Shown: in pieces, positions 1 to 64,000 of the stretch
Layout: each line of letters opens with the position of its first letter
Position numbering within the stretch: the first letter of the stretch is position 1
Origin: Agromyces sp. Leaf222
GTDB lineage: Bacteria > Actinomycetota > Actinomycetes > Actinomycetales > Microbacteriaceae
Length of the DNA stretch: 64,000 bases
Reading direction: 5' to 3'
Assembly (NCBI RefSeq): GCF_001421565.1
Contig: NZ_LMKQ01000001.1
Span: 805,651-869,650, forward strand
Position numbers and translations under genes: made by a program
The notes under the pieces: generated by a model
Seen by the model: only the letters and a program-made list of their open reading frames with translations
The model's database searches: none
What the model was told of the DNA's origin: nothing

Positions 1-91
1 CGGCGGCGACGCCTACCGATCCGCCAAGGCGCGGTTCGACCCCGACTCACGACTCCTCGACCTCTATGCGAAGGCGGTGCAACGTCGATGA
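1..91 (+). CDS. C-terminal end of a probable FAD-linked oxidoreductase (partial)
   Basis: Reading from base 2, the last 29 codons give a tail ending in DPDSRLLDLYAKAVQRR and a TGA at 89-91, which overlaps the ATG of the next gene as ATGA, so the two are translationally coupled. A 'FDPD.R..DLY' tail is typical of FAD-binding oxidoreductases that accompany CFA-type methyltransferases in actinobacteria. In mycobacteria and relatives such a pair (UfaA1/BfaB with BfaA, also called TmsB/TmsA) makes 10-methyl fatty acids such as tuberculostearate: the methyltransferase forms a 10-methylene intermediate and the flavoprotein reduces it. The identification rests mainly on this context; the catalytic part lies outside the window. 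Confidence 0.55.
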   Translation, partial: GGDAYRSAKARFDPDSRLLDLYAKAVQRR

Positions 92-1470
92 CGACGACCA
101 AGGGACCGATGACCGGCACGGCGGGTTCGAACGACCCGACGGAACCGAATGATCCGTTCGGCCGAGCGGATGCCGCGGGCGGCCCGGATGCCGCAGGCAA
201 GCTCACGCTGGCGCAGATCCTCGAGATCTTCGCGGGCGGGCGCCTGCCCCTGCGGTTCACCGCGTACGACGGGAGCTCGGCGGGTCCGCCCGATGCGGCG
301 CTCGGGATCGAGCTGACGAGCCCGCGCGGCACGACGTATCTCGCGACAGGTCGTGGCGACCTGGGCCTCGCGCGTGCGTACATCGCCGGCGATCTCGAGA
401 TCCACGGGGTGCACCCGGGCGATCCCTACGAACTGCTGAAGGCCCTGGCCGACGAGCTCGTCTTCAAGCTGCCGCCGCCCAAGCTCATGGCGCAGGTCGT
501 GCGGTCGATCGGCGTCGAGCACCTGCGCCCCATCGCCCCGCCGCCGCAGGAGGTGCCGCCGAGGTGGCGCAGGGTCGCCGAGGGGCTGCGGCACAGCAAG
601 TCGCGCGACGCCGAGGCGATCCACCACCACTACGACGTCTCGAACACGTTCTACGAGTGGGTGCTCGGGCCGTCGATGACGTACACCTGCGCCTGCTATC
701 CCTCGCTCGAGGCGACGCTCGACGAGGCCCAGGAGAACAAGTACCGGCTCGTCTTCGAGAAGCTTCGGCTGAAGCCGGGCGACCGCCTGCTCGACGTCGG
801 ATGCGGCTGGGGCGGCATGGTGCGCTACGCCGCACGCCGCGGTGTGCGGGCGATCGGGGTCACCCTGTCCGAGGAGCAGACGTCGTGGGCGCAGCGCGCC
901 ATCGACGACGAAGGCCTCTCCGGCCTGGCCGAGGTGCGGTTCGGCGACTACCGCGACATCCGCGAGACCGGCTTCGACGCCGTCTCGTCGATCGGACTGC
1001 TCGAGCACATCGGGGTCAAGAACTACGCCTCGTACTTCGGGTTCCTGCAGTCGCGGCTGCGCACGGGCGGGCTGCTGCTCAACCACTGCATCACCCGCCC
1101 CGACAACACCTCGCAGCCCTCGGCGAAGGGATTCATCGACCGGTACGTCTTCCCCGACGGGGAGCTCACGGGCTCCGGCCGCATCATCCGCGAGGCGCAG
1201 GATGTCGGGCTCGAGGTGCTGCACGAGGAGAACCTGCGACCGCACTACGCGCTCACCCTGCGCGACTGGTGCGCGAACCTCGTCGCCCACTGGGACGAGG
1301 CGGTCGCCGAGGTCGGCCTGCCCACCGCGAAGGTGTGGGGGCTGTACATGGCAGGGTCGCGGCTCGCGTTCGAGTCCGGCGGCATCCAGCTGCACCAGGT
1401 GCTGGCCGTCAGGCCCGACGAGCATGGCGGCAACGGGGGGCTGCCGCTGCGGCCGTGGTGGGCGGCCTGA
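88..1470 (+). CDS. Cyclopropane-fatty-acyl-phospholipid synthase family methyltransferase (tuberculostearate-type)
   Basis: 460-residue SAM-dependent methyltransferase acting on unsaturated acyl chains of membrane phospholipids. After a roughly 25-residue low-complexity N-terminus comes a SCP2-like lipid-facing region, then the CFA core: HHYDVSNTFYEWVLG near residue 180, the TYTCACY element near 196, the SAM-binding LLDVGCGWGG near 235, and the LLEHIG segment near 305. The C-terminal helices (WGLYMAGSRLAFESGG) are also typical. The gene overlaps the preceding flavoprotein gene by four bases (ATGA). This arrangement suggests it works as the methylene-transferring half (TmsB/UfaA1 type) of 10-methyl fatty acid synthesis rather than making cyclopropane rings. 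A true cyclopropane synthase is the alternative. A perfect palindromic terminator follows. Confidence 0.88.
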   Translation: MTTTKGPMTGTAGSNDPTEPNDPFGRADAAGGPDAAGKLTLAQILEIFAGGRLPLRFTAYDGSSAGPPDAALGIELTSPRGTTYLATGRGDLGLARAYIAGDLEIHGVHPGDPYELLKALADELVFKLPPPKLMAQVVRSIGVEHLRPIAPPPQEVPPRWRRVAEGLRHSKSRDAEAIHHHYDVSNTFYEWVLGPSMTYTCACYPSLEATLDEAQENKYRLVFEKLRLKPGDRLLDVGCGWGGMVRYAARRGVRAIGVTLSEEQTSWAQRAIDDEGLSGLAEVRFGDYRDIRETGFDAVSSIGLLEHIGVKNYASYFGFLQSRLRTGGLLLNHCITRPDNTSQPSAKGFIDRYVFPDGELTGSGRIIREAQDVGLEVLHEENLRPHYALTLRDWCANLVAHWDEAVAEVGLPTAKVWGLYMAGSRLAFESGGIQLHQVLAVRPDEHGGNGGLPLRPWWAA

Positions 1471-1500
1471 CCCGTCGAGCACGATCGACGCCGACGTGAC

Positions 1501-1530
1501 GAGGGGCGGATGCCGCGGCATCCGCCCCTC
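1501..1530. terminator. Perfect 30-bp palindrome with GGATGCCGCGGCATCC core
   Basis: Two 15-base arms (GAGGGGCGGATGCCG and its exact complement) with no loop lie between two convergent genes, 30 bases after the methyltransferase stop and 11 before the permease stop. Its position suits a bidirectional terminator without a U-tract. It is one of a family in this window that shares the 16-base core. Confidence 0.7.
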
Positions 1531-1541
1531 GCATGCGAGCG

Positions 1542-2969
1542 CTACTCGGCCGAGTCGAGTCGCCTGCGGTCCTCGGCGAGCAGGGCGTCCTCGCCCTCGT
1601 CGCCCTCGGCGATGACCTCGTCCTCCTCGAGCGAGAGGCGCATCGGACGGCGGAACAGGCGAGTCAGCACCAGCAGCGCGACCACCCCGATCGAGAGCCA
1701 GAGGAGGCCGTAGATCATCGCGTCGCTGCTGATGTTGAGCCAGAGCACCACGGTGAGCACGACGCCGATGACCGGCAGCACGATGTTGCGCACGATCTGC
1801 GACGCCGACCTCACCTCGCGGCGGCGCACGGCGAAGTGCAGGATCACCGTGATGTTCACGACCGTGAACGCGATCAGCGCACCGAAGTTGATGAGCGAGA
1901 AGATGAAGTCGAGGTCGGCCACCGCGGCGCCCAGCGAGACGATGCCGACGAGCACGATCGCGACCGCCGGCGTCTGGAACCGCGGGTGCACGTACGACAG
2001 GCGTCGCGAGATCGGACCCGTGCCGTTGCGGCCCATGACGTAGATCATGCGGGAGACGCTCGCGTGCGAGGCGAGGCTCGACGCGGCGACCGCGGCGACG
2101 GCGGCCGCGACGAAGAGGATCTGGAAGAGCATGCCGCCGACCGAGTACGCGAGCTCTGGCAGCGCGGTGCCCTCGGTGAGGCCCTCGACGCTCGGGAAGA
2201 GCGACTGGGTGAACCACCCGGCGACGAAGAACAGCCCGCCGCCGATCACGAGCGAGAGCACGATCGCCTTCGGCACGGTGTTCGCGTCCTTCGCCTCCTC
2301 GGTGTACATCGTGATCGCGTCGAACCCGATGAACGAGAAGCACACGATCGTGGCCGCGCTGATCACCGTCGCGATCTGCACGTTCGCGTGGTAGAGCGGC
2401 TCGATGCTGAACGGCGTGCCGTTGCCGGCGCCCGCGTTGAGCGCTCCCCAGGCGAGGCCGACGAACACGACGATGAGCACGACCTGGAAGACGAGCAGCG
2501 TGGCGTTCACGCGCGAGGTCGACGTGATGCTCCACAGGTTCAGGAGCGTGATGAGCGCGACGTACCCGCCGACCCAGACCCAGCCCGAGATGTCGGGGAA
2601 GAACGCCTCGAAGTACTGGCGCAGCAGCAGCGCGTTCACGAGCGGCAGCAGCAGGTAGTCGAGCAGGGCCGTCCACCCCACGAGGAAGCCGACGTTCGGG
2701 TGGATCGTCTCGGACGCGTACGTGTACGCCGAACCCGCCGAGGGGTAGACGCGCGTCATGCGCCCGTAGCTGATCGCGGTGAAGAGCATCACCACGAGCG
2801 CGAACAGGTAGGCGAGCGGCACCACCCCGCCGCTCTCGTCGGAGACGTACCCGAACGTGTCGAACACGGTCATGGGGGTCATGTAGCCGAGGCCGAGGCC
2901 GACGATCGCCCAGAGCCCGAGCGAACGCCGGAGCTTCACGGGGGGAGCGGTGGGTGCGGAGGTGGTCAT
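1542..2969 (-). CDS. puuP: APC-superfamily permease, putrescine importer (PuuP)-like
   Basis: 475-residue integral membrane protein with about 12 hydrophobic segments. The N-terminal signature LGYMTPMTVFDTFG, then FTAISYGRMTRVYPSAGSAY, GFLVGWTALLDYL, ATIVCFSFIGFDA and SSLASHASVSRMIYVMGR, closely follow the PuuP branch of amino acid/polyamine/organocation transporters, which import putrescine with proton co-transport. The cytoplasmic C-terminal tail is acidic (EEDEVIAEGDEGED). An AGGA ribosome site precedes the ATG by six bases. No polyamine catabolic genes lie nearby, so the substrate is inferred from sequence alone; another cationic or neutral amine remains possible. It is transcribed alone, convergent with the CFA gene. 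Confidence 0.82.
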   Translation of the reverse strand: MTTSAPTAPPVKLRRSLGLWAIVGLGLGYMTPMTVFDTFGYVSDESGGVVPLAYLFALVVMLFTAISYGRMTRVYPSAGSAYTYASETIHPNVGFLVGWTALLDYLLLPLVNALLLRQYFEAFFPDISGWVWVGGYVALITLLNLWSITSTSRVNATLLVFQVVLIVVFVGLAWGALNAGAGNGTPFSIEPLYHANVQIATVISAATIVCFSFIGFDAITMYTEEAKDANTVPKAIVLSLVIGGGLFFVAGWFTQSLFPSVEGLTEGTALPELAYSVGGMLFQILFVAAAVAAVAASSLASHASVSRMIYVMGRNGTGPISRRLSYVHPRFQTPAVAIVLVGIVSLGAAVADLDFIFSLINFGALIAFTVVNITVILHFAVRRREVRSASQIVRNIVLPVIGVVLTVVLWLNISSDAMIYGLLWLSIGVVALLVLTRLFRRPMRLSLEEDEVIAEGDEGEDALLAEDRRRLDSAE

Positions 2970-3134
2970 GCGGGTTCCTGTCGTCGCCGTCGATCGAGCG
3001 GGGCGACGCTACGCTACTCGCGCCCCGCCCGATATCGCCACTCCGGCGACTTCGACGACGAGCACCGGCCGCACCGTACGTTGCGCGGCGTGCGCACCCG
3101 AGAATCCGCGGCGTTCAGGACGCGCTCCGATAGC

Positions 3135-3614
3135 TCAGAGCACGACGGTCTCGTTCTCGCCGCCGTCGTAGCGTTCGCCGGTCACCTTCGCCTTGACGAA
3201 GCTGATCAGGGTGGCGATGCGCCCGCCCGGGGTGTCCCAGTACTCGCCCGACTCGGCGGTGACCTTGATGAGCACCGCGTTCGGGCTCTGCGGGCCGTCC
3301 GGCAGCCACGCCTCGACCGCGGCATCCCACAGTTCGTCCTTGCGGGCGGGATCGTCGACGAGCTCGGCGAGACCGGCGAACGAGACGAACGTCGACCCCG
3401 AGTTCAGGGTGACGCCGACGTTCGCGTTCGCCGAGATCTCGCTCGCGTCGCGCGAGTCGCGCTCGGCGAAGTACCAGATCACACCGTCATCGGTCACCTC
3501 GCGCGGCGACATCGGCCGGGAGACGAGCTTGCCGTCGCCGGTCACGGTCGTCAGCCATCCGAACGGGATGCCGCGCGCGAGTTCGATGATGCGTTCCTTC
3601 TCGGTGCCGGGCAT
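3135..3614 (-). CDS. Pyridoxamine 5'-phosphate oxidase-fold (general stress protein 26-like) protein
   Basis: 159-residue single-domain flavin-binding split-barrel protein. The order GWLTTVTGDGKLVSRPM, then VIWYFAERDSRDASEI, VGVTLNSGSTFVSFAGLAELV, and a C-terminal EYWDTPGGRIATLISFVKA match the GS26/PPOX-like family, which binds FMN, FAD or F420 and is commonly linked to oxidative or general stress. Start chosen at the ATG with AAGGAGGGG four bases upstream. It is monocistronic and divergent from the HelD gene, separated by 137 bases. The biochemical substrate cannot be read from sequence. Confidence 0.85.
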   Translation of the reverse strand: MPGTEKERIIELARGIPFGWLTTVTGDGKLVSRPMSPREVTDDGVIWYFAERDSRDASEISANANVGVTLNSGSTFVSFAGLAELVDDPARKDELWDAAVEAWLPDGPQSPNAVLIKVTAESGEYWDTPGGRIATLISFVKAKVTGERYDGGENETVVL

Positions 3615-3690
3615 GGCCCCTCCTTCGATCGTCGTGTCACTCGACGCTAGGCCGACCGGCGGGCACGCTGCAGGGGATTGACTTCACAGG

Positions 3691-3721
3691 TGGATGTCGC
3701 GGCATCCATCGCGGGTAGAAT
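3691..3721 (+). promoter_or_regulatory. Promoter of the HelD gene with overlapping imperfect palindrome
   Basis: A -10 hexamer TAGAAT at 3716-3721 lies 30 bases before the proposed start. An 18-base palindrome with one mismatch (TGGATGTCG against CGGCATCCA, 3691-3708) covers the -35 area. This is the only copy of the GGATGCC/GGCATCC palindrome family in the window that sits at a promoter between divergent genes rather than at gene ends. Confidence 0.5.
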
Positions 3722-3751
3722 CGACGGTTCCGCCGCACGAGGAGAACCGAG

Positions 3752-5995
3752 ATCGCCAGCAGCACTTCCACCACGCCCGTCGCCGAGGAGCAGGCGGCGC
3801 TCGACCACATCCGCGGGGTCGTCGCCGGACTCGTCGAGCAGGAGGCCGAGTACCTCCGCGCGATGCTCGGCCGACCCAGCGACGAGCTGAACCTCACCGA
3901 GCGCGATGCCCTCGTCGCGCACCATGCGCAGCGCCTCCAGGGGCTCCGCACCGCGTCGTACGGCCTGCTCTTCGGCGGCATCGAGACCGATGAGGGCGAG
4001 CGGTTCCGCATCGGCCGCATCGGGCTCAGCGACCCCGACGACGGCGAACGACTGCTCATCGACTGGCGTGCGCCCGTGGCGCGCCCGTTCTACACGGCGA
4101 CGCCGCTGCACCGTGAGGGCGTCAAGGCCAGGCGTCGCATCTCGTCGACCGATCGCACCGTGACGGCGGTCTACGACGAGCCGCTGCTCGTCGACCTCGA
4201 CCACCCCGACGCCGTCGCGGAGACTGCGGGCGATGGGGCGGATGCCGCGCTCATGGCCGCACTCGACCGGCCGCGCACGGCGCACATGAGCGACATCGTC
4301 GGCACGATCCAGCGCGAGCAGGATGCGATCATCCGCGGTCCGCTCGCGGGCACCCTCGTCGTGCAGGGCGGGCCGGGCACCGGCAAGACGGCCGTCGCCC
4401 TGCAGCGCGCGGCGTACCTGCTCTACGAGCACCGCAACCGGCTCTCGAAGTCGGTCGTGCTCATCGTCGGCCCGAACCTGCGGTTCCTCGAGTACATCTC
4501 GCAGGTGCTGCCGTCGCTCGGCGAGGACTCGGCCGTGCTCGTCACGCCGAGCACGCTCGTGCCCGGCGTCACCGCGACCGCGACCGATTCCGCCGTCGCG
4601 GCCGAGTTCAAGGGCCGGCTCGACATCGTCGCCGCGCTCAAGCAGGCCGTGCGCGCCTTCGAGGTCTCGCACGACGGCGACCTCGTGCTGCGCCCGGCCG
4701 GCCTCAAGCCGATGACCCTCGACGGCCGGCTGCTCGCGCGCGTGCGCTCGCGTGGCCGCGCCGGCGCGACGCCGCACAACGCGGCCCGGCCGAAGTTCGA
4801 GAAGGCGCTGCTGACCGAGATCCTGCGCCTCGAGGATGCCGAGCACGGTGCCTCGGCGATGGAGGACTGGGAGCGGCGCGCCGACTGGGCCGAAGACCCG
4901 GCCGTGCAGGAGCTCTTCGACGAGCTCTGGCCGCTGCTCGACCCGGTCGACGTGATTCGCGAGCTGTTCAGCGACGCCGACCGGCTCGACGCGGCGTTCC
5001 CCTCGATCGACCCGTCGCTGCGATCGGCGCTGCTCCGCCCCCGCGAGCACGGCCTCACGCCCGCCGACATCCCCCTCGTCGATGAGCTCGCCGAGCTGCT
5101 CGGCCACGATCCGCGGCCGATGACCGCCGCCGCGGCGCAGGCGAGGGCCGACCGGGCGACCGACCTCGCCTACGCGCAGAACGTGCTCGACATGGTGACC
5201 GACGCCGATGCCGATGAAGACCACTTGAGCGCGCCCGTCGAGATCGTGAGCGCCGCGATGCTCGCCGACCGCCAGGTCGCCGGCGATGGCCGCACGCCCG
5301 CGGAGCGCGCGATGGCCGACCGCGAGTGGGTCTACGGCCACGTCATCGTCGACGAGGCGCAGGAGACGAGCCCGATGCTGCTGCGCGCGCTCATCCGCCG
5401 CTGCCCGTCGCGGTCGATGACCCTCGTCGGCGACGCGAACCAGTACACGGCCACCGACGCCCCGTTCACCTGGGCGGGCCTGCTCGACCCGCAGGTGCCG
5501 AGATGGAGCCGCACCGACCTCACCGTCAACTACCGCACCCCCGGTCGCATCATGCGGCTCGCGACCGGCGTGCTGCGCCGTATCGACCCGGGCGTGCACG
5601 AGCCGACGTCGGCTCGCGACGGCGAGCACGAGCCCAGTGTCGTGCGCGTCGCACCCGCCGACCTCGGAGAGGCGACCGCGCGGGCGGCCGTCGAGTCGCT
5701 CGCGCAGAGCGAGGGCACGGTCGGCGTGATCGCACCGCTCGGGGTGCTCGGCGCCCTGCGCGAGGTCCGCGCGGCCGAGGCCGCCGCGGCCGCCGCGAGC
5801 GGCGCTGCCGACCGGCTCTGGGTGGGCACGCCCGACGACGCGAAGGGCCTCGAGTTCGACGCCGTCGTGGTGGCCGTGCCGCCGATGCCGGCGCCGCAGG
5901 CGGTCTCCGTCGCGACGTGGAAGCGGCTCTACGTCGCACTCACGAGGCCGACGCAACGGCTCACCGTCGTCGAGGCGGGCGACGTCATCGGCTGA
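3752..5995 (+). CDS. helD: HelD/HelR-family RNA polymerase-recycling ATPase
   Basis: UvrD/Rep-like superfamily 1 ATPase that in related bacteria removes RNA polymerase from nucleic acid; the HelR branch also protects against rifamycins. Motifs: Walker A GGPGTGKTAVALQRAAYLLY near residue 205, DEAQ Walker B near 532, GDANQ near 558, NYRTPGR near 592 and VALTRPTQRL near 726. The only in-frame ATG (3863) would remove about 37 residues that contain the expected helical N-terminus (EEQAALDHIRGVVAGLVEQE). No ATG, GTG or TTG exists between the upstream stop (3716) and 3863. An ATC at 3752, seven bases after GGAG and 25-30 bases after a good -10, is the best start, giving 747 residues, the family's normal size. 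ATC initiation is rare, so a sequencing error for ATG is the alternative. Confidence 0.88.
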   Translation: MASSTSTTPVAEEQAALDHIRGVVAGLVEQEAEYLRAMLGRPSDELNLTERDALVAHHAQRLQGLRTASYGLLFGGIETDEGERFRIGRIGLSDPDDGERLLIDWRAPVARPFYTATPLHREGVKARRRISSTDRTVTAVYDEPLLVDLDHPDAVAETAGDGADAALMAALDRPRTAHMSDIVGTIQREQDAIIRGPLAGTLVVQGGPGTGKTAVALQRAAYLLYEHRNRLSKSVVLIVGPNLRFLEYISQVLPSLGEDSAVLVTPSTLVPGVTATATDSAVAAEFKGRLDIVAALKQAVRAFEVSHDGDLVLRPAGLKPMTLDGRLLARVRSRGRAGATPHNAARPKFEKALLTEILRLEDAEHGASAMEDWERRADWAEDPAVQELFDELWPLLDPVDVIRELFSDADRLDAAFPSIDPSLRSALLRPREHGLTPADIPLVDELAELLGHDPRPMTAAAAQARADRATDLAYAQNVLDMVTDADADEDHLSAPVEIVSAAMLADRQVAGDGRTPAERAMADREWVYGHVIVDEAQETSPMLLRALIRRCPSRSMTLVGDANQYTATDAPFTWAGLLDPQVPRWSRTDLTVNYRTPGRIMRLATGVLRRIDPGVHEPTSARDGEHEPSVVRVAPADLGEATARAAVESLAQSEGTVGVIAPLGVLGALREVRAAEAAAAAASGAADRLWVGTPDDAKGLEFDAVVVAVPPMPAPQAVSVATWKRLYVALTRPTQRLTVVEAGDVIG

Positions 5996-6038
5996 CCCGA
6001 CCCGTGACGGCGCGCCACGAGCGCGGCAGACTGGGAGG

Positions 6039-6524
6039 ATGCCGATCTCCGAAGCCGATCTCGTCCACCTGCGTCGCGCCGTCGAACTCGCACGCGAAGC
6101 GCTCGACTCGGGCGACGGCCCGTTCGGCTCGGTGCTCGTCGATGCGCTCGGCGTCGAACGGTTCGCCGATCGCAACCGCGAAGAGAGCACGGGCGATGCG
6201 ACGCGGCATCCGGAGTTCGAGATCGCGCGCTGGGCGGCCGTGAACCTGACGCCCGAGCAACGCGCGGCGGCCACCGTCTACACGTCGGGGGAGCACTGCG
6301 CCATGTGCTCCGCGGCGCACGCGTGGGTCGGCCTCGGGCGCATCGCGTACGTCGCCTCGGCCGAGCAGATCTCCGGCTGGCGTGCGGCGGCGGGCAGCGC
6401 TCCGTCGGCGGTCGCCCCGCTCCCGATCACGGCCGTCGCGCCCGCCGTGGTCGTCGACGGGCCGGCCGACGAGCTCGTGCCCGAGGTGCGCGCGCTCATC
6501 GTGCGGGCTGTGCGGCAGGGCTGA
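6039..6524 (+). CDS. Cytidine/deoxycytidylate deaminase-family nucleoside deaminase
   Basis: 161 residues with the CDA zinc fold: HPEFEIARWA near residue 56 supplies the histidine and catalytic glutamate region, and EHCAMC (84-89) the two zinc cysteines (usually PCxxC; here proline is replaced by histidine). These enzymes hydrolytically deaminate free purines or nucleosides (guanine, adenosine or related); the HPEF form differs from the HAE of tRNA adenosine deaminase TadA, so tRNA editing is unlikely. A CAGACT box six bases before the ATG, with GGGAGG in between, suggests a very short or absent leader. It lies 43 bases after helD. Confidence 0.8.
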   Translation: MPISEADLVHLRRAVELAREALDSGDGPFGSVLVDALGVERFADRNREESTGDATRHPEFEIARWAAVNLTPEQRAAATVYTSGEHCAMCSAAHAWVGLGRIAYVASAEQISGWRAAAGSAPSAVAPLPITAVAPAVVVDGPADELVPEVRALIVRAVRQG

Positions 6525-6690
6525 ACGGCACGGCTACTCGGGCCGCTGACCACGGTAGGTCGGCGCGGCGCTCGCCGGATCCGCCGCGCGGGGGAGATCG
6601 CGACGAGATCCCGCTGCCCCGGATGCCGCGGCGAACGCGCGTCGGCCATGCGCGTTGGGGCAAACCCGTGCGTCGTCCGCGGCTCGCGCG

Positions 6691-6696
6691 TAGGGT
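6691..6696 (+). promoter_or_regulatory. Probable -10 box (TAGGGT) of the transglycosylase gene
   Basis: The 267-base stretch 6525-6791 has no gene. TAGGGT at 6691-6696 is the best -10 candidate, giving a leader of about 90 bases with GGAG at 6777-6780. A lone GGATGCCGCGG word at 6621-6631 lies upstream without a matching second arm. Confidence 0.35.
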
Positions 6697-6791
6697 GAAG
6701 AGGCGGTCGCTTCGCCCTGCTCGAACGAGTCGGCGCCGGAGCGATCGCACTGGGCAGCCCTGAACCACCGCCCGAACGGAGCCACCGCACG

Positions 6792-7712
6792 ATGTCCTGG
6801 GATGACGAACTCGACGCCGACGAGCACGGCGGGCCCCGTGCCGCCCGCGAGCGGGCGACCGGCTGGCAAATCGTTCGCCGCGTCGCCGCGTATTCGGGCG
6901 TGGTGGTCGGCGTCGTCGCGCTGGTGGTGGGCGCCGTCGTCGCGGTGAACATCGTCGGCACGGCGACCAACCCGGGCGGCTTCGCGGCACCGGCGGCCGA
7001 TGGGCCGCACGTGGCCCTCCCGCCGACGGTGGCGCAGCCCGAGCAGACCGCCGATCCCGAGGAACTCGAGGGCGACGTGCTGGCCGAGGGCGACGAGCCG
7101 ACGGCCGAGGAGTCCACCGGGCTGTCGGGCTCCGTGCCCGTGCCGGCCGAGCTGCCGCTGATCGACGCCGACTGGGCCGGTCGGATCGCCGCGGCGACCG
7201 ACATACCCGAGCGCGCGCTCGCGGCGTACGCGCTCGCCCACATCGTGGTCGCCACCGAACACCCGGAGTGCGGGGTGGACTGGGCGACGATCGCCGCCAT
7301 CGGCTCGGTCGAGTCCGGGCACGGGAGCCACGGCGGCCGGTCGATCGACGACGCGGGCCACGTGCAGCCCCCCATCATCGGCCGCGCGCTCGACGGCAAC
7401 GGGGTGGCGAAGATCGCCGACACCGACGGGGGCGCGTTCGACGGCGACACCACGTGGGATCGCGCCGTCGGCCCGATGCAGTTCATCCCGTCGACCTGGG
7501 CGAAGTGGGGCGGCGACGGCGACGGCGACGGCGTTGCCGACCCGAACCAGATCGACGACGCCGCGCTCACCACGGCGAACTACCTGTGCGCATCCGGGTC
7601 GATGACCACGCCCGAGGGGTGGCGTGCGGCGGTCTACTCGTACAACCACGACAACGACTACGTCGACAAGGTCGCGAGGGTCGCTCAGCAGTACGCGGCG
7701 GCGGCCGCTTAG
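6792..7712 (+). CDS. Membrane-anchored lytic murein transglycosylase (MltB/SLT-like)
   Basis: 306-residue peptidoglycan lyase that cleaves the MurNAc-GlcNAc bond. A cytoplasmic acidic/basic N-terminus is followed by one hydrophobic segment (about residues 34-57, type II anchor), a Pro/Glu-rich linker, and the catalytic domain from about residue 130. The motif SVESGHGSHG (about 170-179) carries the catalytic glutamate; GPMQFIPSTWAKWG (about 226-239) and the final SYNHDNDYVDKV are standard for the family. GDGDGDG at about 240 could bind calcium. The gene is monocistronic and is followed by two palindromic terminators facing the fucosidase gene. Confidence 0.87.
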   Translation: MSWDDELDADEHGGPRAARERATGWQIVRRVAAYSGVVVGVVALVVGAVVAVNIVGTATNPGGFAAPAADGPHVALPPTVAQPEQTADPEELEGDVLAEGDEPTAEESTGLSGSVPVPAELPLIDADWAGRIAAATDIPERALAAYALAHIVVATEHPECGVDWATIAAIGSVESGHGSHGGRSIDDAGHVQPPIIGRALDGNGVAKIADTDGGAFDGDTTWDRAVGPMQFIPSTWAKWGGDGDGDGVADPNQIDDAALTTANYLCASGSMTTPEGWRAAVYSYNHDNDYVDKVARVAQQYAAAAA

Positions 7713-7737
7713 CGCGAACGCGCTGGGCTCCGGGCTC

Positions 7738-7755
7738 CGGATGCCGCGGCATCCG
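7738..7755. terminator. Perfect 18-bp GGATGCCGCGGCATCC-core palindrome
   Basis: CGGATGCCG followed directly by its complement, 26 bases after the transglycosylase stop. It belongs to the shared palindrome family and lies just before a second, ordinary hairpin. Confidence 0.6.
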
Positions 7756-7788
7756 CCTGCCCGATCTGCCGGCGCGGCCCGAACGTGA

Positions 7789-7825
7789 GACGGGGTGGCG
7801 ATGCTTCGCGCATCGCCACCCCGTC
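7789..7825. terminator. Bidirectional hairpin terminator
   Basis: 16-base perfect arms (7789-7804 GACGGGGTGGCGATGC; 7810-7825) with a five-base loop, between the convergent transglycosylase and fucosidase genes. Confidence 0.75.
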
Positions 7826-7842
7826 GGCCCGTCAGCGGATCG

Positions 7843-10800
7843 TCAACAGCTGTGGGCCGGGTAGGGCGCCACGACGCTCTGGCTCACCTCCTCGCCGTCG
7901 ACCGTCGCGGTGAGGCCGATGGTCGCCTCGCCGGCGGCGATGCTCGCGGCACGGGTCGTGAAGCCGTGGAACGCGTTCTTGCCCGGAGCGACCGCGGTGA
8001 ACGACCGGGTGCCGAAGGCGGTCTCGACGGAGACGTCGATGGGCACGTCGTCCTCGTTCGTCACGGTGACGGTGGAGACGACCTTGCCGGCCACGCAGCG
8101 CGCGGCGGCCGTGGCCGTCACCTCGAGCATCGGCTGGGTCGGCGGGAACGCCAGCTCCTGCCAACGACCGACCTCGGCGGCGGTGAGGGCGCGAGCGAAG
8201 ATCGCGAGCCGGTCGACGCCGCCCGACTGCCGTTCGCCGCCGTCGCGGTTCGCGCCGATGTGGAGCGTCCGCGACGTGCAGGCGTTGGCCGCCTGGTAAC
8301 CGCTGATCGTCGCCGTGGCGGCCTGCGCCCCGTCGACGTAGACCGTGATGAGGCCGCCCGTCGTGAACGTCACCGCGAGCGAGAACCACCGCCCGGTCGG
8401 AACCACCGCCGTCGTCGTCGTGCCGACGCCGGCCGTGATGATCCGCACGTTGTTCGACGGGGTCAGGTCGATCAGGATGCCGTCGGAGTCGCTGTTCGCG
8501 GCCCGGTGGTCGAACAATCGTCGGTGGCTCGACTGGCCCGGATCGATCTTGAACTCCGCCGCGAAGGTGGATTCCTCGAGGTAGCCGAGCGCGAACGGCG
8601 CGACGCTCGTGAGGTACCCGGCGCTGCTCAGGCGTTGCGCAGTGCCGGTCGGACCCTCCGCCAGCGATGGCAGGGTGCCCTGGATCCGCCAGTCGCGATC
8701 GTACGGCGAGGCGTCGCCGTCGGCATCGCCACCGAGGTTCCACGCGACGAGGGCGTTCGCGGGGTCTGGCACCGGGCATGGAGTCGGCGGCTTCACGTCG
8801 ACGACCGTCGTCGTCGAGATCGACGAGCCGTCGCGGGTGAGCGTCGCCGTGATCGGCGACTGCCTCGAGGCGTTGCCGGCGCCGACCCTGACGGTGACCG
8901 TCTGCTCTGCGGACGCCCCGGCGGCGATGGGCCCGAAGTCCACCGTGGCCGGCGCCGCCGACCACGCGGGGATCCCGGGCGCCGTGTCCGACGGCACGCC
9001 CACCGCGACGCTCGCACCCGTGACGGGTTCCGTGCCGATGGCCTCGACGCGCACGACGACCGGGATCTCCTGGCCGCTCACGGCGGATGCCGGTGCGCTG
9101 ACCGCCAGCGCGACCTCCGCGGTGATCGTGTAGACCTCGCCCGCCTCGCCCTCGAAGACGGCGACGCCGCCGTCGAGCGTCGGCTCGATGATCGTGCCGT
9201 CGCCGTCCTTCAGGCTGAAGAAGCCGGGCTTGAAGATCTGGTTCGCGACCCGCAGCTCCCCGTCCTGCGCCGGTTCGAGCGTGATCTCGCGAACCGACCC
9301 GTCCTGCCAGGTTGCGCCGACCTCGACGTCGCCACGGGCCTTCAGCCCCGAGTACGAGCCGTCGGGCCACGCCGACGGCAGCGCGGGCAGCACGTCGATG
9401 CGTCCGGCCTGGCTCTGCAGCAGCATCTCCGCGACACCCGAGGTCGCACCGAAGTTGCCGTCGATCTGGAACGGCGGATGGTCGTCCCAGAGATTGTCGA
9501 GCGTCGAGCCCTTCAGCTGCTCGCCGAGCAGCTTGTGCGCACGGTCGCCGTCGAGCAGGCGTGCCCAGAAGTTGATCTTCCAGGCCTTGGACCATCCGGT
9601 GCCGCCATCGCCTCGGCCCTCGAGCGACGTGCGGGCCGCCGCGGCGAGTTCGGGCGTCTCGGCGGGCGAGACGGCCGAGCCCGGGAAGAGCGCGTACAGG
9701 TGCGACACGTGCCGGTGCTGGTTGCCGGGGTTGTCGAGGGCCTGCTCGACCTTCCACTCCTTGAGCTGCCCCCACGAGCCGATCGCGAGGCCGGGGTAGA
9801 CATGGTCGAGCTTGTCGCCGAGCTGCGCGAGGTACTCGGCGTCGTCCTCGCCGACGAGCTCGGCTGCAGCCGCGGCCGAGGTGAGCACCTCGGTCACGAT
9901 CTGCTGCGAGATCGAGGCTCCGACCGTGAAGTCGCCCTGCTCGGGGGAGTAGCTCGGGGTGACGACGTAGCTGCCGTCGGCATCCTTCACGAGGAAGTCG
10001 ATCCAGAACTCCGACACCGACTTCAGCATCGGGTAGGCGCGCTCGCGCAGGAAGTCCTCGTCCTGCGTGAACAGGTAGCGCTGCCAGAAGTGCTGCGAGA
10101 GCCAGGCGGCCGCATCCGGCTGCCAGAACGAGTACGCGTAGTTGTGGAGGCCCGTGAACCCGTAGGGGTTCGTCTCGTTGCCGACGACCCAGCCGTCGGC
10201 GCCGTACATCTCGCTCGCCGTGACGGTGCCGGCGGGCACCATCGACTCGACGTAGTCGAAGAACGGATCCGCCGTTTCGGAGAGGTTCGTCGTCTCAGCC
10301 GGCCAGTAGTTCATCTGGAGGTTGATGTTGACGTGGTAGTCGGCGTCCCACGGGGGATTGTTGACCCGGTTCCACACGCCCTGCAGGTTCGCGGGGAGCG
10401 AGCCCGCCCGTGACGACGAGATGAGCAGGTAGCGGCCGTACTGGAAGTACAGCGTCTCGAGTGCGCGGGCGCTCTCGGCGTCCACCGTGCCGCGGTAGGC
10501 GGCGAGCAGTTCGTCGGTGGGGATGTCGGGGAGCTCGGCTCCACCGAGGTCGAGCCCGACGCGATCGAAGAGCGACCGGTAGTCGTCCTGATGCCGCTCG
10601 AGGAGCTCGTCGTACGAGCGTTCGGTCGCGGCGTCGACGGCGGCCGTGACCGGCACATGCGGGTTCACGCCGCTGCGGTAGTCGTCGGCGAAGTCCATCG
10701 CGAAATCGGTCGCGGCGCCGAGCACGAGCGTGACCTCGTTCGCCCCCGTGACCGTGACCGTGCCGTTCCCGTTGTCCGCCACGGTTCCGCCGTCGGTGTC

Positions 10801-11655
10801 GACGGCGAGCTGCGACTCGAATCGGAGGCCGTTGTTGGAGAGCGTGCCCGAGGTCGTGAGGCGCCCGTCCTGGGCGGTGTGCACGACGTTGCTGCGCCCG
10901 CCCGGGAGGGCGACCTGCGCGGTGAAGCCGATCCGGCCCGGCTCGTCCGCGGCCAGGCGGACCACGACGACGTCGTCGGCCGCCGACGCGAAGTACTCGC
11001 GCGTGTAGTCGACACCGTCGGCGGTGAAGCTCGTCGTGACGAGCGAGTCGCCGATGTCGAGTTGCCGTCGGTACTCGGTCGTCGAGCCGATGCCCGTCAT
11101 CGTGAGGTTCAGGTCCCCGAACGTCTGGTACGAACCGAAGTTGCGCTTCGGCTGGCCGAGCAGGTTCGCGATGTCGGTGGGGGCGACCCCTCCCGTCGGC
11201 GAGGCGGCGATCAGGTCGCGCGCCTGCTGGATCGTCTCGGGTCCGCGACCGTCGGTCCAGTTGCCGTAGTCGTAGCCGCCCTGTGCTCCGGGTCCGCCCG
11301 ACCACAGGGACTTCTCGTTGAACTGGATGCGCTCGTCGGTGACGCCGCCGTAGACCACGGCGCCGAGCGCGCCGTTGCCGATCGGCAGCGCTCGCTGCTC
11401 CCAGTTGCGCTGCTGGTCACCGGTCGTCGCGAGCGGCTCGTCGAACCACACGACGTCCGGCGCGCCGGAGATGCGCGCGTGCGGCTCGGGTTCCGCCGCC
11501 GTCGCCGCGGGCACGGTTGCCGCAGCGGAGATGGGGATCGCCAGCAGGGCGGCCAGCCCTGCGGCGGTCACGCCGCGCATGCGGCGTGGCGATCGCGGTC
11601 TTCCGGCGCGGGCGAGCGGTCGCCCTCCTGCTCCGGTTTCGTGGTCTTCGGTCAT
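7843..11655 (-). CDS. Secreted GH95 alpha-L-fucosidase with LamG-like and C-terminal two-Cys domains
   Basis: 1,270-residue exo-enzyme expected to release alpha-1,2-linked fucose from glycans by inversion. The catalytic elements known from bifidobacterial AfcA are all present: NINLQMNYWPAE near residue 440 (two asparagines that activate the water), TPSYSPEQG near 567 (general acid glutamate) and IDGNFGAT near 731. A signal peptide lies at about residues 24-54 (RRMRG plus hydrophobic stretch, TAAEP). After the catalytic part come an Ig-like segment, a LamG/concanavalin-like module (about 965-1165) and an 85-residue C-terminal domain beginning ARCVAGK and ending in Cys, shared with the protein at 13611-19172. 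Of two adjacent ATGs (11658, 11655) the second is six bases from GGAGG and is preferred. No substrate transporter adjoins it directly. Confidence 0.9.
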   Translation of the reverse strand: MTEDHETGAGGRPLARAGRPRSPRRMRGVTAAGLAALLAIPISAAATVPAATAAEPEPHARISGAPDVVWFDEPLATTGDQQRNWEQRALPIGNGALGAVVYGGVTDERIQFNEKSLWSGGPGAQGGYDYGNWTDGRGPETIQQARDLIAASPTGGVAPTDIANLLGQPKRNFGSYQTFGDLNLTMTGIGSTTEYRRQLDIGDSLVTTSFTADGVDYTREYFASAADDVVVVRLAADEPGRIGFTAQVALPGGRSNVVHTAQDGRLTTSGTLSNNGLRFESQLAVDTDGGTVADNGNGTVTVTGANEVTLVLGAATDFAMDFADDYRSGVNPHVPVTAAVDAATERSYDELLERHQDDYRSLFDRVGLDLGGAELPDIPTDELLAAYRGTVDAESARALETLYFQYGRYLLISSSRAGSLPANLQGVWNRVNNPPWDADYHVNINLQMNYWPAETTNLSETADPFFDYVESMVPAGTVTASEMYGADGWVVGNETNPYGFTGLHNYAYSFWQPDAAAWLSQHFWQRYLFTQDEDFLRERAYPMLKSVSEFWIDFLVKDADGSYVVTPSYSPEQGDFTVGASISQQIVTEVLTSAAAAAELVGEDDAEYLAQLGDKLDHVYPGLAIGSWGQLKEWKVEQALDNPGNQHRHVSHLYALFPGSAVSPAETPELAAAARTSLEGRGDGGTGWSKAWKINFWARLLDGDRAHKLLGEQLKGSTLDNLWDDHPPFQIDGNFGATSGVAEMLLQSQAGRIDVLPALPSAWPDGSYSGLKARGDVEVGATWQDGSVREITLEPAQDGELRVANQIFKPGFFSLKDGDGTIIEPTLDGGVAVFEGEAGEVYTITAEVALAVSAPASAVSGQEIPVVVRVEAIGTEPVTGASVAVGVPSDTAPGIPAWSAAPATVDFGPIAAGASAEQTVTVRVGAGNASRQSPITATLTRDGSSISTTTVVDVKPPTPCPVPDPANALVAWNLGGDADGDASPYDRDWRIQGTLPSLAEGPTGTAQRLSSAGYLTSVAPFALGYLEESTFAAEFKIDPGQSSHRRLFDHRAANSDSDGILIDLTPSNNVRIITAGVGTTTTAVVPTGRWFSLAVTFTTGGLITVYVDGAQAATATISGYQAANACTSRTLHIGANRDGGERQSGGVDRLAIFARALTAAEVGRWQELAFPPTQPMLEVTATAAARCVAGKVVSTVTVTNEDDVPIDVSVETAFGTRSFTAVAPGKNAFHGFTTRAASIAAGEATIGLTATVDGEEVSQSVVAPYPAHSC

Positions 11656-11993
11656 CATCGGCCTCCAGACATCGTCGTCAGGCAGCGGGCTCCAGCCCGA
11701 CCACCGTGACCTGTGTATCGATGAGACATCCGATGTGTCAAGGACTTTCGGTGAGGGAATCCAGCAGGCTGCCGCCAATTTGGGGATTTCTTCAACAAAT
11801 AGATGGGTCGATGTCCTTGTCCCACCAATTCGGCTCGAAAGGCCATCGGATGTCTTCCGAAGGAACGCGTTCCCTGAAATTTTCGGGCCTCAGAGCGAAA
11901 CTCGCGAGCGGCTCGATACTGATAAGAGGTCAGCCAGATCACTGGTTGACGGCGGGTATAGATCGGATGTTTACTTGGGCCTCGGAGGCAGGC
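11656..11993. promoter_or_regulatory. Divergent control region between fucosidase and FucD-like genes
   Basis: 338 bases without a gene and visibly richer in A/T than its surroundings. For the fucosidase (minus strand) a TTGACA -35 lies at 11741-11736, with GATACA as a weak -10 sixteen bases on. The 9-mer ATCGGATGT occurs three times: on the minus strand at 11734-11726, overlapping that promoter and forming ACATCCGATGT, and on the plus strand at 11845-11853 and 11962-11970. A 12-base palindrome GGAACGCGTTCC (11862-11873) has the central CG of a LacI-type operator. TATAGAT at 11957-11963 may be the -10 of the FucD-like gene. The regulators involved are not identifiable from sequence. Confidence 0.5.
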
Positions 11994-13289
11994 ATGGGCG
12001 CAGCATTCTCTTATCTCACGAGTGAAATACGTTTCGGCTCCCCCTCTCGGCTCGACGGCGCAGATGCCTCGAGCCGCGATTCCGTCTGCTCGGCGGCCTA
12101 CCTGACCATCAGCGACGATGCGACCGACGGGCGCGAAGGGCACGGGTTCGTCCCGACCGCCGGCGGAGGCGCCGACGTGCAACTCGCGGCGATCGACGCG
12201 GCGATGGCGATCGTCGAGCAGCAGGATCTCGACACGCTCCTCGCCGACATGGGCGCCACCTGGCGGGCGCTCGTCGACCACTCCCAGCGAGGATGGCTCG
12301 CGCCCGACGGCGGTGTCGCGCATCGCGCCGCGGGTGCCGTGGTGAATGCGCTGTGGGACCTCAAGGCGAAGCGGGCCGGCGTGCCGCTCTGGAGGCTGCT
12401 CGCCGCGATGCGCCCGGCGGAGCTCGTCGGCCTCATCGACTTCCGCTACCTGTCGGACGCGCTCGCGCCGCAAGAGGCGCTGGCGATCCTCGATGGGGCG
12501 GAGGCGCACCGATTCGAACGCGAGCGCCGGTTGCTCGCGGAGGGCTACCCGGCCGCCGCGGCCTGGCCCGGCGCACTCCGGTGCTCCGACGAGCATCTCG
12601 AGCGGCTCTGCCGTCAGGCGCTCGCGAGCGGGTTCACGCAGGTCAAGCTCGAGGTCGGTGCGAGCCTCGCCGACGACCTGCGCCGGCTCGCGATCGCGAG
12701 GGAGGTCTGCGGTCCCGACATCGCGATCGCCGTCGACGCGGGCCATCGCTGGGGCGTCGACCAGGCCGTCGCGTGGATCTCCGCGCTGAGCGCCTTCGAC
12801 CTGCACTGGGTCGAGGACCCCACGAGTCCCGTCGACCTGCTCGGGCATGCGGCCATCGCGCACGCCATCACGCCGGTGCCGATCGCCACGGGTGAGCACG
12901 CGCTCAGCCCGGTCATGGTCAAGCAGTTGCTGCAGCTCAACGCCATCGGCTACCTCCAGATCGACGGCACCGCCGTCAACGAGAACATCGCCACGCTCCT
13001 CCTCGCCGCCGGAACCGGGGTGCCGGTCTGCTCGCGCGCCGGCGGCGCCGGCCTGTCCGAAGTCGTCCAGCACCTCGCGATGTTCGACTTCGTGGCCGTG
13101 TCCGGGTCGATGGAGGGGCGCGCGATCGAGTACGTCGACCGGCACCACGAGCACTTCGTGACGCCGGCGCAGGTGCACGGCGGTCGGTACCGGGCGCCGT
13201 TCGCCCCGGGCTCGGGGGCGGAGATGCTCCCGGCCAGCCTCCTCGACCACATGTGGCCGATCCTCTCCGCCCTCGACGGCGTGGCCTGA
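11994..13289 (+). CDS. L-fuconate dehydratase (FucD)-family enolase-superfamily protein with altered catalytic residues
   Basis: 431 residues that align end to end, with matching numbering, to L-fuconate dehydratase: RFGSPSRLDGADA at the N-terminus, DMGATWRALV, LIDFRYLSDAL, VEDPTSP and SGSMEGRAIEYVDRHHEHF. Metal ligands are kept (D248, E274, E301), as are D324 and E379 (E382 in FucD). The general acid/base pair is not: the KxK motif reads K218-L-E220, so K220 is Glu; N250 is Gly (VDAGH); the CPHAGG histidine H351 is Arg (R348, CSRAGG); and three residues are missing in the loop after D324 (GTAVNEN for ACRVGGVNEN). A dehydratase reaction on L-fuconate therefore looks unlikely as in FucD; a different reaction or a binding role is possible. 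Start chosen by GGAGG five bases before the ATG. Confidence 0.85.
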   Translation: MGAAFSYLTSEIRFGSPSRLDGADASSRDSVCSAAYLTISDDATDGREGHGFVPTAGGGADVQLAAIDAAMAIVEQQDLDTLLADMGATWRALVDHSQRGWLAPDGGVAHRAAGAVVNALWDLKAKRAGVPLWRLLAAMRPAELVGLIDFRYLSDALAPQEALAILDGAEAHRFERERRLLAEGYPAAAAWPGALRCSDEHLERLCRQALASGFTQVKLEVGASLADDLRRLAIAREVCGPDIAIAVDAGHRWGVDQAVAWISALSAFDLHWVEDPTSPVDLLGHAAIAHAITPVPIATGEHALSPVMVKQLLQLNAIGYLQIDGTAVNENIATLLLAAGTGVPVCSRAGGAGLSEVVQHLAMFDFVAVSGSMEGRAIEYVDRHHEHFVTPAQVHGGRYRAPFAPGSGAEMLPASLLDHMWPILSALDGVA

Positions 13290-13610
13290 GAACCCCGGAG
13301 GGCGCCGCGCCGGAGGGGCGCCGCGCCGAGGCGCAGCCCTGCAACGGTCGGGGCGTCACGCCTCGGTGTCGCCACGGTCACGGTGGTTCGGTCCGGCACG
13401 CACGAAGAAATTGTTGTGAAACAGGAAGATTCGATGCTCGGCGCGTACTGGCGCCAGCGCGTGACCGGAAGCATGCGTGATTTCGGGGTTCGGTTAATTC
13501 TGCTTGACAAACAACAAAAAGGCTCCATAGCATCAGCCTCAGCGCAGTCAATGTCGACCGAGGTTGGTCGATGCCGGTGCGCGAGTGACCGACGACGACC
13601 TCAGGAGCGC
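13290..13610 (+). promoter_or_regulatory. Intergenic control region upstream of the large secreted sugar-dehydrogenase gene
   Basis: 321 bases. The first part holds a direct repeat (CGGAGGGCGCCGCGC at 13296-13310, again with one extra G at 13311-13326) and a weak hairpin (13326-13333 with 13359-13366) that may terminate the FucD-like transcript. An A/T-rich island follows. A good sigma-A promoter is TTGACA at 13504-13509, 18 bases, TAGCAT at 13528-13533, giving a leader of about 70 bases. TTGTTGT (13411-13417) and its complement ACAACAA (13511-13517) lie 93 bases apart, the second just behind the -35, as a looping operator pair would. Confidence 0.5.
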
Positions 13611-19172
<5,562 letters not shown>

Positions 19173-19175
19173 TCC

Positions 19176-19211
19176 GATGGGCGGCCCGCCGGAGACGGCG
19201 GGCCGCCCATC
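19176..19211. terminator. Strong GC hairpin terminator
   Basis: Perfect 15-base arms (19176-19190 GATGGGCGGCCCGCC; 19197-19211) with a six-base loop, immediately after the large secreted protein and before the WxL-like gene. Confidence 0.75.
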
Positions 19212-19271
19212 ACCACACCCACCCCCTGATTTCCGGCGCGAACGACGCCGGTCCATGAGAAGGAGAACCCC

Positions 19272-19886
19272 ATGCGGAGAAGAGAAGTCGTCGCCAGGTG
19301 CGCGATGGTCGCGGCCGGCGTGATCGTGCTGGCGGGTGTCGCGACCGCGGCGTCCGCCGAGGAGCAGCACGGCGGCGAGGACATCGACGTGTCCGTCGAG
19401 ATCGCGCAGATCGACGAGCCCGGCGTGCTCGCCCTCACGGTCGCGGGCGGCTCGGCCACGCTGAACGAGTCCGGATCCACCCCGACGGTCCGACAGTTCA
19501 CCGGCACCCTGCCGACCGTGACGGTCACCGACACCCGCACCGCCGACGAGATCCCCGACGACGCGTTCTGGTACGTGCTCGGCACCGCGACCGACTTCGA
19601 GGGCGCCGCAGGGCAGCCGTCGATCCCGGCCTCGCTGCTGGGCTGGGCGCCCGAGCTCATCGACGGCGGCGAGTCCGGCCTGGTCGCCGCGGGCGACCCG
19701 GTCGAGGGCGAACTGGACGCCGGCCCCGGCCTGGTCGACGTCGAGCTCCTCGCGATGGCCGCGGCATCCGAGGCCATCGCCGAGGAGGGCCAGTGGACCG
19801 CGACGGCCGACCTGTCCCTGCGCACGCCCGTGACGGTCGAGCCGGGGAACTACGCCTCCACCCTCACGCTCTCCCTCTTCGAGTGA
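19272..19886 (+). CDS. Secreted WxL-domain-like surface protein
   Basis: 204 residues: a signal peptide (RRREVVARC then a hydrophobic stretch, cleavage near TAASAEE) and one beta-rich domain. TVTDTRTADEIPDDAFWYVLG (about residues 81-102, only in part conserved) contains a W-x-x-L/W-x-V element after a DTR motif, and the chain ends GNYASTLTLSLFE, like the 'Y.atLtwtL' ending of WxL domains that attach non-covalently to peptidoglycan in Gram-positive bacteria. No other Trp-x-Leu copy is obvious, so homology is distant. A DUF916 protein, the usual WxL partner, is encoded 2 kb away. GAAGGAGAA precedes the ATG. The next gene begins six bases after its stop, so the two are cotranscribed. Confidence 0.55.
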   Translation: MRRREVVARCAMVAAGVIVLAGVATAASAEEQHGGEDIDVSVEIAQIDEPGVLALTVAGGSATLNESGSTPTVRQFTGTLPTVTVTDTRTADEIPDDAFWYVLGTATDFEGAAGQPSIPASLLGWAPELIDGGESGLVAAGDPVEGELDAGPGLVDVELLAMAAASEAIAEEGQWTATADLSLRTPVTVEPGNYASTLTLSLFE

Positions 19887-19891
19887 CGGCC

Positions 19892-20473
19892 GTGGCTTCG
19901 ACGATGATCGCAGCGACCGTCGCGCGCCGGAGGGCCTGGGCGATGCTCGTCGCGCTCCTGGCGATGCTGTCCGCGCTGCTGCTCGGGCTCGGAGCCGCTC
20001 CCGCACAGGCGCACGGCGGTCCCATCGAGGGCCAGATCGCGCAGGACGGAGAGGGCGGCATCTACGTCTCCTTCGTGTACGCCAAGGACTCGCACCCCGT
20101 CGAGGCGCTCATCACCGCGACGGTCGAGGGCCGATCGGCGACCGGGGAGCTCCTCGAACCCGTTCCGCTCGTCTCGGCGAGCCAGGGTTCCGGCATCTGG
20201 GGCGTGCCGGCCGGCACGTTCCCGGAGGGATCGTGGGACGTCACCGTGCGCGTCACCGACCCCATCGCATACGAGACGAGCGCGCCGCTCGAGATCGTGA
20301 TGGTCGACGTGGTCGCGGAGGACTACGTCGCTCCCGCGGCCGCGGTCGCCGACGGCGCGCCCGTCGAGGAGTTCGGCTCCTGGTTCGGCGTCGGCCTCGG
20401 GGTCGCGGCGGTCGCCGTGGTCGTGGTGGTCGGCGCCCTGCTGGTGTTCCGGAGGTCGCGCGTGTCGGCGTGA
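19892..20473 (+). CDS. Membrane-anchored CopC/YtkA-like secreted domain protein
   Basis: 193 residues from a GTG at 19892 (an in-frame ATG at 19904 is equally possible). A long signal peptide ends LGAAPAQAHGG; cleavage after AQA would leave histidine as the first residue, as in CopC-type copper proteins. One Ig-like domain of about 110 residues follows (GIWGVPAGTFPEGSWDVTVRVTDP, resembling YtkA/FixH-type domains), then a C-terminal membrane helix (GVGLGVAAVAVVVVVGALLVF) and RRSRVSA in the cytoplasm. No Met/His-rich copper cluster is visible. It follows the WxL-like gene directly and probably belongs to the same surface complex; copper binding is only a suggestion. Confidence 0.5.
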   Translation: MASTMIAATVARRRAWAMLVALLAMLSALLLGLGAAPAQAHGGPIEGQIAQDGEGGIYVSFVYAKDSHPVEALITATVEGRSATGELLEPVPLVSASQGSGIWGVPAGTFPEGSWDVTVRVTDPIAYETSAPLEIVMVDVVAEDYVAPAAAVADGAPVEEFGSWFGVGLGVAAVAVVVVVGALLVFRRSRVSA

Positions 20474-20492
20474 AGCACGACGTGAGACGAAC

Positions 20493-20524
20493 GAGGACGG
20501 GGATGCCGCGGCATCCCCGTCCTC
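20493..20524. terminator. Perfect 32-bp GGATGCCGCGGCATCC-core palindrome
   Basis: 16-base arms (GAGGACGGGGATGCCG and complement) between convergent genes. The core matches the other family members, while the outer arms differ and are still perfectly compensated. Confidence 0.7.
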
Positions 20525-20527
20525 TTC

Positions 20528-21757
20528 TCATGCGCGCTCGGCGGCGTCGGCCTCCACCGAGCCGGGGCGGCAGGCCAGCACGCCGCCGTAGACCGTGACG
20601 GCGAGCGTCGCCACCAGCCAGACGTACACCGGCAGCCAACTGCCCGTGGCGGTGAGCACCCATCCGACGCAGAGCGGGCCGATGCACGCGACGCCGTAGC
20701 CGATGCCCTGCATCGCCCCCGAGAGGAAGGTGCCCCCCTCCGGCGTGGTCGAGCGCCGGTGCACGAGGGCCAGGCAGAGCGGGAAGGTGCTGACCCCGAG
20801 CCCGAGCGCCGCGGTCGCCGTCCAGGCGAAGGTGGTCGGGTCGATGGCGAGCAGGATGTAGCCGACGCCCAGGAGGGCGGCGCAACCGACCACCACGCCG
20901 ATCGGGTTGCGCATGCGGAGGGTCAGCCCCGGAACCACGAAGCCGGCGGCGATGCCGAAGACCGAGAAGAAGGCAAGGAGTGCGCCGCCGCCGCCTTCGC
21001 CGAGGCCGGCGTCGATCGCGATGTTCGGCAGCCACGTGACGATCGTGTACGTGTGGAGCGCCGTCATCGAGAAGAGCAGGATGAGTCCGCGCACCGTCGG
21101 GGTCCGCCAGTAGCGGCGTCGAGTCGCGGCGTCGAGGCGTTGCGGGGCGGCCGTCGAACCGGCGGGTGCGCCTCGACCCGCGAGGGCGGGAACCGCCCAC
21201 ATGGCCGCCGCGATGGCGAGCGGGAACGCCCAGATCGCCAGCGCCCATCGCCAGCCGAGCGACTCTGCGACGGCCACCGAGACGATGGGGGCGACCACCT
21301 GGCCGACCTGGAGCAGCACGGCGTACACGCTGCTCAGCGTGCCGAGCCTGGCCGGGAACCATCGCTTGATCAGCGGGATGGTCAGCACGTTGGCCATGCC
21401 GATGCCCGCGAACAGCAGCACGCTCGACCCGATGAGGAGTTCCGTCGACGACGAGATCGACCGCAGCAGCGTGCCGAGGGTCGACACGACGAGCGCGAGG
21501 ACCATCGCCCGCTCGAGGCCGATCCATCGCGCCACGCTCGGCGACACGAGTCCGAAGATCGCGAAGCACGCGGTGACGACGGTGCCGATCGCGCCGATCA
21601 CGGGAGCGCCGAAGCCCAGGTCGTCGCCGATGCGGTCGGCGAGCGGGCTGAACCCGGTGACGCCCGTGCGGAGGTTGAACGCCGTGAGGGCGACCGCGCC
21701 GACCAGGAGTCCGACGCGCAGCGTCGAGGCGGGTGGGGCGAGGGGGGTCGAGGTCAT
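20528..21757 (-). CDS. MFS transporter, CynX/NimT-type
   Basis: 409 residues with 12 hydrophobic segments. LTAFNLRTGVTGFSPLADRI at the N-terminus, IFGLVSPSVARWIGLERAM and the GIGMANVLTIPLIKRWFP loop are typical of the CynX/NimT (cyanate and 2-nitroimidazole exporter) branch of the major facilitator superfamily. Substrate unknown. The start is the ATG four bases after AGGAG (21757) rather than upstream ATGs, because the family begins near RVGLLVGAVALTAFNLRTG. It is convergent with the surface-protein pair and divergent from the DUF916 gene. Confidence 0.8.
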   Translation of the reverse strand: MTSTPLAPPASTLRVGLLVGAVALTAFNLRTGVTGFSPLADRIGDDLGFGAPVIGAIGTVVTACFAIFGLVSPSVARWIGLERAMVLALVVSTLGTLLRSISSSTELLIGSSVLLFAGIGMANVLTIPLIKRWFPARLGTLSSVYAVLLQVGQVVAPIVSVAVAESLGWRWALAIWAFPLAIAAAMWAVPALAGRGAPAGSTAAPQRLDAATRRRYWRTPTVRGLILLFSMTALHTYTIVTWLPNIAIDAGLGEGGGGALLAFFSVFGIAAGFVVPGLTLRMRNPIGVVVGCAALLGVGYILLAIDPTTFAWTATAALGLGVSTFPLCLALVHRRSTTPEGGTFLSGAMQGIGYGVACIGPLCVGWVLTATGSWLPVYVWLVATLAVTVYGGVLACRPGSVEADAAERA

Positions 21758-21946
21758 GACGCTCCTGTTCCGAGGATCGAATGGTCCGGACGACGTCGGG
21801 ACGCATGAGCGCCGTCGTTCGAGCCGGACGGCTCCGTCACCGGTCCGTGGCTCGCATCGCGTCGACACCTTCAGAGCAGGCTATGGGTAATATGACTGGA
21901 GTCACAACATACAGTCGTGTTCGCTCGAGGATCCGAGGAGTGGTCG
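21758..21946. promoter_or_regulatory. Divergent promoter region, MFS / DUF916 genes
   Basis: A -10 TAATAT at 21888-21893 serves the DUF916 gene, with TCGACA (21862-21867) as a poorly spaced -35. Just downstream, GACTGGAGTC (21894-21903) is palindromic apart from its centre, and GACTG/CAGTC form outer arms over 21894-21916, where an operator would block the start of transcription. Confidence 0.4.
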
Positions 21947-23083
21947 ATGAAGACCGTCAGCCCGTTCACGTGGCGCGTCGGACTCGGCGTCATGGCCTCG
22001 CTGATCATGCCGTTCGCGCACCAGGCGGTCGCGCCGAACTCGGCCATCGCGGCGGAAGACCCCGCGGTGAGCTGGTCGGTCGCTCCCGCCGGTGCCGACG
22101 GACCCGACGATCGGGCCTGGGTCGAGCAGTCGCTCGACCCGGGCGAGACGCGAACCGAGCACCTCGCCGTTCGCAACCTGGGGGAGTCGGAGGTCACCTT
22201 CGCCCTGTCGGCCGCCGACGGGTACTTCACCGACACCGGGCGCTTCAACATGCTGCACGCGACGACGCCGTCGACCTCCGCCGGACTCTGGATCGATCTG
22301 CCCGAGAGCGTGACCGTGCCCGCGAGCGGCACCGTCGTGGTGCCCTACACGGTCACCGTGCCGGAACGAGCGGTCCCCGGCGACTATGCCGCCGGAGTGG
22401 CCGCGTCGATCACCTCGGTCGGGTCGGGCGACGGCGCGACGATCGGCATCGAGAGTCGCGTCGGCTTCCGCGTGCTCACGCGCGTGGTGGGGGAGTTGCA
22501 GCCCGCCCTCGCCATCGTCGACGCCTCCTCGGAGTACCGGGTTGCCTGGAATCCGTTCCTCCCCGGTCTGCTGTCCGCATCGTTCACGCTCGAGAACACC
22601 GGCAACACCCGACTGGCGGTCACCGGGCAGGTGGCGGCCGCGGGCGGGGCGTCCGCCTTCACGGCCTCCGACGAGGTGATCGAGCTGCTTCCGGGTGAGC
22701 GTCGCGAGGTGAAGGTCGAACTCGACGACGTGTGGCCCCTCGTGCTCGTGCCCACGAGCGTCGAGACGACCGTGCAGGTCGCCGACGCATCGGGCGGATG
22801 GCGATCGGCGCCGGATGCCGCGGAGTCGGCGACGCTGTCGACCTGGGCCCCGCCCTGGCCCCAGCTCACCGTGCTCCTGGCGCTGGCGCTCATCACGGCC
22901 GCACTCGTCGCCCGTCGGCGCCGCGACCGGCGCGCGGTGGCGGACCTGGTGGAGCGGGCGAGGGAGGAGGGGCGTCGGGAGGCCTGGACCGAGGCGCCGC
23001 CGTCGACCCGTGCGGATTCCGACGAGGGTGCCGGCGTTGCGGTCGTGTCGCCGACCGGGCGTGCGACGGGTGTTAAGTCTTGA
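21947..23083 (+). CDS. DUF916-like (WxL protein-interacting) membrane-anchored protein
   Basis: 378 residues. A signal peptide (about 10-35) is followed by two Ig-like domains: first VSWSVAPAGADGPDDRAWVEQSLDPGET (only part conserved) through YTVTVPERAVPGDYAAGV, matching the DUF916 peptidoglycan/WxL-interacting domain (about 38-160); then a DUF3324-like second domain (about 165-275, with FTLENTGNTRLAVTGQV). One membrane helix (about 300-320) is followed by a basic RRRRDRR stop-transfer and a charged tail. In Firmicutes such proteins bridge WxL proteins and peptidoglycan. Start set by GAGGAG six bases before ATG 21947. With the WxL-like and CopC-like genes it suggests a cell-surface complex split by an MFS gene. 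Confidence 0.75.
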   Translation: MKTVSPFTWRVGLGVMASLIMPFAHQAVAPNSAIAAEDPAVSWSVAPAGADGPDDRAWVEQSLDPGETRTEHLAVRNLGESEVTFALSAADGYFTDTGRFNMLHATTPSTSAGLWIDLPESVTVPASGTVVVPYTVTVPERAVPGDYAAGVAASITSVGSGDGATIGIESRVGFRVLTRVVGELQPALAIVDASSEYRVAWNPFLPGLLSASFTLENTGNTRLAVTGQVAAAGGASAFTASDEVIELLPGERREVKVELDDVWPLVLVPTSVETTVQVADASGGWRSAPDAAESATLSTWAPPWPQLTVLLALALITAALVARRRRDRRAVADLVERAREEGRREAWTEAPPSTRADSDEGAGVAVVSPTGRATGVKS

Positions 23084-23166
23084 ATTGCAACAAACCGGCG
23101 ATTCTCCGACATCCGGAGCAACCGGACTTCAGTCTCCGGTGGGATCGGGGCTAGAGTGACCCCCAA

Positions 23167-23186
23167 GGGTGAGAGCGCTCTCACCC
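23167..23186. promoter_or_regulatory. Perfect 20-bp LacI-type operator upstream of ROK gene 1
   Basis: GGGTGAGAGCGCTCTCACCC is a perfect palindrome containing the TGAGAGCGCTCTCA form bound by many actinobacterial LacI-family sugar repressors (known for the family). It lies directly downstream of a TAGAGT -10 box (23152-23157), about 145 bases before the ROK start. No LacI gene is in the window, so the regulator would act in trans. Confidence 0.6.
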
Positions 23187-23331
23187 TGTGTTCCAGCGGA
23201 GCGCGTTCCGAGCGGGTCGGCGTCTTGCGGCGGCCCCTTCGGCCTCGATTCCAACAATCCGAGTAGCATCGGAATCAGTCATCGCCGGCTCCGCATCGCG
23301 CCACCGACGAGAACACCTACTTGGAGGTGGG

Positions 23332-24576
23332 ATGAAGGATCCGATCGGGGGCACCTCGCGTGTCGGATCCAGGGGACGGAACCTCGAGGATCTCCGTCGG
23401 CAGAATCTCAGCACGGTCCTGTCGCTCGTGCACGCGAACCGATCGATGACCCGTGCCGACCTCACGCATGCGACCGGGCTCAACCGGTCGACGGTCGCCA
23501 CCATCGTCACCGAGCTCGAGTCGCTCGACCTCGTCACCGTCTCCCAGCCGGTCGACACGAAGCGCGTCGGCCGGCCGAGCACCGTGATCGGCCCGTCGCC
23601 CCGCCACATCGCGGTCGCCGTGCACCCCGACAAGGACGCGATCTCGATCGGCGTGGTCGCCATGGGCGGTCGCGTGCTCCGCGAGTTCCGCTTCGACGTC
23701 GAGCGGGCGCCGACCGCCGTGCACGTGGTGAACACGCTCCAGGCCCTCGTGCGCGGACTCGAGCTCTCCGAGGGCGGCACCGTGCTCGGCGTCGGCATCG
23801 GCGTGCCCGGCCTGGTGGGCGCGCGTGACGGCGTCGTGCGGGTCGCACCGCACCTCGACTGGCACGACGAGCCGCTGGTGCAGATGGTCGCGAAGGCGAC
23901 GGGCCTGCCGACCTGGGCCGCGAACGACGCCACCTGTGCGGTCGTCGCCGAGGGGCAGTTCGGCGAGGGCATCGACGAGGACAACGTCGTGTACCTGAAC
24001 GGTGGAGCCGGCGGCATCGGCGGCGGGGTCATCGTCGGCGGACAACTCCTGTCGGGCGAGAACGGCTACAGCGGCGAACTCGGGCACATGCTCGTCAACT
24101 CCGACGGGGGGCTGTGCCACTGCGGTGCCGTCGGATGTCTCGAGACCGAGGTGAACCGCGACGACCTGCTCAGCGTGGTCGGCCTCGGCGACGCCGAGTC
24201 GAGCCTGCTCGAGCAGCGGCTGCGCGAGGCCTACGGCGAGGAGCCCGCCGTGACGGCGCTCGTCGACCGCCAGCTCGACTTCCTCGGCATCGCCCTTCGC
24301 AACATCGTGAACATCTTCAATCCCGGCGTCATCGTGCTCGGCGGGTTCCTGGGCGCGGTGCGCAACGCGACCGGCGATCGACTGCTCGACTCCGTCGAAC
24401 GCGCCGCGCTCGCCGGACCGTCGTCCGAGGTGCGCATCGTGTCGTCGACGCTCGACGAGAACGTGCTGATCGGCGCGGGCGAGCTCGTGTTCCGCACCAT
24501 CCTCCGCGATCCGACCTCGGCGTCGGTGGGCAGCCCGACCTCGGCGCGCGAGCCGGAGCAGGTCGCCGCGAGCTGA
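23332..24576 (+). CDS. ROK-family transcriptional regulator 1
   Basis: 414 residues: an N-terminal winged HTH (about 17-75; NLEDLRRQNLSTVLSLVH then MTRADLTHATGLNRSTVATI) and a ROK sugar-binding domain. NGGAGGIGGGVIVGG near 223, GENGYSGELGHM near 243 and the zinc cluster CHCGAVGCLE (263-272) are intact. Such proteins repress sugar-uptake genes until a sugar or phosphosugar binds. It sits next to the convergent ABC importer genes and resembles the second ROK protein (30609-31841) throughout, so the two are paralogues framing the importer/oxidoreductase block. GGAGG lies four bases before the ATG. Confidence 0.88.
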   Translation: MKDPIGGTSRVGSRGRNLEDLRRQNLSTVLSLVHANRSMTRADLTHATGLNRSTVATIVTELESLDLVTVSQPVDTKRVGRPSTVIGPSPRHIAVAVHPDKDAISIGVVAMGGRVLREFRFDVERAPTAVHVVNTLQALVRGLELSEGGTVLGVGIGVPGLVGARDGVVRVAPHLDWHDEPLVQMVAKATGLPTWAANDATCAVVAEGQFGEGIDEDNVVYLNGGAGGIGGGVIVGGQLLSGENGYSGELGHMLVNSDGGLCHCGAVGCLETEVNRDDLLSVVGLGDAESSLLEQRLREAYGEEPAVTALVDRQLDFLGIALRNIVNIFNPGVIVLGGFLGAVRNATGDRLLDSVERAALAGPSSEVRIVSSTLDENVLIGAGELVFRTILRDPTSASVGSPTSAREPEQVAAS

Positions 24577-24585
24577 CGTCTCGCG

Positions 24586-25650
24586 CTATTCGCGGGAACC
24601 GGTCGGCTTCGCGAAGCGCTGCTGCAGCAGCACCGCGACGACGATGATGATGCCCTTGGCGACGGCCTGCACCGACGACGACAGGTTGTTCTGCACGAAC
24701 ACGTTCGACAGCGTCGCGAAGATCAGCACGCCGAACACGGTGCCGGTGATCGTGCCGCGCCCGCCGACCAGCAGCGTGCCGCCGACCACGACCGCGGCGA
24801 TCGCGTCGAGCTCGTACAGAGTGCCGTGCGTCGACGTGCCGGCCGTGGTGCGGCCGAGGATCATGATGGCGGCGATGCCGGCACACAGGCCGGCGATGGC
24901 GTACAGCCACATGGTGTGACGCTTCACGTCGATGCCGGCGAGGCGGGCGGCCTCGCGGTTTCCGCCGATCGCGACCGTGCGTCGGCCGAACGTCGTGCGG
25001 TTCAGCACGACCCACCCGGCAGCGGCGACGAGCGCGAAGATCCAGATGAGGATGTCGACCCCGAGGAGGTCCGAGTTCATGACGTCGATGAAGTCGCGGC
25101 TCTCGATCACGAGGGTGCGTCGTTCCGCCAGGATCTCGGCGAGCCCTCGTGCGGCGACGAGCATCGCGAGGGTCGCCATGAAGGCGACGACCTTGCCGTA
25201 GGCGATCACGACGCCGTTCACGAGGCCCGCGGCGAGTCCGACCACGAGTGCGATCGCGATCATCACGATCCAGTGCGACTGGTCGACGACGTCCTGCACG
25301 ACGGCGAGCGTCGCGACGACCGAGGCGAGCCCCATGACCGAGCCGACCGACAGGTCGATGCCGCCCGCGATGATCACGAGCGTCATGCCGACGCTGATGA
25401 CGCCGATGATGGAGGCCTGGCGCAGGATCGTGAGCATGTTCGACACCTGGAAGAAGGTGTCGCCTGCGGTGATCGCACCGACGACGACGATCAGCAGCAG
25501 CGCGAGCACGAGCCCGGCGTTGCGGCCGACCGGGCCGCTGAACAGGCGGCGGATCGGCGAGGGCTGGGCCTCCACGACCGAGGTGGTTGCGGACGTGGTG
25601 GGGTCCGGCTCGGCGACGACTTCAGCGCCGGGGGTGGTCTGCTCGCTCAT
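24586..25650 (-). CDS. Ribose/galactose-type ABC transporter permease (RbsC family)
   Basis: 354-residue membrane protein with 8-10 helices, BPD_transp_2 family: GVISVGMTLVIIAGGIDLSVGS, then AYGKVVAFMATLAMLVAARG and GTLYELDAIAAVVVGGTLLVGGRGTITGT (each only partly conserved) are the diagnostic motifs of carbohydrate-uptake class 2 importers. Its ATG overlaps the ATPase stop (ATGA), so it is translated behind that gene. With the binding protein at 27166 it would form a pentose/hexose importer. Because the upstream ATPase frame is broken, translational coupling would also be disturbed unless the downstream half is separately initiated. Confidence 0.9.
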   Translation of the reverse strand: MSEQTTPGAEVVAEPDPTTSATTSVVEAQPSPIRRLFSGPVGRNAGLVLALLLIVVVGAITAGDTFFQVSNMLTILRQASIIGVISVGMTLVIIAGGIDLSVGSVMGLASVVATLAVVQDVVDQSHWIVMIAIALVVGLAAGLVNGVVIAYGKVVAFMATLAMLVAARGLAEILAERRTLVIESRDFIDVMNSDLLGVDILIWIFALVAAAGWVVLNRTTFGRRTVAIGGNREAARLAGIDVKRHTMWLYAIAGLCAGIAAIMILGRTTAGTSTHGTLYELDAIAAVVVGGTLLVGGRGTITGTVFGVLIFATLSNVFVQNNLSSSVQAVAKGIIIVVAVLLQQRFAKPTGSRE

Positions 25651-26932
25651 GCGGCAGTTCCTTTCATGACGAGGTCGAGCACGCCGTGCTCGTCGATCTG
25701 GGTGAGCCAGCGGGCGAGGAGGATCTTCTGCTGGTTTCCGCCGGAGAGGGTGATGGCGGCGCGGTCGGGGTCGGCCGGGCGCAGTTCGAGCGCCTCGATC
25801 TGCGCCTCGGCCGCCTTGCGCTCGGCGCGCGTGTCGAGCCATCCGGCGCGTGCGAAGCGCGAGATCGAGGAGAGCGTGACGTTGACGTAGATGGGCTCCT
25901 CGAGCACGAGCCCCTGGCTCTTCCGTTCCTCGGGGGAGAGCCCCATGCCGGCGGCGACCGCGGCCACGACGGAACCGCGCGCGAGCGGTCGCCCGGCGAC
26001 GGCCACGCGGCCACGGGAGGAGCGGCGTGCGCCGTAGATCGTCTCGAGGATCTCGGATCGACCGGAGCCGACGAGTCCGGCGAGCCCGACGACCTCTCCG
26101 GCGCGCACCGAGAACGACACGTCGGAGAAGACGCCGGCGAGCTCGAGGCCGTCGACGTCGAGCATGACGGGGGCGTCGGCGGGGAAGGGCACTGCCGGCG
26201 GGAAGACGTTCTCGACGTTGCGGCCGGTCATCAGGCGGATGAGCTCGGCCGTCGGCGTCTCGGCGACGGAGAGCCCGTGAGCCATGCTGCGACCGTCCTT
26301 GATGACGGTGATGCGGTCGCCGATCTGGCGGATCTCCTCGAGGCGGTGCGTGATGTAGACCACGGCGATGCCCGATCTCGTGAGTTCGCCGATCACGTGG
26401 AAGAGGTTCTTGACCTCCTCGGAGTCGAGCACGGCGCTCGGCTCGTCCATGATGATCAGCTTGATGTCGTGCGAGAGGGCACGGGCCAGCTCAGCGACCC
26501 GACCTCCGTGTTCGGCGAGATCGACCCGTGGCCGAGGCGCTGCATGAGCTCGCGGGTGCGACGGTACGCCTGGCTGCGGCGGGTGAAGCCGGCTTTCGCG
26601 AGCTCATGGCCCAGGAAGATGTTCTCGGCGACGGTGAGACCGTCGACGACGTCGAGCTCCTGGTACATCGTCGCGATGCCGAGCTCGAGGGCGGCCTGCG
26701 GGTCGGGAATGGCGACGGGGCTGCCGAGCCAGAGGATCTCGCCCTGGTCGGGCTGGTGCACGCCGGCGAGCGTCTTGATGAGCGTGGACTTGCCCGCGCC
26801 GTTCTGGCCGAGGATGCAGTGCACCTCGCCGGCCCGGATCTCGAGGGTCACGTCCTTCAGCGCGCGCACACCGGCGAAGGACTTCTGGAGGCCTCGGGCG
26901 TCGAGCAGCACGGGATGGTCGACTTTGATCAT
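25647..26932 (-). pseudogene. Ribose-type ABC importer ATPase (RbsA/MglA family), broken by a small frameshifting deletion
   Basis: The N-terminal half (26932 to about 26490) has Walker A GQNGAGKSTLIKTLAG and Q-loop ATMYQELDVV. It runs to EVGSLS and then out of frame to a stop at 26456. The remaining protein continues in another frame from ELARALSHDIKLIIMDEP through the second nucleotide-binding domain (LSGGNQQKILLARWL) to 25647. Compared with family members, about eight residues around the first ABC signature (LSVAEQQLVE in relatives) are missing, equal to 25 bases. GAGC (plus strand GCTC, 26489-26492) sits at the join, as expected for slippage between short repeats. No Shine-Dalgarno precedes the ATG; TATGTT six bases upstream suggests a leaderless transcript. 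A sequencing error of 25 bases is less likely than real loss. Confidence 0.82.
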
Positions 26933-27062
26933 GGTCGCAACATATCAGACCATTCGGGCGACCGAAATCCCGTGATTGCCGAGGAAACAGGCCGACCGAT
27001 TGCAGTCGAACGCCGCGGGAAATGCCTGTGGACAGCACTGGGTCGGATTGATATGGTGCGAA

Positions 27063-27096
27063 CGGCGTTATTTGATGCGACTAAAAACAAACGCCG
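27063..27096. promoter_or_regulatory. Inverted repeat, probable ROK operator, before the binding-protein gene
   Basis: Within the 233-base divergent gap between the ATPase and binding-protein genes, CGGCGTT (27063-27069) pairs with AACGCCG (27090-27096). The interior TTATTTGATGCGACTAAAAA has T-rich and A-rich flanks around a central CG (27078-27079), like NagC/Mlc-type ROK operators. A TATGTT -10 for the leaderless ATPase transcript lies at 26944-26939 on the minus strand. Confidence 0.5.
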
Positions 27097-27165
27097 AGCG
27101 GCGATGCCCACCCCGCATCCCCGAGCGATCACCTCAGCGATCACACACCTCAAAGGAGAGAACTC

Positions 27166-28212
27166 ATGGCACGGAATCACAGGCTCGCCAAGCGCGCGCT
27201 GTTCGGCGTGGGGGCATCCGTCCTCGCCATCGGACTCCTCGCCGGCTGCACCGGCGGAGGCTCCGACGAGAGCGTCACCGACCAGGGCACCAGCAGCGAG
27301 GAGAACGCGGCGTCAGGCGACAACGTCGTCATCGGCTTCTCGGGTCCGGCCGCCGACCACGGCTGGCTCGGCGCCATCAACTCGGGCGCCCAGGCGGCCG
27401 CGGCCGGCTTCAGCGACGTCGAGTTGAAGATGGCCGAGGGCACGAACGACGCGAACGCGCAGATCGCCGCCGTCGAGACCTTCATCAACGAGGGCGTCGA
27501 CGCGATCGTGCTGCTCCCGAGCGATGGGGCTGCGCTGACCGAGGTCGCGATCAAGGCGATGGAGGCCGGCATCCCGGTCATCAACGTCGACCGCGAGTTC
27601 TCGAGCCCGTTCGCCGCACGCACCACGGTGCTCGGCGACAACTACGGCATGGGCGTCTCCGCGGGAACCTACATCTGCGAGCAGCTGAGCGACACCCCCG
27701 ACGCCGTCGTCGCCGAGATCGCCGGCATCGACTCCCTGCCGCTCACGCAGGACCGTTCGCAGGGCTTCGCCGACGCGCTCGAGGACTGCGGCCTCGACGT
27801 CTCGGCCCGCGTCGCCGCGGACTTCACCGTGCAGGGCGGCGAGGCAGCGACCTCGCAGCTGCTCTCGGCGAACCCGAAGATCGACGCCATCTGGAACCAC
27901 GACGACGACCAGGGCATCGGCGTGCTCGCGGCGATCAACGCCGCCGGCCGCGACGAGTTCTTCATGGTCGGCGGCGCCGGCTCGAAGAACGCGATGGAGG
28001 CCATCCAGGCCGACGACAGCGTGCTCAAGGCCACCATCATCTACCCGTCGACGCAGGCCGCAGACGGCATCGCGCTCGCGCGCCTCATCGCGCAGGGCAA
28101 GACGATGAGCGACCTGATCACGCCCAGCGTGCCCACCCGGATCGTCCTCGACGCTCCCGTGGTCACGAAGGACAACGTCGACCAGTTCATCGATCTCGCC
28201 TTCGAGTCCTGA
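27166..28212 (+). CDS. Sugar ABC transporter substrate-binding lipoprotein (RbsB-like)
   Basis: 348 residues. A lipobox LLAGC places the acylated cysteine at residue 28. The periplasmic-binding-protein fold follows: VVIGFSGPAADHGWLGAINSG, INEGVDAIVLLPSDGAALTE, GIPVINVDREFSS, and the C-terminal lobe with IWNHDDDQGIGVLAAI. The DREF and NHDDDQ elements line the sugar pocket in ribose/galactose-type proteins. It captures an aldose and passes it to the permease encoded divergently at 24586. AAAGGAGAG precedes the ATG. A hairpin follows, allowing excess binding protein over the downstream oxidoreductase and isomerase. The exact sugar is not determinable here. Confidence 0.9.
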   Translation: MARNHRLAKRALFGVGASVLAIGLLAGCTGGGSDESVTDQGTSSEENAASGDNVVIGFSGPAADHGWLGAINSGAQAAAAGFSDVELKMAEGTNDANAQIAAVETFINEGVDAIVLLPSDGAALTEVAIKAMEAGIPVINVDREFSSPFAARTTVLGDNYGMGVSAGTYICEQLSDTPDAVVAEIAGIDSLPLTQDRSQGFADALEDCGLDVSARVAADFTVQGGEAATSQLLSANPKIDAIWNHDDDQGIGVLAAINAAGRDEFFMVGGAGSKNAMEAIQADDSVLKATIIYPSTQAADGIALARLIAQGKTMSDLITPSVPTRIVLDAPVVTKDNVDQFIDLAFES

Positions 28213-28227
28213 TCGGGTGATCGGGGT

Positions 28228-28248
28228 GCCCGGCCGACGCGGCCGGGC
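28228..28248 (+). terminator. Intercistronic hairpin after the binding-protein gene
   Basis: GCCCGGCCG (28228-28236), loop ACG, CGGCCGGGC (28240-28248). Placed 15 bases after the stop and before the oxidoreductase, it could attenuate transcription or stabilise the upstream mRNA. Confidence 0.55.
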
Positions 28249-28287
28249 GCCTCGATGCACCGACCCGGCAACGAAAGAAAGGACGAC

Positions 28288-29466
28288 ATGTCGAACACGC
28301 TCCGCGTCGCGATGATCGGCGCAGGATTCATGGGCGCAGCGCACTCCCAGAGCTGGCGCGTCGCCCCCAGGTTCTTCGATCTCCCCGTGAAGCCCACGAT
28401 GCAGGTCCTGGCCGGGCGCGACCCCGCGGCCGTCGGGCAGGCCGCGGAGAAATGGGGTTGGGCCGAGGCATCCGTCGACTGGCGCGAGGTGATCGCCCGC
28501 GACGACATCGACCTCGTCGACATCGTCACCCCGGGCGACACGCACGCCGAGATCGCGATCGCCGCACTCGAGGCCGGCAAGCACGTGCTCTGCGAGAAGC
28601 CCCTCGCGAATACCGTCGCCGAAGCCGAGGCGATGGCCGCAGCCGCGAACGCCGCAGCCGAGCGCGGGGTGCTCAGCATGGTGGGCCTCACCTACCGCCG
28701 CGTGCCGGCCGTGACGTTCGCGCGCGATCTGGTCGCGTCCGGGCGCATCGGCGTGGTGAGGCAGGTGCGGGCGGCCTACCGACAGGACTGGCTTCGCGAC
28801 GAGACCGGCCCGATGACGTGGCGGCTCGAGAAGCACCGTGCGGGCTCCGGCTCCCTTGGCGACATCGGCGCTCACGCCATCGACCTCGCCGAGTTCATCA
28901 CCGGACTTCGGCTCGAGCGCGTCTCCGGAATCCTGGAGACGATCGTGACCGAACGACCGATGCTCGGCGAACGGGTCGGGCTCTCCGGCACGGCATCCGA
29001 CCGGGTCGGCACCGTGACGGTCGACGATGTCGCACTCGTCACCGGACGATTCGCCTCGAAGGACGGATTCGCGCCGATCGGCACGTTCGAGGCGACGCGG
29101 TTCGCGACCGGCCGCAAGAACGCCCTGACCATCGAGGTGTCCGGGTCGCGAGGCGCCATCGCCTTCGACCTCGAACGGCTGAACGAGCTCGAGGTCTACG
29201 ACGCCACCGACCCCGAACTCGAGCAGGGGTTCCGCCGGGTGCTCGTGACCGAGCCTGGGCATCCGTACCTGGCGCCGTGGTGGCCGCCGGGGCATACGCT
29301 CGGCTATGAGCACGGCTTCTCGCACCAGGTCGTCGAACTGGTGACCGCGATCGCCGCCGGCGCCGCCCCCAGCCCGTCGTTCGCCGACGGACTGCACCTC
29401 CAGCGCGTGCTCCACGCGGTCGAGCGCAGCTCCGAGCACGATGCCGTCTGGACCCCGGTCGGCTGA
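28288..29466 (+). CDS. Gfo/Idh/MocA-family NAD(P)-dependent sugar oxidoreductase
   Basis: 392 residues. Rossmann motif [14 protein letters not shown] at about 9-22; [19 protein letters not shown] near 72-90; the family's EKP triad LCEKPLAN near 100-107 (catalytic lysine); and a C-terminal alpha/beta domain with [16 protein letters not shown] (histidine and aspartate of the active site, near 191-206). Oxidises a sugar, sugar acid or inositol at a ring hydroxyl. Start fixed by GAAAGGA five bases before the ATG. It lies downstream of the sugar-binding protein and 46 bases upstream of a TIM-barrel isomerase, a pairing typical of keto-sugar catabolism. Substrate unknown. Confidence 0.87.
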
Positions 29467-29512
29467 TGCCGACCCGCAGCACACCGAACCACCGAAGCAA
29501 GGAGCACTCGCG

Positions 29513-30514
29513 ATGACGCGACCGATCACGTTGTTCACGGGCCAGTGGGCCGACCTCCCGTTCGAGGAAGTCGCCCGGTTGGCGGGCGAATGGGGATACG
29601 ACGGGCTGGAGATCGCCTGCTGGGGCGACCACCTCGATGTCTCGAGATGGGACGACGAGGCCTACGTGCAGAGCCGAAGGGACATCCTCGAGCGCAACGG
29701 GCTGACCGTCTTCGCGATCTCGAACCACCTCACCGGGCAGGCCGTCTGCGACGATCCGATCGATGAACGCCACCGCGACATCCTGAGCGATCGCGTGTGG
29801 GGCGACGGCGACCCCGAGGGCGTGCGCCGGCGCGCGGCGGAGGACCTGAAGGACACCGCGCGGTTCGCGGCGAAGCTGGGCGTGAAGAACGTGAACGGGT
29901 TCACGGGGTCGTCCATCTGGAAGGCCGTCGCCATGTTCCCGCCCGCGTCCGATGAATGGATCGACGCCGGCTACCGCGACTTCGCCGACCGCTGGAACCC
30001 GATCCTCGACGTGTTCGAGGAGGTCGGCGTGCGATTCGCGCTCGAGGTGCATCCCTCCGAGATCGCCTACGACTACTGGACCGCGAAGCGCACGCTCGAG
30101 GCGATCGGCCACCGGCCGAGCTTCGGGTTCAACTTCGATCCGTCGCACTTCGTGTGGCAGCAGCTCGACAGCGTCGCGTTCGTGCTCGACTTCGCCGAGC
30201 ACATCTTCCACGTGCACGTGAAGGAGTCGGTGACGAACCTCGACGGTCGCAACGGCGTGCTCGGGTCGCATCTGCCGTGGGCGAACCCTCGGCGCGGTTG
30301 GACCTTCGTGTCCACCGGCCACGGGGCGGTGCCGTGGGAGCCCGTGTTCCGGGCGCTGAACGCGATCGGGTACGACGGCCCGACCAGCGTCGAGTGGGAG
30401 GACGCGGGCATGGACCGGCTCCAGGGTGCGCCGGAGGCGCTCGCCTTCGTTCGCCGGCTCAACGCGATCACGCCGCCGTCGGCCGCGTTCGACGCGGCGT
30501 TCAGCAGCAACTGA
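29513..30514 (+). CDS. Xylose isomerase-like TIM-barrel sugar phosphate isomerase/epimerase
   Basis: 333 residues of the AP_endonuc_2 (IolE/IolI, epimerase) fold. The likely divalent-metal ligands are in place: glutamate in [11 protein letters not shown] (about 176), aspartate in FDPSHF (about 209), histidine in HVHVKE (about 235) and glutamate in SVEWEDAG (about 293). It probably isomerises or epimerises the keto product of the neighbouring oxidoreductase. AAGGAG sits eight bases before the ATG. The gene ends the importer-linked unit; a 12-base-pair hairpin separates it from the second ROK regulator. Confidence 0.86.
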
Positions 30515-30537
30515 CCGGCAGGGGGCCGGGCGCTCCA

Positions 30538-30574
30538 CCACGACGACGGGCTGCCGTGCGGTCCGTCGTCGTGG
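30538..30574 (+). terminator. Hairpin between isomerase and ROK gene 2
   Basis: CCACGACGACGG (30538-30549) and its exact complement (30563-30574), 13-base loop, 23 bases after the isomerase stop. A terminator or attenuator ahead of the regulator gene. Confidence 0.6.
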
Positions 30575-30608
30575 CGCGCCCCTTCGCCGCGATCCGAAAG
30601 GGATGGGT

Positions 30609-31841
30609 ATGGACGGAGCGAGGATGGATTCGCCGAGCTCGACGCTCGGGGCGACGATCGACGACATCCGACGGCAGAACCTCGCGCAGGTGCTTCGGCT
30701 GGTGCACCGCGACGGTCCGATGTCGCGGTCCGAGATCACGAGGGCCACCGGGCTGAACCGATCGACGATCGGGGGCTTGGTGACCGACCTCTCGCATCGG
30801 GGGCTCGTCGTGGAGAATCCCGCGACGACGGTGCGCAAGGTGGGGAGGCCCAGCCCGTCGGTCGCGGCGTCCGACCAGGCGACCGCGATCGCCGTCAACC
30901 CCGAGGTGGACGCCATCGACGTGGCGCTCGTCGGGCTGAGCGGCCGAGTGCTCCATCGCGTCAGGTACCGGAACGAACGCATCCCGACGGCGGGCGAGTT
31001 CGTCAACGTCGTCAGCGCGATCATCGAGGGCATGCGTCCGGCGTTCGGCGACGCGACGGTGCTCGGCGTCGGCGTCGCCCTCCCCGGCCTGGTGCGCGAG
31101 GTCGACGGGTCGGTGATCCTGGCCCCGCACCTCGGCTGGCGCGACGCGCCCATCGGCCGGCTCGTCGAAGAGGCGACGGGCATGCGAGTCGTCGTCGGCA
31201 ACGACGCGAACTGCGGTGTCGTCGCCGAGAGCACGTTCGGGGCCGGGCGAGGCGACGGCGTGATCATCTACCTCAACGGCGGCGCGAGCGGCATCGGCGG
31301 CGGCATCGTCATCAACGGCCGACTCGTCGCCGGAGAGGGGGGCAACGCGGGCGAGTTCGGGCACACCGCGGTCTCGACCAAGGGCCGACGTTGCCATTGC
31401 GGGGCGAGCGGATGTCTCGAGACCGAGGTTCGGCGGGACCGGTTCGTCGAGGCGGCGGCGCTGGGCGACGTCGAGCTCGCCGTCGTGCAGGAAGCGATGG
31501 GTGCGGCGTGGCGCGACCGCGACGGGCCGGGAGGCCGGGAGATCGACCGTCAGGTGAGTCGGCTGGCCGTCGCCCTCAGATCGATCGTGAACATCTTCAA
31601 TCCACGGACCGTCATCCTCGGCGGCCACCTGGCGCACCTGCTCGCCGTCGTCGGCGAGGGCGAGCTCCACCGCCGGATCGCGCCGACGCTCCCGGGCGGC
31701 GGCAGCGAGCCGGTCATCGTGCAGGCGCGGCTCGACGACGAACTGCTGCTCATCGGCGCCGCGGAGCTGGTCTTCGCCGACACCCTCGGGGACCCGACCG
31801 TGATGCCGACGCGGATCGTCGAGCGGGCGTTCGCGCCCTGA
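30609..31841 (+). CDS. ROK-family transcriptional regulator 2
   Basis: 410 residues, same architecture as ROK 1: winged HTH (about 15-75, DDIRRQNLAQVLRLVH then MSRSEITRATGLNRSTIGGL), LYLNGG-like element IIYLNGGASGIGGGIV near 218, GEGGNAGEFGH near 240 and zinc cluster CHCGASGCLE near 262. It lies at the end of the oxidoreductase-isomerase unit and may repress the importer through the inverted repeat at 27063-27096. Three in-frame ATGs are close together (30603, 30609, 30624); 30609 has GAAAGG at the best distance. The paralogue at 23332 lies on the other side of the importer. Confidence 0.87.
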   Translation: MDGARMDSPSSTLGATIDDIRRQNLAQVLRLVHRDGPMSRSEITRATGLNRSTIGGLVTDLSHRGLVVENPATTVRKVGRPSPSVAASDQATAIAVNPEVDAIDVALVGLSGRVLHRVRYRNERIPTAGEFVNVVSAIIEGMRPAFGDATVLGVGVALPGLVREVDGSVILAPHLGWRDAPIGRLVEEATGMRVVVGNDANCGVVAESTFGAGRGDGVIIYLNGGASGIGGGIVINGRLVAGEGGNAGEFGHTAVSTKGRRCHCGASGCLETEVRRDRFVEAAALGDVELAVVQEAMGAAWRDRDGPGGREIDRQVSRLAVALRSIVNIFNPRTVILGGHLAHLLAVVGEGELHRRIAPTLPGGGSEPVIVQARLDDELLLIGAAELVFADTLGDPTVMPTRIVERAFAP

Positions 31842-31959
31842 CGCAGCGGGGCGCGCGCACCGCGGCGCGGGCCGAGGCGCGGGCCGCCGTCGCCTGCCGT
31901 CGGCCAGAGGAGCCGCGGATCCGCAGCCGCATGCCAGTCGGCGCGGTCTACCGTCGAGT

Positions 31960-32880
31960 ATGGGCGATCGGGGAACGCGCACGGCGGGGTCGTCGATCGG
32001 CGCCGCGCGCTGGCATCCGCTGCGCAGCCGGCGGCCCGATCCTCCGGCGTGGACCGCGGCGCTCGCCGAGGGCGAGGACGCCGGGTTCTTCGGGCCGGGC
32101 AGTGCGGTCTGGGCCGTCAACGGCGCGCTGCCGACGCTCGTCGCGGGCATCAGGGCGCTGCTGCTGCAGACGCTGCATCCGGGCGCGATGGCGGGGGTGC
32201 ACGACTGGTCGCGGTACCGCGAGGATCCGCTCGCGCGGCTCGACGGCACGGTGCGGTGGGTCGCCGTCACGACCTTCGGCGACCGGCGGGCGGCGGCCGC
32301 GGCATCCGCCTTCGTGTCCCGACTGCACGAGCACGTGACCGGCACCTACGTCGATGCGCAGGGCGTCGAGCGCCCGTACGCCGCGAACGATGAGGAGCTG
32401 CTGCGCTGGGTGCACGATGCGTTCACCGAGGCGTTCCTCGGTGCGCACGAGATCTGGGGAGGGCCGATCCCCGGCGGGCCGGATGCCTACGTCCGCGAGT
32501 GGGCCGAGGCCGGGAGCCTGATGGGGGTGACCGATCCGCCGACCACGGTGGCGGCGCTGCGCGGCGAGATGGCGGGGTTCCTCGTCGACGCCAAGCGCGA
32601 TGAGCGGGTCGTCGAGACCGTGCACTTCCTGCGCCGGCCGGGCCTGCCGGGACTCACCGGGCGGCTGTACCCGATCCTGTTCGGCGGTGCGGTCGCCTCG
32701 CTGGCCCCGCACCAGCGGGAGCTGCTCGGGCTCAGGCGGCCGTGGTGGCCGGCGATCACGCTCACTCGCCTGCTGCTCGCCGTCGCGCGCCGCCTGCTCG
32801 GCGCGATGTCGCCGAGCGAGCGCAACGCGCGGGCGAGGGTCGCGCGGCTGGGGCGGACCGGGTCCACTGCGTCCGACTGA
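31960..32880 (+). CDS. MpaB/latex-clearing-like oxygenase family protein (DUF2236)
   Basis: 306 residues. LLLQTLHPGAMAGVHDWSRY (about residues 66-85) with its conserved histidine, and WVHDAFTEAFL near 150, define the DUF2236 family related to MpaB and rubber oxygenase Lcp, which use haem b through conserved histidines. Actual substrates of actinobacterial members are mostly unknown. There is no signal peptide. A TACCGT box five bases before the ATG and the lack of a ribosome site suggest a leaderless mRNA. The gene stands alone 118 bases after ROK 2. Confidence 0.8.
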   Translation: MGDRGTRTAGSSIGAARWHPLRSRRPDPPAWTAALAEGEDAGFFGPGSAVWAVNGALPTLVAGIRALLLQTLHPGAMAGVHDWSRYREDPLARLDGTVRWVAVTTFGDRRAAAAASAFVSRLHEHVTGTYVDAQGVERPYAANDEELLRWVHDAFTEAFLGAHEIWGGPIPGGPDAYVREWAEAGSLMGVTDPPTTVAALRGEMAGFLVDAKRDERVVETVHFLRRPGLPGLTGRLYPILFGGAVASLAPHQRELLGLRRPWWPAITLTRLLLAVARRLLGAMSPSERNARARVARLGRTGSTASD

Positions 32881-32947
32881 CCGGGCTCGCCCCCCGGCAG
32901 GCTGTCGCCGAGGGAACGCTACGCTCGGCCCGGGAGGTGATGCGTCG

Positions 32948-34162
32948 ATGGGCGATGCAGCCGGGCTGACGACGACCGCGAGGATCGGATTCCGTCGCGA
33001 CCTCCTGAGGCCGTCGGGTTCCGAGCGTGCCGACCGCGTCGCCTTCGTCGAGCTGTTCTTCGACCTCGTGTTCGTGTTCGCGCTCACCCAGCTCGGCACG
33101 TACCTCTACGCCAACCAGACACCGCTCGGGGCGTTCGAGGGGGCGTTGACCGTCACCGCGCTGTGGTGGGCGTGGATCTCGACGAGCTGGCTGACGAACT
33201 GGCTCGACCCGGTGAAGCTGCCGGTGCGGGGCGCCGTCATCGTGCTCGCCTTCGTGGCGCTCGTGCTGAGCGTGTCGATCGCCGAGGCGTTCGGCGACCG
33301 GGCGTGGGCGTTCGCGATCGCCTACGTCGTGCTCCAACTCGGCCGGGCGGTGTTCATCGTGCTGGCGGCGGCACGACACGATGCGGCACTGGCGCGGGAC
33401 TTCTCGTGCGTGCTCGTCTGGACCACGGCGGGGTCGGCACTCTGGCTGGTCGGCGCACTGCTGCCGCTGCCCGTGCAGCTGCCGTTCTGGGCGGCGGCCA
33501 TCGGCATCGAACTGCTCGGCAGCGTGCTCGGGTATCCGGTGCCGCGGCTCGGCCGGGTCGAGGTCGGGGCGTGGGATGTCTCGGGCCCGCACATCGCGGA
33601 GCGGTCGGCGCTGTTCGTGCTCATCGCCCTCGGCGAGGGCCTGCTCGTCACGGGATTCCAGGTCGTCGACTCCGAGGCATCCGTCGAGGTGGCCGTGGCG
33701 CTCGTGACCGCGTTCGTCGCGGGGGCGGCCTGCTGGTGGATCTACTTCGACCACGGGGAACGCGTCGGCCCCGAGGCGATCGCAGCGCACGAGGCGCCGG
33801 CGCGACTGGCCCGCACCGCGTACTCGTGGGTGCACCTGCTCATCATCGCGGGCATCGTCATGCTCGGCGTCGGCGACAAGGAGATCCTGGCGCATCCGCA
33901 CGAGCACAGCGCGGCCGCCGTGTTCACGGTCATCGGCGGACCGCTGCTGTTCCTCGGCGGCACGCTGCTGTTCCGGCGCGTGCTCGAGGGGCGCTGGATG
34001 CGGGCGCAGCTGGCGGGGCTCGGCCTGCTCGTGCTGCTGGCCGCCCTGAGCTGGCTGCTCGAGCCGCTGCTCATGAGCGTGCTCGCCGCGCTCGTGCTCG
34101 TCGCGACCGCTGCGGGCGAGACCGTCGAGCGCCTCCGCACCGGCCGGCGCACCGGCGGCTGA
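32948..34162 (+). CDS. ltrA: Low temperature requirement protein A (LtrA) family membrane protein
   Basis: 404 residues, about 11 hydrophobic helices. DRVAFVELFFDLVFVFALTQ at the N-terminus and the HIAERSALFVLIALGEGLLV motif mid-protein are the family's hallmarks. First named from a Listeria mutant unable to grow in the cold; molecular function remains unclear. The start is the ATG ten bases after GGGAGGTGA; an ATG at 32940 is in another frame. It lies 67 bases after the MpaB-like gene. Confidence 0.88.
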   Translation: MGDAAGLTTTARIGFRRDLLRPSGSERADRVAFVELFFDLVFVFALTQLGTYLYANQTPLGAFEGALTVTALWWAWISTSWLTNWLDPVKLPVRGAVIVLAFVALVLSVSIAEAFGDRAWAFAIAYVVLQLGRAVFIVLAAARHDAALARDFSCVLVWTTAGSALWLVGALLPLPVQLPFWAAAIGIELLGSVLGYPVPRLGRVEVGAWDVSGPHIAERSALFVLIALGEGLLVTGFQVVDSEASVEVAVALVTAFVAGAACWWIYFDHGERVGPEAIAAHEAPARLARTAYSWVHLLIIAGIVMLGVGDKEILAHPHEHSAAAVFTVIGGPLLFLGGTLLFRRVLEGRWMRAQLAGLGLLVLLAALSWLLEPLLMSVLAALVLVATAAGETVERLRTGRRTGG

Positions 34163-34251
34163 GCCGCGTACGCGGCAGCGCGCCGCATGAGTCACGGCTT
34201 CGGCGAGCGGATGCCGCGTGGCGGCGCGGCTGCGGTCGGTAGCCTCGCGGT

Positions 34252-35448
34252 ATGAGCGAATCCGGTGAGCCGAGGGCCTGGCGTCCCGGCACCGTGCGCG
34301 ACGCCGCCGGAGGGATCCTCGCGCTCACGATCGCGACGTTCCTCGCCGTCACGACCGAGATGCTGCCGGTCGGCGTGCTGCCGGCGATGGGCGAGGAGCT
34401 CGGCGTCACGGAGTCGATCGCCGGGCTGCTCGTGACCGTCTACGCGTTCATGGTCGCCGCGCTCGCCGTGCCCCTGACCCTCTGGACCCGGCGGCTGCCG
34501 CGCAAGGCACTGCTGCTCGGCACGCTCGCGGCGTACACGGCCGGCAACGTCGTCGTCGCGCTCGCGCCGACGTTCGCGGTGGTCGCGGCCGGCCGGGCGA
34601 TCGGCGGCGTCGCGCACGCCCTGTTCTTCTCGCTGAGCATCGCCTACGGGTCGCGGCTGGTGCGAGCCGAGTTCACCGGCCGCGCGCTCGCGCTCGTGAC
34701 GGCCGGCGCATCGGCGGGCTTCGTGCTCGGCGTTCCACTGTCGACGTCGCTCGGCACGGCGGTCGGGTGGCGGGTCGCCTTCGGCGTGCTCGCCGTCGCC
34801 TGCGCGATCACCCTCGTGCTCGTGGCGGTGCTGCTGCCCGCAGTGGCGGTCGAGCCGGCCGCCGATCGAGCGGACCCCGAGCGGATGCTGCGGCGCGGGC
34901 GCCTCGCGATGGTCTCGGTGGCGAACGCGCTCGTCTACCTGGGGCAGTACACCGTCTACACGTACGTGGCCGTGATCCTGCTCGCGGCGGGGATCGAGGC
35001 GAGCGGCATCGGACCGGTGCTGCTCCTGCTCGGCGGCCTCGGGCTCGCGGGCACGTGGTTCGCCGGCGTCTCGCTCGACCGCCGGCCGCGCTCGAGCCTG
35101 CTGCTCGTGCTCGGCGTGATGGTGGTCGGACTGGTCGCGCTCGGGCTGGCGTTCCCCGGGGCCGTCGGCGTGCTCGCGGCCTCCGCCCTGTGGGGCGCCG
35201 CGTTCGGGGCGGTGGCGTCGAGCTTCCAGACGGCCGCGATCCGCACCCGCGGTGCGACGCCCGACCTGATCGGCGCCCTCGTGAACGCCACCGCGAACAT
35301 CGGCATCGGCGGCGGCGCGGCGCTCGGCGGCGCGGTGCTCGCCGGTGTCGGACTCGACTGGGTCGCGTACTGCGGTGCTGCGCTCGTGCTCGCCGGCGCA
35401 CTGGTCGTGCTGCTGGCGCGCCGGGCGTTCCCGTCGGCGCCCGGATAG
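34252..35448 (+). CDS. MFS drug/sugar efflux transporter (DHA1, AraJ/Cmx-like)
   Basis: 398 residues with 12 hydrophobic segments. TIATFLAVTTEMLPVGVLPA, the motif A-like TLWTRRLPRKALL, and motif C in GASAGFVLGVPLSTSLG indicate a proton-driven exporter of the DHA1 branch (AraJ, Cmx chloramphenicol exporters). Substrate unknown. TAGCCT at 34240-34245 lies six bases before the ATG with no Shine-Dalgarno, the pattern of a leaderless actinobacterial transcript. A GCGGATGCCGCG word precedes the promoter (34207-34218). Confidence 0.82.
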   Translation: MSESGEPRAWRPGTVRDAAGGILALTIATFLAVTTEMLPVGVLPAMGEELGVTESIAGLLVTVYAFMVAALAVPLTLWTRRLPRKALLLGTLAAYTAGNVVVALAPTFAVVAAGRAIGGVAHALFFSLSIAYGSRLVRAEFTGRALALVTAGASAGFVLGVPLSTSLGTAVGWRVAFGVLAVACAITLVLVAVLLPAVAVEPAADRADPERMLRRGRLAMVSVANALVYLGQYTVYTYVAVILLAAGIEASGIGPVLLLLGGLGLAGTWFAGVSLDRRPRSSLLLVLGVMVVGLVALGLAFPGAVGVLAASALWGAAFGAVASSFQTAAIRTRGATPDLIGALVNATANIGIGGGAALGGAVLAGVGLDWVAYCGAALVLAGALVVLLARRAFPSAPG

Positions 35449-35551
35449 TCGCGCGCAGGGCCGGGCGGCGCCGTCCTGCCGGATCCCGAGCCCCTGGGAC
35501 TCCACGCCCGGATCCGACATCCGCCGGCCCGGTCTCGCTAGGGTGAGCCTC

Positions 35552-37111
35552 ATGGATCCCGTCGTGACCACGCTCGTGATCCTCGCGCTCGCCATCGCGG
35601 CGTTCATGTCGAACCGGGTGCCGCTCGGCATCGTCGCGATCGGCGTCTCGGTCGCGCTGTGGGCCACTGGCATCCTCGACCTCGGTCAGGCCCTGTCGGG
35701 GTTCGGCGACCCGACCGTGATCTTCATCGCGGCGCTGTTCGTCGTGAGCGAGGCCCTCGACGCGACGGGCGTCACGGCGTGGGCCGGCCAGCAGGTCATC
35801 GGGCGAGCCGGCACCGGGCGCAAGGTGCTGCTCGTGGTCGTCTGCCTGCTCGTCGCGGCGGTGACCGCGCTCATCAGCGTGAACGGCGCGGTCGCGGCGC
35901 TGATCCCCGTCGTCGTGGTGGTCGCGACGCGCGCGGGCGTTGCGCCGTCGCAGATGCTCATGCCGCTCGCGTTCTCGGCGCATGCGGGGTCGCTGCTCGC
36001 GCTCACCGGCACCCCCGTGAACATCATCGTGAGCGAGGCGGCGGCGGATGCCGGGGCTCGCCCGTTCGGCTTCTTCGAGTTCGGGCTGGTCGGCGTTCCG
36101 CTCGTCGTGGGCACCGTGCTGATCATCGCCCTGCTCGGTCGGCGGCTGCTGCCGAGCCGTGCGCCGTCGATCCTCCCGCAGGACGTGTCGGCGCACGCGC
36201 GTGCCCTGCGCAGCCAGTACAGGTTGCCAGAGGGCACCGAACTCCTCGGCGTGCGCCGCGGCGCGACCGAGGTCGTGGTGGCTCCCCGCTCGTCGCTCAT
36301 CGGACTTCACCTGTTCCCCGGCATGGTGACGCCGAGCGGCGACCTCGTGGTGCTCGCCGTGCAGCGCGGCGGGGAGGACCTGGTCGGCGCCGAGACGACC
36401 CTGCAGGCGGGCGACACGCTGCTGCTCGGCGGCGGTTGGGACGAGCTGGAGCGCAACACGGCGGGCCCTGAGGTGCTCGTCGTCGACGATCCGGCTCGGG
36501 TCCGGCGCTCCGTGCCGCTCGGCGACGGGGCGAAGCGGGCGATCGGCGTGCTCGCAGTCATGGTCGTGCTCCTCGCCACGGGGATCGTGCCGGCCGCGAT
36601 CGCAGGTCTCGCCGCGGCATCCGCCCTCGTGCTCCTGCGCGTGGTGACGCCGACGCAGGCGTACCGCAGCGTCTCTTGGACGACCGTCGTGCTGGTCGCC
36701 GGCATGATCCCGCTGTCGACCGCGTTCATCACGACCGGCACGGCCGACGTGATCGCCGGCGGCCTGCTGAGCCTCGTGGGGGAGTCGACGCCGTACCTGG
36801 CGCTCGCCGCCATGTGCGTGCTCACCATGGTGCTCGGCCAGCTCATCTCGAACACCGCGACGGTGCTCATCGTCGCGCCCATCGCGGTCGTCGTCGCCGC
36901 CGACCTCGGCGTCTCGGTACTGCCGTTCATGATGGCGCTGACCGTCTCGGGCGCGGCATCGTTCCTGACGCCGGTCGCGACGCCGGCCAACACGATGGTG
37001 CTCGAACCCGGCGGCTACCGCTTCGGCGACTACTGGAAGCTCGGGCTGCCGCTCCTGCTGTTCTTCCTGCTGGTCGCGGTGCTCTACGTGCCGCTGATCT
37101 GGCCGTTCTGA
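35552..37111 (+). CDS. SLC13/DASS-family anion transporter with a TrkA-C domain
   Basis: 519 residues: membrane helices in two blocks (about 1-205 and 320-519) separated by an RCK_C/TrkA-C regulatory domain (about 228-310; ELLGVRRGATEVVVAPRSSL and LQAGDTLLLGG). SAHAGSLLALTGTPVNIIVSE and SGAASFLTPVATPANTMV are the paired hairpin-loop motifs of divalent anion:sodium symporters (sulfate, di- or tricarboxylates). TAGGGT (35539-35544) lies seven bases before the ATG, so the mRNA is probably leaderless. Family members usually carry two TrkA-C domains; only one is clear here. Confidence 0.85.
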   Translation: MDPVVTTLVILALAIAAFMSNRVPLGIVAIGVSVALWATGILDLGQALSGFGDPTVIFIAALFVVSEALDATGVTAWAGQQVIGRAGTGRKVLLVVVCLLVAAVTALISVNGAVAALIPVVVVVATRAGVAPSQMLMPLAFSAHAGSLLALTGTPVNIIVSEAAADAGARPFGFFEFGLVGVPLVVGTVLIIALLGRRLLPSRAPSILPQDVSAHARALRSQYRLPEGTELLGVRRGATEVVVAPRSSLIGLHLFPGMVTPSGDLVVLAVQRGGEDLVGAETTLQAGDTLLLGGGWDELERNTAGPEVLVVDDPARVRRSVPLGDGAKRAIGVLAVMVVLLATGIVPAAIAGLAAASALVLLRVVTPTQAYRSVSWTTVVLVAGMIPLSTAFITTGTADVIAGGLLSLVGESTPYLALAAMCVLTMVLGQLISNTATVLIVAPIAVVVAADLGVSVLPFMMALTVSGAASFLTPVATPANTMVLEPGGYRFGDYWKLGLPLLLFFLLVAVLYVPLIWPF

Positions 37112-37186
37112 CGCCGGTCGTCCGGCGCCGCAGCCTGCGAATCCGCCGACGGGACTCACGGTTCGCGCGATTCCGGGGTATTCTCG

Positions 37187-37210
37187 CGACACGCGTTATA
37201 TCGCGTGTCG
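37187..37210. promoter_or_regulatory. Perfect 9-bp inverted repeat around TTATAT, psp operon promoter/operator
   Basis: CGACACGCG (37187-37195) and CGCGTGTCG (37202-37210) flank TTATAT. The A/T centre resembles a -10 box, so protein binding here would compete directly with RNA polymerase. It lies 34 bases before the first gene of the PspA operon. Confidence 0.55.
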
Positions 37211-37244
37211 ACGGAGTCGTCGATCACGACTTGGGGGTGGTGCA

Positions 37245-37868
37245 GTGACGGGCATCGAAGTGGTGCTGGGCGTGCTGGGGGGCATCGTGCTGTTCTCGCT
37301 CGCCGTCATGGTGACGTTCGTGCTCATCGTGCGAGCGGCCGTACGGCGTGTGCGCCGCAACCGCGCCGTGAGCGGCGCCGCGCTGCGGGCCAGGGCCAAG
37401 GTCAGCCGGGGTGCGCAACGCCCGGTGCTCGCCCTGCGTGTGCGACTCGACGAGGCGCTGCGCAGTGGCGGTGCGGCCGTCGAGCTCGTCGCGGGCGGCG
37501 GCGGATCCCGCGGCGAGCTGCCGCGCCTGTTCGGGCGCATCGCCGACGAGGGAGGCGTGCTCGACCTGCAGCTGCGCCTCATGGAGTCCGAGCACGACAC
37601 CGCCGTGCTCGCCGAGGAGTTGCCCGCAGCACGTCATCGCGTCGACCAGGTCGAACAGCTCGTTCGGCATGTGCGGTCGGCCGTGGCATCCGGGCTCTCG
37701 GGAACCACCGACGACACGCTCGCCGTGCTCAGGTCGGATGTCGACCGCGAGGTCGCCGCGCTGCACGCGGGCATCGAGGAGCTGCAGGCGCTCAATCGGC
37801 GCGACGGGCGCTTCGCCGCGCCGTCGCCGCAGGCTTCAACCGTTCGAGATGAGGGGAACCGACCATGA
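37245..37868 (+). CDS. Single-pass membrane protein with coiled-coil, cotranscribed with PspA
   Basis: 207 residues from a GTG preceded by GGGGGTGG. One N-terminal membrane helix (about 4-30) followed by RRVRRNR, then a mainly helical cytoplasmic part (LALRVRLDEALRSGG, LDLQLRLMESEHDTAVLAEE, ARHRVDQVEQLVRHVRSAV). I recognise no named family. Its stop overlaps the PspA start as ATGA, so the two are translationally coupled. A membrane partner that recruits PspA is the natural guess, comparable in position to PspM/PspN of other actinobacteria, but no homology is claimed. Confidence 0.7.
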   Translation: MTGIEVVLGVLGGIVLFSLAVMVTFVLIVRAAVRRVRRNRAVSGAALRARAKVSRGAQRPVLALRVRLDEALRSGGAAVELVAGGGGSRGELPRLFGRIADEGGVLDLQLRLMESEHDTAVLAEELPAARHRVDQVEQLVRHVRSAVASGLSGTTDDTLAVLRSDVDREVAALHAGIEELQALNRRDGRFAAPSPQASTVRDEGNRP

Positions 37869-38650
37869 GCAGCAGTAGCAACACCTCGCGGATGCGAACG
37901 ATCTTCCGCAGCAAGACGACGAAGGCGCTCGACCGCATCGAGGACCCGCGGGAGACCCTCGACGACAGCTACGACCAGCAGGTGAAGCTCCTGCAGCAGG
38001 TGCGCGTCGCCGTCGCCGACGTCGCGACCGCGAAGAAGCGCATCGAGCTGCAGGGCGAGGAGATGGGCGCGCGTTACCAGCGCCTCGGCTCGCAGGCGGC
38101 CGAGGCGCTCGCGCAGGGGCGCGAAGACCTCGCGCGCGCCGCACTCGAGCGCCGCGCGATGCTCGAGAGCCAGGTCGCGCAGCTGCAGCAGCAGTTCACG
38201 GCGCTCGACCGGCAGACGGCGCAGTTGCAGGAGCGCGAGCGTCGCCTCACCGACCAGGTCGCCGCGTTCCGCATCGAGAAGGAGACCATCAAGGCGACCT
38301 ACACCGCCTCCGAGGCCCAGGTGCGGGCGAACGAGGCCGTGTCGGGCATCAGCAACAGCATCACGGATGTCGGGTCCAGCCTCGATCGCGCACGCGACCG
38401 CGTCGCCCAGATGCAGGCCCGTGCGGCCGCGACCGACGAGCTGCTCGCGAGCGGCGCCCTGACCGACCTCACCGCCGCGCCCGACGCCGACATCGAGCGT
38501 CAGCTCGCCGTCATCTCGGCGCAGGCCGAGATCGAGCGTCAGCTCGAGGCGCTGAAGGGCGGTTCCGGCGCCGCCGGCGGCGCATCCGCGCAGCCGGGTT
38601 CGGGCGGCTGGACGAGCATCGGGCAGGCGGGGCCGGCCGGTCAGGGCTGA
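37865..38650 (+). CDS. pspA: Phage shock protein A (PspA/IM30, ESCRT-III-like)
   Basis: 261 residues, almost entirely alpha-helical coiled-coil: RMRTIFRSKTTKALDRIEDP at the N-terminus (membrane-sensing end), long heptad stretch QLQQQFTALDRQTAQLQERE, and a Gly/Ala-rich C-terminal tail (GGSGAAGGASAQPGSGGW) not found in proteobacterial PspA. It binds damaged membranes and keeps the proton gradient. Translationally coupled to the membrane protein upstream; both share the inverted-repeat promoter. Confidence 0.88.
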   Translation: MSSSSNTSRMRTIFRSKTTKALDRIEDPRETLDDSYDQQVKLLQQVRVAVADVATAKKRIELQGEEMGARYQRLGSQAAEALAQGREDLARAALERRAMLESQVAQLQQQFTALDRQTAQLQERERRLTDQVAAFRIEKETIKATYTASEAQVRANEAVSGISNSITDVGSSLDRARDRVAQMQARAAATDELLASGALTDLTAAPDADIERQLAVISAQAEIERQLEALKGGSGAAGGASAQPGSGGWTSIGQAGPAGQG

Positions 38651-38675
38651 GCCAGAGCGCCATCCCGTCGAGGCG

Positions 38676-39299
38676 TCAGCGCAGGATGCCGCGCTGACGG
38701 GCCGCGGCGACCGCGGCCGTGCGCGACGACACGTTCAGCTTCGAGAAGACGTGCGCCAGGTGCGACTTCACGGTGGTCTCGCTGACGAAGAGCTCGGCGG
38801 CGATCGCGGTGTTGGATCGCCCGGCGGCGACGAGTTCGAGCACCTCGATCTCGCGTGAACTCAGGCTCACCGAGGGTGCACGCATGCGGTCGAGCAGTCG
38901 TGAGGCGATGACCGGGGCGAGGGCGCTCTCGCCAGCTGCGGCGGCACGCACCGCCGCGAGGAGCTCGTGCGGCGGGGCATCCTTCAGCAGGTAGCCGCTC
39001 GCGCCGGCCTCGACCGCGCCGAGGATGTCGGCGTCGGAGTCGTAGTTCGTGAGCACCAGCACGTACGGCGGGGCGCTGAGCGAGCGGATGCGCCGGGTCG
39101 CGTCGGCCCCGGTGCCGCCGTTCGCGCCGAACTGGAGGTCCATGAGCACCACGTCGGGATTCTCGCGCTCCGCGGCGCGCACGGCCTCATCGCCCGATGC
39201 GGCCTCGGCGACGACGTCGACGTCGGGCTCCTGGCCGAAGAGCGCGACGAGCCCGGCTCGCACGATGGGGTGGTCGTCGGCGATCACGATGCGGATCAT
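38676..39299 (-). CDS. NarL/LuxR-family response regulator
   Basis: 207 residues. Receiver domain with acidic pocket D8-D9, phospho-acceptor D54 (VVLMDLQFG) and YVLVLTNYDSDADI switch region; LuxR-type HTH at about 143-200 (LSSREIEVLELVAAGRSNTA, ETTVKSHLAHVFSKL). Its start overlaps the histidine kinase stop by four bases (ATGA). It probably activates or represses the divergent ABC exporter operon starting at 40707. Confidence 0.93.
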   Translation of the reverse strand: MIRIVIADDHPIVRAGLVALFGQEPDVDVVAEAASGDEAVRAAERENPDVVLMDLQFGANGGTGADATRRIRSLSAPPYVLVLTNYDSDADILGAVEAGASGYLLKDAPPHELLAAVRAAAAGESALAPVIASRLLDRMRAPSVSLSSREIEVLELVAAGRSNTAIAAELFVSETTVKSHLAHVFSKLNVSSRTAAVAAARQRGILR

Positions 39300-40519
39300 G
39301 AGACCCCCTCGAGGGCGATGGTCACGGCGAGCGTCGTGCCCTGACCCGGAGCGGAGTCGATGACGAGCTCCCCGCCGAGCTGCTGCACGCGCTCACGTGT
39401 GGCGCGCAGGCCGAACGAATCCGATCGGCCGTCGGTGTTCGCGCTCTGCAGTGGATCGAACCCGTCGCCGTCGTCGACCACGGTGAAGCGCACTTCGTCG
39501 TCCTCGACGGCCAGGGTGATCGTCGCGACCGATGCGTGCGCGTGCTGGATGACGTTCGCGATCGCCCCTTGCGCGATGCGGAGCAGTGCGGTCTGCAACT
39601 GCATCGGCAGCACCACCTGATCGGAGACGCGCACGCGCACCTCGAGCCCGTCGGTCGCCCACTGCGTCTCGGCGAGACGGCGCAGCGAACCACCGAACCC
39701 GTGGTCGTCGAGGTCGGGCGGCGTCAGCTCGCGGATGAACCGTCGCGCGTCGGCGAGGTTCGCGGCCGCGGTCTCGCGGGCCAGCCGGATGTGCTCGATG
39801 CCGGGCCGCTCGCCGTCGGCGCGTTCGGCCGCGTGCAGGAGGATCTGGATGCTCGAGAGCCCCTGCGCCAGCGTGTCGTGGATCTCGCGGGCCAGCCGTG
39901 CGCGCTCGGCGAGCACCCCCGACTCGTGCTCCGTCGTCGCGAGTTGGGTGCGTGTCGCGAGCAGTTCGTCCATGAGGGCCTCGCGTTGTGCGGCTTCGCG
40001 GGCGAGCGCCTGGTATCCGAGCCCGATGAGGAGCGCGACCCCGGCGCCGACGAGCGGGCCGATGACGCCGCCGATCGTCCACCCGCCGTGCAGGCCCAGT
40101 GCGCAGATCGCGATGATCGTCGAACCGAGGATCGCGGCAGACCCCCACCAGCGGCCGAGCAGGTGCAGGTAGAGGAAGAACATCGGAAACACGAGGTAGG
40201 CGGCCTCGGGGATGAGCCACACCAGCACGACCCACTCGAGGCTGAGCGCCGCGAGCCAGATCAGCGGGGCGATCCGCCGTCGAGAGCCCGCGCGTGTGCC
40301 CTCGGAGGCCCCCTCGTGCGCGTGCTCGCGCGGCCGAGCGACCACGCCGCCCAGGCCGTAGGTGAGCAGCAGCACCGCGGAGATCGCGATGACCAGGCCA
40401 CTGGATTCGGTCGGGGCGAGGATCGCGCGCACCATCACGAGCACGGTGAGGGCCGCGAACAGCACGTGCAGCCCGGTTCGCAGACCCACGAAGACCGGGG
40501 TCAACGCGGTGTGGGCCAT
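39296..40519 (-). CDS. Two-component sensor histidine kinase (HisKA_3 type)
   Basis: 407 residues. About six membrane helices in the first half without a large external loop, so it likely senses membrane state or a lipophilic signal. A coiled-coil leads to the dimerisation box REIHDTLAQGLSSIQILLHA (phospho-His near 212), then a HATPase_c domain (IAQGAIANVIQHAHA as N-box, VVDDGDGFDP, SFGLRATRERVQQLGG). Start at ATG 40519, which matches the first membrane helix. Forms an operon with the response regulator; divergent from the ABC exporter, a layout typical of antibiotic- or envelope-stress-sensing systems. Confidence 0.9.
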   Translation of the reverse strand: MAHTALTPVFVGLRTGLHVLFAALTVLVMVRAILAPTESSGLVIAISAVLLLTYGLGGVVARPREHAHEGASEGTRAGSRRRIAPLIWLAALSLEWVVLVWLIPEAAYLVFPMFFLYLHLLGRWWGSAAILGSTIIAICALGLHGGWTIGGVIGPLVGAGVALLIGLGYQALAREAAQREALMDELLATRTQLATTEHESGVLAERARLAREIHDTLAQGLSSIQILLHAAERADGERPGIEHIRLARETAAANLADARRFIRELTPPDLDDHGFGGSLRRLAETQWATDGLEVRVRVSDQVVLPMQLQTALLRIAQGAIANVIQHAHASVATITLAVEDDEVRFTVVDDGDGFDPLQSANTDGRSDSFGLRATRERVQQLGGELVIDSAPGQGTTLAVTIALEGVS

Positions 40520-40706
40520 GGGGCCGACTCTACGGGCAGGCCGGGGCCGCGGCACCCTTCGAAAGGACGATTCCCGGGTCATCCGTTCGCCCGCCGAATC
40601 GTGTGCGGAGTGCGGATGACGCGGGCGGGCCCCGCGAGAAGAGTGGGACATGCCACCTCGTCGGGTGGTCATGCCGCCCCATCGGGTGGCCGGAAAGGAC
40701 TCCAAC
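40520..40706. promoter_or_regulatory. Divergent control region between kinase and ABC exporter
   Basis: Two candidate response-regulator sites. GTCATCCG (40578-40585) pairs with CGGATGAC (40613-40620). CCACC (40653-40657) and GGTGG (40664-40668) form a short inverted repeat, and TCGGGTGG recurs 16 bases further on, close to the exporter start. Confidence 0.4.
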
Positions 40707-41780
40707 ATGTTCGTCGCGATCCGCGACCTGCGCTTCGCCAAGGGCCGATTCGTGCTCATCGGCTCGGTCGTCGCGCTCATCACCATCCTGGTCGGGTTCC
40801 TCAGCGGGCTCACCGGCGGGCTCGCCACGCAGAACATCTCGGCCGTGCTCGCCATCCCGGGCGACCGCATCGTGTTCTCGGCGCCCGCCGACGGTTCCGA
40901 CGCCGCGAGCTTCTCGGACTCCGCCGTCACCGCGCAGCAGGCCGAGGACTGGGCCGCCGTTCCCGGCGTGCGCGGCGTCGAGCCGATCGGCATCAGCCAG
41001 ACGAGCGCCGAGGCGGGTGACGTGCGCACGGCGATCGCGGTCTTCGGGGTGCAGCACGGGTTCGACGCCACGGCCCCTTCCGCCGACGGACGCGTCGGGC
41101 TCTCGGCGCCGGCCGCGAAGGACCTCGGCGTCGAGGGCGGTGACGAGATCTCGATCGCCGGCACCGAGTACACCGTCGAGACGATCGGGGGCGACGCCTG
41201 GTACAGCCACACCCCGGTCGTCGAGATGACGCTCGCAGACTGGCAGTCCTACGCGGCCGCGACCGGCAACCCGGGGGCGGATGCCACGGTGCTGGCCGTG
41301 AGCGGCGACCCCGACTGGGACGCCGCCGACGCCACGAACGGCACCGTCTCGAAGACGACCCTCGGATCCCTGCTCGCGCTCAGCGCCTTCAAGTCGGAGA
41401 TCGGCTCGCTGCTGCTCATGGTCGCGATGCTGTTCGGCATCTCGGGTCTCGTCATCGGCGCGTTCTTCACCGTCTGGACCATGCAGCGCAAGGGCGACAT
41501 CGCCGTGCTCAAGGCCCTCGGGGCGAGCACCGGTTCGCTCGTGCGGGACGCCTTGGGGCAGGCGCTCGTCGTGCTCGCGCTCGGCATCGGGGTGGGCCTC
41601 GCCGTGGTCGCGCTGTTCGGCGTGCTCGTCGGCGGAAGTGCCCTGCCGTTCCTGCTCAGCCCGATCACCACCCTGCTGCCGGCCGTCATCATGATCGTGC
41701 TCGGCCTCGCCGGAGCCGGTTTCGCGCTCCGCTCCGTCACCTCCGCAGACCCACTGACCGCCCTCGGGAGCAACCGATGA
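40707..41780 (+). CDS. FtsX/MacB-like ABC transporter permease
   Basis: 357 residues: an N-terminal helix (ALITILVGFLSGLTGGLA), an extracytoplasmic domain (about 50-205, opening VLAIPGDRIVFSAP), and three C-terminal helices with the conserved cytoplasmic loop AVLKALGASTGSLVRDALGQ. Acts with the ATPase encoded next (ATGA overlap) as a mechanotransmission-type exporter of lipophilic compounds or peptides. Start at ATG 40707, seven bases after GAAAGGA. Probably controlled by the divergent two-component system. Confidence 0.86.
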   Translation: MFVAIRDLRFAKGRFVLIGSVVALITILVGFLSGLTGGLATQNISAVLAIPGDRIVFSAPADGSDAASFSDSAVTAQQAEDWAAVPGVRGVEPIGISQTSAEAGDVRTAIAVFGVQHGFDATAPSADGRVGLSAPAAKDLGVEGGDEISIAGTEYTVETIGGDAWYSHTPVVEMTLADWQSYAAATGNPGADATVLAVSGDPDWDAADATNGTVSKTTLGSLLALSAFKSEIGSLLLMVAMLFGISGLVIGAFFTVWTMQRKGDIAVLKALGASTGSLVRDALGQALVVLALGIGVGLAVVALFGVLVGGSALPFLLSPITTLLPAVIMIVLGLAGAGFALRSVTSADPLTALGSNR

Positions 41781-42472
41781 TCACCCTCGACACCATCACC
41801 CTGACCTTCCCCGACGGCGACGGGCGGCTCACGGCCGTCGACCGGGTGTCGCTCACCGCGCACCCCGGAACCGTCACGGGCATCACCGGCCCGAGCGGGT
41901 CGGGCAAGTCCAGCCTGCTCGCCGTGGCCGCGACGCTCATCCGACCCGATGCCGGCCGCGTGCTGATCGACGATATCGACGCGACGAAGCTCGACGCCGG
42001 CGAGGCCACCGAGCTTCGACGCAGCCGGATCGGCATCGTGTTCCAGCAGTCGAACCTGCTGCCGTCGCTTACGGCGACCGAACAGCTCACGGTGATGAAC
42101 GAGCTCGGCGCGAAGCACAGCCGCCGCAACCGCGGTGCCGCCTCGGCTCGGGCCGACGAACTCCTCGACGCCGTGGGCCTCGCCGATCAACGGGGCAAGC
42201 GACCGCACCAGCTCTCGGGAGGTCAGCGGCAGCGCGTGAACATCGCCAGGGCGCTCATGAACGACCCGAGTGTGCTGCTCGTCGACGAACCCACGAGCGC
42301 CCTCGACCAGGAGCGCGGGGCGAGCATCATCGAGCTGATCCTGAGGCTCACCGATGAACGCAACACCTCGACCCTGCTCGTCACCCACGACCTCGTGCAC
42401 CTGCCGCGCATGCACGGCGTCGTGCACCTGGTCGACGGGCGGATCACCGAGGTCGCACGCGCTGCGGCCTGA
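41777..42472 (+). CDS. ABC transporter ATPase (MacB/LolD-like)
   Basis: 231 residues with all ABC motifs: Walker A GPSGSGKSS (about 38-46), Q-loop IGIVFQQSN, signature LSGGQRQRV (about 146), Walker B SVLLVDEPTSALD (about 164-176) and H-loop TLLVTHD. Powers the FtsX-type permease immediately upstream. There is no third gene for a periplasmic adaptor, as is usual in Gram-positive exporters of this type. Confidence 0.92.
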   Translation: MITLDTITLTFPDGDGRLTAVDRVSLTAHPGTVTGITGPSGSGKSSLLAVAATLIRPDAGRVLIDDIDATKLDAGEATELRRSRIGIVFQQSNLLPSLTATEQLTVMNELGAKHSRRNRGAASARADELLDAVGLADQRGKRPHQLSGGQRQRVNIARALMNDPSVLLVDEPTSALDQERGASIIELILRLTDERNTSTLLVTHDLVHLPRMHGVVHLVDGRITEVARAAA

Positions 42473-42584
42473 ACGCCCGTCGGCGGAGGGGCCGAGCCCG
42501 GTTCGCGCCGTGCCGCCGCGCAGCGATAGGCTCGGCGCACCGCGCTCGTGCGGGACCCGACCCCTTCTTTCCACGGAGCCCCCG

Positions 42585-43535
42585 ATGCCGGAAGCGCCCC
42601 CTGCGCCCGAACCCGCCCGAACCCTGAAGCAGAACCTCGTGCGCGATGTCGGCCCCGTATTCGCGGTGCTGTTCGTCGCCCTCGCCCTGTGGGTCGGGTT
42701 CACGATCGTCGCCCCCGAAGACGCCGAGGCGGCCGACCCGGTCGCACCGGTCGCGGTGTACTCCGCCGAGCGCGACTCCGCCGCGAGCACGGCCCTCGCC
42801 GGTGCGCGACGCTCGGCGCTCGAGGCCGCGCTGCCGCTGCGGGCTGCGGTCCGCGACCTCGCCGGATTCGCCGATGCGGCGCTGCTCGCAGAGGCGGGCA
42901 CGGCGGTGGCGGCACTCGACGCGGCGATCGCCGGGGTTGAGGCCGCGGAGGTCGTCGATGCGACGTCCGCGACCCACGCTGCGCTGCCGGCGTTCGTCGA
43001 GCGGTTCGCCGCCGATGCCGAGGCGCGCATCGCGGGCGCGACCTCAGCCGAGCCGGCGATGCTGCAGGGGGCCCGCACCGCCGTCGACGCACTGCGTCGG
43101 GCGTCGCAGACCGATCGAGCGGGCGTCGCCGCCGGATTCGCGCCGATGCGCTCGGCCGTCGAGGCCGCCGTGGCGAGCCATGTCGCGGCGCTCGCGTTGG
43201 CCGAGTCGGAGTCCGAGGCCGAAGCGGACGATGAGACCTTGGAGCCGGAGCCCGCCACCGGCGGCACCGACTTCTGCGCGGGCGTGACCACGTCGACGAT
43301 GTTCTGCCCGGAGCCGCTCGTCGTGACGACGCTCGGAGCCTACGTCGGAGCCTGCCCGGCCGGCACGATGCCGCACGTCTTCGAGAGCATGATGGCGCCG
43401 GGCACGATCACGCTCGACTACCCGTTCGAGTACACCTACTCGGTCATGGACGAGGTCCACCTCTCGGTGATGCACTGCGACCCGGAGGGCTCCATGGGTG
43501 CGCCGCACGGGCCGGGCCCGGAGCCGGCACTGTGA
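42585..43535 (+). CDS. Membrane-anchored hypothetical protein, Ala-rich helical region and Cys-containing C-terminus
   Basis: 316 residues, no family recognised. One membrane helix at about 26-46 (VFAVLFVALALWVGFTIVAP), an external Ala/Glu-rich helical region to about 215, an acidic linker (ESESEAEADDETLEPEP), then a compact C-terminal domain with four cysteines (DFCAG, TMFCPE, GACPAG, VMHCDPEG), probably two disulfides outside the cell. GGAG lies six bases before the ATG and a TAGGCT box about 50 bases further up. It follows the ABC exporter by 112 bases and may belong to the same surface function, but nothing in the sequence proves this. Confidence 0.65.
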   Translation: MPEAPPAPEPARTLKQNLVRDVGPVFAVLFVALALWVGFTIVAPEDAEAADPVAPVAVYSAERDSAASTALAGARRSALEAALPLRAAVRDLAGFADAALLAEAGTAVAALDAAIAGVEAAEVVDATSATHAALPAFVERFAADAEARIAGATSAEPAMLQGARTAVDALRRASQTDRAGVAAGFAPMRSAVEAAVASHVAALALAESESEAEADDETLEPEPATGGTDFCAGVTTSTMFCPEPLVVTTLGAYVGACPAGTMPHVFESMMAPGTITLDYPFEYTYSVMDEVHLSVMHCDPEGSMGAPHGPGPEPAL

Positions 43536-43579
43536 GCCGCGGCTGATCCGGGCTCGGTCGCCCGATTCGCCCGAGTCGC

Positions 43580-44278
43580 TCAGGCCGATGGACCCTCGCC
43601 GCGGCGCACGATCTCGGCGATCCAGATCGGCGCGAACGGCGACGTGCAGTTCGGCGGAGTCGGGTAGTCCTTCAGCACCTCGAGACGTTCGCCGATGTCG
43701 ATCGCCCGTGCCCGGTACTCGGGGTGGTGGATGCCGATGTATGCCAGGCAGTCGTTCATGGACCACTGCAGGCGCGGTGGGGCGCCTTTCATGTGCGCTT
43801 CGATGAGGTCGAGGAGCCCGGCGAGGTCGAGCCCTTCGGGGTTCTTCGCGATGCGGGCGGCGGTGAGCGACCAACCGGCACTGGCGACGACGTCGTCGGG
43901 GTCGTCGAACCAGGCGACCCGCAGCTCCTCGACGTGCGGGCTCTTCTTCACGACGTAGTTGACGAGCCAGTCGTGCACCTTGGGCACGCGGCCATCGCGC
44001 AGCATCTCGTCGAGCTCGGCGGCGGTGTACTCCTTGGGGCGACTGATCAGGATCGCGACGAGCCGCGCGGGCGTCTCACCGGTCGCCCAGAGCTGCACGG
44101 CGAGATCCTGTCGGACCTTCAGCCGCTTGGCCACGCCGCGCAGCAGGCTGAGGTTGACGCCGTGGTCGTCGCCGTGGCGTTCGTTGACCGCCCGGACCTT
44201 CGGATCCTCGAGCGCGGCGAGCTCGGCGAGCACCTCGCCGACCGTCGGGTCGAGCACCTGCGCACCGCCTGCCACCAT
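43580..44278 (-). CDS. AlkD-like DNA alkylation repair protein (HEAT-like repeats)
   Basis: 232 residues of alpha-helical repeats. VAKRLKVRQDLAVQLWATGE and ARLVAILISRPKEY at the N-terminal side, WLVNYVVKKSPHVEELRVAW in the middle, and the C-terminal NCTSPFAPIWIAEIV are typical of the AlkD family, glycosylases or glycosylase-like proteins that embrace alkylated DNA. It lies 45 bases downstream of the LLM oxidoreductase gene on the same strand. Catalytic competence cannot be judged without structure mapping. Confidence 0.78.
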   Translation of the reverse strand: MVAGGAQVLDPTVGEVLAELAALEDPKVRAVNERHGDDHGVNLSLLRGVAKRLKVRQDLAVQLWATGETPARLVAILISRPKEYTAAELDEMLRDGRVPKVHDWLVNYVVKKSPHVEELRVAWFDDPDDVVASAGWSLTAARIAKNPEGLDLAGLLDLIEAHMKGAPPRLQWSMNDCLAYIGIHHPEYRARAIDIGERLEVLKDYPTPPNCTSPFAPIWIAEIVRRGEGPSA

Positions 44279-44323
44279 GGTCTCCTTCGCTCGGTCGGGC
44301 TGGGCCTCAAGCCGAGGTCGGGA

Positions 44324-45301
44324 TCAGCGCGGCAGCACCTCGGCGAGGCGCTCGAGCTCGCCGAGGCGGTCGTCGCCGATCGGCGTGAGCACGACCGTGG
44401 TCGCGCCCGCCGCGTGCCGGGCGGCGAGGCGCTCGCGCACCTGCTCGGCGGTGCCCGCGAGGGCGAGCTCGGCGACCCACTCGTCGGGCAGGCGCTCGGC
44501 GAACTCCTCGGGGCTCGACGACGACGCGCGCAGCCGTGCGAGGTCGTCGGCGAAGGGCAGGCCGACGAGGTGCGGCGCCCAATCGGGCTCGCCGATCCAC
44601 GCGAGTCCGGGGCGCACGCGGGCGAGGGCGGCCTGCGGGTCTGCATCGACCGCCGCGACGTCGTAGGTCACGACGAGGTGGCTCGCGGCATCCGTCGCCC
44701 CGCTCCTGACGTGCTCGACGGCGGCCGCGATGTACGGGGGTGCTGCGGGTTCGGCGAGCACCACGCCGTCGGCCGTCGCGCCGGCGACCGCGAGCGACTT
44801 CGGCCCGCGGACGCCGAGGATCACGGGCGGCACCACCGAGGCGGGCTCGACGAGCTCGACCCCGGCGACGTCGACGTACCGACCGGCGGCCGGGCCCGGC
44901 TCGCCGCGGAGCAGCGCGCGCACGGCCGTCGTGTACTCGCCGAGCAGGGTCAGCGGGCTCTTCGGCCAGGCGCCGACCTGACGCATCCAGTCGGGCATGC
45001 CGTGCCCGATGCCGGCGACGAACCGGCCGGGGAACATGAGCGCGAGCGTGTTGAGCTCCATCGCGGTGAAGGCCGCATTGCGCGCACCGGCGGGCAGGAT
45101 GCCGACGCCGACGGTGATGTGCTCGGTCGCCGCGAGCACGGCGCCGGCCTGGGCGAGCCCCCCGCGGAACCCGAGGTCCTCGACGAGCCAGACCTCGTCG
45201 AAGCCGAGCTCCTCGACACGCCGCGCGTACGGCAGCACCTGGTCGACGGGCAGGTCACGGGGCAGGAGGACGCCGACGTTGGCGTTGCTGGGAGCGGTCA
45301 C
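44324..45301 (-). CDS. LLM-class flavin- or F420-dependent oxidoreductase
   Basis: 325 residues of the luciferase-like TIM barrel: VGVLLPRDLPVDQVLPYARR start, GFDEVWLVEDLGF, VGVGILPAGARNAAFTAMEL, FVAGIGHGMPDWM and VILGVRGPKSLAVAG. Such proteins use FMN or, often in actinobacteria, F420 for two-electron reductions. Start at GTG 45301, next to a GGAAGGA-like site, because the family begins close to this point. Divergent from the leader ORF and pentapeptide gene. Substrate unknown. Confidence 0.82.
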   Translation of the reverse strand: MTAPSNANVGVLLPRDLPVDQVLPYARRVEELGFDEVWLVEDLGFRGGLAQAGAVLAATEHITVGVGILPAGARNAAFTAMELNTLALMFPGRFVAGIGHGMPDWMRQVGAWPKSPLTLLGEYTTAVRALLRGEPGPAAGRYVDVAGVELVEPASVVPPVILGVRGPKSLAVAGATADGVVLAEPAAPPYIAAAVEHVRSGATDAASHLVVTYDVAAVDADPQAALARVRPGLAWIGEPDWAPHLVGLPFADDLARLRASSSSPEEFAERLPDEWVAELALAGTAEQVRERLAARHAAGATTVVLTPIGDDRLGELERLAEVLPR

Positions 45302-45336
45302 GATGCCATCCTTCCAGAGGCGTCGGCGGCCCGCCG

Positions 45337-45342
45337 TAGGAT
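45337..45342 (+). promoter_or_regulatory. -10 box TAGGAT of the leader ORF / pentapeptide gene
   Basis: TAGGAT is followed by six bases and then GTG at 45349, placing the transcription start on or next to that codon, so the mRNA would begin with the small leader ORF. Confidence 0.55.
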
Positions 45343-45348
45343 CGACCG

Positions 45349-45387
45349 GTGCCGTACCTCGTTCTCCACATGCTGATCCTGCGCTGA
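45349..45387 (+). CDS. Leaderless 12-codon leader ORF upstream of the pentapeptide protein
   Basis: GTG CCG TAC ... CGC TGA encodes MPYLVLHMLILR, a Leu/hydrophobic peptide. A -10 box ends six bases before it, so translation could start at the very 5' end of the mRNA. Its stop lies two bases before the ATG of the pentapeptide gene, which has no Shine-Dalgarno of its own. Re-initiation after this micro-ORF would be the way the downstream gene is translated. Evidence is positional; the peptide has no recognisable function. Confidence 0.5.
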   Translation: MPYLVLHMLILR

Positions 45388-45389
45388 CC

Positions 45390-46049
45390 ATGGCGAAGCA
45401 GACTCGCACGATCGCCCCTCGCCTCGACCGCATCGTGCTGCCCGACCTCGACGAGGCGGATGCCGCGGTGCTCGCGACTGGCGCAGACCTCGAGGGTGTG
45501 CGGGTCGTCGGCGGCGACCTCGCAGAGCGCGACCTCACCGGCATCCGCCTGCGCGAGGTCGAGATCGCAGGCGTCGCGGCCCACGACGTGCACCTGCGCG
45601 GGGCCGACATCGCCGAGAGCGTGCTCGACCGCTGGGACGCTCCCGTGCTGCGGGCGCCGCGCGCGAGCCTCCGCGACGTGGTCGTGTCGAACTCGCGCAT
45701 CGGGTCGGTGGAGTTCTACGAGGACACCTGGCAGGCCGTGCACTTCGTGGGCTGCAAGCTCGGGTTCGTGAACCTCCGCGGCGCGACGCTGCGCGACGTG
45801 CGGTTCACCGACTGCACGGTCGACGAACTCGACCTCGGCGGGGCCAGGGTCGAGCGCATGGCGTTCACGGATTCCGACGTGCGCTCGCTCGACGTCACCG
45901 GCGCGCGGCTCGCCGACGTCGACCTCCGCGGCCTCGACCTCGACGTGACCGGGGTCGAAGGGCTGCGCGGCGCCACGATGGACGAACTGCAGGTCGCGCT
46001 CATCGCGACCCGGTTGGCCGAGCATCTCGGCATCCGCATCGTCGGCTGA
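45390..46049 (+). CDS. Pentapeptide-repeat-like protein
   Basis: 219 residues forming a right-handed quadrilateral beta-helix by sequence: repeated A(D/N)LxG-type units such as ADLEGVRVVGGDLAERDLTG, VRLRG-type HLRGADIAESVLD, FVNLRGATLRDVRFTDCTV and LDVTGARLADVDLRGLDLD. Repeats run from about residue 28 to 195, with a short helical C-terminus (MDELQVALIATRLAEHLG). Some family members mimic DNA and protect gyrase from quinolones (Qnr, MfpA), but most have no known role. No Shine-Dalgarno; the start lies two bases behind the leader ORF stop. Confidence 0.8.
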   Translation: MAKQTRTIAPRLDRIVLPDLDEADAAVLATGADLEGVRVVGGDLAERDLTGIRLREVEIAGVAAHDVHLRGADIAESVLDRWDAPVLRAPRASLRDVVVSNSRIGSVEFYEDTWQAVHFVGCKLGFVNLRGATLRDVRFTDCTVDELDLGGARVERMAFTDSDVRSLDVTGARLADVDLRGLDLDVTGVEGLRGATMDELQVALIATRLAEHLGIRIVG

Positions 46050-46060
46050 GCGCGGCTGAG

Positions 46061-46090
46061 CACGGCCGACCACGGCCGACCACGGCCGGC
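46061..46090. repeat. Three tandem 10-mers (CACGGCCGAC)
   Basis: Units at 46061-46070, 46071-46080 and 46081-46090 (last with one change) between the pentapeptide gene and the prpB promoter box TAGCCT at 46108-46113. Possible slippage site. Confidence 0.6.
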
Positions 46091-46172
46091 CGCCCGCGTC
46101 CGGCGGGTAGCCTGTGATGAGCGCCCACGACTCGACGACCGACGGGGGCGCGGCCGCGAAAGGACACCCCTG

Positions 46173-47072
46173 ATGCTGTACTCCCAGACCCCTGCCGCCG
46201 AGAAGCGCCGCCTCTTCCGCGAGCGCCTCGCGTCCGGCGAACTGCTCCGCTTCCCCGGTGCGTTCAACCCGCTGTCGGCTCGCCTCATCGAGCGCAAGGG
46301 CTTCGAGGGCGTCTACATCTCCGGCGCCGTGCTCGCGGCAGACCTCGGGCTGCCCGACATCGGCCTGACGACCCTCACCGAGGTGGCCGGCCGCGGTCAG
46401 CAGATCGCGCGCATGACCGAGCTGCCCGCCATCATCGACGCCGACACCGGGTTCGGCGAGCCGATGAACGTGGCGCGCACGATCCAGACCCTCGAAGACG
46501 CGGGGATCGCCGGCACCCACATCGAGGACCAGGTGAACCCCAAGCGGTGCGGCCACCTCGACGGCAAGCAGGTCGTCGACGAGAACACCGCGATCAAGCG
46601 CATCCGGGCGGCGGCCGATGCCCGCCGCGACCCGAACTTCCTCATCATGGCTCGCACCGACATCCGGGCCGTCGAGGGGCTCGACGCCGCGATCGACCGT
46701 GCCAAGGCGCTCGTCGATGCCGGGGCCGACGCGATCTTCCCCGAGGCGATGCGCGACCTCGGCGAGTTCGAGGCCATGCGCAACGCGCTCGACGTGCCGA
46801 TCCTCGCCAACATGACCGAGTTCGGCAAGAGCGACCTGTTCTCGGTCGACCAGCTGCGCGACGCCGGCGTGAACATCGTGATCTGGCCGGTCTCGCTGCT
46901 GCGCATCGCGATGGGTGCAGCCGGCCGCGGCCTCGACACGATCATCGACGAGGGCCACCTCACGTCGAAGCTCGGCGAGATGCAGCACCGGGCCGACCTC
47001 TACGACCTCGTCGACTACGAGGAGTACAACCACTTCGATCAGGACGTGTTCAACTTCCAGATCGCGCGCTGA
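46173..47072 (+). CDS. prpB: 2-Methylisocitrate lyase
   Basis: 299 residues, PEP mutase/isocitrate lyase superfamily. It splits 2-methylisocitrate to pyruvate and succinate in the methylcitrate cycle. GVYISGAVLAADLGLPDIGL, the metal-binding DADTGFGEP (about 89-97) and the catalytic loop KRCGHLDGK (about 122-130) identify PrpB. GAAAGGA nine bases before the ATG. Methylcitrate synthase (prpC) and dehydratase (prpD), normally adjacent, are absent within at least 9 kb on either side, so the cycle's other genes must lie elsewhere. Confidence 0.9.
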   Translation: MLYSQTPAAEKRRLFRERLASGELLRFPGAFNPLSARLIERKGFEGVYISGAVLAADLGLPDIGLTTLTEVAGRGQQIARMTELPAIIDADTGFGEPMNVARTIQTLEDAGIAGTHIEDQVNPKRCGHLDGKQVVDENTAIKRIRAAADARRDPNFLIMARTDIRAVEGLDAAIDRAKALVDAGADAIFPEAMRDLGEFEAMRNALDVPILANMTEFGKSDLFSVDQLRDAGVNIVIWPVSLLRIAMGAAGRGLDTIIDEGHLTSKLGEMQHRADLYDLVDYEEYNHFDQDVFNFQIAR

Positions 47073-47094
47073 GCCGGCACGACCTGCCGACACG

Positions 47095-47126
47095 GGAGGG
47101 GCGGATGCCGCGGCATCCGCCCCTCC
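47095..47126. terminator. Perfect 32-bp GGATGCCGCGGCATCC-core palindrome
   Basis: 16-base arms (GGAGGGGCGGATGCCG and complement) between convergent prpB and the GAP-family gene. Almost identical to the palindrome at 1501-1530. Confidence 0.7.
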
Positions 47127-47154
47127 GCGTGTACCGGTCGGTGCGCGCCGGGCC

Positions 47155-47823
47155 TCAGAACCTGCTGAGCCCGCTGCCGAGCACGACGACGCCGATCAGC
47201 AGCACGATGAGCGAGGTGACGACGGCGCTGTTGCGGATGAGCCAGTCCTGCCAGATGAGGAGGCGGGGCTGCATGCGCTTCGGGTCGGCGAGGGTGACGA
47301 TGATCGGCACGGCGACGGTCGACGCGGCGATCACCACGTAGACGCCGATGGAGATCGCCGTGTCGGCGAAGTCGAGGTCCTCCCCGCGGATGGCCAGACC
47401 GGCCGCGATCGCGAGCAGGATCGCCTTGGGGCGCAGGTTGAGCACGAGGGCGAGTCCGACCGCCGGCCACGCGCCGATCTTGTCGATCGAGCGGAGCCAC
47501 TTCGGCAGTTCGGTGCGGGAGTCGTGCCGAGTACGCGCCCACGAGACGATGGCGAGCACGATGAGGGCAGACCCGATGACCGTTTCCCAGATGCCGATCG
47601 CCGTGTTCGGGCGCAAGCCGAGCTTGGGCGTGGGGATGAGCTGGGCGAACAGCGTGCACATCGAGACGACGAGCAGGAGCCCGGCGACCCAGCCGATGAG
47701 GAAGGGCAGTGCGGTTCGGGTGCGGTTCGGCGAGAGCAGCAGCACGATCGTGGCCATGATGGGCACGGAGCTGACCGCGGTGGCGACCGCGAGCGGGAGC
47801 AGGTGGCCGATGGCGGCGAGCAT
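47155..47823 (-). CDS. GAP/Sap-family integral membrane protein
   Basis: 222 residues, six hydrophobic helices. Begins LAAIGHLLPLAVATAVSSVP, followed by ATIVLLLSPNRTRTALPFLI and VLNLRPKAILLAIAAG, matching the GAP family (related to Sap, the mycobacterial sulfolipid/glycolipid-addressing protein, and to the LysE fold). Such proteins help export cell-envelope glycolipids; function here is inferred only. It lies 19 bases downstream of the AI-2E-family gene, in the same operon. Confidence 0.75.
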   Translation of the reverse strand: MLAAIGHLLPLAVATAVSSVPIMATIVLLLSPNRTRTALPFLIGWVAGLLLVVSMCTLFAQLIPTPKLGLRPNTAIGIWETVIGSALIVLAIVSWARTRHDSRTELPKWLRSIDKIGAWPAVGLALVLNLRPKAILLAIAAGLAIRGEDLDFADTAISIGVYVVIAASTVAVPIIVTLADPKRMQPRLLIWQDWLIRNSAVVTSLIVLLIGVVVLGSGLSRF

Positions 47824-47842
47824 CGTCGTCGTCCCCGCCCGC

Positions 47843-49066
47843 TCAGTCGTGCTTCACGTCGTCGCCGGGCTGGGCGGTCGCGGTGGGCACGGACGTGCCG
47901 GTGGCCTTGCGCGCGCGCCGCTCGGCCTTTCGCTCGGCATCCGATGCACTGAGGGTCGCCCTCGTCTCGACGAAGTCCCCGAGCAGGGGGCGCACCCATG
48001 GCATGCGCGGGTTGGTGTCGATGAGCAGGACGCGCACCAGGAGCGTGAGGGGGATCGCGAGGATCGCACCCGTGGGCCCGAGCACGACCGCCCAGAACAG
48101 CACGGAGAAGAAGGTGATCGACTGGCTGAGGGCGACGGCGTTGCCGACGACGCGCGGCTGGACGATCGACTGCACGCCCGCGTTGACGATGCCGTAGAGC
48201 ACGATGACCGCGATGACGGTCGGCCACCCGCCGGTGAGGGCGCCGAAGACGATCGGCGGGATGATCGCGATGAAGTAGCCGACGTTGGGGATGAAGCTGC
48301 AGATGAATGACAGGAGGCCCCAGATGAACGCGCCCGGGACGCCGAGGAACTCGAGGACGACCCAGTTGATGACGCCCTGGGCGACGCCGAGCGCGGTCGT
48401 CACGACCATGTAGCGACGGACGTTCGCGGCGTAGTCGCGCAGCGAGTGCACGAGCAGGGGGCGATGCGGCTCGATCTTGCGCAGCACGGCGGGCAGCAGC
48501 GAGGCGTCCATCGGCATCAGGAGCAGCATCGTGAAGATGATGACGAAGGTCGTGGTCACACCGACGGCGCCGCCGACGAGCCCCCAGACGACCTGGGCGA
48601 TCTGTCCGACATCGAAGCTGCCGAGCGCCGCGGAGATCTCCGAGGAGTCGAGGCCGATCGATGCGGCCCAGCCGCCGAGACTCGCGATCCAGGCCTGGAT
48701 CTCGGGGGTGTACTGGGTGATCAGCTCGGCGAACTGGCCGAGCGCGATGGCCACGGCGTAGCCGAAGACCACCACGAGCGCGAGGAGCGCGACGATCACG
48801 GCGCCCGTGGCGATGCCGCGCGGCACGCCGCGTCGCTCGAGGGCGACGCGGATCGGCTGCGCGCAGATGGTCAGGATGAGGGCGAGGAAGACCGGTGCGA
48901 CGATCGAGGCGATCTGCGCGAGGCCGATGACCGCCAAGGTCCCGCCTCCGAGGGCCATGAGCAGGAACGCGTTGCGATGCAGGGGCGTCGCCGCCGCGGC
49001 GGCAGCGACGTCTGCCGGAGCCTCGGGCGCCGGCTGGGGTTTCGGGTGCTTCCGATTCCACCACAT
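47843..49066 (-). CDS. AI-2E family (PerM/YdiK-like) transporter
   Basis: 407 residues with about eight hydrophobic helices. VFLALILTICAQPIRVALER at the N-terminal side, IPNVGYFIAIIPPIVFGALT and the C-terminal FFSVLFWAVVLGPTGAILAI are typical of the family. Despite the name, most members are exporters or Na+/H+ antiporters of unknown cargo. The basic C-terminal tail (AERKAERRARKATGT) is cytoplasmic. Operon with the GAP-family gene. Confidence 0.85.
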   Translation of the reverse strand: MWWNRKHPKPQPAPEAPADVAAAAAATPLHRNAFLLMALGGGTLAVIGLAQIASIVAPVFLALILTICAQPIRVALERRGVPRGIATGAVIVALLALVVVFGYAVAIALGQFAELITQYTPEIQAWIASLGGWAASIGLDSSEISAALGSFDVGQIAQVVWGLVGGAVGVTTTFVIIFTMLLLMPMDASLLPAVLRKIEPHRPLLVHSLRDYAANVRRYMVVTTALGVAQGVINWVVLEFLGVPGAFIWGLLSFICSFIPNVGYFIAIIPPIVFGALTGGWPTVIAVIVLYGIVNAGVQSIVQPRVVGNAVALSQSITFFSVLFWAVVLGPTGAILAIPLTLLVRVLLIDTNPRMPWVRPLLGDFVETRATLSASDAERKAERRARKATGTSVPTATAQPGDDVKHD

Positions 49067-49124
49067 CGAGGTCAGGCTAGTACCCCAGCGGCGCCGGATG
49101 GGGGAGATGCGCCGAATCCGTCGC

Positions 49125-49158
49125 GAACGGGCGGGACCGAGCGCGGCCCCGCCCGTTC
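49125..49158 (-). terminator. Hairpin terminator of the NADP oxidoreductase gene
   Basis: GAACGGGCGGG (49125-49135) and CCCGCCCGTTC (49148-49158), 12-base loop, placed 17 bases after the oxidoreductase stop in its direction of transcription. Confidence 0.65.
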
Positions 49159-49174
49159 GGTGGTGGGTCGACGA

Positions 49175-49744
49175 CTACGCGGCGAGCGGGAACCCGCCGG
49201 TCCACGAGATCTTCTCCTGCACGGCGAGCGTGAGCTGCAGGAACCCGAGCGACTCGAGCTCGCGGGCGCGCTTCAGCGCACCGGCGTCGACGGCCTTGAC
49301 GCCGCCGGCGCTGACGGCGGCGGCGAGCAGCGCCTTGGCGTCGGCGTCGTCACCCGCGATGAGCACGGTGGTGGTGGCATCGCCGATGGTCTTCGAGGCG
49401 AGCGTGCTCGCGAAGTTCGTGTTGAAGGCCTTGAGCACGCGCGACTGGGGGAGCGCTGCGGCGAGGTCGGCGGCGGCCGAGCCGTCGGCGTCGACGACGA
49501 GGCCGTCGAAGGTGGTGAAGTCGAGCGGGTTCGTGATGTCGACGACGACCTTGCCGGCGAGCTGCTCGCCGCGCTCGGCGACGATCTGCGCGAGGGCGGG
49601 GTGCGGCACGGCCAGCACGACGATGTCGCCCGTGATGTCGGTGGTGCTGCGGTCGACGTACTCGACGGTCGTGCCGCCGTCGGCGAGCAGGCCGCCGATC
49701 GCCGTGCCCATGTTGCCGTTGCCGATGATGCTGACCGTGGTCAT
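49175..49744 (-). CDS. F420-dependent NADP oxidoreductase-like protein (NADP-binding Rossmann domain)
   Basis: 189 residues. Starts MTTVSIIGNGNMGTAIGGLL (GxGxxG dinucleotide motif), with IVVLAVPHPALAQIV, VVVDITNPLD and VLKAFNTNFAST following the coenzyme-F420:NADP+ oxidoreductase (NPD/Fno) pattern. Reduces NADP+ or an unknown substrate. Start fixed by GAGGAG six bases before the ATG at 49744. Divergent from a MarR gene; two operator-like palindromes between them suggest it is that regulator's target, perhaps in redox or electrophile stress. Confidence 0.83.
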   Translation of the reverse strand: MTTVSIIGNGNMGTAIGGLLADGGTTVEYVDRSTTDITGDIVVLAVPHPALAQIVAERGEQLAGKVVVDITNPLDFTTFDGLVVDADGSAAADLAAALPQSRVLKAFNTNFASTLASKTIGDATTTVLIAGDDADAKALLAAAVSAGGVKAVDAGALKRARELESLGFLQLTLAVQEKISWTGGFPLAA

Positions 49745-49772
49745 GTGGTTCTCCTCGTGGTGCCGAATGGCA

Positions 49773-49829
49773 GTTTGGTTGTTGAGACAACTAAACCGTA
49801 GCACGGCATTGGTTGTCATGACAACCAAT
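49773..49829. promoter_or_regulatory. Two MarR operators between NADP oxidoreductase and marR genes
   Basis: Site 1 (49773-49796): GTTTGGTTGT and ACAACTAAAC arms around TGAG, nine of ten pairs matching. Site 2 (49808-49829): a perfect 22-base palindrome with half-site ATTGGTTGTCA. Both share TTGGTTGT. Site 2 ends four bases before the marR -10 box TAGAAT (49834-49839), covering the -35 region, as expected for autorepression. Confidence 0.75.
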
Positions 49830-49845
49830 GCGCTAGAATGGCGTC

Positions 49846-50397
49846 ATGACGACCACCCAGCCCTTCTCCTCGGCCGAAGCCACGGCGTGGGCGAGGCTCG
49901 TCGCGGTGAGCGAACTGCTGCCGACCGTGCTCGACGCGCAGCTGCTGCGCGATGTCGAGCTCACGCATTTCGAGTACCTCGTGCTCTCGGTGCTCGCCGC
50001 CTCGCCCGAGCAGACCAGCCGCATGACCAGGCTCGCCTCGCAGACCAACGCCACGCTGCCGCGGCTCTCGCACGTCGCCCGCCGGCTCGAGCAGAAGCGC
50101 CTCCTCGAGCGCTTCCCGTGCCCGCAAGACAAGCGGGCGACGAACGCGCGCATCACCGCCGACGGCCTCGCGGTGCTCGAGCGGGCCGCCCCCGGCCACG
50201 TCGCGACCGTGCGCACGAACGTGCTCGACGCGCTCGAGCCGGCCGAACTCGAGCAGCTCGCGGCGATCACCGCGAGCATCCTCGCGCGGCTCGATCCTGA
50301 GGGGCGCCTCTCGGCGACGCAGTGCGATGCCACCACTCGGGTCGCCTCGGCCGGTGCCGACGCGGTGCCGGATGCCGCGGCGGCCGTTCCCGCGTAG
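49846..50397 (+). CDS. MarR-family transcriptional regulator 1
   Basis: 183 residues with the MarR winged helix: LTHFEYLVLSVLAASPEQTS, recognition region TNATLPRLSHVARRLEQKRL and wing CPQDKRATNARITADGLAVL. The TAGAAT -10 lies six bases before the ATG without a Shine-Dalgarno, so the mRNA is probably leaderless. Likely represses itself and the divergent NADP oxidoreductase through the two TTGGTTGT palindromes. C-terminal tail beyond about 165 is Ala/Thr-rich and unstructured. Confidence 0.88.
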   Translation: MTTTQPFSSAEATAWARLVAVSELLPTVLDAQLLRDVELTHFEYLVLSVLAASPEQTSRMTRLASQTNATLPRLSHVARRLEQKRLLERFPCPQDKRATNARITADGLAVLERAAPGHVATVRTNVLDALEPAELEQLAAITASILARLDPEGRLSATQCDATTRVASAGADAVPDAAAAVPA

Positions 50398-50474
50398 GCC
50401 CGCCACCGGCATCCCCTCGACCGTCCGCCGGCACTCGCCGGGGCGACCATCGCCCTGCGCTCGGCCGCTGCCCC

Positions 50475-50503
50475 TTGACAGGGATTTGTGTTTGTTCCAA
50501 ACT
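50475..50503 (+). promoter_or_regulatory. Promoter with operator, PhzS-like operon
   Basis: TTGACA at 50475-50480, 17 bases, CAAACT at 50498-50503. The palindrome GTTTG-TTC-CAAAC (50490-50502) overlaps the -10 and is the likely site of the MarR protein encoded second in the operon. Confidence 0.55.
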
Positions 50504-50529
50504 CAATTCACCACTTGCAAGGAGGCAGC

Positions 50530-51825
50530 GTGAAGATCGTCATCGTCGGAGCCGGAATCGGCGGACTGGCCACGGCCCTGAGTCTCGCGGCGGCGGGGTT
50601 GCGCGACGTGACCGTCGTCGAGCGGGCCCAGGGGCTCCGGCCGCTGGGCGTGGGCATCAACCTGCTGCCGCACGCCGTGCGCGAGCTCACCGAGCTCGGA
50701 CTCGTCGACGCGGTCGCCGCGATCGGCACGGCGCCCGGTCGCCTCTCGTACTTCAACCGCTTCGGGCAGCCCGTGTGGAGCGAGCCCCGCGGACTCGAGG
50801 CGGGCTACCACTGGCCGCAGCTCTCGGTGCACCGCGGCGAGTTCCAGCTGCTGCTCGCCGACGAGGTGCGACGCCGCCTCGGCGCCGACGCGATCCGGCT
50901 GGGCTGGCGAGCGACGGGCGTCGAGCACGGGGTCGCCGGTGCGGACGGCCGCGTCGTCGAGCGGGCGAGGTTCGCGGATGCCGCGGGCGCCGAGCTCGTG
51001 CTCGACGCCGACGTCGTGATCGGGGCCGACGGCATCCACTCCGCCCTGCGGGCGCAGGCGCACCCGACCGAAGGCGCACCGCCGTGGAACCGCCTCGTGC
51101 TCTGGCGCGGCACCGCCCTCGCCCCCACCTACCTCGACGGCCGCACGATGATCATGGCCGGTGACGCCGAGCAGAAGTTCGTCGCCTACCCGCTCGTCGC
51201 CCCCGGCACCGAGGCGGGCATGACCCGCGTGAACTTCATCGCCGAGCGTCGTGCGCCAGAGGGCGTCGACGAGACCGCCGACTGGAACCACGCCGTCGAC
51301 CCGGCGCCCATCGTCGACCTCTTCGCCGACTGGGACTTCGACTGGCTCGACGTGCCGGCGATCATCGGCGCCGCCGACGAGATCCTCGAGTACCCGATGG
51401 TCGACCGCGATCCCCTCGACCGCTGGACGGTCGGGCGCACGACGCTCCTCGGGGACGCCGCGCACGCGCTCTACCCGAACGGCTCGAACGGCGCCTCGCA
51501 GGCGATCCTCGACGCCCGGTCGCTCGCCTTCCACCTCGCGACCACGGCCGACGGGGGCCCCGACGGCATCGATGCCGCGCTCGCCGCATACGAGGCCGAC
51601 CGCCGGCCCATCACGACGAAGCTGTCGGCGATGACGCGGCAGCTCGGCCCCGAGCGGGTGATGCAACTCGCCTTCGAACGGGCGCCGCAGGGGTTCGCCG
51701 ACATCCACGACGTGATCCCAGAGGCCGAGCTGCGGGAGATCGCCGACGCCTACAAGGTGGCGGCCGGCTTCCACCCCGAGTTGCTCAACGAGCGCTCGTC
51801 GCTGACCCCGGCGGCGCGGGCATGA
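50530..51825 (+). CDS. FAD-dependent aromatic hydroxylase, PhzS-like
   Basis: 431 residues, class A flavoprotein monooxygenase using NAD(P)H and O2. VIVGAGIGGLATALSLAAAG (ADP-binding GxGxxG, residues 3-22), GVGINLLPHAVREL, WSEPRGLEAGYHWPQLSVHR, DG motif IGADGIHSAL near 164 and GDAAHALYPNGSNGASQAIL (second FAD motif) near 313 match the PhzS/6-hydroxynicotinate-type branch closely, including YPMVDRDPLDRW. Start at GTG 50530 behind AAGGAGG. Coupled by ATGA to a MarR gene, then DUF3237. No phenazine genes are present, so it probably modifies an external aromatic compound. Confidence 0.87.
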   Translation: MKIVIVGAGIGGLATALSLAAAGLRDVTVVERAQGLRPLGVGINLLPHAVRELTELGLVDAVAAIGTAPGRLSYFNRFGQPVWSEPRGLEAGYHWPQLSVHRGEFQLLLADEVRRRLGADAIRLGWRATGVEHGVAGADGRVVERARFADAAGAELVLDADVVIGADGIHSALRAQAHPTEGAPPWNRLVLWRGTALAPTYLDGRTMIMAGDAEQKFVAYPLVAPGTEAGMTRVNFIAERRAPEGVDETADWNHAVDPAPIVDLFADWDFDWLDVPAIIGAADEILEYPMVDRDPLDRWTVGRTTLLGDAAHALYPNGSNGASQAILDARSLAFHLATTADGGPDGIDAALAAYEADRRPITTKLSAMTRQLGPERVMQLAFERAPQGFADIHDVIPEAELREIADAYKVAAGFHPELLNERSSLTPAARA

Positions 51826-52372
51826 GCATCGCGGCGCGCGCGTCGGCCGGCGAGGCCGGCGGCGCATCCGCCGAGGCGGCCGACGGCCTCGACGTGGCCC
51901 GCCTCAGCGGCCTCATCTCGCCGCTGCGACGCAGCCTCCTGCGCGCCGCGCGGGCGGCCGAGCACCTGCCCGACCTCCCCGACGCGCAGGTCGAGGTGCT
52001 CCGCGCGCTCCCGGTCGACACGGCGCGAAGCCCCGTGGAGCTGGCCGAGGACTTGAGCCTCAACCGCACGACCGTCAGCAACCTGCTGAAGTCGATGGAA
52101 GCCGGCGGGCTCGTCACGAGGGCGACGGATGCCACAGACCGCCGCCGCGTCGAGGTGCGCGCCTCGGCCGAGGCGCACCGCCTGCTCGAACGGTTCGACG
52201 CCGCGAGCGCGAGCCTCGTCGGCGACGCACTCTCCGCCCTCGGACCGGCCGATGCGGCCGCCCTCGCCGCGGCGCTGCCCGCCCTCGAGCGGCTGCGCGA
52301 CACGCTGCAGGAGCGCTCGCGGGCCGACCGCGGCATCCGCTCGACCGCCGATGTCGCCGTAGAGGCACGCGC

Positions 52373-52376
<4 letters not shown>
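51822..52376 (+). CDS. MarR-family transcriptional regulator 2
   Basis: 184 residues. Winged helix with LPDAQVEVLRALPVDTARSP, LAEDLSLNRTTVSNLLKSME (recognition helix) and wing TDATDRRRVEVRASAEAHRL. It overlaps both the monooxygenase before it and the DUF3237 gene after it by ATGA, so all three are made together; probable autorepressor acting at 50490-50502. Confidence 0.86.
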
Positions 52377-54309
<1,933 letters not shown>

Positions 54310-54915
54310 CTACGGTTGCGCGTCGCGCCCTTCCGCCGAGAGCGGCACGCCGGGGCCGACGAGCACGCGCCAGACCCAGTCGGCCGCGATCTCGACGCTC
54401 GGCCGTGGCTCGAGCTCGAGCCATGCCTGGATGACGGCCATGCACGACCCCGCGATGCCGGCCGCGACGATGTCGATCGGGAGCCCTTCGAAGGCCGTCG
54501 TGCCCGACGAGATGACGCCTGCCCTCGCCTGCGCCTCGAACCGGGCGCGGATGCGCGCGACGACGATGGGGGAGCCGCGCTCGCCCAGCACGCGCCGGTA
54601 GAGCGCGGCATCCGTCTCGAAGTGCTGCAGGAACGCGATCATCGCCGGCGGCAGCTGCGCGGGGATGTCGGTCGGCGTGCCGAGGTCGGCGACGGCGTCG
54701 ATCTCGGCCGCCTCGATGGCGTCGGCGAGCAGCAGCTGCCGGTCGTCGTAGTGCTGGTAGAAGCTCGAGCGGTTGACGCCGGCCTCGTCGGTGATCTCGG
54801 CGACCGTCGCGTCGTCGAAGCGGCCTGCGCGCGCGAGGTCGAGCGCCGCCTGCTGCAGTGCCCGCCGGGTGCGCTCGACGCGCGCATCCACTCGGTCGTC
54901 GGTCGATTCCGTCAC
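54310..54915 (-). CDS. TetR-family transcriptional regulator
   Basis: 201 residues. HTH at about 13-60: RTRRALQQAALDLARAGRFD, VAEITDEAGVNRSSFYQHYD. The C-terminal ligand domain (TetR_C_33-like, LPPAMIAFLQHFETDAALYR) is variable. First gene of the unit with the rifampicin monooxygenase and divergent from the SDR gene; the large palindrome at 54960-54989 lies between and is the probable operator for both directions. Confidence 0.88.
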   Translation of the reverse strand: MTESTDDRVDARVERTRRALQQAALDLARAGRFDDATVAEITDEAGVNRSSFYQHYDDRQLLLADAIEAAEIDAVADLGTPTDIPAQLPPAMIAFLQHFETDAALYRRVLGERGSPIVVARIRARFEAQARAGVISSGTTAFEGLPIDIVAAGIAGSCMAVIQAWLELEPRPSVEIAADWVWRVLVGPGVPLSAEGRDAQP

Positions 54916-54959
54916 TCCCGCATTCTTGCAGCCTGGCGGCCGCGAACCCGTGATTTCGC

Positions 54960-54989
54960 CGACAATTGTCGGATATCCGACAAATGTCG
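54960..54989. promoter_or_regulatory. 30-bp nested TetR operator between tetR-rox and SDR
   Basis: Arms CGACAATTGTCGGAT and ATCCGACAAATGTCG match at 14 of 15 pairs. The centre TTGTCGGATATCCGACAA is a perfect 18-base palindrome, and the left arm itself contains the palindrome CGACAATTGTCG, as if two repressor dimers bind. The SDR -10 box TAGGCT (54992-54997) is two bases downstream, and CTGGAC/GTCCAG (54996-55009) forms another short inverted repeat over its start. Confidence 0.78.
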
Positions 54990-55034
54990 TTTAGGCTGGA
55001 CCTGTCCAGTTCGGAGCAGAAAAGGAACCCCACC

Positions 55035-56036
55035 ATGGCTCTCACCGCCAACTCCACCATCGCCGAGTGGCTCGCCGACCCCGCAGGCAAGGCCGCGCTC
55101 CAGGGCCTCGTGAGCCAGGGCGGCGGTTCGATCGACCAGCTCGCCCCCATCGCGAGCCTGCCCCTGCAGCAGCTCGTCGTCATGAGCCAGGGCCAGATGC
55201 CGCAGGCGGCCGTCGATGAGCTCGTGAAGGCCGTGAACGGCGGCGTCATCCCCGAAGACGCCGAGTCCACCGCCTGGCAGGAGCAGGTCACCCCCGGCCG
55301 CTTCGCCGGCAAGACCGTGATCGTCACCGGCGCGGCATCCGGCATCGGCCGCGCCACCGCGAGCCGCATCGCACGTGAGGGCGGCCGCGTCGTCGCCGTC
55401 GACATCTCGGCCGAGAAGCTCGACGAGTTCGCGGCATCCATCCCCGGCGCCGAGATCGTGCCCGTCGCCGGCGACATCACCAAGCAGGAGTCGATCGACG
55501 CGATCGCCGCCGCCGCCGGCGAGAAGATCTTCGGCCTCGCGAACGTCGCCGGCATCAACGACGACTTCTCGCCGATCCACGAGACGCCCGACGCCATCTG
55601 GGACAAGGTCATGGCCGTCAACGTCACCGGTACGTTCAAGCTCACCCGCGCGGTCGTGCCGTTCATGCTCGAGGCTGGCAAGGGCTCGATCGTCAACGTC
55701 GCGAGCGAGGCCGGCCTGCGCGGCAACGCGTCCGGCAACGCCTACACGGCCTCGAAGCACGCCGTCGTCGGCCTCACCAAGTCGGCCGCCTTCATGTACG
55801 CCCTGCAGGGCGTGCGCGTGAACGCCGTCGCCCCCGGCGGCGTCGCGACCGGCATCCCGTTCCCCCCGCACGTGTCCGAGGTCGGCTCCGCCCGGCTCGC
55901 GCCGTTCCAGGGTGCGATCCCGTCGGTCGCGACCGCCGAGGCGCTCGCCGCCTCGATCACGTTCCTGCTCAGCGAGGACGCCGTCAACATCAACGGCGCG
56001 ATCCTCGCCTCGGACGGCGGCTGGTCGGTGCAGTAA
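55035..56036 (+). CDS. Short-chain dehydrogenase/reductase with N-terminal helical module
   Basis: 333 residues. Residues about 1-85 form a helical module (TIAEWLADPAGKAALQGLVS, SLPLQQLVVMSQGQMPQAAV) that resembles C-terminal modules of some actinobacterial GH3 glycosidases. The SDR domain starts near 93: VIVTGAASGIGRATASRIA (NAD(P) motif), NVAGIND, catalytic Ser in IVNVASEAG and YTASKHA (Tyr and Lys), ending with ILASDGGW. Oxidoreductase acting on an unknown alcohol/ketone. Controlled by the TetR operator upstream. AAAGGA lies eight bases before the ATG. Confidence 0.86.
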   Translation: MALTANSTIAEWLADPAGKAALQGLVSQGGGSIDQLAPIASLPLQQLVVMSQGQMPQAAVDELVKAVNGGVIPEDAESTAWQEQVTPGRFAGKTVIVTGAASGIGRATASRIAREGGRVVAVDISAEKLDEFAASIPGAEIVPVAGDITKQESIDAIAAAAGEKIFGLANVAGINDDFSPIHETPDAIWDKVMAVNVTGTFKLTRAVVPFMLEAGKGSIVNVASEAGLRGNASGNAYTASKHAVVGLTKSAAFMYALQGVRVNAVAPGGVATGIPFPPHVSEVGSARLAPFQGAIPSVATAEALAASITFLLSEDAVNINGAILASDGGWSVQ

Positions 56037-56068
56037 CCCGGACAGTCGTCTCGCCTCACGGCGATCAG

Positions 56069-56102
56069 GGGCGGGGCGGATGCTGCGGCATCCGCCCCGC
56101 CC
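56069..56102. terminator. 34-bp near-perfect GGATGC-GCATCC palindrome
   Basis: 17-base arms with one mismatch (GGATGCTG opposite CGGCATCC), 32 bases after the SDR stop. Member of the shared-core family. Confidence 0.68.
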
Positions 56103-56104
56103 TT

Positions 56105-56140
56105 GTGCGTGCGCGTGTGCGTGTGCGTGTGCGTGTGCGG
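56105..56140. repeat. Hexanucleotide microsatellite (GTGCGT)x6
   Basis: Four perfect and two single-mismatch copies of GTGCGT directly behind the terminator and about 120 bases before the next promoter box. Likely to vary in copy number between strains. The remainder of 56141-56260 shows nothing I can assign. Confidence 0.75.
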
Positions 56141-56275
56141 GGCGCCGTGCCGGGCGCGCATTCCGGCCACCGAGGGGACGGCTTTCGGCGGAGCGGCGGG
56201 CGCGCCCACCGCCGAGACTCGTCCTCTCGCGTGGCGGTCTTTTGCGCCGGTGAGGGCACGTAAACTTGCCCGACG

Positions 56276-58537
56276 ATGGATGAGCAGCCGACACCGCCCA
56301 CGCCCGAGATTCCCGCAGCCTGGTACCCCGACCCCTCGGGTGGCGCCGGACAGCGCTGGTGGGACGGCACGAAGTGGACCGAGCACGTGCACCCCGCGGG
56401 TGCGGATGCCGCGCCGAACGCGGCGTCTGTCGCTGGCGCGACCGGCGGCGAGGCGGCCGACGGCACGGCGCCCGCACCGAAGCGTTCGCGCCGCGGCCTC
56501 GTCATCGGGCTCATCGCCGGCGGCACCGCGGTGCTGCTCGTCGCCGGAACGGTCATCGGCCTGAACGTGGCCGGGGTGTTCGGCGGCGACGACCTGACCA
56601 CGGTCGGCGGCTACGACTACGCGGCGCCGATGCTCGACCTGGAGCGCGACCACGAGTTCGAGTTCCGCGCCGCCTACGACCTCGAGGCGAAGGCGAGCGA
56701 AGTCGGGGCGGAGGAGTTCGACACCGACTTCGCCTTCGAGGTGTTCACGGATGCCGCGCTCAGCAAGCACGCCCCGATCATGGTGAATCAGTGGAACGAC
56801 ACGGTCACCATTTCCGCTCAAGAGGACGCCGAGGCCCGTTACGCCGACAGCGACGCGTTCGAAGGCCGCGAAGCGGAGAGCCCCCGCATCCGAGACGTCG
56901 GCGAGGCCTACGGCGCCTGGGGCCTGAACGCCACCTACTACCTCGTGCAGCACCTCGACGAGCAGGGCGCCGAACTCGATCGCCCGCGTGTCACCCCGTT
57001 CACCGTGCAGCACGAGCTCGAGGCGCCGACCGTGACCTTCGCCACCGACGGCGGCACGGGCAACCTCAGTGTCGCCTGGCAGGCGGTCGAGGGAGCGAGC
57101 AGCTACCTCGTCGTGGCGTCGTCGACCAACGGCAACACGCGGGAGATCTCCGTCGTCGGCGAGACCGACGGCGAGACGACCTGGTCGACCACCGATGCCG
57201 TGTTCGACATGAACGAGGGCAGCAAGGCGACCTGGGCGATCGAGCAGAACGTCGGTCTGCAGCTCTTCGACCGCAGTGCCGACGAGCTCGAGAACGACGC
57301 CACGGCGTACCAGATGGCCGAGCTGCTGCGCAGCGCCGAGTTCGATCTCGGCGTGATCGCGACCGACGGCACGTCGTACTCGCCGTACATCTCGTACGAC
57401 GGGCTCTCGGTGGCCGGCGACCTGCCCTTCACACGGGCCGAGGGCGCCACCGACGAGCTGTACCCCGACCGCATCGTCGGCGTCGCGAACCTGCAGTCCG
57501 TGCCGACGAAGTTCGCGTTCACCTCGCTCGACGGGGCCACGCGCCAGAGCGTCGCGTACGCCGACCCCGCCGCAGTCGTCGAGTACCCCGACTACTCCGC
57601 CGTCGGCATCCGGGGCAAGGGCACCGACCTCGGCATGTGGCTGAACCTCGAGCGCGGAGTCGACGTCGCGGCCGAGATCGCCGCGTTCAACGCGCGCGCT
57701 GAGGCCGAGGCGCCGACCACCGGTGGCGGCGTCGAGCTCGTCTCCGCCCCGGTCGACGAGATGATCGACCAGTTCGAGCCGTCGACGACGGCTCCGGCGA
57801 CCGATCTGCCCGTCGTCGCGAGCAACGACTTCACGCGCTACCTCGCCGCGAACCTCATCGACCGCCAACAGGCGATCGACGTCTCGGCGTACGTCGGCGC
57901 GCCCGGCATGCCCTCGCTCGACGACGCGATCCAAGAGGCCACGGAGCAGAACCCCTACGTGGTCGGCGTCGACGGCTACGGGGCGAGCGACGGCATCCTC
58001 TACGTGACCTACACGGCCTCGGCCGACGACCTCGCCGCGAACCGCGATGCGACGTATGCGAAGGCGCAGGAGGTGGTCGCCGAGGTGATCACCGACGGCA
58101 TGGGCGACGCCGAGAAGGTCACCGCGCTGAACGACTGGATCACGGCGAACGCGGAGTACGACTACGAGGCGCTCGCCGCGAAGGAGGCCCTCGGCTCCGT
58201 CCCCGACGCGGAGGCGGCGGCCTGGCAGGCCTCCGGCGCGTTGGTCGACGGCTCGGCGGTGTGCGCCGGGTACGCGTACGCGTTCGAGGCGCTGGCCCTC
58301 GAGGCCGGGCTCGACGCGGTGGTCGTCACCGGTGACGTCACGGCCGGCGGTCGCCACGCATGGAACAAGGTCTCGATCGACGGCCGGTGGCTCGCGGTCG
58401 ACACCACCTGGAACGACGACGAGGCGGCGAACCAGTACCTCATGATCACCGACGCGGAGTTCACCGGGCCGGCCGAGCGTACCGAGGACATCTTCTGGAT
58501 GCAGGACTCGCGCATCGGCGACTACGCGGCGAAGTAG
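56276..58537 (+). CDS. DUF2510 / transmembrane / transglutaminase-like cysteine protease-fold protein
   Basis: 753 residues. DUF2510 motif AAWYPDPSGGAGQRWWDGTKW (about 14-34), a linker, one membrane helix (about 74-98), a large external part with Ig-like segments (fibronectin-like region about 245-320), then a transglutaminase-like domain near 600-753. The triad is intact: C663 in GSAVCAGYAYAFE, H694 in GGRHAWNKV and D709 in LAVDTTWND. Probable cell-wall or surface cross-linking or processing enzyme. TAAACT at 56261-56266 lies nine bases before the ATG with no Shine-Dalgarno. Confidence 0.85.
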   Translation: MDEQPTPPTPEIPAAWYPDPSGGAGQRWWDGTKWTEHVHPAGADAAPNAASVAGATGGEAADGTAPAPKRSRRGLVIGLIAGGTAVLLVAGTVIGLNVAGVFGGDDLTTVGGYDYAAPMLDLERDHEFEFRAAYDLEAKASEVGAEEFDTDFAFEVFTDAALSKHAPIMVNQWNDTVTISAQEDAEARYADSDAFEGREAESPRIRDVGEAYGAWGLNATYYLVQHLDEQGAELDRPRVTPFTVQHELEAPTVTFATDGGTGNLSVAWQAVEGASSYLVVASSTNGNTREISVVGETDGETTWSTTDAVFDMNEGSKATWAIEQNVGLQLFDRSADELENDATAYQMAELLRSAEFDLGVIATDGTSYSPYISYDGLSVAGDLPFTRAEGATDELYPDRIVGVANLQSVPTKFAFTSLDGATRQSVAYADPAAVVEYPDYSAVGIRGKGTDLGMWLNLERGVDVAAEIAAFNARAEAEAPTTGGGVELVSAPVDEMIDQFEPSTTAPATDLPVVASNDFTRYLAANLIDRQQAIDVSAYVGAPGMPSLDDAIQEATEQNPYVVGVDGYGASDGILYVTYTASADDLAANRDATYAKAQEVVAEVITDGMGDAEKVTALNDWITANAEYDYEALAAKEALGSVPDAEAAAWQASGALVDGSAVCAGYAYAFEALALEAGLDAVVVTGDVTAGGRHAWNKVSIDGRWLAVDTTWNDDEAANQYLMITDAEFTGPAERTEDIFWMQDSRIGDYAAK

Positions 58538-58557
58538 CCCACGAGCGCGAGTGCTCG

Positions 58558-58616
58558 CCGAGTGGTCGATTCCGGCTGACTGCGTCGTCCCGATCCAGCC
58601 GGAATCGACCACTCGG
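58558..58616. repeat. Perfect 21-bp inverted repeat (REP-like or terminator)
   Basis: Arms at 58558-58578 and 58596-58616 are exact complements (inner part GGTCGATTCCGGCTG), with a 17-base loop, 20 bases after the transglutaminase stop. The arms are less GC-rich than the terminators nearby and there is already a second palindrome 33 bases on, so a mobile REP-type element is possible. Confidence 0.7.
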
Positions 58617-58648
58617 AGCGATGCGATGGCGCGTCGCGGGGCGGCAGG

Positions 58649-58668
58649 GCGGATGCCGCGGCATCCGC
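58649..58668. terminator. Perfect 20-bp GGATGCCGCGGCATCC-core palindrome
   Basis: GCGGATGCCG and its complement, between the transglutaminase gene and the next promoter. Member of the shared-core family; here both flanking genes point the same way. Confidence 0.62.
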
Positions 58669-58734
58669 TCATCGCTCGCATCGCCATCGTGCCCGGCGGG
58701 CCGGCCGCCCGCGCCGTTCGCTACTGTCGAGAGC

Positions 58735-59241
58735 GTGAACCCCAGACCGAGCGAGCGCGACGACGAGGTCGACCTGCTGATCGACGCCTGGTCGCGGCGG
58801 CTGCCCGACGCCGACCTCTCGCCGCTCGACGTCATGTCGCGCCTGCGTCGGGCGGCGAACCGGCTCGCGAAGCTGCGCGCGGAGGCCTTCAAGGCGGCGG
58901 GGCTGGCCTCGTGGGAGTTCGACGTGCTCGCGGCCCTGCGCCGGCAGGACGAGCCGCACGAGCTGAGCCCGGCGCACCTCATCGCCGCGACGATGATCGG
59001 CAGCGCCGCGATGACCAACCGGCTCGACAACCTCGCCGTGCGCGGACTCGTCGAGCGCCGCCCGAATCCGCGCGATGGGCGCAGCGTGCTCGTTCGCCTG
59101 ACGGCCGAGGGGGCGACCCGAGTCGACGAGGCCATGCGCGGCCTGGTCGCTCGCGAGGGCGTCGAACTCGAGGCGCTCACGCGCGACGAGCAGGCGACGC
59201 TCGCGCGACTGCTGCGCCGGCTCGCCGACGACCCGACCTGA
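58735..59241 (+). CDS. MarR-family transcriptional regulator 3
   Basis: 168 residues. LASWEFDVLAALRRQDEPHE, LIAATMIGSAAMTNRLDNLA (recognition helix) and wing NPRDGRSVLVRLTAEG give a MarR winged helix. Start taken as GTG 58735: TACTGT (58722-58727) ends seven bases upstream and no Shine-Dalgarno exists, so the mRNA is probably leaderless; translation from this codon gives the normal MarR length. Followed by the resolvase-like gene on the same strand, 71 bases away. Target unknown. Confidence 0.85.
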   Translation: MNPRPSERDDEVDLLIDAWSRRLPDADLSPLDVMSRLRRAANRLAKLRAEAFKAAGLASWEFDVLAALRRQDEPHELSPAHLIAATMIGSAAMTNRLDNLAVRGLVERRPNPRDGRSVLVRLTAEGATRVDEAMRGLVAREGVELEALTRDEQATLARLLRRLADDPT

Positions 59242-59312
59242 CCGGATCGGCGCCGACTTCCACATGCGGCCCCGAACCCGCGACAATGGGTGTGACGCAG
59301 GAGGAACGGGCG

Positions 59313-59795
59313 ATGACTGACCAGACGGATGCCACGACGGGCGATCGTGCCGGGGGTGCGAGCGCGAGCCGATCGGCCGCGCCGACGCACGAGCACGTGC
59401 ATGCGGTCGAGGGCTGCCCAGAGTGCTTCATCGAGCTGCAGCCCGACGGCGAGTGGTGGAAGGCCAGGCCAGAGGGCTCGCGCCTGGTCGGCCTCGTCGT
59501 CGCACGCCCCGACATGCCGTCGGTCACCGAGCAGCGCGACGGCCTCGCCGCGTTCGGCGTCGCGATCTTCGACTTCCGGCACCCGGCGCCCGAGAGCGTC
59601 GAGAACTGGGAGCAGCGGCTCGACCGGTTCTTCGGCACCCTGCGCTCCGGCGACGTGCTCGTCGTCGCCAACCAGCACGCGCTCGGCCGCACCGTCGACG
59701 AGGAGACCCGCACGATCGGGGCGCTCCGCCGCCGCGGCATCGTCGTCAAGGTGCTGAGTCACGGGGCCCGGCACCTCGCCGACGCCGAGGCCTGA
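59313..59795 (+). CDS. Resolvase-fold protein lacking the catalytic serine, with Cys/His N-terminus
   Basis: 160 residues. After a disordered start, HEHVHAVEGCPECF (about 27-40) looks like a metal site. Then LVGLVVARPDMPSVTEQRDG and GDVLVVANQHALGRTVDEET plus IGALRRRGIVVKVLS follow the serine-recombinase N-terminal domain (ARVSTxxQ...QrdaL and GDtLvVwkldRLGR). In the position of the ARVST serine the sequence reads ARPDMP, so the nucleophile is gone, and there is no DNA-binding HTH afterwards. A domesticated, non-recombining protein is likely. GGAGGA lies seven bases before ATG 59313; an in-frame GTG (59292) directly behind GACAAT is an alternative. Confidence 0.6.
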   Translation: MTDQTDATTGDRAGGASASRSAAPTHEHVHAVEGCPECFIELQPDGEWWKARPEGSRLVGLVVARPDMPSVTEQRDGLAAFGVAIFDFRHPAPESVENWEQRLDRFFGTLRSGDVLVVANQHALGRTVDEETRTIGALRRRGIVVKVLSHGARHLADAEA

Positions 59796-59856
59796 GCTCC
59801 GAGGCCTGAGCTCCGAGGCCTGAGCTCTCGGAGTCTGATCTCTCGGTGCCCGAGCT
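59785..59856. repeat. Five tandem 14-15-bp units across a stop codon
   Basis: CCGAGGCCTGAGCT is repeated exactly at 59785-59798, 59799-59812 and 59813-59826, followed by two diverged 15-mers to 59856. The stop codon of the resolvase-like gene is in the first unit. The rest of 59857-60045 holds only the next promoter: TAGGTT near 59991 is a probable -10, and the region around 59900-59990 is A/T-richer. Confidence 0.75.
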
Positions 59857-60045
59857 CTCGACCATGACGATCGAGCCCTGCGGCTCCTCGATGCACTGAG
59901 ATGCGTCGATCACCGCACTTTTGCAGCTTTTCACACCTTCGAGCAGCATTCGCGCAACGTAACCGCTATCCGAGCGAAATACGTCGCCGATAGGTTGAAT
60001 GCACCGGACGGCCCGAAGCGTGGCCTCTGCGATGAAGGAGAGCTG

Positions 60046-62529
60046 ATGACATCCCGACCCCTCTCAGGCACCCGCAGGAGGCGACTCGTCGCGCTCGCGG
60101 TGCCCGGCCTGCTCGCGGCAGCGTTGCTCACGACGGCACCGGCCGTCGCCGCATCCGCCGACGAGCCGGTAGACGGCGCGCGCACCTCGAACGACCCGAT
60201 GTTCCCGAACGTCGGCAACGGCGGATACGACGCGCTCGACTACGACGTGTCGATCGCGTGGACCCCGGACGCAGCGCAGTCGGGCTCCACGATCGCCGGC
60301 ACGATCCAGGCCAGCAGCACGATGACGGCGAAGGCCGCGCAGCCGCTGAAGAGCTTCTCGCTCGACTTCGAGGGGCTCGAGATCGACTCGGTCACCGTCG
60401 ACGGCGTTCCCGCCGCGTGGACGCGCGAGGTCGACCCCGCCGCCATCAAGTACAAGCTCATCGTCACCCCGGCGACGCCGGTGAGCGGCGACTTCACGGT
60501 GACGGTCGGCTATCACGGCGCGCCCAGTTCGCACACCGACCTCGACGGCTCCTCCGAGGGCTGGAACCGCACCGCCGACGGCGCGACCATGCTCGGCCAG
60601 CCGATCGGCTCGATGGCGGGCTACCCGCACAACAACACGCCGGCCGACAAGGCGACGTACACGTTCACGCTCGACATCCCGACGATCCTGAACACCGTCG
60701 CCGGCACCGCGCCCGGCACGGCCGCGGCGGTCAGCAACGGCGAGCTCGTCTCGAAGACCCCGTCCGCCGACGGCGCGCGCACGACCTGGGTGTGGGAGCA
60801 GACGAAGCAGATGGCGTCGGAGCTCGCGGTGGTCTCGATCGGTCGATACGACGTGATCGAGTCGCAGGTGCAGCTCAGCGACGGCAGCACGATCCCGTCG
60901 TGGTCGTTCATGGACTCGGCGCTCTCGGCCGCCAACAAGAACACGATCCGCACCCGCGAGGCGCAGTTCGGCACGATCATCCGCAACCTCGAGACGCTCT
61001 ACGGGCCGTACCCGGGCAAGAGCACCGGCGTGATCGTCGACACGGTGCCGAGCGGCATCAACTACGCCCTCGAAACGCAGGACCGGTCGTTCTTCCCGTC
61101 GGCCGGCTCGGTCGGCGGCAACACGCTCATCCACGAGTTCGTGCACCAGTGGTACGGCGACAACGTGTCGCCCGTGACCTGGACCGACATCTGGATCGGC
61201 GAGGGCATGGCGACCTGGGGCCCCGCGTTCTACAACACGACCGAGGGCTTCGGCACGGGGGCGACGCCGACCGAGACCACGTACTTCAACTCGTGGAACA
61301 ACTCCGCCCCGACGAGTGCCAACTGGGCGACCGCTCCGGGCGGCCAGATCGACTCGGGGAACCTCTACGGCTACCAGACGTACACGCGCGGCGCGCAGTT
61401 CTGGGCGGCCCTGCGGGTGGCGATCGGCGACGACGCGTTCTTCGAGCTCATCGAGGAGTGGCAGGTGCGCTACGCGGGTCAGAGCCGCACGGGCGCCGAC
61501 CTGAAGGCGCTCGCCGAGGAGATCTCGGGCCGCGACCTCACCGCGTTCTACACCGACTGGATCCTCGAGCCCGGCAAGCCGGCCTGGCCCGAGAAGCTCA
61601 CCGCAACCCTCGCCGGCTCCCCGGCGACGGGCACCGTTCGTGCCGGCGACGTGGTCACCTACACGCTGTCCGCGACGAACACCGGCCGGGTGCCGCTCGC
61701 GACCTCGGTCGTGACGGTCGACCTCACGGGCGTGCTCGGCCAGGCGACGATCGACCCGGCCTCACTGCCGACCGGCGTCACGCTCGACGGCTCGACCCTG
61801 ACCTGGGCGGTGCCGGCGACCGCGGTCGGCGCGCCGGCGGCGACGGTCTCGTTCGGTGCGACCATCTCGGCGGCCGCCGCGGGCGGCCCGCTCACGGCCA
61901 CGGCGAAGGTCGCGACCCTCGGCGGCACCTGCGTCGACTGCACCGCGACGCTCGACGTGGCACGCGACACCGAGCGCCCGACCGCGAAGCTCGTCACGCC
62001 GACGACGGCCGGGCCGTTCTCGTCGCTCTCGGTGCGGGTCGATGCGACCGACAACGCCGGCCTGCAGCGCATCGTGGCGAACGTCTACCGCGACGGCACG
62101 CTCGTGAAGAGCACGCAGACCGCGGTGGCCGGCGGCGCGAAGACCGGCACCCACACGGCGACCGTGCAGCTGCCCGACGGCAACTACACGGTCAAGTACA
62201 ACTCGCAGGACCGCGTGGGCAACATCTCGGCGACCTCGACGTTCGCGTTCACCATCGACGCGACGAAGCCGACGGCCACGGTCAAGGACGGCGCCTCGTT
62301 CACCGTGGCGACGGGCGGGTCGTACGACCTCGTGAGCTACAAGCTGTACGACGCAGGCAAGGTCGACCGGGTCGTGATCAACGGCGTGGTCAAGGACCTG
62401 ACCGACAACCAGTGGTCCGACGTGAACTTCCTCAAGCCGGGCGTCTTCGGCGCGGTGAAGGGGCAGAACACGATGGTCGTGCATGATGTCGCCGGCAACA
62501 CGCAGACGCTGGTGTTCACGCTGAACTAG
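60046..62529 (+). CDS. Secreted M1-family metallopeptidase with C-terminal Ig-like domains
   Basis: 827 residues. Signal peptide about 8-40 (RRRRLVALAVPGLLAAALL, cleavage near AVAASA). M1 N-terminal beta domain (to about 260), then the zinc site H363-E-F-V-H367 with E386 eighteen residues on (IWIGEGMATW), the classical HExxH-x18-E. The usual GxMEN exopeptidase motif is GINYALETQ, as in other actinobacterial secreted M1 enzymes. After about 530 come a DUF11-like and two Ig-like domains, the last resembling S-layer/autotransporter stalks (DATKPTATVKDGASF). Probably degrades peptides outside the cell. GAAGGAGA precedes the ATG. No sortase motif. Confidence 0.9.
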   Translation: MTSRPLSGTRRRRLVALAVPGLLAAALLTTAPAVAASADEPVDGARTSNDPMFPNVGNGGYDALDYDVSIAWTPDAAQSGSTIAGTIQASSTMTAKAAQPLKSFSLDFEGLEIDSVTVDGVPAAWTREVDPAAIKYKLIVTPATPVSGDFTVTVGYHGAPSSHTDLDGSSEGWNRTADGATMLGQPIGSMAGYPHNNTPADKATYTFTLDIPTILNTVAGTAPGTAAAVSNGELVSKTPSADGARTTWVWEQTKQMASELAVVSIGRYDVIESQVQLSDGSTIPSWSFMDSALSAANKNTIRTREAQFGTIIRNLETLYGPYPGKSTGVIVDTVPSGINYALETQDRSFFPSAGSVGGNTLIHEFVHQWYGDNVSPVTWTDIWIGEGMATWGPAFYNTTEGFGTGATPTETTYFNSWNNSAPTSANWATAPGGQIDSGNLYGYQTYTRGAQFWAALRVAIGDDAFFELIEEWQVRYAGQSRTGADLKALAEEISGRDLTAFYTDWILEPGKPAWPEKLTATLAGSPATGTVRAGDVVTYTLSATNTGRVPLATSVVTVDLTGVLGQATIDPASLPTGVTLDGSTLTWAVPATAVGAPAATVSFGATISAAAAGGPLTATAKVATLGGTCVDCTATLDVARDTERPTAKLVTPTTAGPFSSLSVRVDATDNAGLQRIVANVYRDGTLVKSTQTAVAGGAKTGTHTATVQLPDGNYTVKYNSQDRVGNISATSTFAFTIDATKPTATVKDGASFTVATGGSYDLVSYKLYDAGKVDRVVINGVVKDLTDNQWSDVNFLKPGVFGAVKGQNTMVVHDVAGNTQTLVFTLN

Positions 62530-62553
62530 CGCGGCGCACCGCACTTGCGAAAC

Positions 62554-62585
62554 GATGAGGCCCCTCCGTCAGGAGGGGCCTCATC
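62554..62585. terminator. Bidirectional terminator
   Basis: Perfect 14-base arms (GATGAGGCCCCTCC and complement) with loop GTCA, between the convergent M1 peptidase and ectB genes. Confidence 0.82.
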
Positions 62586-62628
62586 ACGTCGGGCGTGGTG
62601 CGCTGGTCTCGGTACGGCGCCGGCGCGC

Positions 62629-63906
62629 CTACTCGACCGGCGAGGCGAGTGCGGCCGCGAGGCTCTCGCGCACGATCGCGAGGCCGGCCAGCAGCTCGTC
62701 TTCGGAGATCGTGAGCGCGGGCAGGAACTTCAGCACCTCGTCGTGGGCGCCGGAGGTCTCGATCACGAGGCCGCGCGTGAACGCCTGCTTCGAGATGCGG
62801 GCCGCGAGGCCGCGGTCGGCGTCGCAGGCGAGGCCGTACATGAGTCCGCGGCCGCGCACCACGAAGCCGAGCTCGGGGTTCTCGGCGGCGATGCGCTCGA
62901 GCTCGGTGCGCAGCAGCGCCGACTTGGTGGCGACGTCGTCGACGAGCGCCGTGTCGGCCCAGTAGTTCTCGAGGGCGGCGCGGGCGGAGACGAAGGCGAG
63001 GTTGTTGCCGCGGAAGGTGCCGGTGTGCGCGCCGGGCTTCCAGACGTCGACCTCGGGGCGCAGCAGCACGAGCGACATCGGCAGGCCCGAGCCCGAGATC
63101 GACTTCGACACGGTCACGATGTCGGGGACGATGCCCGAATCCTCGAACGCGAAGAACGCGCCGGTGCGGCCGACGCCCGCCTGGATCTCGTCGAGGATCA
63201 GCAGGATGCCGCGGTCGGCCGTGATCGCCCGCAGGCGCTGCAGCCACGCGGCGCTCGCGACGTTGATGCCGCCCTCGCCCTGCACGGCCTCGACGATGAC
63301 GGCGGCGGGCAGGTCGACGCCGGAGCCCGGGTCGTCGAGCATCTTCTCGAGCAGGTCGAGGGTGTCGACATCGGCCCCGAGGTAGCCGTCGTAGGGGAGG
63401 CGGGTGATGTTGTCGAGCGTGATGCCCGCTGCGCCGCGGTAGTGGCTGTTGCCGGTGGCGGCGAGGGCGCCGATGCTCAGGCCGTGGAACGCGTTCGTGA
63501 ACGCGACGACGTTGGTGCGGCCGGTCGCCTGGCGGGCGACCTTGAGGGCGGCCTCGACGGCGTTCGCCCCCGTCGGGCCGGTGAACTGCAGCTTGTGGTC
63601 GAGCCCGCGGGGTTCGAGCACGAGGCGCTCGAACGCCTCGATGAACGCCTTCTTGGCCGAGGTGGCCATGTCGAGGCCGTGGATGATGCCGTCGCGCTCG
63701 AGGTACTCGATGAGCGCGCGCGTGAAGAGCGGGTTGTTGTGCCCGTAGTTGAGCACGCCGGCGCCGGCGAAGAAGTCGAGGTACTCGCGGCCGTCTTCGC
63801 CCACCAGGGTCGAGCCGACGGCGCGATCGAACACGACCGGGAAGGCGCGCACGTACCCGCGCACCTCGGATTCACGGCGGTCGAAGACTTCGAGTGCGTC
63901 GCTCAT
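62629..63906 (-). CDS. ectB: L-2,4-diaminobutyrate:2-oxoglutarate aminotransferase
   Basis: 425 residues, class III PLP aminotransferase. It makes diaminobutyrate from aspartate semialdehyde, the first step to ectoine. FFAGAGVLNYGHNNP, LQFTGPTGANAVEAALKVAR, AFHGLSIGALAATGN, LILDEIQAGVGRTGAFFAFE and the PLP lysine in VTVSKSISGSGLPMSL are EctB signatures. AGAGGT precedes the ATG. EctC (ectoine synthase), normally next downstream, is absent: the terminator and a convergent peptidase gene follow. A 45-base gap separates it from a partial upstream gene on the same strand. Confidence 0.9.
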   Translation of the reverse strand: MSDALEVFDRRESEVRGYVRAFPVVFDRAVGSTLVGEDGREYLDFFAGAGVLNYGHNNPLFTRALIEYLERDGIIHGLDMATSAKKAFIEAFERLVLEPRGLDHKLQFTGPTGANAVEAALKVARQATGRTNVVAFTNAFHGLSIGALAATGNSHYRGAAGITLDNITRLPYDGYLGADVDTLDLLEKMLDDPGSGVDLPAAVIVEAVQGEGGINVASAAWLQRLRAITADRGILLILDEIQAGVGRTGAFFAFEDSGIVPDIVTVSKSISGSGLPMSLVLLRPEVDVWKPGAHTGTFRGNNLAFVSARAALENYWADTALVDDVATKSALLRTELERIAAENPELGFVVRGRGLMYGLACDADRGLAARISKQAFTRGLVIETSGAHDEVLKFLPALTISEDELLAGLAIVRESLAAALASPVE

Positions 63907-63951
63907 GGCAGGCAGGACCTCTTTCTGTTCGGCGTCGGCGGTGAGAGAAGC

Positions 63952-64000
63952 CTAAGCCTCCCGGCTGGGCGTCGGCGCCGAGGCAGTCGGCGCCGAGGCA
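63952..64000 (-). CDS. C-terminal end of an upstream gene, possibly ectA (partial)
   Basis: On the minus strand an open frame enters from the window edge and ends in ASAPTASAPTPSREA with TAG at 63954-63952, 45 bases before ectB. The tail contains a 15-base direct repeat (GTCGGCGCCGAGGCA on the plus strand, twice). Position suggests diaminobutyrate acetyltransferase EctA, as in ectABC operons, but these residues are not diagnostic. Confidence 0.35.
   Translation of the reverse strand, partial: ASAPTASAPTPSREA

What the first reader, a model, noticed from the sequence alone, without database searches (positions are those of the whole stretch)
1..64000. Over-represented DNA word GCGGATGCCGCGG scattered in both orientations, forcing rare codons
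Seen: beyond the palindromes, the core GGATGCCGCG or its complement CGCGGCATCC occurs inside or near many unrelated genes, for example 166-178, 4238-4249, 6621-6632, 18824-18834, 22813-22823, 34207-34218, 45456-45468, 50370-50380, 50974-50986, 52385-52397, 53623-53633, 56402-56413 and 56749-56758. In the other orientation it occurs at 6202-6211, 15877-15888, 19759-19769, 32297-32310, 36612-36625, 44685-44695, 54606-54616 and 55331-55342. A rough estimate from base composition gives only one or two copies of a given 9-mer of this type per 64 kb over both strands. In genes it is usually read gcg-gat-gcc or gcg-gca-tcc, using GAT and GCA where this genome strongly prefers GAC and GCC/GCG, so selection on the DNA rather than the protein is suggested. 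Known parallels are uptake sequences of Neisseria and Pasteurellaceae (also found as inverted pairs in terminators), Chi and FtsK-orienting sites. Inference: a chromosomal signature word, perhaps for DNA uptake, repair or segregation, not described for actinobacteria as far as I know.
Basis: partly seen in the sequence, partly recalled or inferred. Interest (0 to 1): 0.78.

Follow-up and report, generated by a model that had tools for sequence, protein, structure and literature searches.

The report
Family-wide DNA barcode word in Microbacteriaceae
A soil bacterium and many of its relatives carry up to thousands of copies of one short DNA word, with dialects between lineages, which looks like the self-recognition barcode that some unrelated bacteria use to take up mainly their own kind's DNA.

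Summary
GGATGCCGCG occurs 38 times in the window (shuffled mean 1.1) and 2541 times in the 4.43-Mb genome (reversed control 37); nearest named relative Agromyces allii. The motif is RRC-GGATGYCGCGG with an intolerant GGAT core. Synonymous shuffling predicts 15 copies in genes where 180 are seen. Copies are strand-symmetric (102 leading, 103 lagging), scarce in low-GC DNA, and form inverted pairs after stop codons. In 184 genomes of other families of the order counts reach at most 123. Some relatives without the word carry other words sharing GGA, mostly GGAT; GGAGGCGCGG is confined to 3 of 80 genomes. Best explanation: a DNA uptake signal working like Neisseria DUS or Haemophilus USS, read by a Tad/Flp-pilus and ComEA/ComEC machine. 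ComEA, ComEC and a T2SSE-type ATPase occur in 80 of 80 panel genomes, wordless ones included, so no gene tracks the word; uptake was not tested and no receptor identified. Seven open-literature searches gave no description.

The parts
168..177 (+). word, in CDS 88-1470 (GAT GCC GCG)
1508..1523 (.). overlapping inverted pair (palindrome GGATGCCGCGGCATCC) between convergent gene ends, 37 bp after a stop codon
3318..3327 (-). word, in CDS 3135-3614
3566..3575 (+). word, in CDS 3135-3614 (antisense)
3698..3707 (-). word, intergenic; overlaps a GTGGATGTCGCGG variant (3690-3702) in the other orientation
4240..4249 (+). word, in CDS 3863-5995
6202..6211 (-). word, in CDS 6039-6524
6621..6630 (+). word, intergenic
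7739..7754 (.). overlapping inverted pair (palindrome) 26 bp after a stop codon
15877..15886 (-). word, in CDS 13611-19172
18824..18833 (+). word, in CDS 13611-19172
19760..19769 (-). word, in CDS 19305-19886 (GCG GCA TCC)
20501..20516 (.). overlapping inverted pair (palindrome) between convergent gene ends, 27 bp after a stop codon
22813..22822 (+). word, in CDS 21947-23083
32298..32307 (-). word, in CDS 31960-32880
34209..34218 (+). word, intergenic
36613..36622 (-). word, in CDS 35543-37111
38684..38693 (+). word, in CDS 38676-39299 (antisense)
44684..44693 (-). word, in CDS 44324-45301
45458..45467 (+). word, in CDS 45390-46049
47103..47118 (.). overlapping inverted pair (palindrome) between convergent gene ends, 30 bp after a stop codon
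50370..50379 (+). word, in CDS 49846-50397
50976..50985 (+). word, in CDS 50530-51825
52329..52338 (-). word, in CDS 51822-52376
52387..52396 (+). word, in CDS 52373-52864
53623..53632 (+). word, in CDS 52849-54285 (antisense)
54604..54613 (-). word, in CDS 54310-54915
55331..55340 (-). word, in CDS 54984-56036
55430..55439 (-). word, in CDS 54984-56036
56076..56095 (.). inverted pair of one-mismatch variants, 41 bp after a stop codon
56404..56413 (+). word, in CDS 56276-58537
56749..56758 (+). word, in CDS 56276-58537
58651..58666 (.). overlapping inverted pair (palindrome) 113 bp after a stop codon
63204..63213 (+). word, in CDS 62629-63906 (antisense)

Best explanation
RRC-GGATGYCGCGG is a DNA uptake signal of Microbacteriaceae. 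During natural transformation a surface receptor, most likely a minor pilin of the Tad/Flp pilus or the DNA-binding protein ComEA, binds DNA that carries the word; ComEC imports one strand; it recombines with the chromosome. Because word-bearing alleles are taken up preferentially, copies accumulate over the chromosome, in both orientations, wherever proteins tolerate them (Asp-Ala-Ala and Ala-Ala-Ser codons) and as inverted pairs in the hairpins after genes. Lineages whose receptor specificity drifted acquired dialects around a shared GGA(T) core. Shown: the word, its counts, positions, symmetry, family restriction, dialect words, and the presence of competence genes. Inferred: sequence-specific uptake, the receptor, and accumulation by biased uptake.
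For: 2541 copies against 37 for the reversed control, in the range 'hundreds to several thousands' given for DUS and USS (passages of PMC5031613). Intolerant core GGAT with a softer tail. DNA-level: 180 in genes against 15 by synonymous shuffle. No replication-strand bias, 102 leading to 103 lagging while gene bases run 265 to 100 kb. Inverted pairs: 11 overlapping pairs; 14 strong stems among 44 GGATG..CATCC pairs, 10 outside genes, 9 of those 8-113 bp after the stop codon of the gene on their left; terminator-linked inverted pairs are a DUS trait (passages of PMC3630211). Words scarce in low-GC DNA: 2 in 8 five-kb windows under 67% GC, against 1.9-3.4 per window in the other 101 (the 8 come from three stretches). 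Dialects: GGAGGCGCGG 1378, 842 and 688 copies in G035, G218, G031, and no more than 12 above control in the other 77 of 80 genomes; GCAGGATCCG 333 and 236 in G004 and G047; shared core; word states clustered on a ComEC tree, 14 changes against 20.5 shuffled, 0 of 200 as low. DUS dialects likewise share a 3-nt core. ComEC, ComEA and a T2SSE-type ATPase in 80 of 80 panel genomes; own comEA-comEC pair, two Tad loci, two DprA-family genes. Two members of the family are naturally transformable (PMC11577799, passages); in the actinobacterium M. luteus Flp pili are required and comEA and comEC are present (PMC6370729, passages).
Against: No uptake, binding or competence was measured in any word-bearing species. 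ComEC, ComEA and T2SSE-type ATPases are as present in genomes without the word as in those with it, so no gene was found that tracks it. The T4aP-type PilB and the Tad locus of L262 do not track it. The experimentally transformable species belong to the small-genome freshwater branch; genomes of 1.5 Mb or less in the family sample carry at most 23 copies (G065, control 5), so transformation in the family probably does not require the canonical word. Six of the wordless genomes sampled show no dialect either. The GGATCCTGC dialect is not clustered on the tree: its two carriers sit apart. No inverted pair was seen in 120 kb of the GGAGGCGCGG genome G035. Spacing is random, not even (CV 0.944 against 0.945 expected). 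Phage test is too small: 0 words in two related Microbacterium phages where only about 0.7 are expected by composition.
Confidence: 0.7

Rival explanations
1. HIP1-like word: copies created and kept by a DNA methyltransferase or methylation-linked mismatch repair acting on a GGATG- or GGATCC-type site, with no uptake role.
For: HIP1 of cyanobacteria is a highly frequent word with alternatives in exceptional strains, and a methylase/mismatch-repair model is published (PMC4390886, passages). Cores such as GGATG and GGATCC resemble methylase sites (recalled).
Against: The canonical word is asymmetric and 12-13 bp with a graded tail, while HIP1 is an 8-bp palindrome. The core shared by all dialects is only GGA. 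Overlapping pairs after stop codons do not appear in the passages of that model that I saw. One dialect, CGGATCCG, is a palindrome, which fits this rival better than the others do. Methylases were not searched for.
Confidence: 0.12
2. Chi- or KOPS-like site that steers RecBCD/AdnAB recombination or FtsK translocation.
For: Such sites are short, dispersed, over-represented and lineage-specific (recalled).
Against: They act on one strand and are usually skewed with replication (recalled); here 102 to 103 with replichores inferred from gene orientation. Inverted pairs are unexpected, and the word is longer than known Chi sites (recalled).
Confidence: 0.06
3. Binding site of a nucleoid-organising or chromosome-marking protein.
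For: Even orientation and a spread over the genome fit.
Against: Does not readily explain dialect switches within genera (G164 in g85, G286 in g8), the graded tail, or a range from 58 to 1422 copies within one genus.
Confidence: 0.09
4. By-product: codon, dipeptide or terminator preferences, or a REP-type mobile repeat.
For: Some copies lie in hairpins after genes.
Against: Synonymous shuffle gives 15 against 180. Flanks beyond about 13 bp are not conserved, so not a longer repeat. 181 of 224 copies lie in predicted genes.
Confidence: 0.02

Closest known systems
DNA uptake sequence (DUS) of Neisseriaceae
   Same: About 12-bp asymmetric word, up to thousands of copies, intragenic plus inverted terminator pairs, dialects around a shared 3-nt core (PMC3630211 and PMC5031613, passages).
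   Different: Different word and core (GGA(T) instead of CTG); Gram-positive host; type IVa PilB does not track the word (ComP itself was not searched for); inverted pairs mostly overlap, whereas most DUS pairs do not; function untested.
Uptake signal sequence (USS) of Pasteurellaceae
   Same: Dispersed uptake word, dialects, hundreds to thousands of copies (PMC5031613, passages).
   Different: Unrelated 9-bp word; Gram-negative host.
HIP1 of cyanobacteria
   Same: Highly iterated word with lineage-specific alternatives (PMC4390886, passages).
   Different: HIP1 is an 8-bp palindrome linked to methylases; the canonical word here is asymmetric with a graded tail.
Natural transformation of Micrococcus luteus and Rhodoluna lacicola
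   Same: Actinobacteria that take up DNA, with ComEA/ComEC and Flp/Tad pili (M. luteus) or with comEC (Rhodoluna).
   Different: No uptake word was mentioned in the passages seen.

Membership tests
DNA uptake sequences (DUS/USS as a functional class) | Hundreds to thousands of copies of a word of 9 bp or more, far above composition | tested here: met
   2541 against 37; Markov and shuffle nulls
DNA uptake sequences (DUS/USS as a functional class) | Balanced orientation, no replication bias | tested here: met
   1260/1281; 102/103, origin inferred from gene orientation
DNA uptake sequences (DUS/USS as a functional class) | Inverted pairs at terminators | tested here: met
   canonical word; positions only, termination itself not tested; none seen in 120 kb of the GGAGGCGCGG dialect genome G035
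DNA uptake sequences (DUS/USS as a functional class) | Family-level distribution with dialects sharing a core | tested here: met
   only two dialect words counted genome-wide
DNA uptake sequences (DUS/USS as a functional class) | Competence machinery in the same genome | tested here: met
   also present in wordless relatives
DNA uptake sequences (DUS/USS as a functional class) | Words scarce in foreign DNA and phages | tested here: inconclusive
   met for low-GC windows; phage sample too small; 18-bp palindrome 0 in viral contigs, where few would be expected by chance anyway
DNA uptake sequences (DUS/USS as a functional class) | Preferential uptake or binding of word-bearing DNA by a receptor | not testable with these tools
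   needs experiment
HIP1-type iterated palindrome | Word itself palindromic | tested here: not met
   asymmetric canonical motif; one dialect, CGGATCCG, is palindromic
HIP1-type iterated palindrome | Matching methyltransferase | not tested
   no search for methylases and no methylome
Chi / KOPS | Skewed with replication direction | tested here: not met
REP/BIME repeats | Conserved element longer than the word | tested here: not met
   flank profile

The most novel reading that the evidence does not exclude
A third, independently evolved DNA uptake-signal system, the first in Gram-positive bacteria: a family-wide GGA(T)-core word with dialects, read by a Tad/Flp-pilus-ComEA machine, making Microbacteriaceae preferential consumers of their own kin's DNA.
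Probability: 0.65. Interest if true: 0.92.

Novelty: new variant of a known kind. Interest (0 to 1): 0.85.

Why it matters
Genome-encoded uptake specificity is described for two Gram-negative families (passages of PMC5031613). A third origin in Actinobacteria, probably with a different pilus type, would test whether self-preference evolves repeatedly with natural transformation, would predict competence in many soil and plant bacteria not known to be transformable, and would give a simple tool (add the word) for transforming laboratory strains of them. The dialects are a ready natural experiment for finding the receptor.

Tried and rejected
T4aP (PilB) as the receptor system: patchy and not tracking the word; own genome has PilB, but word-rich G142, G280, G106, G215 and G060 show no PilB-type match. 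The Tad locus of L262 as determinant: word-rich G153, G007, G288, G043 and G155 have only the other Tad-type ATPase (that query found 79 of 80 genomes at E 1e-30, missing G286). ComEC or ComEA presence as discriminator: universal in the 80-genome panel. Even spacing as an uptake signature: spacing is random. Phage avoidance: two related Microbacterium phages (Goodman, Sucha), and parts of one Gordonia and one Mycobacterium phage read, 0 words in each but also below 1 expected in each, so no conclusion. A plasmid comparison and two phage look-ups gave nothing relevant. A dialect could not be found in G016, G033, G014, G068, G034 or G030 (60 kb each), nor firmly in G010 or G013. Literature: (open-licence PubMed Central only) showed no description of this word or of an uptake sequence in Actinobacteria; one search listed 11 papers that hold the ten letters, unrelated by title and not opened. 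Subscription papers and preprints were not searched. The strand count was not affected.
Full report
What was checked. The window has 38 exact copies of GGATGCCGCG (shuffle mean 1.08), including five perfect 16-bp palindromes made of two overlapping copies (1508-1523, 7739-7754, 20501-20516, 47103-47118, 58651-58666). The whole genome (4,428,049 bases, 4 contigs) has 1260 + 1281 copies, the reversed pattern 16 + 21. The nearest named DNA is Agromyces allii, 83-92% identical over stretches of 1.7-4.1 kb, so the window is most probably an Agromyces.

The motif. In 424 kb of the genome (the window plus 18 stretches of 20 kb) there are 224 copies against 10.0 expected by an order-3 Markov model. 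The profile is RRC-GGATG-C/T-CGCG-G. Single changes in GGAT, and in the second C after GGATG, fall to 0-2.5 times expectation. The last G of GGATG shows 2.6- to 8.3-fold on few copies (3, 11 and 3). C to T right after GGATG keeps 7.6-fold, and the last three positions tolerate change with 1.5- to 6.5-fold excess. Flanks beyond about 13 bp carry mainly codon periodicity, so this is not a longer repeat.

Selection on DNA. 181 of 224 copies are inside predicted genes (my own codon-based gene finder, 356 genes, 90% coding). Shuffling synonymous codons within each gene gives 15.1 copies (maximum 20 in 30 shuffles) against 180. The word forces GAT (13% of Asp codons) and GCA: 101 of 263 Asp-Ala-Ala are GAT GCC GCG, 75 of 215 Ala-Ala-Ser are GCG GCA TCC. 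Codon-pair bias was not modelled separately.

Arrangement. With replichores inferred from gene orientation, 102 copies lie on the leading and 103 on the lagging strand, although gene bases run 265 to 100 kb. Eleven pairs overlap as palindromes. Of 44 GGATG..CATCC pairs with up to 30 bp between, 14 form stems of 10 bp or more, 4 inside genes and 10 outside; 9 of the 10 lie 8-113 bp downstream of the stop codon of the gene on their left, the tenth 98 bp from the end of the reverse-strand gene on its right. Spacing is otherwise random (224 gaps, CV 0.944 against 0.945 expected). Eight 5-kb windows under 67% GC hold 2 words together; the other 101 average 1.9-3.4 per window by GC class. The eight come from three stretches (L012, L162, L025). 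In the one region compared, 4 of 6 own words are exact at the aligned place in G142 of the same genus (85% identity) and 4 of 9 G142 words are exact in the own genome; none of 7 is shared with G060 and none of 6 with G215 (76 and 73% identity), although all carry the word.

Distribution. In 299 genomes of the family the count grades from 2541 (own), 2246 (G142), 1490 (G280) and 1308 (G060) down to control level; genomes of 1.5 Mb or less carry at most 23 copies. Within one genus (g85) it ranges from 58 (G164) to 1422 (G455). In 184 genomes of other families of the order the largest count is 123 (G370, control 40); a mild excess in G454 (63 against 10) and G415 (48 against 10) is unexplained. 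In 148 other genomes drawn from the phylum the 12-mer never exceeds 29. An 18-bp palindrome has no match in viral contigs, where few would be expected by chance.

Dialects. In relatives without the word, unbiased word counts in 60-140 kb samples found others, profiled: GGAGGCGCGG (G035; 51 against 2.7), GGATCCTGC (G004, G047), CGGATCCG (G164), GYGGATCR (G051, G121), GGATGCnCG (G286), and looser canonical forms in G106 and G060. All share GGA; all but the first share GGAT. Two were counted genome-wide in 80 genomes. GGAGGCGCGG is high only in G035 (1378), G218 (842) and G031 (688); in the other 77 it is at most 12 above its control (G051, 17 against 5), with 157 the largest count (G045, control 262). 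GCAGGATCCG is high in G004 (333) and G047 (236), weaker in G164 (111), and 2-89 elsewhere (own 41, control 0); here the reversed control is near zero everywhere and is not a fair baseline, so the contrast between genomes is what counts. On a 44-genome ComEC tree the word states need 14 changes against 20.5 for shuffled labels, 0 of 200 as low; the two carriers of GGATCCTGC do not group. It is a quick single-gene tree, 20 of 41 inner branches under 80% support, and the states of 35 of the 44 genomes were set by density cut-offs that I chose. Six genomes (G016, G033, G014, G068, G034, G030) show no word in 60 kb.

Machinery. A panel of 80 genomes was used, chosen by me from the 299 for contrast. 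ComEC is in 80 of 80, ComEA in 80 of 80, a T2SSE-type ATPase in 80 of 80. The own genome has adjacent comEA and comEC, two Tad/Flp loci (the TadE match of the second is below Pfam's cut-off), a lone PilB-type ATPase and two DprA-family genes. None of the genes tested separates word-rich from wordless genomes: PilB is patchy, and the L262-type TadA is missing from word-rich G153, G007, G288, G043 and G155.

Literature. Passages read: Rhodoluna lacicola and Aurantimicrobium photophilum, both Microbacteriaceae, are naturally transformable (PMC11577799); Micrococcus luteus needs Flp pili and carries comEA and comEC and two tad clusters (PMC6370729); sequence-specific uptake is described for Pasteurellaceae and Neisseriaceae (PMC5031613); DUS dialects share a 3-nt core and occur as inverted terminator pairs (PMC3630211); HIP1 and methylases (PMC4390886). 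Searches showed no report of this word.

Judgement. Of the sequence-level hallmarks of an uptake signal, copy number, symmetry, terminator-site pairs, dialects and scarcity in low-GC DNA were met; even spacing was not seen, and phage avoidance could not be decided. What is missing is function: no word-rich species has been shown here to be competent, and no receptor was found. I put 0.7 on an uptake signal, 0.12 on a HIP1-like methylation-linked word, 0.09 on a nucleoid protein site, 0.06 on a Chi/KOPS-type site.

Noticed in passing
G000 sample, no single place: A second over-represented coding word, CGAGTCCG (CGGACTCG 111 against 27 expected in 424 kb; 146 copies in 553 kb), with codon-periodic flanks. 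Unexplained.
   Followed up: partly
L012 (G000:C1:700001-720000) and L162 (G000:C2:200001-220000): 20-kb stretches of about 65% GC with 1 and 3 words, probably acquired DNA.
   Followed up: partly
window 22823-32297: 9.5-kb stretch without the word at normal GC.
   Followed up: no
L224-L226 (G050), L201-L204 (G063), L205-L208 (G168): Longer dispersed repeat with core TCGACAGGCTCA (in G050 CTTCGACAGGCTCAGGGACCGG when the listed words are read together), unrelated to the word.
   Followed up: no
L221-L223 (G045) and L230-L232 (G024): Other dispersed repeats, TCTCGATACGC and CCAGCCAACGG.
   Followed up: no
L083 7404-7427: A Bradyrhizobium acaciae contig holds one copy of the 24-bp palindrome in a terminator-like hairpin; chance, transfer or contamination.
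   Followed up: partly
G454 and G415 (family f4, genus g105): Mild excess of the word outside the family (63 against 10 and 48 against 10).
   Followed up: no
L264 10151-11833: Lone PilB-type ATPase gene next to two long genes that look like rpoC and rpoB (names recalled from the sequence, no family search run on those two) in the window's genome.
   Followed up: no
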